Assembly: GCA_028408915.1 (NCBI GenBank)
Contig: JAOOLS010000003.1
Coordinates: 1-42,592 of the forward strand
DNA length: 42,592 nucleotides
Reading direction: 5' to 3'
DNA from: Prochlorococcus sp. AH-716-J09
Lineage (GTDB): Bacteria; Cyanobacteriota; Cyanobacteriia; PCC-6307; Cyanobiaceae
The notes beneath the pieces are model-generated. The model did no database searches, was not told the DNA's origin, and saw nothing but the letters and a program-made list of their open reading frames with translations. Made by a program: the position numbers and the translations under genes. Positions within the stretch are counted from its first letter, which is position 1; each line of letters starts with the position of its first letter. Positions 1 through 42,592 of the stretch are shown here, piece after piece.

Positions 1-1
1 A

Positions 2-277
2 ACTATTGATGGTGAAAGGATAAGACTAGCCTGTATAGATACTCCAGAAATAAAAGGTAAAAAAGCTGACCCTATCCCAGCTAAAGAAGCAAGAGATTTT
101 CTAAATAATTTATTAGTTAATAAAAAAGTTTCTATTAAAAGAATTACTAAGGATAGATATGGAAGAACAGTTGGTGAATTATTTAAAAACGGATTAAATA
201 TTCAAAAAATTATAGTTGAAAAAGGTCATGGTAAAATTTATAAAAAATATTCACATCAATGCAAGTGGGCAAAATGA
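2..277 (+). CDS. Staphylococcal nuclease-like (SNase/thermonuclease) protein, 5' truncated by window edge
   Basis: Frame 2 reads TIDGERIRLACIDTPEIKGKKADPIPAKEARDFLNNLL...KDRYGRTVGEL...WAK*, typical SNase motifs. Confidence 0.85.
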   Translation, partial: TIDGERIRLACIDTPEIKGKKADPIPAKEARDFLNNLLVNKKVSIKRITKDRYGRTVGELFKNGLNIQKIIVEKGHGKIYKKYSHQCKWAK

Positions 278-328
278 TACGTTATTAAATAATTGTTATT
301 GTCACACTCTAATTCAAAATTTTAAAGA

Positions 329-1156
329 TTAATTATCTTTTTTATCATCCTCAGGTTTTGTTAATTTTACTCCTTTAAATAAAAGTTTCCCATCGTCTAC
401 CCAACTAAAACCAGGAAGATCTAAATCTTTTATTTGCCCGTGAAAGACCAGTTTATTCTTTTTATCACAATCATCCCTGTAATAACCATCGATGGCAGTT
501 GTAATTTTGTCTCCAGCCTTTTCTGTTCCAAGCGGGATTATATAGTCCTGTACCCAAAAATCATCAGAATCTTTAAATCTTAATCTCACGGTATTATCTT
601 GATTAGCGACCAAATTCTCTAATTCTTTTTCTTTTTGAGAGGAAAATCTACAGTCAGGAGATTTTCCCTCATTAATAGTTTTAACCGGGGCTTTAATAGC
701 AAGTCTATAAAGCATTGCATCTTCAAGGCGCCTATACTTGATACGTGTATTTATTTCGAAGTCTTTCCATTTATCATCAACACTAAATATCTCTCCTGAC
801 CTGACATCGTTTTTATTAACACTAACCACCACAGGTCTTGTTGGAGCCTTTGCTTGTTCTCTAGCTAGTGCTTCTTGTCTAGCTAACGCTCTTTCCTCAT
901 TTATTTTTTCCTGTCTAACTTTGTTTTCGGAGTTTTTATCATACTTCACAAACCTCTGTTCCCCACCTGCGCCTTCAATATATCCATACATATCTCCTGT
1001 TTCTTTATCAGTAAAAACAGAAAACAATTCGCTTTCTTGCATTCGCTCATTTTTTAAAGGCTTAAGATTTTTTGCCGTCCTAGGAGCAGAAATTATAAAT
1101 GCAAAAGATCCCAAACCAATTGATCCAGCTAGAGCATATTTTAATAAATTATTCAT
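329..1156 (-). CDS. Hypothetical secreted/membrane-anchored protein
   Basis: 275-aa ORF, N-terminal hydrophobic segment, short Glu/Arg/Ala-rich helix. Confidence 0.7.
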   Translation of the reverse strand: MNNLLKYALAGSIGLGSFAFIISAPRTAKNLKPLKNERMQESELFSVFTDKETGDMYGYIEGAGGEQRFVKYDKNSENKVRQEKINEERALARQEALAREQAKAPTRPVVVSVNKNDVRSGEIFSVDDKWKDFEINTRIKYRRLEDAMLYRLAIKAPVKTINEGKSPDCRFSSQKEKELENLVANQDNTVRLRFKDSDDFWVQDYIIPLGTEKAGDKITTAIDGYYRDDCDKKNKLVFHGQIKDLDLPGFSWVDDGKLLFKGVKLTKPEDDKKDN

Positions 1157-1262
1157 ATGTAAAATTAAGCGTATTCTTTTAATTTAGAATTATCCTCTGT
1201 GAACATATCATATAAGTTTTATATTAAAATTTATTTACAAAGTTAAATTCAGTTTTTAACAA

Positions 1263-2264
1263 ATGAAACTAATAAGAAAAAGAAATAACAAAAAATACCT
1301 TTTTTTATTACTAACACTTATATCTTTAACAAATCCAATATTTGCTGGTTACGGAGGTGAAGGTACCAAAGACAAAGCTGAAAAAATATCAAAATTCAGA
1401 ACTCAAGAGTTAATTAATTATGTCAACCTCACAATCTACTATCTATATTCAGCAGAAAATAGAAATGAACGTCATGTAATATTATTCAAAAGTTGTCAGA
1501 AATTACTCAATAGTAATAAAAAAACAGTCAAGGGTAAAGATAAAAAGAACTTAACAGCATGTACAAATCTTATGAAAATGGGAACTTACAAAAATGTAAG
1601 TTCTAATGTTAATTCAAAATCTATCGAAAATAGTACAAAAACAAAGGAAGAAGTTAGAAGGAAAGAAGAGGCTAGAAAAAAAGAGGAGGCTAGAAGGAAA
1701 GAAGAAGCTAGAAGGAAAGAAGAGGCTAGAAGAAAAGAGGAGGCTAGAAGGAAAGAAGAGGCTAGAAGAGAAGAAGAAGCTAGAAGGAGAGAAGAAGCTA
1801 GAAGGAGAGAAGAAGCTAGAAGACAAGAAGAAGCTAGAAGGAGAGAAGAAGCTAGAAGAGAAGAAGAAGCTAGAAGGAGAGAAGAAGCTAGAAGGGAAGA
1901 AGAAGCTAGAAGGAGAGAAGAAGCTAGAAGGGAAGAAGAAGACAGAAGGGAAACAGATGCTAAAGCTAGGAGGGAAGCAGATGCTAGGAGGAGAGAAGAG
2001 GCTAAAGACAGAAGGGAAGCAGATGCTAAAGCTAGGAAAGAAGCAGATGCTAGGAGGAGAGAAGAGGCTAAAGCTATAAGGGAAGCAGATGCTAGGAGGA
2101 GAGAAGAGGCTAAAGCCAGAAGGGAAGCAGATGCTAAAGCTAGAAGGGAAGCAGATGCTAGGAGGAGAGAAGAGGCAATTAAATCCAGATCAACTATTGA
2201 TTATAAATCAAGGTCAACAATTGAATTTTCAGACGATAGCGATTCAGGCTTAATAGATTACTAA
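1263..2264 (+). CDS. Secreted protein with long highly charged (E/K)EARR(R/K) repeat helix
   Basis: Signal-like N-terminus (YLFLLLTLISLTNPIFAG), then about 30 EEARRK/R-type repeats; the alternative +2/- frame ORFs are by-products of the repeat. Confidence 0.8.
   Translation: MKLIRKRNNKKYLFLLLTLISLTNPIFAGYGGEGTKDKAEKISKFRTQELINYVNLTIYYLYSAENRNERHVILFKSCQKLLNSNKKTVKGKDKKNLTACTNLMKMGTYKNVSSNVNSKSIENSTKTKEEVRRKEEARKKEEARRKEEARRKEEARRKEEARRKEEARREEEARRREEARRREEARRQEEARRREEARREEEARRREEARREEEARRREEARREEEDRRETDAKARREADARRREEAKDRREADAKARKEADARRREEAKAIREADARRREEAKARREADAKARREADARRREEAIKSRSTIDYKSRSTIEFSDDSDSGLIDY
1645..2180 (+). repeat. Tandem low-complexity coding repeat (18-nt unit approx. gaggctagaaggaaagaa and longer derivatives)
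   Basis: Direct reading of gctagaaggaaagaagag / gctagaaggagagaagaa / gcagatgctaggaggagagaagaggctaaa units. Confidence 0.9.
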
Positions 2265-2269
2265 AAAAA

Positions 2270-2294
2270 AAGATCTGTCAATATGACAGATCTT
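2270..2294. terminator. Bidirectional intrinsic terminator between convergent genes
   Basis: AAGATCTGTCA-ATA-TGACAGATCTT perfect 11-bp stem flanked by A/T runs. Confidence 0.8.
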
Positions 2295-2319
2295 TAAAAT
2301 CATAAGATTTAGGTTTTGG

Positions 2320-3501
2320 TTAGAAACTGAAAGAAGTCTTAACCATTAATCCAGTTTCATCCTCCGTAACTCCAGCAAACTCTTTAACAAATAATAATGG
2401 TGTAATTGTCATACCATCATTAACATTATATGAGTAAAAGGCCTCATACATCAAAAGTTCAGGATCAAGAGTTGAATTATCAACAGTATGTTGCTTTGTT
2501 CCAACTGCAACACCAGCAGTTCCAGGTCCTACTTCATCCCATTGTAAACCCACAAACCATGATGAAGTTTCAGTATCTGTTGGTGTGAGTGCAGGAATTT
2601 CTGCATCACCAAATTCAAAGCCTACACTTATTGATGGTACGCCTTCAGAGGAAGGAGTGTAATAACCATTAAGGCCCCAAACAGTCGCCTCAGTTACATC
2701 TTGAGTAAATGTAGGGTTTTCTTTGTCAGCATATGTAAGAGAGACACCATAATTATCAGCTACGTATGAAACTTGGGTTGCGAGAGCATCATCTCCTTCT
2801 TTAGTCATAAGTCCAGTACTGCTACCTGTATAACCAAAGGCAAAAGCGAGACCATTTCCAACATCGTAACTAGCACCAAAAGCAGTACCAGCTCCAGCAT
2901 TTATAGCTGAATAATTATTACCACAATCATCTAAAGTATTTGATGGTCCACTATATACACAAGCTGTATTAAATAGTAAGCTTCCGTCTGTACTATCCCC
3001 TACAAAAGCAGTTGTTTTAGCACCTATTGGGAAAGTGTAAGAAACTCCATCAACAGTAAGGGCAGTTGAAGCACTGTTTCCATCAAATTCAGCAATTCCC
3101 GCTGAACCAGCGTTACCAGAATCAATAGATATATCTAGTGAATCTTCGCCATTAAAAGTTGTGTTCAAGTCAATTTGGAAGCTGTAACCTGCCATAGTAG
3201 TATCGTCAGTACTTACAGAACCACCATCAACAGCACCTAGGTACATGTCTGCAGAAAATGATGCAGTTGTTGTTTCTGAGAAACCTCCATCAAGGCTATC
3301 AGTGTCAACTAAACCTTCTCCCCCAGCAAGTATTGGGTTATGATTTGGTTCATCATTTACAAACGCATTAGCGAAATCAATTTGCTCTGGATTAGAGTAT
3401 TTTGAAATATCATTTAAGTTTGACTCACCGGCAAACACAGACAGGGGTGTTAGTAGTCCAATCGTTGCTGGAGCTACTAATAAGCTTTTAAAAAGCTTCA
3501 T
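2320..3501 (-). CDS. Porin paralog, Som-type beta-barrel without the N-terminal SLH segment
   Basis: MKLFKSLLVAPATIGLLTP... signal peptide; GFSETTTASFSADMYLGAVDG; C-terminal MVKTSFSF; start adjusted to MKLFKSLL. Confidence 0.75.
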   Translation of the reverse strand: MKLFKSLLVAPATIGLLTPLSVFAGESNLNDISKYSNPEQIDFANAFVNDEPNHNPILAGGEGLVDTDSLDGGFSETTTASFSADMYLGAVDGGSVSTDDTTMAGYSFQIDLNTTFNGEDSLDISIDSGNAGSAGIAEFDGNSASTALTVDGVSYTFPIGAKTTAFVGDSTDGSLLFNTACVYSGPSNTLDDCGNNYSAINAGAGTAFGASYDVGNGLAFAFGYTGSSTGLMTKEGDDALATQVSYVADNYGVSLTYADKENPTFTQDVTEATVWGLNGYYTPSSEGVPSISVGFEFGDAEIPALTPTDTETSSWFVGLQWDEVGPGTAGVAVGTKQHTVDNSTLDPELLMYEAFYSYNVNDGMTITPLLFVKEFAGVTEDETGLMVKTSFSF

Positions 3502-3607
3502 AAAATTCCTCACACAATTTTAAGTATCTTAAGAGTAATCTATTTGTCTAGAATTAACAACCACAAGTAGACAAAATTGGAGCCGGCTATTACTAAAAAT
3601 ACTTTCA

Positions 3608-5452
3608 TCATTGTGAAATCTTTTCTCCAAGAATTTTATTTGTTTTGATAATTTCAATTGCAGGTTCTAAAAGTTCCTTATATTCTTTCCAAATCCCTAT
3701 AGAAGAAGAATAAAATTTCTTTCTTATTTGAGCGCTACTAGCGGTGTATACATTTCTTTTGTTTTGATGGGGAGAAAGATATTTTTCGTGCCAATCCCAA
3801 TTAAGCCAACTTACTATCCTAGGTATAACATTATAGGGATTTTTAATTAAATCCTCATAACAGTAACTATAAATATTTTCACCATAATTGGTTTTATATT
3901 CCTCCATAGTTTCAAAATAGTGCACATATAAATTAGAAATATCTTTCAAAGAAAAAGAGAAAGACTGATTTAAGAAGTTGGCTCTGTATATGGATAAAAT
4001 ATTATCAAGAGGATTTCTTATACAATTTATTATTTTTGCATTAGGAAAAAAATTATAAATTATGGGACAGTACATATAATTAAATAAACTTTTGTCGGTA
4101 TAAATGATAGAAGATTGAAATTGATTAATAACTTTTTTTTCATATAAGTCATAAACACACTTAATATCTTTAATTTCCTTAATTGATTCCTCTAAGAAGT
4201 TAACCTCACCCATATCTGTTACTTCAGGATTTAAGCTCAATATGTTTTCCAGTAAAGTGCTCCCTGACCTTGGCATTCCAACAATAAAAATATAATTAGA
4301 AGAATTCTTTAAATATTTATTTTTTGATTTTTTGATCTTTAGGGATCTATAAAATTCAGTATGTTTTATCTTCAGACTCAAGTCAGACTTTTTATACTTC
4401 ATGCTTTCGTCGTTGGCAATTTTAAGATATTTTGCACTTTCTTTAAATTTTCCCTCTTTATGCAGCAAATTTGAGATTGCGAAAGCTGCGTAGATTTTTA
4501 AGTTTGGATTAAGATTCTCTAGTTTTGTCTTTAATAAAAAATTTAATTCGTTTTTATGATTTTTAAAATCATAAATCCCAGATAATTCATAAAAACTATT
4601 AAAGTCAAATTTATTTCTCGAAATAATTAATAGGTTAGTCTCAATAGCAAGTTCAAGCTGTCCTGAATTTCTATAAAAACAAGCCAAGTTGGTGTAAAAA
4701 GGCATGAAATTAGGCGATAAATTTATTCCCTTTTTTAGTATTTGTATACTTTTACTTAATTGATTTTTTTCTTTATAAAGAACACTTAGATTCAAATACG
4801 CCAACTCCAATCCTTTAAATTTATTGATTAAATTTAAAAGAAGAATTTCTGATTTTTCATAGTCCCTTTTTTTTAAGAATGCATCAGCAAGTAGAATATT
4901 TATTCTTATTTCTTTGTTATTATCCTTTTTAATTTTATTATTATTATTTAAATCCTCTAAGATATATATAGCTTCATCAATGTTTGATTTATTGATATAA
5001 ATTTCAGACTTTAAAAGTTTATAAATATAATTATTTGTCGATAATTTAATGGCTTTATCTATATAAACTAATGCATAATCAAAGTTTCTCAAGGCAAAAT
5101 ACAAAAGAGAAAAATTATAAAGTAAATCTCCATGATTAGAATCAATTTTTATTGCCTTTAAGAGTACTTTTTCTGCATCTTTGAATTTTTTCTCAATTTT
5201 TAATATTTCGGCTAATAAAATATAAGGATTAATTGATGATGGGAATTTATTTATTAAATTAAGAAATACTCTTTTTGCTAAATTAAAATTTTTTAATTCT
5301 ATACAAAACAAACCGTAAGCATAGAGTAGATCAAAAGAATCATTGTTTGATTTTAATAACGCTTGAAATATCTGATTTGCCTCTATAGAATTTCCTGCCT
5401 TTTGTTTTATTTTTGCTTCTTCAATTTTTTTTAATAAATCAATTTTTTTCAA
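3608..5452 (-). CDS. TPR-repeat protein with C-terminal sulfotransferase domain
   Basis: N-terminal tandem TPR-like helices; FIVGMPRSGSTLLENILSLNPEV 5'-PSB motif and downstream IINCIRNPLDNILSIYR PAPS-binding-like motif. Confidence 0.85.
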   Translation of the reverse strand: MKKIDLLKKIEEAKIKQKAGNSIEANQIFQALLKSNNDSFDLLYAYGLFCIELKNFNLAKRVFLNLINKFPSSINPYILLAEILKIEKKFKDAEKVLLKAIKIDSNHGDLLYNFSLLYFALRNFDYALVYIDKAIKLSTNNYIYKLLKSEIYINKSNIDEAIYILEDLNNNNKIKKDNNKEIRINILLADAFLKKRDYEKSEILLLNLINKFKGLELAYLNLSVLYKEKNQLSKSIQILKKGINLSPNFMPFYTNLACFYRNSGQLELAIETNLLIISRNKFDFNSFYELSGIYDFKNHKNELNFLLKTKLENLNPNLKIYAAFAISNLLHKEGKFKESAKYLKIANDESMKYKKSDLSLKIKHTEFYRSLKIKKSKNKYLKNSSNYIFIVGMPRSGSTLLENILSLNPEVTDMGEVNFLEESIKEIKDIKCVYDLYEKKVINQFQSSIIYTDKSLFNYMYCPIIYNFFPNAKIINCIRNPLDNILSIYRANFLNQSFSFSLKDISNLYVHYFETMEEYKTNYGENIYSYCYEDLIKNPYNVIPRIVSWLNWDWHEKYLSPHQNKRNVYTASSAQIRKKFYSSSIGIWKEYKELLEPAIEIIKTNKILGEKISQ

Positions 5453-5531
5453 TATATTTATTTTGTTTTCTTTTAATTATAGTTTCTTAAAAAATTAAAT
5501 AAAAAAATTAATTTTAGAAATTTGCTTAAAA

Positions 5532-5557
5532 AAAGATCTGCTGTTAAGCAGATCTTT
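5532..5557 (-). terminator. Intrinsic terminator downstream of porin
   Basis: AAAGATCTGC-tgttaa-GCAGATCTTT with flanking T/A runs. Confidence 0.75.
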
Positions 5558-5587
5558 CTTTGTGTGTAGTTTTTACTAATTAAATAA

Positions 5588-6676
5588 TTAGAAAGAGAAT
5601 GAAGTTTTAACAGCTACTCCTGTTAAATCATCTCCAGATGTCTCCTGAATAAAGATACCAGGCGTAATAGTCATGGAATCATTTACTGGATAAGCGTAAG
5701 ACGCTTCATATACAAGATACTCAGTTTCAGAGTCAGCATAAAGAGCATCAGTTGCTGCAGCAATGTTTACAGAACCAGGACCAACTTCTGGGAAGCTTAG
5801 ACCAACGAAATATCCAGATTTTTCTGTAGTTCCATCATCTGAAGTTTCAAAACCAACGCTTAGGCTTGCTAAATCAAAAGTGTAGTAACCGTTAAGGCCC
5901 CAGAATGTTGTATCAGTGCCTGTTCCGCCATCATCAGTAACATATGCAACAGCTACTCCGTAACTGTCTGTTGAGTAAGCAGCATTAAGACCTAATGCAT
6001 CAGCACTATCGCCTAAGATATCAGTCTGACCTGATGTTATTCCACCAGCCATTGAGAATCCAGAATCAAATGCATAACCCATAGCTGCAGTAACACCTTT
6101 ACCACTAGCACCCATAGAGCTACCAGTACCACAGTCGTCTGGTGTTAAATCAGTGAATGAGCTATATGTACAAGCTCCTGTAAATGCAGCACTTAAATCA
6201 GTTGAATCACCAACAATCATTGATGCTCCACCAACAGGGAATGAATAAGTAACACCATCAACAGTTAAAGCAGTTCCAGTGTCAAAACCAAATTTTCCAC
6301 CCAAAGTAGATGCTGTTGCACTACCGTTATCAATAGCTATGTCAAGTGAATCTTCACCTGTAAAACTTGTTGATAAACCGATGTTGAATTGGAAGTCAAA
6401 ACTTGTTGTTTCAAGACTTGTATCTCCACTGTCTCCAGCACCGTCTAAAGCACCTAGAACAGTGTCAACGCTAAATGATGCTGTAGTTGTTTCTGAAAAA
6501 CTACCAGCTTCAAAGTTGTTTAGTCTAGCTTCTAAACCGTCTACACGGCTGTTTGTAACTGCAATTTCTTCTGCAGCGTTGAAGTCATTAATGGTGACTT
6601 CGTTCGCAGTTGCTGCCATTGGCGCAAGTAGGCCTAATGATGCAGGAGCTACGAGCAAGCTTTTGAAAAGCTTCAT
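5588..6676 (-). CDS. Porin paralog, Som-type beta-barrel
   Basis: MKLFKSLLVAPASLGLLAPMAATA signal; VDGLEARLNNFEAGSFSETTTASFS; C-terminal VKTSFSF; start moved from 6739 to MKLFKSLL. Confidence 0.8.
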   Translation of the reverse strand: MKLFKSLLVAPASLGLLAPMAATANEVTINDFNAAEEIAVTNSRVDGLEARLNNFEAGSFSETTTASFSVDTVLGALDGAGDSGDTSLETTSFDFQFNIGLSTSFTGEDSLDIAIDNGSATASTLGGKFGFDTGTALTVDGVTYSFPVGGASMIVGDSTDLSAAFTGACTYSSFTDLTPDDCGTGSSMGASGKGVTAAMGYAFDSGFSMAGGITSGQTDILGDSADALGLNAAYSTDSYGVAVAYVTDDGGTGTDTTFWGLNGYYTFDLASLSVGFETSDDGTTEKSGYFVGLSFPEVGPGSVNIAAATDALYADSETEYLVYEASYAYPVNDSMTITPGIFIQETSGDDLTGVAVKTSFSF

Positions 6677-6854
6677 AAATTTCCTCACACGAAATTTAAA
6701 GTACACCTCAAGATAGTGTATTTGGGCATACAAAATCAAGTATCAACGACTACATTTTTGAATAATTTGTGCCACTTTCTAAAGTTATACAGTGTGTTTA
6801 ACTCTGAATAAATTATTAATTTGGGCTTTTTGTCTAAAGTATGGATATCAAAAT

Positions 6855-7043
6855 TTATATTTTTTTGGAAATTTTAAAAGAAACTTTTTCTGTTTTGTAT
6901 TTTTTCTTCTTAATACTATCATTCTTATTACTATCAACTGCATCTACATACCATCCAGAAGCTAGCCTAGTATCAATCTCCTCGTAACTTTCTTTTTGAT
7001 TTAACTTATTTAAGGATTTCTTTTTATAATCCATAAAACCCAA
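6855..7043 (-). CDS. Small hypothetical protein (62 aa)
   Basis: ORF MGFMDYKKKSLNKLNQKESYEEIDTRLASGWYVDAV... Confidence 0.5.
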   Translation of the reverse strand: MGFMDYKKKSLNKLNQKESYEEIDTRLASGWYVDAVDSNKNDSIKKKKYKTEKVSFKISKKI

Positions 7044-7260
7044 CAGTTTTTAATTTAATAAAAAAAATATAGCATTTAAATATAATTTGGGCAGTAAATT
7101 AGTTTGGTTAAAAGTTTTTAATAAGATTTAAAAAATTATTTTTTGAGGTTTTCTTTTCTTTAAATCTATAGAAAAAAGAAAAATTACTTTTATTGCCCTC
7201 AACAGAAAAAATAATTAGTTATATTTTTTTTAAATTTATACCTGAGGAGCACAAGGTTAA

Positions 7261-7365
7261 ATGACTCATATCAATTTAATAGTGAATTCTTTGCCTAGAG
7301 ATTTACTCGAATTTGTTTTTTTTCTTGCAGTTGGTTTTACAGCAGGATCTATTGGTATCATTTAA
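7261..7365 (+). CDS. Small single-TM protein (34 aa)
   Basis: MTHINLIVNSLPRDLLEFVFFLAVGFTAGSIGII*; preceded by GAGGAG. Confidence 0.5.
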   Translation: MTHINLIVNSLPRDLLEFVFFLAVGFTAGSIGII

Positions 7366-7487
7366 AGTTAATTTGCTAAAACTAGTTTTTATTTCAAATT
7401 TAAAAAATTAAAAAATACACAATTAATTCACTGATAAATATAAACTCAATTAATTCTTTTTTGTTGAAATCTCACTACTAGAGTCCT

Positions 7488-8000
7488 TCAAAGAGAAATA
7501 ATTGAGTAAACGGGAAAATCAAATTTTGATCTGCCATTCAATTTGTTCAATTCAATAACAGTTATTAAGCCTAAAATTTCCTTCCTTTGATCTTGAAGCA
7601 GACTCGAGACACAATTAACTGTCCCACCTGTAGCTAACAAGTCATCTATAATAACAAAAGAATTGAATTTTTTTAGGGCATTGCTCTGTATTGAAAGAGA
7701 ATTTTTTCCATATTCCAGATCATATTCTCTTGTTAATATATGTCCTGGTAGCTTTCCCGGTTTTCTTGCAACTATCATGGGTTTAGATGACTTAAGAGCA
7801 ACTGCAGAGCCAAAAATAAATCCCCTCGCATCTATGGAAATTATTGCTTCAGCATTTTTTAAAAATTGATTTGAAGACATTTTTAAAATAAGGTCCTGAA
7901 AAATATCTGGATATTGAAGAATTTCTAGAACGTCTTTAAAATCAATACCTTTTTTTGGAAAATTCTTATAAGTGAGAATCAAATCTTCTAATTTTTTCAT
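7488..8000 (-). CDS. apt: Adenine phosphoribosyltransferase
   Basis: MKKLEDLILTYKNFPKKGIDFKDV...ISIDARGFIFGSAVAL...VARKPGKLPG...FVIIDDLLATGGT; upstream ATG at 8021 also possible. Confidence 0.9.
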   Translation of the reverse strand: MKKLEDLILTYKNFPKKGIDFKDVLEILQYPDIFQDLILKMSSNQFLKNAEAIISIDARGFIFGSAVALKSSKPMIVARKPGKLPGHILTREYDLEYGKNSLSIQSNALKKFNSFVIIDDLLATGGTVNCVSSLLQDQRKEILGLITVIELNKLNGRSKFDFPVYSIISL

Positions 8001-8127
8001 ACTTCTAAGTCTCGAAAGCAATTCAGATGGATATCCTTGTGGAATTCAATCTATATTATAAATATGTAGTAATTTAAAAAATATCAAAGCCAATTTATTA
8101 AGTAATATAATTTCTCGGTTTGGATAA

Positions 8128-8165
8128 ACTAAGATCTTATGAGCGGGGCGTGGCGCAGCTTGGTA
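8128..8165 (+). repeat. 38-bp direct repeat (copy 1) covering the tRNA-Pro upstream region and 5' end; copy 2 at 8787-8824
   Basis: actaagatcttatgagcggggcgtggcgcagcttggta identical in both places. Confidence 0.95.
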
Positions 8166-8188
8166 ACGCGGTTGCTTTGGGAGTAACC
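8144..8188 (+). pseudogene. tRNA-Pro 5'-half fragment, lacking the T arm
   Basis: cggggcgtggcgcagcttggtaacgcggttgctttgggagtaacc: acceptor 5', D arm and a re-paired anticodon arm, then unrelated sequence. Confidence 0.85.
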
Positions 8189-8248
8189 GAATATCTAAGC
8201 GAAAAGTATTGCAAATAGTAGAAAGTATATAATTTATTACAACCTGTT

Positions 8249-8268
8249 TAGCGAGCATTAGCGAGATT
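8249..8268. repeat. Candidate arm-site pair DR0 (left): TAGCGAGCAT TAGCGAGATT
   Basis: Direct pair, 10-bp period, with a single matching copy (ttagcgagaat) at 8689-8699. Confidence 0.5.
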
Positions 8269-8362
8269 TTTTGAATATCACGGGTGATTTCATATCAGCC
8301 GAGCTTTTAGTTACTATTTATACAGATTTCTGATAGTAGTGGGAGTATTAAGCGTTTCATTT

Positions 8363-8545
8363 TTATCTTCTTGCTAAGTAAATTATTACGGTCATCGTTC
8401 CCATTGCGACAATACCAAAGTTCCAAAGATTTGAACTATTTCTATTGAATTGTTGAACCCAAATTGGAATACCATCTCTCATAAAAAGCAGAGTTAACCC
8501 AACTAATAAAACTATTGGCAATCCTAAAGCTATAAATAATTCCAT
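8363..8545 (-). CDS. Small membrane protein (60 aa)
   Basis: MELFIALGLPIVLLVGLTLLFMRDGIPIWVQQFNRNSSNLWNFGIVAMGTMTVIIYLARR, two TM-like stretches. Confidence 0.6.
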   Translation of the reverse strand: MELFIALGLPIVLLVGLTLLFMRDGIPIWVQQFNRNSSNLWNFGIVAMGTMTVIIYLARR

Positions 8546-8569
8546 TAAAAAGAGGGTTTTATCTTTAAA

Positions 8570-8588
8570 ATCATAGATCGACTGTCAA
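8570..8588 (-). promoter_or_regulatory. Promoter-like element TTGACAGTCGATCTATGAT (minus strand)
   Basis: Same motif upstream of three other minus-strand ORFs (32849, 35597, 37807). Confidence 0.55.
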
Positions 8589-8802
8589 TCGTATTTAAAA
8601 TAGCGGTACAAGTAGTAGGCGTTTCATTTTTAAATATTTTTTAAGTAAAGCGGGTGTCATCAAACTTCCCGCTTAATTGAAGAAAAACATTAGCGAGAAT
8701 TTAAGGAGGATTAGTAAATTTTCCTTAAAAAATCGTTCTTTTATCAATATTTTTAAAATTTGGTCTTTAACAGATGCATGTTATGGACTAAGATCTTATG
8801 AG

Positions 8803-8876
8803 CGGGGCGTGGCGCAGCTTGGTAGCGCGGGTGCTTTGGGAGCACTAGGTCGCAGGTTCGAATCCTGTCGCCCCGA
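8803..8876 (+). tRNA. tRNA-Pro (UGG)
   Basis: Complete cloverleaf: CGGGGCG...GGTGC-TTTGGGA-GCACT...GCAGGTTCGAATCCTGT-CGCCCCG-A. Confidence 0.97.
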
Positions 8877-8929
8877 TCAGTTATAGCAGTAGGTTTGAGA
8901 TATTAACCAATCGTCTTAATATAAGATTT

Positions 8930-8949
8930 GCCCCTCTAGTAGCCCCTCC
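8930..8949. repeat. Candidate arm-site pair DR1 (left end of module 1): GCCCCTCTAGTA GCCCCTCC; extra copy at 8991-9004
   Basis: 12-bp period direct pair 54 bp after the tRNA; matches pair at 22180. Confidence 0.75.
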
Positions 8950-8999
8950 TGAGCTATAGCTTGCTATTACTTGCACCTATTGGTGCTCCTTTTGCCCCT

Positions 9000-9128
9000 C
9001 TAGTCATATACTTTATCCTGGTCTAATATCTCTCTCTTATATCCCTCAGCAAGCTCATCATTATATCTGCACTTTTCAATTATTTTTACTATCTCGGAGA
9101 TAGCTATAGTTTTTCGATCTTGCATCAT
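9000..9128 (-). CDS. Small hypothetical protein (42 aa)
   Basis: MMQDRKTIAISEIVKIIEKCRYNDELAEGYKREILDQDKVYD*, read directly. Confidence 0.4.
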   Translation of the reverse strand: MMQDRKTIAISEIVKIIEKCRYNDELAEGYKREILDQDKVYD

Positions 9129-9141
9129 TTAATAGTTATTT

Positions 9142-9438
9142 TTAAGCAGCATCATATTCATCCCTATCTTCAAGCTCTCTCATAAATCTTTTATCTAATA
9201 AGTAATTGTCTATAAGCTCAGCTGCCATAACTATCTCAGCAGCATTTTGAGATAGTTCATGTGTATCTTTGTCTAATAAGTAATTGTCAATAAGCTCTAG
9301 ATTGTACTCGTTTTCTTTAATTGGTTTATCGCTGTCTAATAGCTTTCTTATTTGTGTAAATACAAGCTCTTGATCGTATCCACTTTCTCTAATTTCTTTC
9401 AACATTTCATCTGGAATTTCCATAATCGTCAACCCCAT
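9142..9438 (-). CDS. Hypothetical protein with internal duplication
   Basis: 98-aa ORF with ELIDNYLLDK occurring twice. Confidence 0.55.
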   Translation of the reverse strand: MGLTIMEIPDEMLKEIRESGYDQELVFTQIRKLLDSDKPIKENEYNLELIDNYLLDKDTHELSQNAAEIVMAAELIDNYLLDKRFMRELEDRDEYDAA

Positions 9439-9613
9439 AAAAACCTCTATATATATAGAAACGTATTTCGAATAAAAATCAAATATCTATCAGATCTGAA
9501 GATCCACCTTGTTCAAGACTTTCAACCACTTCTCTTGATAAAGAGCTTATTGCGATTTCTTTAAGAATGTAGCTGATACAAAAAATAAAGATTCAATATC
9601 TACAATTATTTAG

Positions 9614-9808
9614 TTATTTAATTTCTAACTTCTCCGCCTTCCTCAATATTTGATTCTTTAAAAAAACAAGCGCATCTAATTTTTCTTCTTTTTCTTCAAT
9701 ATTTACAAATTTCATTTCTGCAATTTCAATAATTGCTTTATTAACATTTTTAAGCTGTTTCTTAATAATTCTTTTTGGTTTTTTAATTGATTCCATTGGA
9801 ATTATCAT
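9614..9808 (-). CDS. Hypothetical small protein
   Basis: 64-aa ORF, Lys-rich helical. Confidence 0.4.
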   Translation of the reverse strand: MIIPMESIKKPKRIIKKQLKNVNKAIIEIAEMKFVNIEEKEEKLDALVFLKNQILRKAEKLEIK

Positions 9809-9864
9809 TTTCTTTATATTCTCTTTATTTTCTGAAAATGCAAGTCTCTCACTCGAAAAATCTT

Positions 9865-10188
9865 TTAATTATTTAATTTATAATTTGTTTTTATAGTTTT
9901 TATTATTGAATCTTGTGGTTCTTCACTTGGGAAACAATTAATAATTCTATATTTTCCGCCTTTCTTATCAGTCTCTACAACTGTAAATTCCACATACTTA
10001 CCTATTCCATCTATTAAATCCTTCACTTCTGTATTAATTATCTCTTCATTTTCATTTTCAATAATACGAGATTTCCCACCGCAACTAATTAATGCATTTT
10101 CTTTAGTAACAAAAAAATCTTTATCATTACTGCATGAGGACAGAAAAGATAAAGAAAATACAATTAAAAGAAGTTTTTTCATAGTCAA
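9865..10188 (-). CDS. Hypothetical lipoprotein
   Basis: MKKLLLIVFSLSFLSSCSN lipobox. Confidence 0.6.
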   Translation of the reverse strand: MTMKKLLLIVFSLSFLSSCSNDKDFFVTKENALISCGGKSRIIENENEEIINTEVKDLIDGIGKYVEFTVVETDKKGGKYRIINCFPSEEPQDSIIKTIKTNYKLNN

Positions 10189-10307
10189 AAGTTTTTATAC
10201 ATAATTAATTTATAAGGCAATTTTATTAAGTAGAAGTTAAACCATAATTCAATGTAAATTAATTATGAAATAATTAGATCAAATAATTTTGATTATATAA
10301 AATAAAA

Positions 10308-11051
10308 TTGTTGGAACTTTCAATGGCTATTAAAGATCATAAAAGTTTGCAAGACTCAAGAATTCTTCTTGTAGAGGATGATAAGAGTATTAGGCTTACA
10401 GTCAGTGAAACCTTGAGCAGCGAAGGTTTTAGAGTGTCAAGTTTCAAAGACGGTTTAAGTGCCTTAGATTTTATTAATAATGATATTAAAAAAGATGTTG
10501 ACCTAATAATTCTAGATTTAATGTTGCCAGGACTAAATGGATTAGAGTTATGTAGAAAAATAAGAAATGATGAAGACTACACACCCATACTAATTTTGAG
10601 TGCTAAAGATAATGAATCAGACAGGGTTCTTGGATTAGAGGTTGGTGCAGATGATTATTTAACAAAACCCTTTGGTTTAAATGAATTAATTGCTAGATCT
10701 AGAGCCTTAATAAGAAGATCTAAACGTAATAAAAAATATATAGAAAAATCAAAAACTGTTCTCGAGTTTAATCATATAAAAATGTTTTTGGAAGAATGTA
10801 GGGTAACTTCTTTTGATAGAGAAATAACATTATCTCCAAAAGAATTTAAATTATTAGAGTTATTTCTGAAAAATCCAAAAAGGGTTTGGTCAAGAGATTT
10901 AATACTTGAAAAAATTTGGGAAATTGACTTTATTGGTGATACTAAAACTGTAGATGTTCATGTTAGGTGGCTCAGAGAGAAATTAGAAGAAGATCCCTCA
11001 GCTCCAAAGTTTCTTAAAACTGTAAGAGGTTTTGGATATAAGTTTGGATGA
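10308..11051 (+). CDS. phoB: OmpR/PhoB-family response regulator
   Basis: REC domain (LVEDDKSIRLTV, DLIILDLMLPG, LSAKD, GADDYLTKPF) plus winged-helix DNA-binding domain; phoR, porin and pstS context. ATG at 10323 is an alternative start. Confidence 0.85.
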   Translation: MLELSMAIKDHKSLQDSRILLVEDDKSIRLTVSETLSSEGFRVSSFKDGLSALDFINNDIKKDVDLIILDLMLPGLNGLELCRKIRNDEDYTPILILSAKDNESDRVLGLEVGADDYLTKPFGLNELIARSRALIRRSKRNKKYIEKSKTVLEFNHIKMFLEECRVTSFDREITLSPKEFKLLELFLKNPKRVWSRDLILEKIWEIDFIGDTKTVDVHVRWLREKLEEDPSAPKFLKTVRGFGYKFG

Positions 11052-12208
11052 AAATGAAAACACTACAAGAAGTATTATTTTTTTTACATCAGAAGTGGAA
11101 AATAAAAGTCAAGCATTTTTCTCAATCAAAAGAAAAAAAATTTGAAGTTGATAAAAATAAGTATAAAAAAACTATTGATTTCCCATTTGATAAAATTAGA
11201 CCTCAAGAAGTGTTGTCTTGGTTAGATTATTCATCGCAAGGGTGGATAATCTTATCATCTGATCTAACAATAAAATTTATCAATCAGAAAGCTTTATCTC
11301 TTATTAGGGTTATCAAATATAAAGATGTAATTGGAAAAGCAATTAATGATATTAATGAGCTTGAAGTACTTAGTAATAAAATTCTATATTTAAGAAAAAA
11401 AGATTTCCCATTCAACCTTGATTTCACAATTGCGGGAGTACCCATTTCGGTAAATATTGTTAGAGGAAGGAAAAAGAATTATTTAATATTATTGGAAAGT
11501 AAATTATCAATTGAATCGATAAAAAAACGACAAAATCAATTAATTAATGATGTGTCTCATGAACTGAAAACTCCTCTTACATCACTTATCTTAATTGGGG
11601 AAAGACTTGAATCAGTAGTATCAAAAAAGGATAGGTATCTTGTTAAAAGACTTAAGAAAGAGTCAAAAAGATTAAGAAAAATGGCCGAAGAGACTTTAGA
11701 GCTTTCTAAGCTAGAAAGTAGCGAAGATTTTAATAAAAACAAAAAAATATCTATTTCAGATTTGATTATGGAATCTTGGCAAACACTAAAACCGCTTGCA
11801 GAAAAAAAGGATATAAAAATAAATTTATTTTCTCCAACAAAATATTATATATCTGGGGATATTGAAAATTTAAAAAGAGCATTTATAAATATTTTAGATA
11901 ACGCTATTCGTTATTCCCCAACAAAAGAGGGCATACAAATTGAAATTTTTAAGAGAGATAGCTCTGTTGTTATAAGAGTTAGAGATAAAGGTATTGGATT
12001 AGAAGAAAATGAATCAAATGACATTTTTTCTCGTTTTTATCGTGGGGATCCATCAAGGACTAAATTTAAGAAAAGTGGAAGTGGTTTAGGTCTTTCAATT
12101 ACAAAAAAAATAATTAATAACAATAAAGGTTTTATAAAGGCATTTAATCATAAAGATGGTGGAGCGATTATTGAAACTATCTTTCCGTGTCTTAATACAG
12201 ATTTATAG
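11048..12208 (+). CDS. phoR: Sensor histidine kinase
   Basis: NDVSHELKTPLTSL H-box, N/G boxes (NILDNAIRYSP, RVRDKGIGLEE, GSGLGLSI); overlaps phoB. Confidence 0.85.
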   Translation: MKMKTLQEVLFFLHQKWKIKVKHFSQSKEKKFEVDKNKYKKTIDFPFDKIRPQEVLSWLDYSSQGWIILSSDLTIKFINQKALSLIRVIKYKDVIGKAINDINELEVLSNKILYLRKKDFPFNLDFTIAGVPISVNIVRGRKKNYLILLESKLSIESIKKRQNQLINDVSHELKTPLTSLILIGERLESVVSKKDRYLVKRLKKESKRLRKMAEETLELSKLESSEDFNKNKKISISDLIMESWQTLKPLAEKKDIKINLFSPTKYYISGDIENLKRAFINILDNAIRYSPTKEGIQIEIFKRDSSVVIRVRDKGIGLEENESNDIFSRFYRGDPSRTKFKKSGSGLGLSITKKIINNNKGFIKAFNHKDGGAIIETIFPCLNTDL

Positions 12209-12215
12209 GGAAAAT

Positions 12216-12542
12216 TTAAAAAATATTAGGACATGATTTTTCTGCAATAAATTTTTTTAAATTCAAAACCCCTTCTCTTGTAAAAAGAATGCTTCCTTCT
12301 TTGGAGTCATCTGCCCAATAAGAATCTCTTTTGCCAATAGCTAACCAAAGCCTATCAGGTAATGTTGGCATGTACATACTCTCGAAAGCAGATGTTCCAA
12401 TGTCATTTTCTTCTTTCATATCTTTGCATGCTTCTATCATTAGTTTGGGTCGATTTAAATAATGCCTGACACCCTGCCAATAATATTTTGTTTCAGCTTT
12501 AACTGGGGCGATGAATAAAATAATAAATATTAGGTATTTCAT
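12216..12542 (-). CDS. Hypothetical secreted protein
   Basis: Signal peptide-like N-terminus, 108 aa. Confidence 0.5.
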   Translation of the reverse strand: MKYLIFIILFIAPVKAETKYYWQGVRHYLNRPKLMIEACKDMKEENDIGTSAFESMYMPTLPDRLWLAIGKRDSYWADDSKEGSILFTREGVLNLKKFIAEKSCPNIF

Positions 12543-12580
12543 GATTTAACTTTTTTTAATTATAAGAACTGCAAAAAAAA

Positions 12581-12602
12581 GCCACCTTATATAAAAGGTG
12601 AC
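12581..12602 (-). terminator. Intrinsic terminator
   Basis: GCCACCTT-atataa-AAGGTGAC flanked by A8 (T-run on minus strand). Confidence 0.75.
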
Positions 12603-12620
12603 TTTTATTAGTAGTTTTAA

Positions 12621-14903
12621 CTAGATTTTTCCAATATTTAGGAAAAGAGTTTCACCAGTTGATTTCTTTCCAGTCCCGTCGTTGTCAGTTGAAATCCATG
12701 CTTGCCCCTCGCTTGTTATTGCTAAGCCTTCAACCTTTTCAAGGATAAAACCACCCGTAGATTGCATTACTGGTTTTAGATCAGTAACTAACTCTTTTTC
12801 AACTAAAGGATAAAGTCTGGGAGGAATATTAGTCTGAAGACCTTCGAAAATAACATCATCTAAATCTATTTTATATATAGCTTTCAATTTCGCTTTCTTT
12901 CCATAGAAACTATCTCTTTCGATTACATAAAGTGCCCCGTCATGGTAAGTCAATTCTGAAATGCCAACGCCACCTTTTTTGATCCTATCTAATTGATAAT
13001 TTACGGCCCCCCACTGTTTGGTTTTTAAATTATAGGAAAGGATCTTAGTAGTATTGAAAGTATCATCACCCCAAGGCTTCTGTTGAGCAATATAAAGAAT
13101 ATCCCCATTCCTTGTTATGCCTTCAAAACCAGGATTTTTAGCATAATTAAGATATGAAAGTGGTGGAGTTATCTTCTCTAAAATTTCACCATCTGAGCTT
13201 ACATGGTAGATTGCAGGAGGATGTTCATCTAGCTTTTTCTTGATTCCTTCAGTAGAAATGTAGAATCCACCATTACCATCAGTAGTAATACCCTCTTGAT
13301 CCATAAATAATGCAGTCTTACCATCTAGCTTTATATCTATAGCTCTTTCTAATAGTGCTGGGGAAGATGAAGGATCAATAACGTAAATTCTTGGCTGAGT
13401 TTTAAAAGTCCCATCATTTACAGCATAAATTTTACCGTCATCACCAGCCACCATTCCACTTATCGCACCCCAAGATACAAATTCAAGGCCATTTTCATTT
13501 GTTAAATGTGGGTATGAAGCAGGAGCATCTTGTAGTTGATAAATAGTCACATGAGAAGATAAACCAGGTTCTTTTTTGTTGTAGTCTTTTTCATTTGCTG
13601 AGGCAATTAATCCCCTCTCTGGAATTGCGACAAATCCCTCTGGTCCAATGCCTGATGGAAGTAATTGAGTAAGCAAAGGTTGATTTAGTTCTGTGATATC
13701 GTAAACAGCTACTATCCCAGCTCGTTCAGCACCAACAAATAAATAGGGCGTTCCATTAATTTTTGAATATGTAACTGACTCAGGTTCTACTCCCTTTTTA
13801 CCTGCTCTCCCATCTTGGAAATGACCTATTTGTGCAATTGCTCTTTCTAGTCTATTTGCATCTTCATAAACTACTGTTCCATCTTTTTTAAAAATAGTCC
13901 AGGATCTTGAACCACCTCTTTTTGCCTGACTTGGATCAATATGCTTGTAATCGCCTTCATTTGCTGTTGCAAAATGGTCATTATCAATCCAAGTAAGACC
14001 ATCGGGTTCTCTTCTTACATTCTTTAGTTTGCTTTTAAATTTATGTGCTCCATCTTTCTTTGTATCCATTCCTGCCATTTGTTTTACAACTCCTGCCGAG
14101 AAATGTGATATTACATTTCCATCTTTATCAATTACTGCAAGATGGTTGTTTTCTTGAAGAGAGACAACTGTTTCACCAAGATCATTAATAGCAACGAATT
14201 CTGGTTCGGGATCAAAAGGAGCTATTTCGGATAAGCCTGTTAAATCTACTTTTTTAATTGAGTTACATTGTATTTTTCCTCTTTTGTTTAACTTCACAAG
14301 AGAAACATAACCTGGAGGATTAATTTGAATGCCATTGTCATCAATTTGAGGGATAAATCCATTTTTATATTCTTCATCCCTCTCATTCTCTATAGCGACA
14401 GCTAGAAATGTTCCGTCTGGTGAAACAAAAACGCTATCAGGCTGCCCACCTAAATCACATTCTTTTACTGCTTTTCTTGTTTCTAAATTGTATTGAACTA
14501 AAGCTCCTGAAGGATTTGTATAACTTTCAGATGTATTCGAACCTATATAAGCATTGTTTCCAAGTGCTGCAATTCCAGTGGGTTCTGCTTCCAGTTCAAC
14601 AACTCCCAATGCTTTAGGTTTTGCAGGGTCTGAGATATCAACTAAACCTACTACTCCTAGATCGCTATCTGTATACATCAAAGTCTTACCATCTTCTGAT
14701 GCAGTAACAACTTCTGAAGAAGTTTTGGTTGTAGATTTTGATCCCTCTGGTAAATTATCACTTACATTGAAAGAAGAAATTCTGTTGAAGTTTTTTTCAT
14801 TTGCCCAATATTTTGTATTCCAATTTGCAAATCCGCCACTTGTAGAGGAGGCGACGATTGCAAGTAATGCTGAAAAACTTGCAGCAGCTAGGGTTTTTTT
14901 CAT
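12621..14903 (-). CDS. Secreted beta-propeller protein, phytase/esterase-like (choice-of-anchor-type plus PF13449-like)
   Basis: Signal peptide; EPDGLTWIDNDHFATANEGDY, GPEGFVAIPERGLIASANEKDY, FMDQEGITTDGNGGFYISTEG, KVEGLAITSEGQAWISTDNDG motifs. Confidence 0.75.
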   Translation of the reverse strand: MKKTLAAASFSALLAIVASSTSGGFANWNTKYWANEKNFNRISSFNVSDNLPEGSKSTTKTSSEVVTASEDGKTLMYTDSDLGVVGLVDISDPAKPKALGVVELEAEPTGIAALGNNAYIGSNTSESYTNPSGALVQYNLETRKAVKECDLGGQPDSVFVSPDGTFLAVAIENERDEEYKNGFIPQIDDNGIQINPPGYVSLVKLNKRGKIQCNSIKKVDLTGLSEIAPFDPEPEFVAINDLGETVVSLQENNHLAVIDKDGNVISHFSAGVVKQMAGMDTKKDGAHKFKSKLKNVRREPDGLTWIDNDHFATANEGDYKHIDPSQAKRGGSRSWTIFKKDGTVVYEDANRLERAIAQIGHFQDGRAGKKGVEPESVTYSKINGTPYLFVGAERAGIVAVYDITELNQPLLTQLLPSGIGPEGFVAIPERGLIASANEKDYNKKEPGLSSHVTIYQLQDAPASYPHLTNENGLEFVSWGAISGMVAGDDGKIYAVNDGTFKTQPRIYVIDPSSSPALLERAIDIKLDGKTALFMDQEGITTDGNGGFYISTEGIKKKLDEHPPAIYHVSSDGEILEKITPPLSYLNYAKNPGFEGITRNGDILYIAQQKPWGDDTFNTTKILSYNLKTKQWGAVNYQLDRIKKGGVGISELTYHDGALYVIERDSFYGKKAKLKAIYKIDLDDVIFEGLQTNIPPRLYPLVEKELVTDLKPVMQSTGGFILEKVEGLAITSEGQAWISTDNDGTGKKSTGETLFLNIGKI

Positions 14904-15008
14904 TTAGTGCGTAAGAAAATACATCCTCATGCTCCCTTTAAAAAGTTAAGAAAAAAAAATAAATTTATTAAGAACACTTTAAGTTTTTAATTTTTAGGTA
15001 AAAAAAAG

Positions 15009-15030
15009 ACCTCCACGTTGGAGGCCCTTT
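15009..15030 (-). terminator. Intrinsic terminator of porin gene
   Basis: CCTCCA-cgt-TGGAGG flanked by A-run (T-run on minus). Confidence 0.8.
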
Positions 15031-15047
15031 TAATTTGGTTATTCTGG

Positions 15048-16388
15048 TTAGAATTTAAATGTAGTTGTAAGTCCAAGACCTGAGGTATCTTCAGAACCAT
15101 CAACTTCAGCGATGTATCCAAATGCAGTCATTGAAACTCCATCATTTATTGGAAAACTGTATGAAGCTTCATAACCGTATACCTCATTAGCTCCATCATC
15201 TATTGCACCATTTGTACCAAAGCCAACTTCAAAAGTACCCTCACCAAGATCGGTTGCATATCCAACTTTGAATTGAGTAGTATCTTTGTTTGCACCTTGC
15301 TTGGTTCCAATTTCAACACCACCACTTAATGTTCCCATACCTTCTGGTGTGTAGTAAGCAGTAGCACCATAGTAAGTGGTATCACTATTAGCAGTTGCAC
15401 CTCCATCAGCTAATGCATAACCGAAAGTAAATCCATAAGTATCATTTGAATAACCTAAAGCGGCTCCGAGACCATCTGTACTTTCTTTTGTAGCAATACC
15501 ACTTGTTCCGCTATCACCTGAAAAGCCGAAACCAAACTCCCAGCCATCTGCAAATTCTGTTCCTAAGCTTACAGAAACATCTCCACCAGCATCAACTGCA
15601 TTTTTAGCTCCACAATCATCCATAGCATCGATAATTGTTCCTAATGCACAAGCATTTGGGAAATTCTTAGATAAGTCCATTGAATCTCCAACTGAAACAT
15701 CCCATCTTCCTAATGGAAATGTGTAGTTAACGTCTTCAATTGTAAGAGCATCTTGAGATTCACCAAAACCAGTTACGCCCTGCACAGTATTTGTACCAGC
15801 GGCATTACCGGCTGCAAACTCAATATTTAGTTTGTCATCACCAGTAAAACTAGTATTTAAATCCACTTCATAGTGATAAGCAAAAGTTGTTTGCTCTTCA
15901 TTATTATTGTCTCCAACAATAGCTGCACCGTTTGAGCCAGCACCAATCTGCATTTCTACTTTACCTGACATAGAAGTCGTTTCAGAGAAACTACCAGCTT
16001 CAATGCCATTAACACGAGCTTCAAGTCCATCCACTCTTCCTTTCATAATTGCTAATTCAGAACCAAGCTCATCACTTAGCCTTTCTATTGCGGCTCCGTT
16101 CATTAAGCCTTCACCACCGGCAATTAATCTGTTTAATTCAGCTGCAGCTTCAATACGATGAACTGGGCTACCATTGAATCTTGGACTTTTTGAAAGATCT
16201 TTTAATGAATCATAAGCCCAGTCGCCTGGAACCAATAGATCTGATTTGAAATCGCCTGTTGATATAACTTCAGGGGATTTGGTGAAAGGGCTGAATTCAG
16301 GTTGATTGATTTCAGCAGCATTTACTGCAAGACCTGATGCCATTGAAATGATCGCAGGAGCAGCAATTAATTTTTGAAAAAGTTTCAT
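15048..16388 (-). CDS. Porin with SLH-like N-terminal segment, phosphate-cluster porin
   Basis: VPGDWAYDSLKDLSKSPRFNGSPVHRIEAAAELNRLI (SLH-like), coiled linker, beta-barrel; start adjusted to MKLFQKLI. Confidence 0.8.
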   Translation of the reverse strand: MKLFQKLIAAPAIISMASGLAVNAAEINQPEFSPFTKSPEVISTGDFKSDLLVPGDWAYDSLKDLSKSPRFNGSPVHRIEAAAELNRLIAGGEGLMNGAAIERLSDELGSELAIMKGRVDGLEARVNGIEAGSFSETTSMSGKVEMQIGAGSNGAAIVGDNNNEEQTTFAYHYEVDLNTSFTGDDKLNIEFAAGNAAGTNTVQGVTGFGESQDALTIEDVNYTFPLGRWDVSVGDSMDLSKNFPNACALGTIIDAMDDCGAKNAVDAGGDVSVSLGTEFADGWEFGFGFSGDSGTSGIATKESTDGLGAALGYSNDTYGFTFGYALADGGATANSDTTYYGATAYYTPEGMGTLSGGVEIGTKQGANKDTTQFKVGYATDLGEGTFEVGFGTNGAIDDGANEVYGYEASYSFPINDGVSMTAFGYIAEVDGSEDTSGLGLTTTFKF

Positions 16389-16440
16389 AAACCTCAACAC
16401 GTAAAAATGGACACAAGTCCAATTTCATACCAACGAATTA

Positions 16441-16459
16441 AAGTTAAGAAAAGAGTAAG
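16441..16459 (-). promoter_or_regulatory. Candidate Pho box upstream of porin
   Basis: Minus strand CTTACTCT-ttt-CTTAACTT, 11-bp period, fits cyanobacterial PyTTAAPyPy repeats. Confidence 0.5.
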
Positions 16460-16623
16460 AAATTAGGTCAGAAGGAAATTTTAAAGAGAGTTTAAACTTT
16501 TCTTAAATCAAACAAAATAATTTCTTTATTTCTTGAATATTTTTTAAAGTAAGAATTTAAAATTGAATTTATTTATTTTCAATTATTTTCAAAACCAAAC
16601 GTAAATAAGTTAAATTGATATTT

Positions 16624-16642
16624 AGTTTAAGAAGGGGTTAAG
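16624..16642 (-). promoter_or_regulatory. Candidate Pho box upstream of pstS
   Basis: Minus strand CTTAACCC-ctt-CTTAAACT, 11-bp period. Confidence 0.55.
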
Positions 16643-16728
16643 AACTAATTAACCACAGGATAAAATTTTAATCAATGAGTATTTGTGTATAAATTCAGTG
16701 CTATAAATATGTAGTCTTTCATTTAATC

Positions 16729-17724
16729 ATGACATCCATGAACATAGCTAAGAAAGCTTTGGTTCTCACTTCTGCAGTAGCCATTGCTGCTGGTACAAGT
16801 GTTCCTGGCACAAGTGTTTCTGCTAAAACAAGATTAAGTGGTGCTGGAGCATCATTCCCTGCCAAAATTTACACTCGTTGGTTCAAAGATTTAGCCTCTT
16901 CAGGTGGTCCAAGAGTTAATTACCAAGCTGTTGGTTCAGGCTCTGGAAGAAAAGCTTTTATTGATCAGACAGTGAACTTTGGTGCTTCTGATGATCCTAT
17001 GAAGGATAAAGATATAGCAAAGGTAACAAGAGGATTAGTACAGATTCCTATGGTTGGAGGAACTATTGCTTTTGGTTATAACTATGATTGTGATTTGAAA
17101 CTTACTCAAGAGCAAGCAGTAAGAGTTGCTATGGGTATGGTTAAAAACTGGAAAGAATTAGGCTGTAAATCAGGCAAGTTAACTTGGGCACATCGTTCTG
17201 ACGGATCAGGCACAACCAAAGCTTTTACTAACTCTATGGAAGCTTTTTCAAAAACTTGGACACTAGGAACAGGTAAATCAGTTAAGTGGCCAGCAGGCGT
17301 TGGAGCAAAAGGTAATTCAGGTGTAGCAGGTGTTATACAAAATACACCTGGTGCAATTGGTTATGTTAACCAGTCTTATATAAAAGGTAATGTTAAAGCC
17401 GCTGCACTTCAGAATCTTTCAGGTGAGTTTCTAAAACCATCTGTAGAAGCAGGAGCTAAGGCTCTTAATGGTATTACTCTAGATGAAAATCTTGCTGGTA
17501 AAAATCCTAATCCAACTGCAAAAGGAGCATACCCTATAGCTTCATTAACATGGATACTTGCTTATGAAGAGGGTAATGGTAGAAACACTAAAGCTATCAA
17601 ACAAGCCTTTAATACATTATTAAGTGATAAGTATCAAGATAAAGCTCCATCACTTGGATTTGTCCCCTTAAAAGGAGATATTCTTGAGAAGTCAAGAGCT
17701 GCTGTAAAAAGAATCGGTAAATAA
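16729..17724 (+). CDS. pstS: Phosphate ABC transporter substrate-binding protein PstS
   Basis: LSGAGASFPAKIYTRWF...YQAVGSGSGRKAFIDQTVNFGASDDPM...RSDGSGTT. Confidence 0.95.
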   Translation: MTSMNIAKKALVLTSAVAIAAGTSVPGTSVSAKTRLSGAGASFPAKIYTRWFKDLASSGGPRVNYQAVGSGSGRKAFIDQTVNFGASDDPMKDKDIAKVTRGLVQIPMVGGTIAFGYNYDCDLKLTQEQAVRVAMGMVKNWKELGCKSGKLTWAHRSDGSGTTKAFTNSMEAFSKTWTLGTGKSVKWPAGVGAKGNSGVAGVIQNTPGAIGYVNQSYIKGNVKAAALQNLSGEFLKPSVEAGAKALNGITLDENLAGKNPNPTAKGAYPIASLTWILAYEEGNGRNTKAIKQAFNTLLSDKYQDKAPSLGFVPLKGDILEKSRAAVKRIGK

Positions 17725-17742
17725 ACCGTAAGACAATATTTA

Positions 17743-17769
17743 AAAGGAGGAATTTATTTCCTCCTTTTT
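17743..17769 (+). terminator. Intrinsic terminator of pstS
   Basis: AAAGGAGG-aatttattt-CCTCCTTT followed by T-run. Confidence 0.8.
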
Positions 17770-17770
17770 T

Positions 17771-18997
17771 TTATGCAAACAAATATTTTGACAAGCCTAA
17801 TATTAAAGAAAAAAGAATGAGTATGTATGTTGGAACTATTTTAAAAAAAGATAATAGTGTGGAGATTAAAACTATAAAAATAGAGCTAATTAAAAAGAAT
17901 TTTGATGAAAAACTATCTTCAATTAAATTAAATCCAGAGAAAATAACTGCTCCAGGAATTGTATTGATCACTCCTTCGATAAAGTAATTAATTGATTTAA
18001 TTCTGTTTTTTATAAAGCCTTTTCCAAAAACAAAAATCAATATAAAACTTGGTAAAAAAATTGCAAAAGTTGATATAAATGAATACTTTAAAGCTTCATT
18101 TATTCCTCCGATCGAAAACCCTGCTTTATATCCAATAAAACTTGTAATTAATAAGACAGGCCCAGGTGTTATTTGGCTAATCATTATTCCATCTATAAAT
18201 TCATTATTTGTTAACCATCCTTGCGAGATAACATAATCACTCATAAGAGGAATGATTACTAATCCACCTCCAAAAATAAAAAGTCCCGATTTAAAGAAGA
18301 AAAAAAACAGATTAAGGTAATCTACTAAAAACTTTGAGGTTATAGACTCTCTTAAAAAATTATAAAACTTTGATATATCTAAAAAGACCGAGCTAATCAA
18401 AAATGAGGTTGTTGAAAATATAGATAAAGGGACCAAGCTATAAAAAATATTTTTGAATTTCTTTAAAAATATATTTATCAATCCTGCAATACTAAGAATT
18501 GTTATGAGTGGAAATTGAATACTATTATATTTAGCAAATATAAGTAGAAATAATATTGAGCTGGAGAATAATATTCGATCAAACTTTAATCTTTTTTTTA
18601 ATAGAACTAATGAGAATGAAAAAATTATCCCTGCAATAATAGGCGGATTAAAATAAATTAAATCTGTTAAGAATTTTGATCCAGAACCAATTTGCCAAAA
18701 AAAACTAAGAGCTAATACTGAAATGAATCCTGGGATAATGAAACTTATACCTGATATCAATCCACCAAGATAACCATTGATTTTAAGACCTATATATATT
18801 GCCAATTGAGTAGATATTGGTCCTGGAAGTATTTGACATAATCCAATACCTTTTTCAAAAGATTGATTTGATATCAATTTTTTATTATTTATAAGTTCAT
18901 CTTCGAATAAGGAAATATGAGCATAGGGTCCTCCAAAACTTAAAATACCAATTTTTAGGAAAGTTTTTGCAAGTTCAATTAAGGATATTTTTGCCAT
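17771..18997 (-). CDS. chrA: Chromate transporter family protein (two-domain CHR)
   Basis: [24 protein letters not shown]...[16 protein letters not shown]; second half [20 protein letters not shown]...[16 protein letters not shown]. Confidence 0.9.
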
Positions 18998-19027
18998 TAA
19001 AATATTCTAATTCCTAAAAATTAGTCT

Positions 19028-20287
19028 TTATGGAGCTGATAAGCTTTGTTTGATTGATGGTAATTTAAGACTCGAAATCCAAGATAAGAATATTAAAAGT
19101 GATGAAAAATAAAGACAATATTGAAGACCAATACTCGGATTTCTCCCAATCATAAATAGTAAGCCAGATAGTAATGTTCCAACTAGTCTTCCAGCAGCAT
19201 TTGCCATGTAATAGAAGCCAACATTTAAACTGACTTTTTCATTATCAGAGTAGGCCAAAATCATATAAGAATGTGTAGAGGAATTCATTGCAAAAACAAA
19301 TCCAAAAATAGTAAGTCCTAAAATTATTGCTATTGATGGAGAACTTTCTCTCCATAATGCGACTCCTATCAAAGATGGTATTACCATTAATACGGCACTC
19401 CAAAATTGGATAGCTTTACGATCTGGACTTTCTTTCTGGCCCCATATCTTTCTAATTGCTGGAGCAGAAGCCTGAACAATTCCATAACCTATTACCCAGG
19501 CCCCAAGAAATAATCCTATTTCCATATAGTCCCAACCAAATGCCATATCTAGGAATACTGGAAGAGCTACAACAAACCAAACATCTCTTGCTCCAAAAAG
19601 AAAGAATCTTGCTGCAGAAAGAATATTTATGGCATTTGATTTTGAAAAAAGATCATTAAAAGCTGGTTTGGTTTTCATCTTGCCAATTTCTCCAGGTAAA
19701 ATTAATGTCAATAAAAAGGCTAAGCAGAGTCCAAAACCCATAATTCCTACAGCATTATTGAATCCAAATAACTTATATAAAAGTCCACCCAAGAAAAAAC
19801 CAACTCCCTTAAGAGCATTTTTAGATCCAGTTAAAATAGCAACCCATTTAAAAAGTTGTTTTTGGCCAGTATCATTGCCATCATTTGTCTCTGGGACTAC
19901 TGTCTTAACAGCACTTTTAGCACTCATTTTGTTTAAATCTTTTGCTATTCCACTAACTGCTTGAGCAACCATAACGTATGCGACACTAAAAATTACCGGC
20001 CAATCTTCCTTAACTGGAATAAGCATAAAAAGAGCGATGATTTGCAGGATAGTCCCAATCCATAAAGTAAGCCTTAATCCATATCTTGCTCCTATCCAGC
20101 CACCATAAAGATTAGTAATTATTCCAAAAAACTCATAAAAAAGGAAAAGTAAAGCAATTTGTAGAGTTGTGTAACCTAGCTCATGAAAGTGACCAACAAC
20201 TAATAATCTTAATGCGCCGTCAGTAAGCGTGAATGCCCAATAGTTTGCTGTTACAACACTATATTGTTGAATATTAGATAACTTCAT
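19028..20287 (-). CDS. arsJ: MFS transporter ArsJ (organoarsenical efflux)
   Basis: LSNIQQYSVVTANYWAFTLTDGALRLLVVGHFHELGYTTLQIALLFLFYEFFGIITNLYGGWIGARYGL; adjacent to GAPDH. Confidence 0.88.
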   Translation of the reverse strand: MKLSNIQQYSVVTANYWAFTLTDGALRLLVVGHFHELGYTTLQIALLFLFYEFFGIITNLYGGWIGARYGLRLTLWIGTILQIIALFMLIPVKEDWPVIFSVAYVMVAQAVSGIAKDLNKMSAKSAVKTVVPETNDGNDTGQKQLFKWVAILTGSKNALKGVGFFLGGLLYKLFGFNNAVGIMGFGLCLAFLLTLILPGEIGKMKTKPAFNDLFSKSNAINILSAARFFLFGARDVWFVVALPVFLDMAFGWDYMEIGLFLGAWVIGYGIVQASAPAIRKIWGQKESPDRKAIQFWSAVLMVIPSLIGVALWRESSPSIAIILGLTIFGFVFAMNSSTHSYMILAYSDNEKVSLNVGFYYMANAAGRLVGTLLSGLLFMIGRNPSIGLQYCLYFSSLLIFLSWISSLKLPSIKQSLSAP

Positions 20288-20298
20288 AAAGACATAAA

Positions 20299-21324
20299 TT
20301 AAATCTCTTTTTTGATTACATATTCAGTAAGATCTGCAAGTCTGCAGCTGTAACCCCACTCGTTGTCATACCAAGCGTATATCTTTAATAAATTTGAATT
20401 AACAACCATAGTTGATAAACTATCAACTATTGAACTTCTAGAGTCATTTACATAATCTGCAGAAACTAAAGGTCTTTCCTCGTAGCCAAGAATTCCTTTT
20501 AAATAAGTTTCTGAAGCTTCCTTTAGTGCCATATTCACTTGTTCAGTTGTCACTTCTTTATTTAATTCAAAAACTGCATCTGTTAAAGAACCATTAAGTA
20601 GAGGAACTCTTACTGCATGTCCATTTAATTTTCCTTTTAATTCTGGAAAGATCTCAGCGATAGCTTTAGCAGATCCAGTGGTAGTAGGTATTAAACTTTG
20701 CATACATCCTCTTGCTCTCCTCAGATCACTTTTATAAAAATCTACAGGAACTTGAGTGTTCGTTACATCGTGAATAGTTGTAATAGCACCGTGTTTAATA
20801 GAAAAATTTTCATTAATTACCTTTACTATCGGAGCTAAACAATTTGTAGTGCAGGATGCTGCAGTTACTAATTTATGTTTGGAAGGGTCATAAAGACTTT
20901 GATTTATACCGTAAACAATATTCAGTGATTCAGCTTCTGCAACAATTCCTTTGACTGGACAAGCTACTATTACTCTTTTCATCCCAAGAGTATCAAAATA
21001 GGGATTTAGTTTGTCTGGCTTTTTATTCTTTCCTGTACATTCCAAAATAATATCTACAGAAGATTTTTCCCAAGGAACATCAAGGTAATTTTTAAAAGAT
21101 GTGTAGGTTAATTTCTTTCCATCAATTATTATTTCTTCTTCTTTAACCTTTATATCTTTCACCCATCTACCATGGACTGAATCGAATTCGAGTAAATGCG
21201 CAGCAGCATTCGAATCTCCTGCTATCTCATTTATATGAGTTATTTCTATATCAGCTCTATCCCATAATGCTCTGAAAACTAATCTGCCAATTCTTCCAAA
21301 ACCATTAATTCCAATTTTCATCAC
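20299..21324 (-). CDS. gap: Glyceraldehyde-3-phosphate dehydrogenase, ArsJ-associated
   Basis: [27 protein letters not shown] active site, adjacent to arsJ and divergent from arsR-type regulator. Confidence 0.92.
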
Positions 21325-21347
21325 TGTTGAAATTTTCTATATTAATT

Positions 21348-21371
21348 ATACATCAAAATATTTTGATGTAT
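21348..21371. promoter_or_regulatory. Perfect 24-bp palindrome, candidate ArsR operator
   Basis: ATACATCAAAATATTTTGATGTAT between divergent gap/arsJ and ArsR-family gene. Confidence 0.75.
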
Positions 21372-21439
21372 CAAGTTGTTTTGATTAATGAAATCTTTTT
21401 TATTTAAGCTATATTTAGGAAAATTTAATTACTTTAAAA

Positions 21440-21760
21440 TTGTTAAAAAATATTAGCAAAGTAAAAAAAGAAGATATATCTAAGTTGATGGTTTCATTTT
21501 CTGATCCTTTTAGGCTAGAAATAATAGACCTAATGATGGAGGGAGAAGTTTGTGTTTGCGATATTATGAAATTAACTAAGTTATCTCAATCCAGAATTTC
21601 ATATCACATAAAAATTTTGAAGGAAGCTGGTCTTATCTCAGACAGACAAGAAGGTAGATGGGTCTACTACAGCCTAAATAAAGAATCTCTCTTTTTGATC
21701 AAGGAATGGATAACTTCTTTGACAGATTATTCTTCAAATAAAAAACGTTGCTGTGAATAA
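21440..21760 (+). CDS. ArsR/SmtB-family transcriptional regulator
   Basis: LMVSFSDPFRLEIIDLMMEGEVCVCDIMKLTKLSQSRISYHIKILKEAGLISDRQEGRWVYYSL. Confidence 0.92.
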   Translation: MLKNISKVKKEDISKLMVSFSDPFRLEIIDLMMEGEVCVCDIMKLTKLSQSRISYHIKILKEAGLISDRQEGRWVYYSLNKESLFLIKEWITSLTDYSSNKKRCCE

Positions 21761-21778
21761 ATTATATTTTAGATTTTA

Positions 21779-21985
21779 TTAATTAACTTCTGATTCCCTG
21801 TCATAAGTCATTCCTGATTGTTCCATCCACTCAGCTTTAGTTTTGCAATTTTGTTTGTGATTAAAGATGTGAAAACCTTCAATAATAATCATTATGGATA
21901 GAAGCAAAACAGGAATAAAATATACAGGTGAAGATATTACTTCTTTATATTTGATTTGAGAAATGAATTCCTTGTATTTAAACAT
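21779..21985 (-). CDS. Small membrane protein
   Basis: 68-aa ORF with one TM segment. Confidence 0.45.
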   Translation of the reverse strand: MFKYKEFISQIKYKEVISSPVYFIPVLLLSIMIIIEGFHIFNHKQNCKTKAEWMEQSGMTYDRESEVN

Positions 21986-22179
21986 CCCTACAAATTCTAA
22001 TTAATAAATAATATTCACCTATGGTTAAGTAAAGTTAAAGAAAAAATCTTTTTAAAAAATTTAGTTTAAGGATGTTTACTTAAAAAAAATAAAACCTTTC
22101 TAAATGAACCTTTTGATAATATTTTTTCTATGTTGGATATTTGCTCTGATTTTTTCCGCTAAAGTTGGAAGATTTGGTG

Positions 22180-22202
22180 GCCCCTCCAAGAGCCCCTCCT
22201 GA
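22180..22202. repeat. Candidate arm-site pair DR1' (right end of module 1): GCCCCTCCAAGA GCCCCTCCTGA
   Basis: Same repeat word and 12-bp period as 8930-8949. Confidence 0.75.
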
Positions 22203-22324
22203 CTAATATCATTTAATATCATGCAATAGAAGATTGCAATACGCTATCTCAAATTGGTTACTACAACTACTATTTATTCAAGCTATAACTTAAGTCTCAA
22301 GAATATCTCAAAAATACTTCCCAA

Positions 22325-22369
22325 TGCTTTGGGAGCACTAGGTCGCAGGTTCGAATCCTGTCGCCCCGA
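22325..22369 (+). pseudogene. tRNA-Pro 3'-half fragment (att scar)
   Basis: tgctttgggagcactaggtcgcaggttcgaatcctgtcgccccga, identical to 8832-8876. Confidence 0.97.
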
Positions 22370-22420
22370 TCAGTTATTGCAGTAGTTCTCGAATATTTGT
22401 TAGCAATCTTAAATGAGAAA

Positions 22421-22442
22421 GGAGCGCTAGAAGGAGCGCTAG
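22421..22442. repeat. Candidate arm-site pair DR2 (left end of module 2): GGAGCGCTAGAA GGAGCGCTAG
   Basis: 12-bp period; matches 24153-24172. Confidence 0.75.
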
Positions 22443-22476
22443 TATCTTCGAAGATTCTGAAAAGGTGCTTAATTTC

Positions 22477-22590
22477 TTACTTATAAGTATTGAGTAATGC
22501 AATATAAATTCCCAACAATACTAATATTGCTACACCTAAACCAATAACTGTATTTGGTTGATTATTCCAAAGCCCCTGAAAATATTCCAT
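22477..22590 (-). CDS. Small single-TM protein (37 aa)
   Basis: MEYFQGLWNNQPNTVIGLGVAILVLLGIYIALLNTYK*, close paralog of 31151-31264. Confidence 0.7.
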   Translation of the reverse strand: MEYFQGLWNNQPNTVIGLGVAILVLLGIYIALLNTYK

Positions 22591-22661
22591 GAAAAATTTA
22601 CTCTTTACCTAAGAAGACTATAGAAAATAATTGTGGAGAAATAGAAAAGGATGACGAAGCA

Positions 22662-22928
22662 ATGGGAAAGTCAATAAAAGATTTAACTTTGTCTTATATG
22701 GACAAACTAGGCGTGCTTTGGGATGATAAAAAAAAGGAAAAAAATTTGATTACTAAATTGGATGATACCTCTTGGCAGAAAGAGTTCTTGGAGATGAAGT
22801 CACATTCAACTTCAGATGTAAGACTTCTAATGCAAGGTGCAAAAGGATTCAGAGATGCTTGGCATTTAGGTTCTCTGCATGAGGAATACAAAATCATGAA
22901 ACGTCGAGAGCACCAACAACAGCAGTAA
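22662..22928 (+). CDS. Hypothetical protein (88 aa)
   Basis: ORF MGKSIKDLTLSYMDKLGVLWDDKKKEKNLITKLDDTSWQKEFLEMK... Confidence 0.55.
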   Translation: MGKSIKDLTLSYMDKLGVLWDDKKKEKNLITKLDDTSWQKEFLEMKSHSTSDVRLLMQGAKGFRDAWHLGSLHEEYKIMKRREHQQQQ

Positions 22929-23003
22929 CTAAATAACGAAGACCAAAACACAAAAAATCAAATTAAGAATAAAGCTTAAGGTTTTAGAAGTAAATTTTAT
23001 AAA

Positions 23004-23196
23004 CAAAAAAAGGGCGTTAGATTCGCCCTCAATAAAAAAGCGTGATAATCCCCATCACCCAGCCTTTTAAAAATACTAGCACTACATATAGTGTTTGTAA
23101 GTAACAAAAATTACCTATCGATGGGGTTGTTTGTGCCTTTTTAATTTGTCATGATAGAAATCCCCATCATCCAGGCTCGCAAGGGTCTTTTTTTTT
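23004..23196 (-). ncRNA. Candidate structured ncRNA (inverted copy A) with outward-facing intrinsic terminators at both ends
   Basis: Reverse complement is closely similar to 38258-38448; minus-strand GGGCG-aatctaa-CGCCC-T7 and plus-strand GGCTC-gcaa-GGGTC-T9. Confidence 0.65.
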
Positions 23197-23314
23197 GCCT
23201 GTCATAACAAATATGTGAAGGATTCAAAAAGTAACATAATAACAGTCTCAGTAGATACACAAAAATTCCATCACAAAGTATTAGGATAGCTTTACTGAAG
23301 TTACGGTATTCAAT

Positions 23315-23563
23315 ATGTCACTAAAAAATCAAACTAATGGTATTTATCCTTGGGATTATCAAATAGGAGATGATAATTTCCAATTAGAGCCTTGGATTCT
23401 AGAGAAAGGAAAAGAATATGTGTCTATTGAGAAAAATATAGATAACAAAGGGTTTTTTTATTTACAAAAGAATGCTGAGAAACGTCTTTCTCTCAACGCC
23501 ATACAAATAAAATCGACGTATAACCATTTGATGAATTTTGGATATAAGTTGCGAATTAGCTAG
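23315..23563 (+). CDS. Hypothetical protein (82 aa)
   Basis: ORF MSLKNQTNGIYPWDYQIGDDNFQLEPWILEKGKEY... Confidence 0.5.
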   Translation: MSLKNQTNGIYPWDYQIGDDNFQLEPWILEKGKEYVSIEKNIDNKGFFYLQKNAEKRLSLNAIQIKSTYNHLMNFGYKLRIS

Positions 23564-23714
23564 TTCTAATTTTTAAAACTAAATTTTAGCGGTATTTAAC
23601 TTTGGTTTTACAAAATCAAATAAGAATAAGAAATGATTTATAGGTGTTGAATCAAAAACTAATAATTTGTTTTAAATAATAAAAATCTATTATTAAGTTA
23701 TTAATTTACAAAAA

Positions 23715-23855
23715 ATGGAAATAACTTTTAAAGAAGATACCTCATTAGGCTTAGAGTCCTACGATGATTTAGGTTTTAATTCTGAAGAAGAGCTTCAATT
23801 AGAAATTTCAAAACTTATTAAAATTAGACCTGAATTTGAAAATAATCTAAATTAA
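23715..23855 (+). CDS. Small hypothetical protein (46 aa)
   Basis: MEITFKEDTSLGLESYDDLGFNSEEELQLEISKLIKIRPEFENNLN*. Confidence 0.4.
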   Translation: MEITFKEDTSLGLESYDDLGFNSEEELQLEISKLIKIRPEFENNLN

Positions 23856-23928
23856 ATTTCATAATCGAGTGTAATTCAATAAAAAGTTAAAACGAGAATT
23901 AATAGCTATTAATAAATAAAGGATATTA

Positions 23929-24078
23929 ATGCACCTAAAAATAAATATAAATTTTTTAGAAAAATATTTAGCAAATTTTGTAAATGATATTGAATATAAG
24001 AGGATTACAAAAAAATTAAAAGAATATGATTTAATGGCGGACGTTGATGATCAAAGATTTCATCATTTTTGTTCTTAA
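23929..24078 (+). CDS. Small hypothetical protein (49 aa)
   Basis: MHLKININ...MADVDDQRFHHFCS*. Confidence 0.35.
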   Translation: MHLKININFLEKYLANFVNDIEYKRITKKLKEYDLMADVDDQRFHHFCS

Positions 24079-24152
24079 ATTTTAGTGTATGGTCGAGATT
24101 GAAAAATATCATTTTTACTACCTAGTTAATATTAGGCACTAGGTCGTTGAGG

Positions 24153-24172
24153 GGAGCGCTAGGGGGAGCGCT
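24153..24172. repeat. Candidate arm-site pair DR2' (right end of module 2): GGAGCGCTAGGG GGAGCGCT
   Basis: Matches DR2 at 22421. Confidence 0.75.
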
Positions 24173-24301
24173 AAGTTCTATAAACATCTTGTATGATCTT
24201 CGAAGATTTAGCAATAAGCTGTCTCAAACTCGTTCCACTCTCTACAATTAGTTAAGACTATAACTAAAGTCTCAAGGTTTTCTTAAAAATAACGCCCAGT
24301 A

Positions 24302-24344
24302 CTTTGGGAGCAATAGGTCGCAGGTTCGAATCCTGTCGCCCCGA
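24302..24344 (+). pseudogene. tRNA-Pro 3'-half fragment (att scar)
   Basis: ctttgggagcaataggtcgcaggttcgaatcctgtcgccccga, one mismatch to tRNA-Pro. Confidence 0.95.
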
Positions 24345-24367
24345 CCATTTAAAAACCAAATCATACT

Positions 24368-24392
24368 AGCGAGTTACCCAGACTCGCTTTTT
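24368..24392 (+). terminator. Intrinsic terminator after tRNA fragment
   Basis: AGCGAGT-tacccag-ACTCGCT followed by T-run. Confidence 0.75.
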
Positions 24393-24420
24393 TATTACTT
24401 TTACTTGTTAGATCATAGCA

Positions 24421-24441
24421 GCCAACAAATAGTCAACAAAT
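24421..24441. repeat. Candidate arm-site pair DR3 (left end of module 3): GCCAACAAATA GTCAACAAAT
   Basis: 11-bp period; matches 26593-26613. Confidence 0.75.
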
Positions 24442-24536
24442 TTCAATAAAGATGTCTTTCTGTAATTAAAGATCAAAATTTATTTACTTATTCAATATTT
24501 GCAACTATAAATAATTAAATTAAAAAATTTTCTTAG

Positions 24537-25652
24537 GTGAAATTATTTAAAGCTTTATCTTTAATTACATTTGCTTCTGGATCAATTCTTTCTCTATCAG
24601 CTAATGAATACAAATTTGAAGATATCAAATTTGATCAAGTTGAAGTTAAGCAAGATATGTACAAGCCAAAAGACAAATTAGATGAATACATAATTAAAGG
24701 GGCAACTTATTCAACCAAATTTGTGCCATTAATGAACGACGGTGCAGAAGGAAGTGAATACACAAGCATCATGACTGGTGATTTTAAAAGATTATTAGTT
24801 GATGCTGGATTTGATTTGGCAAACTCAACCGCTAATAGTCAGATCCAAAAAATACCATTTTTTGCTCAAACATCAGTAAATATATCAGGCGGAACTGAAT
24901 CTGATACAAGTTTCTCTTTAAATAGTTTGATGAAATTAGGAGAACTTGCAAAAGATGAAGAAGGTGATTTAAAAACTCTTGCTTTTTCTCAAGCAAGATT
25001 TTCTACTTCCACAAATGCAGATGGTTCCACTATTAACCTTGGTTTAGGAATTAGAAATCGTCCTAACGATGTATCTATGCTTGGAGCTAATGCATTCTGG
25101 GATTACAGAATGACTGATTATAGTGATGCGCATAGCAGACTTGGATTGGGTGGAGAATATTTCTGGAAAGATTTTGAATTTAGAAACAACTGGTATATTT
25201 CTATAACTGATGAAAAAGATGTAACTATAAAAGGTGTTTCTTACAAAGAGAGGGTAGTACCAGGATGGGATGTGGAACTAGGTTACAGACTTCCAAATAA
25301 TCCGGAACTTGCATTTTTTGTAAGAGGATTTAACTGGGATTACAAACATACCCAAGACAATTCAGGATTAGAAGGATCAGTACATTGGCAAGCTACACCA
25401 CATATTGGTTTTGAAGCTTGGATTTCTAATGAAATTTCTGCAGCTTCAACAACCGTAAACACTTCACTGCCTGGAACAGATGAGACTTTCTTTGGTTTAA
25501 GAATGAATATTACAGGAAGTCCTGTGAAGTTTGAGAAAGCAAATTACAAGCAAAATATGATTACTCAAATGACTCAAACAGTAAAACGTAAATATGATGT
25601 TCTTTTAGAGCGCTCTTCAGGAAGTTTTACTAACAGAGCTAAAGGTTCTTAA
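24537..25652 (+). CDS. Inverse-autotransporter (intimin/invasin-type) beta-domain protein, no passenger; copy A
   Basis: NLGLGIRNRPNDVSMLGANAFWDYRMTDYSDAHSRLGLGGEYFWKDFEFRNNWYISITD...YKERVVPGWDVELGYRLPNNPELAFFVRGF matches the IAT_beta pattern; GTG start. Confidence 0.8.
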   Translation: MKLFKALSLITFASGSILSLSANEYKFEDIKFDQVEVKQDMYKPKDKLDEYIIKGATYSTKFVPLMNDGAEGSEYTSIMTGDFKRLLVDAGFDLANSTANSQIQKIPFFAQTSVNISGGTESDTSFSLNSLMKLGELAKDEEGDLKTLAFSQARFSTSTNADGSTINLGLGIRNRPNDVSMLGANAFWDYRMTDYSDAHSRLGLGGEYFWKDFEFRNNWYISITDEKDVTIKGVSYKERVVPGWDVELGYRLPNNPELAFFVRGFNWDYKHTQDNSGLEGSVHWQATPHIGFEAWISNEISAASTTVNTSLPGTDETFFGLRMNITGSPVKFEKANYKQNMITQMTQTVKRKYDVLLERSSGSFTNRAKGS

Positions 25653-25685
25653 TTTTATTTCTATCTTTATTTATTAACACTAAAA

Positions 25686-26540
25686 ATGAAACTTTTTTCT
25701 AAATTCTCTTTAAAAGCAACAGCAGGTTTTAGCTTCTGTGTTGTAGCGTCAATCATCTCTTCCAATGAGAAGGCTCTTGCAAACGATTGTGAAACTCTTT
25801 TTGGGGATAATCCATCAAGTATCAATAATGCCTGTTATATAACTCCTAATACTTACAAAATAAGAGTCTATGAAATGGGTTTATGCACAGCTGATCCTCT
25901 TGCTGGAACCACTATAAATAGTAGTGATGAGGTTGTGACGGACAATACTATTACGGATTCTTCCTGTACGCCTTCTTTCCAATCATCAACAGGAAGTTTA
26001 GTAAATTTAGGCGGGAATGCTACTCAGACATTAACTGGGACCAACATAAGGCCTCCAGCAGGATCTTATCCTTATGCATATATAAAAATTAAAAATACTT
26101 TTGGCTTAAAAGGTACATATCAAATTAACAATCAAACATTTTATAGTTCTAATGATGGATCTCCAGTTGCGGAAGGATCTTATGATGAATTTGATGAAGA
26201 TTTAATGGACTTCAGTAATGGAAAAACATGTTCAGGAAGTCCAGAATTAGCTGGAGCGGAAGTTTTCACATCAGCACCTACTGGAACCATGAAGGCAGTA
26301 TTAGCTCAAGTAAGTGGTGGTAACTTAGGAACTTATACTGCCGACTCTTCATGTGGAAGTTCAACTCATTTATATGGTACTTTTGCGCCTACTAATCCAG
26401 TTGTAATTACAAGTGACACAGAAGGCTTAGAAGTTACTTTCAGTATTACTAAAAGAGGAATGACAGTCTTCCCTGATGGAAGTGGAGGAATGAGTGGCTT
26501 TGGAGGTGGACCTTTTAGTCCTAGTTTCTCAACCTATTAA
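25686..26540 (+). CDS. Secreted protein paired with inverse-autotransporter gene; copy A
   Basis: Signal peptide; NACYITPNTYKIRVYEMGLCTADPL motif shared with 29557-30483. Confidence 0.7.
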   Translation: MKLFSKFSLKATAGFSFCVVASIISSNEKALANDCETLFGDNPSSINNACYITPNTYKIRVYEMGLCTADPLAGTTINSSDEVVTDNTITDSSCTPSFQSSTGSLVNLGGNATQTLTGTNIRPPAGSYPYAYIKIKNTFGLKGTYQINNQTFYSSNDGSPVAEGSYDEFDEDLMDFSNGKTCSGSPELAGAEVFTSAPTGTMKAVLAQVSGGNLGTYTADSSCGSSTHLYGTFAPTNPVVITSDTEGLEVTFSITKRGMTVFPDGSGGMSGFGGGPFSPSFSTY

Positions 26541-26592
26541 ATTTATTTAGAGATATTTTCCTTTGTTTAAGAATGATTTATCTTAATTATTT

Positions 26593-26613
26593 GCCAACAA
26601 ATCGCCAACAAAT
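26593..26613. repeat. Candidate arm-site pair DR3' (right end of module 3): GCCAACAAATC GCCAACAAAT
   Basis: Matches DR3. Confidence 0.8.
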
Positions 26614-26702
26614 ATATCCCAGTTTGTCATCTCAAATTAAGCATTACCAAGCAACTATTCAGTTATGATCCGTAGACATAGTGCCCTACTAGGGTTGTTA
26701 AG

Positions 26703-26747
26703 TGCTTTGGGAGCACTAGGTCGCAGGTTCGAATCCTGTCGCCCCGA
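26703..26747 (+). pseudogene. tRNA-Pro 3'-half fragment (att scar)
   Basis: Identical 45 nt to 8832-8876. Confidence 0.97.
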
Positions 26748-26799
26748 TAAGTTATAGCAGTAAGTCTCAGCTAATAATATATTTTCCTCAAAAAATACC

Positions 26800-26822
26800 T
26801 TCCCTCAAAATTCCCTCAAATT
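26800..26822. repeat. Candidate arm-site pair DR4 (left end of module 4): TTCCCTCAAAA TTCCCTCAAA
   Basis: 11-bp period, 53 bp after the tRNA fragment. Confidence 0.7.
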
Positions 26823-26864
26823 AAATCACGCATACCAATAAAATAATTAGAAAACTTAAAAAAA

Positions 26865-27371
26865 TTACCTAAATTTCTTTTTAATATCATCAACAAGAAG
26901 TTGAAATTCAATTTCTTCTTTAATCTTTTTTTCTTCTGCTTTTTCTTTTGCTTTTTCTTCTTCTATTTTTTTTCTCTCTTGATCTTCCCTAATCTCCTTT
27001 TGATTTATTTCAACCTGATTTTCAAAATCTTGGAATGTTTTGTTAAGTCTTTTTGCGGCAGTGCAAAGTACATCATTAGAATATCCCGTTATTGTATTAT
27101 GACAAGGATGATCAAAGTAAGTTTTTGTATTTTTCTTACCTAAAACATCTGTTACTACTGCAGAGGCATCGCACAATAAATTATTATCCGACCACAAATC
27201 AACTTTGCAATTAATATTATCTGCCCTAAAAAACCAATTTCTACCAGCAGTATCTTTTATATTTACATAACCAAAATTACTACTCATTAATGAATTTGAG
27301 GAAATTAAAATTAATGATAAAAATGAAAATTTAAGAAAATTTCTCAAGATAGTTAATATTATAAACTCCAT
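26865..27371 (-). CDS. Hypothetical secreted protein with C-terminal charged helix
   Basis: 168-aa ORF; hydrophobic N-terminus; KKIEEEKAKEKAEEKKIKEEIE. Confidence 0.6.
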   Translation of the reverse strand: MEFIILTILRNFLKFSFLSLILISSNSLMSSNFGYVNIKDTAGRNWFFRADNINCKVDLWSDNNLLCDASAVVTDVLGKKNTKTYFDHPCHNTITGYSNDVLCTAAKRLNKTFQDFENQVEINQKEIREDQERKKIEEEKAKEKAEEKKIKEEIEFQLLVDDIKKKFR

Positions 27372-27397
27372 ATTAAAATACTATTATTTCTTTTAAA

Positions 27398-28141
27398 GTG
27401 AACAGAATTTTTTCTTATAAAGCATTATTCATCCTTACATTTTTATACCTTCAATCAATAGACTTAAAGGTTTTACCAGAAAAATTAAAAGTCTTTCCTG
27501 AAGAAAAAGGTAAATATTTAATTTGCCCTAATGGCAATTCACTTAGCAAGAAATATATACCTGCACTCCCCTATTTAGAATATACAAATGAGCAAAAACC
27601 TAATTATTGGACTAGACCATATCACTGGAAAATAGGAAGTAAGAGAGAATTTTATAAAAGTGAAGCTTTTAATTCAGAAATAATTATTTATGACGGAATT
27701 CTAAGTACAGAAACCAAGTATAGTTTAATGCCAATTTTTTTAGATAAAACAAATATTACTTCATCTTATAAATCAAAAGAAATATTTTTAGATAAAGAGG
27801 AACCATCTTATTTTGGCTATCAATATATTACATATATATTTAAAAATGCTGCAGGGAAAAATCTTACTTTAAAACAAAGATTAGATGACACTGTGAAACA
27901 CAAAATGAAAACTGATAATGGAATCGAATTTACCATTGATGGACAGGTTGGAATTTTAGCAACAATTTATTGCGATAAAAACAACTCTTTGGTTTTTAGA
28001 GATATTCAGGAGGTTCCTTTGCCTTCAATTAAGAACGAATATGGAGAGGAAATAAAAACTAAGAAAACAATATTCTGGATAAGAGAACTGATATTTAAAA
28101 CCAATGTGCTTGATAAAAAAGAGCCAACATTTGATTTATAA
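27398..28141 (+). CDS. Hypothetical secreted protein (247 aa)
   Basis: Signal-like N-terminus; GTG start; divergent from 26865-27371. Confidence 0.6.
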   Translation: MNRIFSYKALFILTFLYLQSIDLKVLPEKLKVFPEEKGKYLICPNGNSLSKKYIPALPYLEYTNEQKPNYWTRPYHWKIGSKREFYKSEAFNSEIIIYDGILSTETKYSLMPIFLDKTNITSSYKSKEIFLDKEEPSYFGYQYITYIFKNAAGKNLTLKQRLDDTVKHKMKTDNGIEFTIDGQVGILATIYCDKNNSLVFRDIQEVPLPSIKNEYGEEIKTKKTIFWIRELIFKTNVLDKKEPTFDL

Positions 28142-28170
28142 AAAGGTATTGATTGGAATTTGGTTAGAGG

Positions 28171-28215
28171 TGCTGTGGGAGCACTAAGTCGCAGGTTCGA
28201 ATCCTGTCCCACCGA
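28171..28215 (+). pseudogene. Divergent tRNA 3'-half fragment (att scar)
   Basis: tgctgtgggagcactaagtcgcaggttcgaatcctgtcccaccga; altered anticodon loop and acceptor 3' strand. Confidence 0.9.
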
Positions 28216-28267
28216 TCTGTAATAGCAGTAAGTCTCAGCTAATAATATAAAACATGCAAAAAAGTGA

Positions 28268-28289
28268 GCACGCAAATGGCACGCAAATC
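28268..28289. repeat. Candidate arm-site pair DR5 (left end of module 5): GCACGCAAATG GCACGCAAATC
   Basis: Same 53-bp offset as other junctions; matches 30512-30534. Confidence 0.78.
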
Positions 28290-28381
28290 AAAAGATTAAA
28301 TATCTTGATTTTATGTTTTTTTAACAATTTCTAGATTTTTAAACTGAAATTATGATATTTTCTTTTAAACTTTTTTTATAA

Positions 28382-29521
28382 GTGAAAATACCTAAAAGAA
28401 TTTCATTCTTAGTTATTACGATTAGCTCTACTTTGTCGCTTCCTGCTGATGAATTGAAATTTAACAATATTAAATACGATCAATTCAAGGAAGAACAGAG
28501 CATATATGAGCCTAATGACAAATTAGATGAATACATTATTAAGGGAGTAACGTATTCAACCAAATTTGTTCCTTTAATGAATGATGGTGCGGAAAGCAGC
28601 GAATATACCAACATCATGAATAATGATTTTAAAAAATTATTAGTTGACGCAGGATTTGATTTTGCAAATTCAACAGCAAATAGTGAGATCCAAAAAATAC
28701 CATTTTTTGCTCAAACATCAGTAAATATATCAGGCGGAACTGAATCAGATACAAGTTTCTCAGTTAATAGCCTTATGAAACTTGGGGAACTAGCAAAAGA
28801 TAAAGAAGGTGATTTAAAAACCCTGGCATTTTCTCAGGCAAGATTTGCTACAGCCACAAATGCAGATGGTTCCACTATTAACCTTGGTTTTGGGATTAGA
28901 AATCGTCCTAATGATGTTTCTATGGTTGGAGCTAACGCATTCTGGGATTACAGAATGACTGATTATAGTGATGCCCATAGCAGACTTGGATTAGGTGGAG
29001 AATATTTATGGAAAGATTTTGAATTTAGAAACAACTTCTATATGTCTATTACTGATGAAAAAGATGTAACTATAAATGGCACGTCATATAAAGAAAGAGT
29101 CGTTCCTGGTTGGGATGTGGAACTAGGATACAGGCTTCCAAACAATCCAGAACTGGCATTCTTTGTAAGAGGATTTAATTGGGATTACAAACATACCCAA
29201 GACAATTCTGGCTTAGAAGGATCGGTACATTGGCAAGCTACACCACATATTGGTTTTGAAGCTTGGGTCTCTAATGAAATATCAGCAACTTCAACAACTG
29301 TTAATACTTCATTACTTGGAACAGATGAGACTTTCTTTGGATTAAGAATGAATATCACAGTCAATCCAGTCAAATTTGAAAAATCAAATTACAAGCAAAA
29401 TATGATTACTCAAATGACTCAACCAGTCAAAAGAGTAAATGATGTTTTACTTGAAAGAGCCGCTATTAATTCTAGTGGTGCAGCAACTTTTACCGTAAGA
29501 GTTAGTGCTCAGGGTACTTAA
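28382..29521 (+). CDS. Inverse-autotransporter (intimin/invasin-type) beta-domain protein, no passenger; copy B
   Basis: Close paralog of 24537-25652 over most of its length; GTG start. Confidence 0.8.
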   Translation: MKIPKRISFLVITISSTLSLPADELKFNNIKYDQFKEEQSIYEPNDKLDEYIIKGVTYSTKFVPLMNDGAESSEYTNIMNNDFKKLLVDAGFDFANSTANSEIQKIPFFAQTSVNISGGTESDTSFSVNSLMKLGELAKDKEGDLKTLAFSQARFATATNADGSTINLGFGIRNRPNDVSMVGANAFWDYRMTDYSDAHSRLGLGGEYLWKDFEFRNNFYMSITDEKDVTINGTSYKERVVPGWDVELGYRLPNNPELAFFVRGFNWDYKHTQDNSGLEGSVHWQATPHIGFEAWVSNEISATSTTVNTSLLGTDETFFGLRMNITVNPVKFEKSNYKQNMITQMTQPVKRVNDVLLERAAINSSGAATFTVRVSAQGT

Positions 29522-29556
29522 ATTTTTTAAAAATCAAAATCATTAACTATCTCATC

Positions 29557-30483
29557 ATGAAAAATCTATTTTTATCCTCAGCTTTATCAATTGCATCTCT
29601 AGTAATTGCACCTTCAGTTTTTGCTGGACCAGGAGAAAATGCCACAGGGAATTTTAAAAATACTGCTAATGACTGTAATACGACTTCTGGAAGTTGTCCT
29701 ATTACACCAACAAAATTCTCAACAAAGATATATCGAGTAGCTCTTTGCACTTCTAATCCTATGGCTGACAACCAATCTCTAGATTGGGAAGGAAACGGAT
29801 GTGTTGATGTTTTTAATAATACCGATGGTCAAGAAACAGGAGACATATTTAGTGAAACTGGTGCCACACTAAATGCTGCAGATATAACTGTGCCTGCAGC
29901 AGGAACTTATGCTTATACCGCTGCTTTATTTGATAAAGATTTTAAGGTTGGAAGTCATCATATGGTTTATAACTTAAGTGATCCGCCAGAGCCAGAAAAT
30001 GATATTCGTTATGTTTCTACAAGTGTCGGAGGAGCTACTGAAGGAACAGCTTCAGATGTTCAAATGATGTCTGGAAGTTTCAATACTTTCATGTCGCAAA
30101 TCGCATGTAATGGCGGCTGGAGTTCTACTGCACCCCATACAACAAGATCAGCCACAACTACTGGTTACGGAGATTTCCTCTCAAGTGGAGAAACATTTTA
30201 TGGGAGAGTTCTTACTAGTAGTTATGCTATTCCAACGTCTGGGAGCGGAAGTATAATGACAGACCCAGCAACAGCAATATGTGATGGAGCGGCATATCTT
30301 CTTAGTATCGTTGATAAAGACACTGTTGTAGGAGCAAATACTACTGGGATACATTTAAAAATTCTTGCGCCAAAAGGTTTAATCCGAGTTAATCAAGGAA
30401 GTGGGAATGGAGTAGCAACAGGTTTCACTGCTCATGGGGAGTCAATGGCAGTTAAGGTGGTTCCGATTACCGCAAGTGAATAA
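29557..30483 (+). CDS. Secreted protein paired with inverse-autotransporter gene; copy B
   Basis: MKNLFLSSALSIASLVIAPSVFA signal; GSCPITPTKFSTKIYRVALCTSNPM. Confidence 0.7.
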   Translation: MKNLFLSSALSIASLVIAPSVFAGPGENATGNFKNTANDCNTTSGSCPITPTKFSTKIYRVALCTSNPMADNQSLDWEGNGCVDVFNNTDGQETGDIFSETGATLNAADITVPAAGTYAYTAALFDKDFKVGSHHMVYNLSDPPEPENDIRYVSTSVGGATEGTASDVQMMSGSFNTFMSQIACNGGWSSTAPHTTRSATTTGYGDFLSSGETFYGRVLTSSYAIPTSGSGSIMTDPATAICDGAAYLLSIVDKDTVVGANTTGIHLKILAPKGLIRVNQGSGNGVATGFTAHGESMAVKVVPITASE

Positions 30484-30511
30484 ATAATCTCTGACATTAT
30501 TGGCCAAGAAA

Positions 30512-30534
30512 GACACGCAAATGGCAAGTAAATC
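30512..30534. repeat. Candidate arm-site pair DR5' (right end of module 5): ACACGCAAATG GCAAGTAAATC
   Basis: First unit identical to DR5 over ACGCAAATGGCA; second unit diverged. Confidence 0.65.
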
Positions 30535-30625
30535 AAACCAAATTAGTCCTAATTAGGCTACACATATATCCTTTAAATTTTTGAAATCGCTATAAGTCTC
30601 AAATATAGCCTTATTCTTGCGGTTT

Positions 30626-30668
30626 CTTTGGGAGCACTAGGTCGCAGGTTCGAATCCTGTCGCCCCGA
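30626..30668 (+). pseudogene. tRNA-Pro 3'-half fragment (att scar)
   Basis: ctttgggagcactaggtcgcaggttcgaatcctgtcgccccga. Confidence 0.97.
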
Positions 30669-30720
30669 TCAATTACAGCAGTGAGTCTCAGCTAATAATA
30701 TATTTAACCTAAAAAGTAGA

Positions 30721-30740
30721 GTGCCCAAAAAGTGCCCAAG
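30721..30740. repeat. Candidate arm-site pair DR6 (left end of module 6): GTGCCCAAAAA GTGCCCAAG
   Basis: 11-bp period, 53-bp offset. Confidence 0.7.
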
Positions 30741-30831
30741 CTGATTTAAAAAGTTTACTACTTGCACCGCAGGTAAATTATGGCTTGGTTATCCTGAACC
30801 AATAATCCCTGAAGAAATACCTTTTTAATTA

Positions 30832-31149
30832 ATGTTGCGACTTCTTCCGTTACCGATTTTTATTTGCATTTATCTATTCTCTTGGTGGAGATGTAAAAAA
30901 AATATTATCGCTAGTGATAAGCAACTAAAACCTTGCATTGATTGGGCATATATAAAAAATTTACCTCTCCCACCAAAACCTTCTTTTGTGGAGTTTTATA
31001 TTGTTTATGTCTCTTCTTTTTTTAAATTTCCCTTAGGGGTAATTATTCAACAATTACCTTTTGCGAAGAAAGTAAGATGCTACGAAAGAGAAATGAAATT
31101 AATATTTGATAAATGGAATCTAGAAAAAATTAAAAAAATAATTAATTAA
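30832..31149 (+). CDS. Hypothetical protein (105 aa)
   Basis: ORF MLRLLPLPIFICIYLFSWWRCKKNIIASDKQLKPCIDWAYIKNLPLPPKPSF... Confidence 0.6.
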   Translation: MLRLLPLPIFICIYLFSWWRCKKNIIASDKQLKPCIDWAYIKNLPLPPKPSFVEFYIVYVSSFFKFPLGVIIQQLPFAKKVRCYEREMKLIFDKWNLEKIKKIIN

Positions 31150-31150
31150 T

Positions 31151-31264
31151 TTATTGATATGTCTGGAGTAAAGATATATAAATTCCTAATAATACAAATA
31201 TTGCTACACCTATTCCTACAACTGTAGTGGGTTGATTGTTCCAATAATTAGTTAAAAATTCCAT
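31151..31264 (-). CDS. Small single-TM protein (37 aa)
   Basis: MEFLTNYWNNQPTTVVGIGVAIFVLLGIYISLLQTYQ*, paralog of 22477-22590. Confidence 0.7.
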   Translation of the reverse strand: MEFLTNYWNNQPTTVVGIGVAIFVLLGIYISLLQTYQ

Positions 31265-31593
31265 TGATTGGGAAGTTTAAATTTTTTTAGCTCTATCAGC
31301 TCTATTAATAACTTTTCTCAAAATATTATTTTTAATTGATAAATCAGAAATAAAATAAAGAGTTGAAAACAAAACTACTTTTGCAAAAAATGAGATTTGC
31401 ATAATAAAAATAACTCTACACTCATAAAAACAAATTTCATTAAAACTGCCAATTTTTTTGAAGACTTTATAGGAGTTATTTTTAATAGTTGAATACGAAA
31501 GACTGAAGAAAAAACAAATGCAACAAGATCAAAAGTCCTTTTGTTCAGAGAAGCTCCTGCTAGATATAAGATAGAATTAATTGAAAGTGACTT

Positions 31594-31743
31594 ATGAAGG
31601 AATTAGAAGAAAATACTATCGAACAAATAAGAACTCTTCTCAATTATTTAGAGCATACAAATCTTTTAAAAAACAAGGATATTCTTAGATGCTTAGATGT
31701 AATAGCAAGAGAGTATGGCGGAGAAGTAGTTGACAAAAATTAA
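31594..31743 (+). CDS. Small hypothetical protein (49 aa)
   Basis: MKELEENTIEQIRTLLNYLEHTNLLKNKDILRCLDVIAREYGGEVVDKN*. Confidence 0.45.
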   Translation: MKELEENTIEQIRTLLNYLEHTNLLKNKDILRCLDVIAREYGGEVVDKN

Positions 31744-31929
31744 ATGGCAAATCCAGATCAAAAAACAATATTGCTAGAACAAGCTTATGACGAACTAAAG
31801 GCAATTTGCAACAAGTTCCAAGACCAATCCGGAGCTACAGATATGGAAGTAAAAACTTTACTTCGAGAACTTGCGAGGGTTTATGAAAAAGATATGGATG
31901 ACAACTATGACATAGATTGGGAAGTTTAG
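31744..31929 (+). CDS. Small hypothetical protein (61 aa)
   Basis: MANPDQKTILLEQAYDELKAICNKFQDQSGATDMEVKTLLRELARVYEKDMDDNYDIDWEV; directly follows previous stop. Confidence 0.55.
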   Translation: MANPDQKTILLEQAYDELKAICNKFQDQSGATDMEVKTLLRELARVYEKDMDDNYDIDWEV

Positions 31930-32093
31930 TTAAGTTTAAATAAGTTTATTTAATATTCTTTTGCTATAAATTAATTGAGGCCAAACCTCATCAGCACACT
32001 CTTGGTTTGCTGCAAGACATAAATTGATTCTATATAGTTGCGAGTCGATTTAATAACCCTTTCAGTAGGTGGAATTTCTGGAAGGGTTTCTTG

Positions 32094-32249
32094 TTACTGA
32101 TATTTATTTAGTAAATGGTTATAAATTACCAACAATACTATTACCCCAGCTATTCCATAAATTGCATGGAATGGATCGTGATGATTCTGCCAAAGCTCCT
32201 TTAAAAAGCCCTTCAATACTTCATATCCAATGCCCCATGAGAATAACAC
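32094..32249 (-). CDS. Small membrane protein, weakly similar to the 37-aa family
   Basis: ...SWGIGYEVLKGFLKELWQNHHDPFHAIYGIAGVIVLLVIYNHLLNKYQ*; GTG start assumed. Confidence 0.4.
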   Translation of the reverse strand: MLFSWGIGYEVLKGFLKELWQNHHDPFHAIYGIAGVIVLLVIYNHLLNKYQ

Positions 32250-32323
32250 CCATAAGATTTTTCTCTAATTAATTTGCATAATTTCTTACAACTGGTAATT
32301 TTAGTGGGCTCCGATAAATTCAA

Positions 32324-32548
32324 ATGCAAGATCAAAAAATTAAAAAGATAGCAACTATAGCAGTAAACATAACTAAGGTGCTGGTAATAATTTATCTAGG
32401 CTTCGTAGAGGTATTTAAAATTGCCAAATTACTTCGAGAGCAGTTAGATGCTGAATTTGATATTTCTCGAAAATGGGCCTCACAAAATTATTCAATTCTA
32501 AAAAAACGACTAGCGGAAAGAAAAGTAGCGGGAGTTCTAGAAAATTAG
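32324..32548 (+). CDS. Hypothetical small membrane protein
   Basis: 74-aa ORF with TM segment. Confidence 0.45.
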   Translation: MQDQKIKKIATIAVNITKVLVIIYLGFVEVFKIAKLLREQLDAEFDISRKWASQNYSILKKRLAERKVAGVLEN

Positions 32549-32560
32549 TAAGCGTTTTAT

Positions 32561-32824
32561 TTACGCAACAAGTTTGATCGAATATACGGTATCCTTACAA
32601 TTATTTTTTTTATCCCATTCCTTTGCGAAAGGAGATTCCATCTCTGCACCTAATTTTTCTAAGTCGGTACAGTTCATTAATAAATGAGATTTGTGTTCAT
32701 TCACTTTTACAAACTCATAATCAGTTACAAACTCCTTACACATTTCTTCAAGAAATAATGTTGTTACATCATTTTTAAATTCGTCAAATGTACAGCTAAA
32801 AGTTGAAATTATGAGAGTGTTCAT
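32561..32824 (-). CDS. Hypothetical protein (87 aa)
   Basis: MNTLIISTFSCTFDEFKNDVTTLFLEEMCKEFVTDYEFVKVNEHKSHLLMNCTDLEKL. Confidence 0.55.
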   Translation of the reverse strand: MNTLIISTFSCTFDEFKNDVTTLFLEEMCKEFVTDYEFVKVNEHKSHLLMNCTDLEKLGAEMESPFAKEWDKKNNCKDTVYSIKLVA

Positions 32825-32848
32825 AAAAAAAGGAGCTAATTGCCCCTT

Positions 32849-32867
32849 ATTGTAGATCGACTGTCAA
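32849..32867 (-). promoter_or_regulatory. Promoter-like element TTGACAGTCGATCTACAAT (minus strand)
   Basis: 25 bp upstream of the ORF starting at 32824. Confidence 0.55.
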
Positions 32868-32874
32868 TCTCTAT

Positions 32875-33147
32875 CTATGAGTAGACTTTGGCAACTATTG
32901 GACCAGCTTCTTCATCAGTGAATACAGGCGTGGTTTCCCAATTGAGAAATTCACCCCACTCAGCGGCATGTTGATATATTGCCTTTGGATCATCAGTCTT
33001 TAAAACTATCCAACCCTCTAAAGAACCAGGTGCATGATATCTTCCAATCATCTCAACTCCAGGATAATCTCCCCCACCACCAAGAAATTTTTCTGCACCT
33101 TTTTGATGATATCCGGCCTTAAATGACCAATGCTGAACATAAAGCAT
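32875..33147 (-). CDS. DUF3303-like protein
   Basis: MLYVQHWSFKAGYHQKGAEKFLGGGGDYPGVEMIGRYHAPGSLEGWIVLKTDDPKAIYQHAAEW. Confidence 0.75.
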   Translation of the reverse strand: MLYVQHWSFKAGYHQKGAEKFLGGGGDYPGVEMIGRYHAPGSLEGWIVLKTDDPKAIYQHAAEWGEFLNWETTPVFTDEEAGPIVAKVYS

Positions 33148-33348
33148 TTTATTTTTAATTTTTATTGGCTTTCTATTACTAGCAAAAAAAATAATTACTG
33201 AAAATAAATAGTTTTAATTGCCCATTTTTGAAGATCCATTAGTGAAACCATTAATTGAGAGTGCAGGTCATATTTACGATTCAACTGTTATTCCAAGCAA
33301 CTTTTAATTGAAATTAATACTAAAATAAAATGAAATTAGCACCTTTTT

Positions 33349-33630
33349 ATGCTGTTTCTAATTTCTTATAAATTCACTGATGCAAACGCCCAAGACAAGG
33401 GATCCAAAATGTTAAAAGAATGGTATGACAAAGGAGGACCACAAAATAGACCAGAGGGTTATGACGTTAAATCTTGGATTTTCTTACCTCAACATGGCAA
33501 TGGTTACTCTGTTGTAGATGCGGATTCTTTAGAGACTATTTGGAAACAGTGGAGTCCTTGGAGAGAATTATTGGAATTTACTATTGAACCTTGTGCGGAT
33601 TTAGATCAAACAGTAGCTTCATATTGTTAA
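33349..33630 (+). CDS. DUF3303-like protein
   Basis: MLFLISYKFTDANAQDKGSKMLKEWYDKGGPQNRPEGYDVKSWIFLPQHGNGYSVVDADSLETIWKQWSPW. Confidence 0.7.
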   Translation: MLFLISYKFTDANAQDKGSKMLKEWYDKGGPQNRPEGYDVKSWIFLPQHGNGYSVVDADSLETIWKQWSPWRELLEFTIEPCADLDQTVASYC

Positions 33631-33656
33631 TGAAATTCTGTGCTCCTAAAAAAGTA

Positions 33657-33674
33657 GTCAAAAATTGGTCAAAT
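33657..33674. repeat. Candidate arm-site pair DR7 (right end of module 6): GTCAAAAATTG GTCAAAT
   Basis: 11-bp period; only partly matches DR6. Confidence 0.5.
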
Positions 33675-33760
33675 CTTGCTTAAATTGTCAGTAAAAATCA
33701 CGCAGAATTAAGCTAAAAATTTGCAATAGCTTTAAAACCTAGTGCTACATTAAAGCTATT

Positions 33761-33778
33761 TAGTGCTTTGGGAGCACT
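33761..33778 (+). pseudogene. Truncated tRNA-Pro anticodon-arm core (last att scar)
   Basis: tagtgctttgggagcact; shares agtgctttgggagcact with 26701; T arm missing. Confidence 0.75.
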
Positions 33779-33901
33779 TTGTAGATTTTTTCCTATCCAT
33801 TGTCCTGGGAAAAGACAATAAAATTTTGGTTGATGAATACCTTTTAACCTAATTAGCCTTTTTATTTTTTAGTATATGTTAAATTAAGCACCCAAAAATT
33901 A

Positions 33902-34153
33902 ATGAGTAAGTTTAAGGATAATTTTTCAAGCGAAAGTTTTTATCCAGATAGCAATTATTATCTTGACCAGGACAATTCTCCTAAAGAGAACCCTTTAAAA
34001 GATCAAAAATCCAATACAGAAGGCGATTTTGAATGGCCAAATACCTATTGGTTTATTGCTGAAAGAACAAATGGAAGGCTTGCAATGATAGGTTTCATGG
34101 CTGTCATTATTAACTACACCTTATTCGGATGGATAGCTTATCCAATCCTTTAA
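33902..34153 (+). CDS. hli: High-light-inducible (Hli/CAB-like) protein
   Basis: AERTNGRLAMIGFMAVIINYTLFGWI chlorophyll-binding motif. Confidence 0.88.
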   Translation: MSKFKDNFSSESFYPDSNYYLDQDNSPKENPLKDQKSNTEGDFEWPNTYWFIAERTNGRLAMIGFMAVIINYTLFGWIAYPIL

Positions 34154-34381
34154 ATGAGTAACTCTAATTTTGACAAAAATGGTTTAGATAATTCTGGAAC
34201 ACATTGGCTTCAATATGCTGCTTTTTTTGTAACTGTATTTGCTATTTATTTTGGCTGGGCATTTTTCAATGATGCTAATTTCCACTTTTTCGCTATAAAA
34301 ATATTCAAATTCTGGAATTGTAATGGATATAACCCATTAAGTTACTGCGTGATGCGTTGGAAAGTAGACTTTTATCCTTAA
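34154..34381 (+). CDS. Small membrane protein following hli
   Basis: ATG directly follows the hli stop codon; one TM segment. Confidence 0.5.
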   Translation: MSNSNFDKNGLDNSGTHWLQYAAFFVTVFAIYFGWAFFNDANFHFFAIKIFKFWNCNGYNPLSYCVMRWKVDFYP

Positions 34382-34388
34382 AAAATTA

Positions 34389-34672
34389 ATGGATAGGTAT
34401 TATTGTTTGGTTAATTCAAATAGATTAAGGATAAAAAGGTTTATAGAAAATACAAATAATAAAGATCAATTTTTAAGTATATTTTTGTTTATCTTGAGAA
34501 GGTAACTTCTACATGGGATAAAGAAATACCTTTCATGACAACCAGAAAAGAATTAAATAAAGATCCAGCTAGAGAAGAATGGAAAAAATTAATTGCTCAG
34601 GGTTGGAGAAGAACCGGAGGAAGATTGGATAAAAAAAGAAAGCTAGGACTGTTAATTCTTACAGGCGGTTAA
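34389..34672 (+). pseudogene. DUF1651-family gene split by a frameshift
   Basis: Frame 0: MDRYYCLVNSNRLRIKRFIENTNNKDQFLSIF; then frame 2: FVYLEKVTSTWDKEIPFMTTRKELNKDPAREEWKKLIAQGWRRTGG; restored by one extra T in T5 at 34482-34486. Confidence 0.7.
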
Positions 34673-34819
34673 ATAATACTCAATTACAAACCAATGGCGA
34701 TTCAAGTAGTAAGCGTTTCATACTATTTAAATTATTTCTACCAAAGTCGAAAAGTATAAATTTTGCATTTTTACTAACCAATTTACCTTAACTTCCAAAT
34801 TACTTTTATTGGTTTTTGA

Positions 34820-35542
34820 TTAGTCATATGTTTTTGAGGAGTTTTCGAGTAATCTATTTAATTCCAAGAGTTCTTCTTTACTAAGTTCTCTATATTTTCC
34901 TTTTGGCACGTCTAACTTAATATTCATAATTCTTACACGCTTTAATGAGCTTACTCTATATCCTAAGGCCTCACACATTCTTCTAATCTGACGATTAAGT
35001 CCCTGTGTGAGTATAATCTTAAAATTTCTTGGACCTAATTGTTTTACAAAACAATTTTTAGTTTTTGTGTCTAATATTTCAACTCCATTACTCATACTTT
35101 GAATAAAGTCGCTATCAATAGGACGATTAACTTTTACAATATATTCTTTTTCATGATTATTTCTTGCCCGGAGTATTTTATTTACGATATCTCCATCATT
35201 AGTTAAGAAAATCAAACCCTCACTGAGCTTATCTAATCTTCCGATGGGGAAAATTCTTTTAGGATATTTAATGAAATCTATTACATTATTGGGTTCTACT
35301 TTTCTATCTGTTGTGCAAACAATTCCTACAGGTTTATTAAAGGCTAAGTATATGTTCTTTTGTCTCTTTGATTTTTCAATTTTTTGACCTTTAACTTCAA
35401 CTTGGTCACTATCTTCTACTTTAGTTCCAATTTCTGGAATTTTGCCGTTAATGGTTACCTTTCCTTCAAGGATTAATCTATCTGCTTCTCTTCTAGAACA
35501 ATAACCGACTTCACTTAAATATTTATTTATTCTGGTAGCCAT
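34820..35542 (-). CDS. RsuA/RluB/RluF-family 23S/16S rRNA pseudouridine synthase
   Basis: S4 domain RINKYLSEVGYCSRREADRLILEGKVTING; FPIGRLDKLSEGLIFLTNDGD; LTQGLNRQIRRMCEALGY. Confidence 0.93.
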   Translation of the reverse strand: MATRINKYLSEVGYCSRREADRLILEGKVTINGKIPEIGTKVEDSDQVEVKGQKIEKSKRQKNIYLAFNKPVGIVCTTDRKVEPNNVIDFIKYPKRIFPIGRLDKLSEGLIFLTNDGDIVNKILRARNNHEKEYIVKVNRPIDSDFIQSMSNGVEILDTKTKNCFVKQLGPRNFKIILTQGLNRQIRRMCEALGYRVSSLKRVRIMNIKLDVPKGKYRELSKEELLELNRLLENSSKTYD

Positions 35543-35596
35543 TTTGGATGTTTGATTTTTATCTGCACTAAAAAAATAATTTACTAATCTCCTAAT

Positions 35597-35615
35597 ATTT
35601 TAGATCGGGTGTCAA
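35597..35615 (-). promoter_or_regulatory. Promoter-like element TTGACACCCGATCTAAAAT (minus strand)
   Basis: 55 bp upstream of pseudouridine synthase start. Confidence 0.5.
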
Positions 35616-35692
35616 TTTTAGTTATTATTCTCATTATTGAATTTCAGATTATTCTCATCAGTAATTTATATCTTACAGATCTAACTCTCTTT

Positions 35693-35938
35693 TTAATTCC
35701 AATTTTTTTCAATTTTCCTCCATCCCTTAGAAAGTAATCTTTCATAAATTTCTCTAGCTAAATCTATTTCAACAGAAACTGTATTTGTCATTACTGGTGG
35801 TTTGTTTCCTAATTCCCCCACTATTTTTCCAGTATCTATAAACATGTATTCAAAAACTCCATCAATACTCTTATCATTTTTCATAAATCTTTTAACTTCT
35901 GATCTATTTGAATTAATCAACCAATAAGATTTAGCCAT
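35693..35938 (-). CDS. DUF1651-family protein
   Basis: MAKSYWLINSNRSEVKRFMKNDKS...VEIDLAREIYERLLSKGWRKIEKNW. Confidence 0.75.
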   Translation of the reverse strand: MAKSYWLINSNRSEVKRFMKNDKSIDGVFEYMFIDTGKIVGELGNKPPVMTNTVSVEIDLAREIYERLLSKGWRKIEKNWN

Positions 35939-35970
35939 TAATCTAACCTTGGAATTAGTAAGTGTTCCAT

Positions 35971-36609
35971 TTAAAACAAACTCATTTGATCAGTTTCTTT
36001 TTTCTTTACATTCTCTACTAGCCAACCATCAGGGGACCAACTCATCATGATTGCAAATAATCCTCTTAATTCATCTGCATCTTTAACTTGCTCTGTCCAT
36101 TGTTCCTCATATCCATTAGGAACGATCACAGGCATGCGGTGATGTAAAGGTTTAATTAAATCATTTGGTTCAGTTGTTAAAACGCAGCAACTCTCAAGTT
36201 CTGCTCCATCTGGTGAAGTCCACTTACTCCAAATTCCGCCCAACCAAAAAGTCTCATAATTCGATTTTCGAACACGATATTTTTTTTCAAAAAAACCACT
36301 GGCAGGTATTAGGCACCTTTTATGTTTCCAACTTCCACTAAATAATTTTTTTTCTTCTACGGTTTCTGATCTTGCATTAAAGGGTCTTGGTCTCTCTTTA
36401 TCAAATGGATCTCTGGCCCAAGGAGAAATAAAGCCCCATGTCATAAAAGTAGTTTTAATTCTTCCTTCGTTTTTAATTACAAGAACAGGATCATTAGGTC
36501 TTATTAGACTTTGAGTTTCATATTTAGAATCAAGTCCACTTGGATAGTCTTTTTTCAAAACCTTTGGCAACTTCTCAAATTTAGTTTTCAGCTCAAATCT
36601 TCCGCACAT
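35971..36609 (-). CDS. SOS response-associated peptidase (SRAP/YedK/HMCES family)
   Basis: MCGRFELK catalytic Cys2; ARSETVEEKKLFSGSWKHKRCLIPASGFFE; LHHRMPVIV. Confidence 0.92.
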   Translation of the reverse strand: MCGRFELKTKFEKLPKVLKKDYPSGLDSKYETQSLIRPNDPVLVIKNEGRIKTTFMTWGFISPWARDPFDKERPRPFNARSETVEEKKLFSGSWKHKRCLIPASGFFEKKYRVRKSNYETFWLGGIWSKWTSPDGAELESCCVLTTEPNDLIKPLHHRMPVIVPNGYEEQWTEQVKDADELRGLFAIMMSWSPDGWLVENVKKKETDQMSLF

Positions 36610-36797
36610 TGATTTTTAAAATATTTTTAAAACTCACCAAAACAGTAAATTAAACTTATATTAGGGCTACTTTCAGTTTTCTCAAATAAAAAACAATTTT
36701 TTGATAGTAGAAATATTTTTTTATCCAAATAATTAAAAGAAAATATAGATATTGAAAAGCTTCCTCAAATTTAATTTGAATGATTCAAACTTGAGTT

Positions 36798-36941
36798 ATG
36801 ACAGACCCTATTCTTTATTTATCTATGTTATTGGGACTCGGAGGAGTTTATGTATTAATCTCTTCCTTCCATGATGATGACGATGATGATGATGGAGAAA
36901 AATATATTTATAATCTCGAACAAACTTATTTAGCGAGATAG
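36798..36941 (+). CDS. Small membrane protein with poly-Asp stretch
   Basis: MTDPILYLSMLLGLGGVYVLISSFHDDDDDDDGEKYIYNLEQTYLAR*. Confidence 0.5.
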   Translation: MTDPILYLSMLLGLGGVYVLISSFHDDDDDDDGEKYIYNLEQTYLAR

Positions 36942-37186
36942 TTGATTTGTTTGTAAAAACATTTTCTTCAAAACTTTCTTGCAAAAACAGGCTTCTGCTG
37001 AAAATAATTTTATGGGAGTAAAGGGATTATTGAGTTTTTTTCAAAATATACTTGACCATTATATTTAATTTTAAATTAGGTTGTTGGTCCTCTATCCGTA
37101 TATGTTTGTGCCTTAAACCGTACATTTTTATTAGTCGATTAATAAGCATGCCTAGTTAGAACTTAGTGGTACCCGAGATAAATTAA

Positions 37187-37372
37187 ATGCCTTCAACACC
37201 AATAAAATCTTGTAATAAATATGTATTGAGTTACAAAGATTCAACAAATAAGACACATGAAGTTGGCTTCTACGCGCGCGATGCATACGATTGCCTAATG
37301 CTTGCGAGAGAATTCAACACTTACGTACATGACAATCCAGGATCTGTAATCAGAATCCAACAAAAATTTTGA
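37187..37372 (+). CDS. Small hypothetical protein (61 aa)
   Basis: MPSTPIKSCNKYVLSYKDSTNKTHEVGFYARDAYDCLMLAREFNTYVHDNPGSVIRIQQKF. Confidence 0.6.
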   Translation: MPSTPIKSCNKYVLSYKDSTNKTHEVGFYARDAYDCLMLAREFNTYVHDNPGSVIRIQQKF

Positions 37373-37383
37373 GGAAATTAACT

Positions 37384-37548
37384 ATGAATTTAAAAAGATC
37401 ACCATTCGCAATTCAAGATAAAAAGGCAAGAGATCTTGATAATCCAAAAGATTATCCAACAATTGCAGATTTAATGAGAGATCAGGAAGTTCCACAAGAT
37501 TACGCAAATACAGTTCACCATCGTAGAGATTTAGACTCTCTCGGTTAG
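37384..37548 (+). CDS. Small hypothetical protein (54 aa)
   Basis: MNLKRSPFAIQDKKARDLDNPKDYPTIADLMRDQEVPQDYANTVHHRRDLDSLG*. Confidence 0.5.
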   Translation: MNLKRSPFAIQDKKARDLDNPKDYPTIADLMRDQEVPQDYANTVHHRRDLDSLG

Positions 37549-37616
37549 TTTACGAGAATGGCTATTTACTAATTTTTAAAAATTAACGATTATGAATGAT
37601 GTGATTTGTGATTCAT

Positions 37617-37784
37617 TCATAAGATAATATTTTCTTCCTCAAGTTTTTTTTTAAGCTCTATAGGCATATATGCAATATCTTTTTTTATTGCATTAATGGC
37701 ATCTCTATACTTTTCAGGTTCATCTAAAAGCATTTTTATTAAATTGTATTGACTTTCGATTTCTTCAGAAGAGAATTTTCCCAT
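37617..37784 (-). CDS. Small hypothetical protein (55 aa)
   Basis: MGKFSSEEIESQYNLIKMLLDEPEKYRDAINAIKKDIAYMPIELKKKLEEENIIL*. Confidence 0.55.
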   Translation of the reverse strand: MGKFSSEEIESQYNLIKMLLDEPEKYRDAINAIKKDIAYMPIELKKKLEEENIIL

Positions 37785-37806
37785 AAAAAATATGTACTAC
37801 CCTTTT

Positions 37807-37825
37807 ATATTAAATCAACAGTCAA
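37807..37825 (-). promoter_or_regulatory. Promoter-like element TTGACTGTTGATTTAATAT (minus strand)
   Basis: 23 bp upstream of the ORF starting at 37784. Confidence 0.45.
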
Positions 37826-37844
37826 ACACTAAAAAGATTATTTA

Positions 37845-38156
37845 TTAGTTAGAGGCTGCTGCAATTTCTTTATGGACGGAGAGAAATTCTTTATCTGTTA
37901 GAACTGGTGTAACTTCAATTTCTACGCCAAAATTATCGACCCAGATACTACTCCATTTCCAAATATTCTGATGGTTTGAAGATTCAACTATCGCCCAACC
38001 ATTAGCTCCCTCAGGATTTACTACTCGATTAAGAACTTTAAACCCATCAAATTCATCACCTTCGCATCCTCCTTCCACAAAACCCGCAAAAGCTTCAGCC
38101 CCTTGCATATGACTTTCTTGATCTGGAAATTGCCAGTGTACGATGTAAGTTTGCAT
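37845..38156 (-). CDS. DUF3303-like protein
   Basis: MQTYIVHWQFPDQESHMQGAEAFAGFVEGG...NGWAIVESSNHQNIWKWSSIW. Confidence 0.78.
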   Translation of the reverse strand: MQTYIVHWQFPDQESHMQGAEAFAGFVEGGCEGDEFDGFKVLNRVVNPEGANGWAIVESSNHQNIWKWSSIWVDNFGVEIEVTPVLTDKEFLSVHKEIAAASN

Positions 38157-38257
38157 GAATAAAATTATTTTTTTAATTATTAATTATCAAATTTAAAAAT
38201 TAAATAAAAAGTCTTTAAACACTAATTAAAAACTCATTAACCCAAAGGCAAGAAAAC

Positions 38258-38448
38258 AAAAAAAAAGACTCTTACGAGCCTAGGTGATGGGGACTCCTAT
38301 AATGACAAATTAAACAGAAACAAACAACCCCATCAATAGGTAATTTTAAATACTTACAAACACCATATGTAGTGCTAAGATTTTAAAAAGGCTGGGTGAT
38401 GGGGATTATCCCGCTTTTTGATTGGGGCGAAGCTAACGCCCTTTTTTT
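38258..38448 (+). ncRNA. Candidate structured ncRNA/leader (copy B), outward terminators at both ends
   Basis: GGGCG-aagctaa-CGCCC-T7 at 38425-38448; minus-strand GGCTC-gtaa-GAGTC-T9 at the other end; similar to reverse complement of 23004-23196. Confidence 0.65.
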
Positions 38449-38712
38449 ATGGAAAAATTTACTTTAATCAATAAAGCCAGATCGAGGATTAAAGTATTTG
38501 AACCTTTTGAAGAAAGTTCTAAGAACTCTTATATGGTTAATGTAATTTTAATCTCTTATGGTTGCGTTTTTAAGCGATCAAGTAAGCCAGTTATGAAAGG
38601 CTCTAAGGTTGAATCTATCGAAGAAGCGAGAAAAGAATATAAAAAACTTTTAGAGCAAGGGTGGGAAAAAACTTATAGATTCAATAGTTATTTTTTAAAA
38701 AATGGTGAATAG
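38449..38712 (+). CDS. DUF1651-family protein
   Basis: MEKFTLINKARSRIKVFEPF...SIEEARKEYKKLLEQGWEKTYRF; ATG abuts the upstream terminator T-run. Confidence 0.7.
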   Translation: MEKFTLINKARSRIKVFEPFEESSKNSYMVNVILISYGCVFKRSSKPVMKGSKVESIEEARKEYKKLLEQGWEKTYRFNSYFLKNGE

Positions 38713-38781
38713 GTACTTTACCTAAAATTTGACATTATTAAAAATTAATTGCTAGATAAGCTTCAGGATGGAAGATTGAAC

Positions 38782-38949
38782 ATGAAAAATGAAATTTATT
38801 CAAATATTAAAGATTCAGATGCTTTGGAAAGTTTTTTTGAATGTATAACTTCTTGTAGCATCAATAGTGAGGGATTAGATTGCACAACAGCATGTTATTT
38901 AAAACATTTAGAACCAAACAATATTGATTATCCTTTAAAATTTTCATAA
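38782..38949 (+). CDS. Small Cys-containing protein
   Basis: MKNEIYSNIKDSDALESFFECITSCSINSEGLDCTTACYLKHLEPNN. Confidence 0.55.
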   Translation: MKNEIYSNIKDSDALESFFECITSCSINSEGLDCTTACYLKHLEPNNIDYPLKFS

Positions 38950-38981
38950 GCAAAGCTTATTAACAATTTTAAATTTCATTG

Positions 38982-39095
38982 ATGTTATTCCCACCACCTC
39001 AAGTTATTTTTGGTCTATTGCTTTTATCTATAGCAGTAGTTCTTATCTGGGATATTAGATACAATCCTTTTGGAGAAGACGAAGACGGAATTTAA
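38982..39095 (+). CDS. Small single-TM protein (37 aa)
   Basis: MLFPPPQVIFGLLLLSIAVVLIWDIRYNPFGEDEDGI*. Confidence 0.5.
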   Translation: MLFPPPQVIFGLLLLSIAVVLIWDIRYNPFGEDEDGI

Positions 39096-39394
39096 TCTTC
39101 AACTAGGAAGCTGATTTGTAGGTGGTGCGTGAAATTGCCGTTTCTTTCTTTTGAGTCTTTTGTAAGCGACTAAAGAGCCTAATAATAACAATGTAAAAGC
39201 TATTGAGTTAATCATATCAAGTAGTTTTATATATATAAAAACAAATATGTTCTAAATATCAATGACTAAAGTTATTTTTTCAAAAAGTGATTATTTATGG
39301 AGTAATTTTTAATATTTAGCTTTTTTCATTAGTTACCTAAAACAAATAAAAGAAAATGCTTATCTGACCAAAAGTAATTGCTATATAATAAAAA

Positions 39395-39499
39395 TCATTT
39401 TTTATTATTTCTCATTTGATATTGCAGAACAGCTTTAAGATGTTGTACTTCTTTTTCTAAAGTTTCAATTCTTTTTTCTAGTTCTTCATTAGTTGCCAT
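39395..39499 (-). CDS. Small coiled-coil protein (34 aa)
   Basis: MATNEELEKRIETLEKEVQHLKAVLQYQMRNNKK*. Confidence 0.5.
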   Translation of the reverse strand: MATNEELEKRIETLEKEVQHLKAVLQYQMRNNKK

Positions 39500-39592
39500 A
39501 TTTTTTAGAAATAAATTTCTTGTTTTATACTATAGAAAATTGACTTGTTACTCATGGTAAATGTCTAATAAGTAATAGAACCTATTGATGTG

Positions 39593-39657
39593 CATAATCT
39601 CCCTAGATAAATTATGCAAGGTATAAATCTAGGGGTAATTTATGAGTGGAGATTATG
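39593..39657 (+). promoter_or_regulatory. Leader stem-loop overlapping the start of a small ORF
   Basis: CATAATCTCC (39593-39602) pairs GGAGATTATG (39648-39657); CCCTAGAT (39601-39608) pairs ATCTAGGG (39627-39634). Confidence 0.5.
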
Positions 39658-39785
39658 AGACACTTGAAATAAATCAACCAAAAATTACATATTTTCAGAA
39701 AAGATCCGAAAATAATACAGAATGGTTAGATGAATTAATCAACCAAATTGAAGATATGAAAAACAATATATCCAAATCTGCTTAA
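39642..39785 (+). CDS. Small hypothetical protein (47 aa)
   Basis: MSGDYETLEINQPKITYFQKRSENNTEWLDELINQIEDMKNNISKSA*; stop overlaps next ATG. Confidence 0.5.
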   Translation: MSGDYETLEINQPKITYFQKRSENNTEWLDELINQIEDMKNNISKSA

Positions 39786-39901
39786 TGACAGAAAAAGAGT
39801 TGAAGGAATTAGAGAAATTCGCAAAAGAAAATGGATACAATGACGAGCTAAAAGATATATATTTAAGGGAAGTTATTGACAGAAATAAAGAATATGAATG
39901 A
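39785..39901 (+). CDS. Small hypothetical protein (38 aa)
   Basis: MTEKELKELEKFAKENGYNDELKDIYLREVIDRNKEYE*; start and stop both overlap neighbouring ORFs. Confidence 0.5.
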   Translation: MTEKELKELEKFAKENGYNDELKDIYLREVIDRNKEYE

Positions 39902-40128
39902 GATCAAATTTTCGACAAAATATTCGACTAGCTACAAACATTCTTTTAGTTATTGGTACTTTTGCTATTGCTTTAAAGATTGCTCCAACAGCAATGGTAT
40001 ATCAGGAAAAAAATTTATGTATTAAATATTTAAAACATCAAATAGATCGAGACAAACTTATCAAAAGACTAAAAATAGTTAAACAAGCAAATCCATCTAG
40101 TATTTGTGACTCTATCCTTAAAAGTTAA
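39898..40128 (+). CDS. Small hypothetical membrane protein (76 aa)
   Basis: ORF overlapping upstream stop (ATGA). Confidence 0.55.
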   Translation: MRSNFRQNIRLATNILLVIGTFAIALKIAPTAMVYQEKNLCIKYLKHQIDRDKLIKRLKIVKQANPSSICDSILKS

Positions 40129-40130
40129 AA

Positions 40131-40583
40131 ATGAAGATTAAGTCATTTGCCCCCTTAATTGCAGTCTTTGGCACTTCATTTCTTATCACCATTACATTGC
40201 TTAAAAGTTTCCAAATTTTTATGGGGATATCAATTTGTCTTTTAGCGATGCTTAAGCTTATGGATATTGAAGCTTTTGGAACAAGTTATAAGAAATATGA
40301 TTTAATTTCCTCTCAATTTGCTAGCTAGATATATATTTATAATTTTTTTTAATTAATAATTGGGATAAGTTTTCTTAATTCTTCTCCACCTTCTCTAATT
40401 ATTTTTATTGCTCTAGTTTTAGGAATTTCTGGAATGATTTCAGTATTTAAGGCCGTTTATTTGGATAAATTAAAATTAAATTGTGCATGTATCGGTGGAT
40501 AAGTAAAAACTCCTTTGGGAATTATTAGTTTTATCGAAAATCATTTAATGTCAATTATGGGTGTCCTGCTTTTGATTAAATAG
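40131..40583 (+). pseudogene. Decayed MauE/DoxX-like membrane protein gene with in-frame stops
   Basis: MKIKSFAPLIAVFG...MLKLMDIEAFGTSYKKYDLISSQFAS* ... FKAVYLDKLKLNCACIGG*VKTPLGIISFIENHLMSIMGVLLLIK*, all in one frame. Confidence 0.6.
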
Positions 40584-40644
40584 CACTTTTGCAAATTTTC
40601 ATTTATTGTAAATTAAAAAATAAAATTTAATCGTCTTAATTTGT

Positions 40645-41163
40645 ATGGCAATTAATAAAGTATTTATAAAAACCAGATTTTTAAATTATCTAATTGCTTC
40701 TGGAATGCTTTTTGCAAATACAAATAACGTTCAAAGGATTAGTGCAGAAACGTTAGAAAATATAGATATCCCAAAAGTTGTTTCTTACAGATCAGCATCA
40801 TGTGGTTGTTGCAAAAAATGGATCAATCATTTAAGAGATAATGGATTACAAGTTGTTGATAATATAGTTGAAGATGTTTCAGCAATTAAAAACCAATATC
40901 AAATTCCCAATAATCTGAGATCATGTCACTCTGCTCAAATAGCTAACTATACGATTGAAGGACATGTACCGATTGAATCAATCAACAAACTTTTTATAGA
41001 AAAACCAAATATTAATGGGATAGCAGTTCCGGGCATGCCAATTGGCTCTCCAGGGATGGAAATGAATTCTCACCAATCGCACTCTCATGATTATGAGAAC
41101 TACAAAGTAGTTTCATTTAGTAAAACTGGCAAAACAAAAATATTTGATAAAATCTCTCCTTAA
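40645..41163 (+). CDS. DUF411-family (CopG-like) metal-binding protein
   Basis: VSYRSASCGCCKKWINHLRDNGLQVVDN...IPNNLRSCHSAQIANYTIEGHVPIESINKLF...GIAVPGMPIGSPGME. Confidence 0.9.
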   Translation: MAINKVFIKTRFLNYLIASGMLFANTNNVQRISAETLENIDIPKVVSYRSASCGCCKKWINHLRDNGLQVVDNIVEDVSAIKNQYQIPNNLRSCHSAQIANYTIEGHVPIESINKLFIEKPNINGIAVPGMPIGSPGMEMNSHQSHSHDYENYKVVSFSKTGKTKIFDKISP

Positions 41164-41184
41164 TACAAATACTTATTTGAAATA

Positions 41185-41406
41185 ATGCATATTTTTCTTA
41201 GAAATTTTAAATTTTTTATTTTTTTATTTTCCTTATCTCTAAATTTCAATAGTTATTCGCATGCACATATGAGGGGTACATTTCTTTCTGAAGAGGACGC
41301 CGAAAATAGATCTTTAGAACTTGGTTGCGAAGGAATACATAAGAATCAAGATAAATGGATGCCGTGCAAAAACGAAAAAGAATTACATATCTATTTGAGG
41401 AAATAG
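41185..41406 (+). CDS. DUF3721-like secreted protein
   Basis: HMRGTFLSEEDAENRSLELGCEGIHKNQDKWMPCKNEKELHIYL. Confidence 0.75.
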   Translation: MHIFLRNFKFFIFLFSLSLNFNSYSHAHMRGTFLSEEDAENRSLELGCEGIHKNQDKWMPCKNEKELHIYLRK

Positions 41407-41667
41407 ATGGAAAAATTAAAAGCAAATCAAAGAAAAATTCACAGAAAAATAACCGCAATTTCAGCAATCCCATTACTATTAACTATTTTATCTGGAACTA
41501 TTTATAGTATTCTTCAGCCACTAGGAATAGATGCTTTTTGGTTAATAAAATGGCATACAGGTAATTTTGGCATTATTAATTTGCAACCTTTTTACTCAAT
41601 TTTTCTAGGTATAACTTCAATAATCTCAATAATATCTGGCGTTAAACTATTACAAAAAAAATCTTAG
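41407..41667 (+). CDS. Small PepSY-TM-like membrane protein
   Basis: RKIHRKITAISAIPLLLTILSGTIYSIL...IKWHTGNFG; ATG directly follows upstream stop. Confidence 0.6.
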   Translation: MEKLKANQRKIHRKITAISAIPLLLTILSGTIYSILQPLGIDAFWLIKWHTGNFGIINLQPFYSIFLGITSIISIISGVKLLQKKS

Positions 41668-41699
41668 ATATATTCTAAACCAAGCCAAAATTTAATTAA

Positions 41700-41900
41700 T
41701 TAATTAATCCTATTTGCTCCCCCACTTACTAAGAAAATTATCGCTCCTAGTGCCATTGTTGCTACACCCATATAAGGGTATTTCTTAATTCTTGATTTAG
41801 TAATTGGAAGCCATGAAAGGTATCTATCAGATTTATTTAATTCATTTTTTTTTGGTCTAGGTGGTAATCCTAATTCTTCTCTTCTTTTAGCTTCGCCCAT
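41700..41900 (-). CDS. DUF2839-family membrane protein
   Basis: MGEAKRREELGLPPRPKK...YPYMGVATMALGAIIFLVSGG. Confidence 0.85.
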   Translation of the reverse strand: MGEAKRREELGLPPRPKKNELNKSDRYLSWLPITKSRIKKYPYMGVATMALGAIIFLVSGGANRIN

Positions 41901-42006
41901 AATCTTAAATTTGTTTATTTATCAATATTAAAAATTATGTTCTACACCTGCGAGTAAACTTTATTAAAAACAGAGGTCCTTTATAGAAAAATAAATTATT
42001 TAAAAT

Positions 42007-42294
42007 TTATTTAGCCTTCTTTAAATATAGATTCTTTGTATTTGCCTGATCTGATGTAAATAACAAAATTAATATAGTTCCAACTAGAAATGAAAAAATC
42101 ATTGTCAAACCAACAACTTCAACCATTTCACTGGGCAGATAATTTAGAAACATAATCAATAGATCTCTTATTTTAAACTTAGCAATTTTATTTTTTATGT
42201 AAAGTAAGTATTCCTCCTTAAATTTCAAAAAGAACTTTTTAGACTTTTTAATCATTAATTTATTTTTTCGATTATCGATTATTAAAAACAACAT
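42007..42294 (-). CDS. Hypothetical membrane protein
   Basis: 95-aa ORF, one TM segment. Confidence 0.5.
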   Translation of the reverse strand: MLFLIIDNRKNKLMIKKSKKFFLKFKEEYLLYIKNKIAKFKIRDLLIMFLNYLPSEMVEVVGLTMIFSFLVGTILILLFTSDQANTKNLYLKKAK

Positions 42295-42369
42295 AATTTT
42301 GATGCTTTTACTATTGATTTAATTTATATAAATGGCAAATTTAATTCAGTAATTAAGAGTTAAACAAAT

Positions 42370-42592
42370 ATGTTTAAAGAGAAAAATAAACAAATTAAAA
42401 CCTCACCCAATAAATCAAATTTAGATCAAGTTTTATGGTTTATAGAAAATTATTTGCCCCAAAAGAAAGATCAAGGTGTTCAAAAAAAATTGTATATGGA
42501 TAATCTAGAAGCAGAGACTATTAACATATTTTCTAAATTAGCCTCTTCACGTTCTAAAACATTATTACCAACTACAAAAAATACTACAATCT
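42370..42592 (+). CDS. Hypothetical protein, 3' truncated by window edge
   Basis: MFKEKNKQIKTSPNKSNLDQVLWFIENYLPQKKDQGVQKKLYMDNLEAETINIFSKLASSRSKTLLPTTKNTTI... Confidence 0.55.
   Translation, partial: MFKEKNKQIKTSPNKSNLDQVLWFIENYLPQKKDQGVQKKLYMDNLEAETINIFSKLASSRSKTLLPTTKNTTI

Follow-up and report, generated by a model that had tools for sequence, protein, structure and literature searches.

The window, a 42,592-nucleotide stretch of a 60% complete Prochlorococcus genome, holds a tandem array of six modules at a tRNA-Pro gene, and in most of these modules a short, tandemly paired word near the left end recurs near the right end. We propose that the words are arm-type sites of heterobivalent tyrosine integrases and that the window is an array of integrase-less cassettes moved in trans, a reading to which we give a probability of about 0.88. 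Such attP arm-type sites are a feature of the heterobivalent tyrosine integrases of lambda, L5 and Tn916. Sequence comparison makes it very probable that the words are attP arm-type sites, and integrases provided in trans are the most likely agents of cassette movement; we infer both the physical binding of the words by integrase and that mobilisation takes place in trans.

A tandem array of modules at tRNA-Pro

The six modules are delimited by an intact tRNA-Pro(TGG) gene, five copies of its 3' half and a 16-bp rump (Table 1). The 3' half of the intact gene, starting at 8832, is itself the left-end core of module 1. No integrase was found in modules 1-6, a point on which the first-pass annotation is silent, and a dedicated tyrosine integrase profile (A1) detected none in the window's own incomplete (60%) genome. 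The cargo of module 1 includes a response regulator, a sensor kinase, a phytase-like protein and a phosphate-binding-like protein, and further a chromate transporter, an MFS protein, GAPDH and a member of the ArsR family. Modules 3 and 5 each contain an inverse-autotransporter beta-domain gene (24537-25652 and 28382-29521, respectively), and the Yfr13 small RNA lies within module 6 (31977-32074).

Table 1. Cores, modules and candidate arm pairs of the tRNA-Pro array in the window. Offsets are in bp from the core.
Feature	Position	Strand	Word and period	Offset	Source
Intact tRNA-Pro(TGG)	8803..8876	+			ARAGORN, Rfam
Module 1, 13.5 kb, integrase-less	8832..22324	+			
Module 1 left pair	8930..8949	+	GCCCCTC x2, period 12	+98	
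Module 1 right pair	22180..22199	+	GCCCCTC(C) x2, period 12	-145	
Core, tRNA-Pro 3' half, module 1/2 junction	22325..22369	+			
Module 2 left pair	22419..22442	+	AAGGAGCGCTAG x2, period 12	+94	
Module 2 right pair	24151..24173	+	GGGGAGCGCTA x2, period 12	-149	
Core, tRNA-Pro 3' half, module 2/3 junction	24300..24344	+			
Module 3 left pair	24421..24441	+	(GC)CAACAAAT / (GT)CAACAAAT, period 11	+121	
Module 3 right pair	26593..26613	+	GCCAACAAAT x2, period 11	-110	
Core, tRNA-Pro 3' half, module 3/4 junction	26703..26747	+			
Module 4 left pair	26800..26820	+	TTCCCTCAAA x2, period 11	+97	
Core, diverged tRNA-Pro 3' half, module 4/5 junction	28171..28215	+			
Module 5 left pair	28268..28287	+	CACGCAAAT x2, period 11	+97	also genome-wide search
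Module 5 right pair	start about 30512-30514, to 30533	+	CACGCAAAT / CAAGTAAAT	about -110 to -112	
Core, tRNA-Pro 3' half, module 5/6 junction	30624..30668	+			
Module 6 left pair	30720..30739	+	AGTGCCCAA x2, period 11	+96	
Right pair near rump core	33655..33674	+	TAGTCAAA / TGGTCAAA, period 11	about -110	
Rump core, 16 bp only	33763..33778	+	GTGCTTTGGGAGCACT		

The first-pass annotation had listed tandem pairs to the left and right of junctions, and all of its left pairs, as well as its right pairs, are present within about 2 bp of where it put them. Its claim that left and right words agree inside modules 1, 2, 3 and 5 was borne out, with the second copy of the right pair of module 5 being degenerate (CACGCAAATGGCAAGTAAAT). 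A right pair is absent from module 4, whose left word stands without a partner, and the ends of module 6 mismatch (AGTGCCCAA on the left, a GTCAAA type on the right).

Upstream of the intact tRNA-Pro gene there is another small module (8128-8832). It has a second copy of the tRNA 5' half at 8128-8183; TTAGCGAG is paired at 8248/8258 (+75) and stands alone at 8690 (-142). The half of the tRNA that this module seems to regenerate is the 5' half, not the 3' half.

Paired words stand at fixed distances and match between the two ends of a module

The 3'-half sequence of tRNA-Pro occurs in 220 of 266 Prochlorococcus genomes, in up to 16 copies per genome. Forty array regions were retrieved for flank analysis; 31 genomes contributed 159 left and 161 right flanks, which were searched for exact tandem pairs of at least 8 bp with a period of 10-13. 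This gave 114 left and 110 right pairs, compared with 3.0 and 3.1 in 50 shuffles (maxima 8 and 9). Searches of all 266 whole genomes with single patterns gave the same picture: GCCCCTC stood at the predicted offsets in 37 of 39 fetched matches, the two exceptions lying in stretches without a core, in one case right at the first base of the stretch, and CACGCAAA did so in 33/33. Chance pairing in AT-rich DNA is ruled out by the shuffles and these genome-wide searches.

The period of the pairs is 11-12, sometimes 10. Left pairs group near +75, +97 and +118 from the core and right pairs near -111, -123 and -149 to -151; the left pair of module 3 at +121, which had been set apart as an outlier, falls within this pattern of three left classes. 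Words at the two ends agreed in 108 of the 122 distinct modules with words at both ends and differed in 14, where 8.2 agreements were expected and the maximum in 10,000 re-pairings was 21. The same period was found at both ends in 117/122 modules, against 69.5 by re-pairing. Arm-type sites are recognised by the same short repeat standing on both sides of a core at fixed distances, and this is what the flanks contain. The first-pass annotation had read the pairs as attP arm sites of different integrases and had named shuffled controls and left/right co-variation in other genomes as checks; both outcomes argue for its reading.

Left spacers are of two kinds, containing either a GTCTCA box or a terminator-like hairpin. 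GTCTCA/TCTCAA boxes are enriched at set places in the core flanks (about +61 and -19/-28/-79) and are possible common sites of an accessory or directionality factor. Exclusion of like words between neighbours gave no clear signal in the arrays, with 2 of 74 adjacent pairs alike versus 4.5% between arrays.

Words are shared with, and vary with, tyrosine integrases

The A1 profile was used because the Pfam scores of these integrases are near the cut-off or lower, and it found relatives in 103 of the 266 genomes searched. In tRNA-Pro elements the integrases are mostly 395-462 aa long; their genes occupy the right end, begin 58-240 bp from the core there and are directed away from it. Importantly, integrase-bearing tRNA-Pro elements carry at both ends the same words as integrase-less cassettes. 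The word of module 2 (GGGGAGCGCTA) recurs in element L335, those of modules 3 (GCCAACAAAT) and 4 (TTCCCTCAAA) occur at both ends of elements L351 and L360, respectively, and a GCCCCTC pair as in module 1 is found at the right end of L448 beside a 435-aa integrase. No integrase with the words of modules 5 and 6 was found in the genomes searched.

The clades of the integrase tree largely match the word classes. In Mantel tests, word similarity correlated with the N-terminal (0.51), core-binding (0.54) and catalytic (0.35) regions, and the partial correlation with the N-terminal region given the catalytic region was 0.42 (p 2e-4). The association of word and N-terminal region anticipated by the first-pass annotation is thus present at the level of co-variation, with the core-binding region correlating equally. 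A structure model predicts a beta-beta-beta-alpha unit at about residues 26-75 (pTM 0.46, moderate confidence), and the predicted structure shows a weak overall likeness to Tn1549 Int and Cre. One integrase clade (425 aa) has an extra repeat of period 10, TGCAGTCT, at -79. This was considered as the arm of the clade and rejected, since it occurs on the right side only; the two-sided word of the clade is TCCGTAGA / TCCGTGGA.

Phage contigs from IMG/VR contain a single core that is flanked on either side by one and the same word, with an integrase gene starting 70-116 bp away, the layout of an unsplit phage attP beside its integrase that marks arm-type sites. Phage genes were annotated in one of these contigs, L386, which encodes phage-type sigma factor, Erf, exonuclease and RusA-like proteins; no relatives of its integrase were found among sequenced phage records.

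Natural co-divergence of word and N-terminus was seen in two clear pairs of closely related integrases, both from metagenome contigs in which misassembly is possible. The L398 and L374 integrases are identical at 38/60 positions over residues 1-60, at 34/35 over residues 61-95 and to a high degree beyond; for L399 and L379 the successive values are 34/58, 19/35, and 93/95 and more. Divergence is therefore concentrated in the first 60 or 95 residues. In both pairs all word copies differ, at both arms, and most of the arm-to-core sequence is conserved.

L251, L252, L253 and L265 also contain, near tRNA-Pro cores, small tyrosine recombinases (191-212 aa) that match chiefly in the catalytic domain. 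A full-length integrase is present as well in L252, and in L168, which covers the same region as L251.

An integrase-less module has spread between genomes

No integrase was detected in 153 of 189 distinct modules (median 1.8 kb), and the 36 with an integrase had a median of 8.0 kb. Among the integrase-less modules that bear words, 80 of 139 share their word with an integrase-bearing element in the sample. One integrase-less module of 3.27 kb is 99.4-99.8% identical in three genomes (G002, G004 and G007) whose baseline identity over 4.2 kb around rpoB is 88.3-89.4%. It terminates exactly at the cores, and the neighbouring sequences are unrelated between the compared genomes. Near identity in divergent genomes with ends at the cores shows that integrase-less modules move. 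The cognate integrases that were found are encoded elsewhere, in other genomes and phage contigs, so that mobilisation in trans would have to be invoked, and since most cassettes keep both arms, each was most likely moved in trans by an integrase that reads its word.

Cassettes and integrase elements with the same word share only short ends, for instance 82 bp on the left and 50 bp on the right between module 3 and L351. Conversely, similar cargo can stand between different words. Phosphate-related genes of module 1 (8832-22324) recur in other genomes at 90-93% identity, in inverted orientation and with other arm words around them, and the inverse-autotransporter genes of modules 3 and 5, whose words differ, are 87% identical in DNA over about 1 kb.

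Alternative explanations

The pairs might be sites of an element-linked excisionase or regulator rather than of the integrase, and the TGCAGTCT repeat, confined to the right side at -79, is what a directionality factor would give. However, the main words stand on both sides of the core, the TGCAGTCT clade has a two-sided second word of the TCCGTAGA type, in both natural pairs a difference in the words accompanies one in the integrase N-terminus, and integrase-less cassettes have the words too, which makes this explanation very improbable. Hardly credible is the idea that a conserved host recombinase moves all modules by the core alone, with the words incidental. A 389-aa tyrosine recombinase is indeed encoded in most of the near-complete genomes searched, but no word pair lies near the copies of its gene that were examined, and such an enzyme would leave the diversity of words, their left/right matching and their association with integrases unexplained.

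With regard to movement, integrase-less modules could be dead remnants whose arms have merely not yet decayed. Some remnants surely exist as well, and cores and arms of the window are partly eroded (modules 4 and 6), but as a general account this is improbable given the matching arms kept in 108/122 modules and the recent, precise spread of the 3.27-kb module between divergent genomes. Modules might instead move only in cis, accreted with an adjacent integrase-bearing element, as in the CIME model. Tandem accretion is documented for ICE/CIME pairs (PMC5704250) and proposed for Dehalococcoides ssrA islands (PMC3146451). Against this, the transferred 3.27-kb module has unrelated neighbours in the compared genomes and the word of most modules is unlike that of the neighbour, so we consider movement in cis alone unlikely.

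We therefore favour arm-type sites and mobilisation in trans. The paired words would be the P and P' arm-type binding sites of integrases whose site of recombination is the tRNA-Pro anticodon loop; the N-terminal region of the integrase would read the word, and the rest of the protein would act on the shared core. For each cassette of the array, any phage or tycheposon-like integrase able to read its word would carry out insertion and excision in trans.

Relation to known systems and significance

As in a lambda-type attP, the words are short direct repeats that flank the core, are distinct from it and are split between attL and attR on integration. Unlike there, the tRNA-Pro array has dozens of word types on one shared core site, and words persist on elements without an integrase. 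In an integron cassette array or CALIN, attC hairpin sites are recognised by IntI; the repeated sites of the window are tRNA-Pro cores with arms. There is an even chance, in our judgement, that the tRNA-Pro locus is integron-like but served by many integrases, with private address words and cargo that can be re-framed with different words; a visiting phage or tycheposon integrase with a matching N-terminus would then capture and release cassettes.

Prochlorococcus tycheposons are, in a second-hand account (PMC10872708), tRNA-linked cargo elements with tyrosine recombinases. The window modules are likewise tRNA-linked cargo elements, but mostly small and without a recombinase of their own, and no description of arm words was found in the sources consulted. 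CIMEs (PMC5704250) are integrase-less, bounded by attL and attR and in tandem with others; modules 1, 2, 3 and 5 similarly lack an integrase and keep both att ends. The tRNA-Pro modules differ in that arm words link them to separate integrases, and one of them, the 3.27-kb module, appears to have moved without its neighbours. Dehalococcoides ssrA islands also stack in tandem at one RNA gene, about half of them without an integration module, but use a serine recombinase, and the accessible part of that report mentions no arm-site words (PMC3146451). For cyanophage P-SS2, a putative attP in tRNA-Met and several partial tRNA copies in a host island are described; this resembles the present case, but the tRNA is not tRNA-Pro, and the sections available contain no arm analysis (PMC2784084).

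These results suggest how a very abundant marine phototroph, in which recognisable prophages are rare, can acquire and shed nutrient and surface genes cassette by cassette. The 10-bp word makes it possible to match each orphan cassette with a helper, and the many natural pairs of integrase and arm word on one shared core form a data set for how arm-binding domains choose DNA. Finally, integrase-bearing elements near tRNA-Ser and tRNA-Arg genes (L240, L243, L255 and L257) show one tandem word that occurs twice, several kilobases apart, and the paired-word arrangement may therefore be general.
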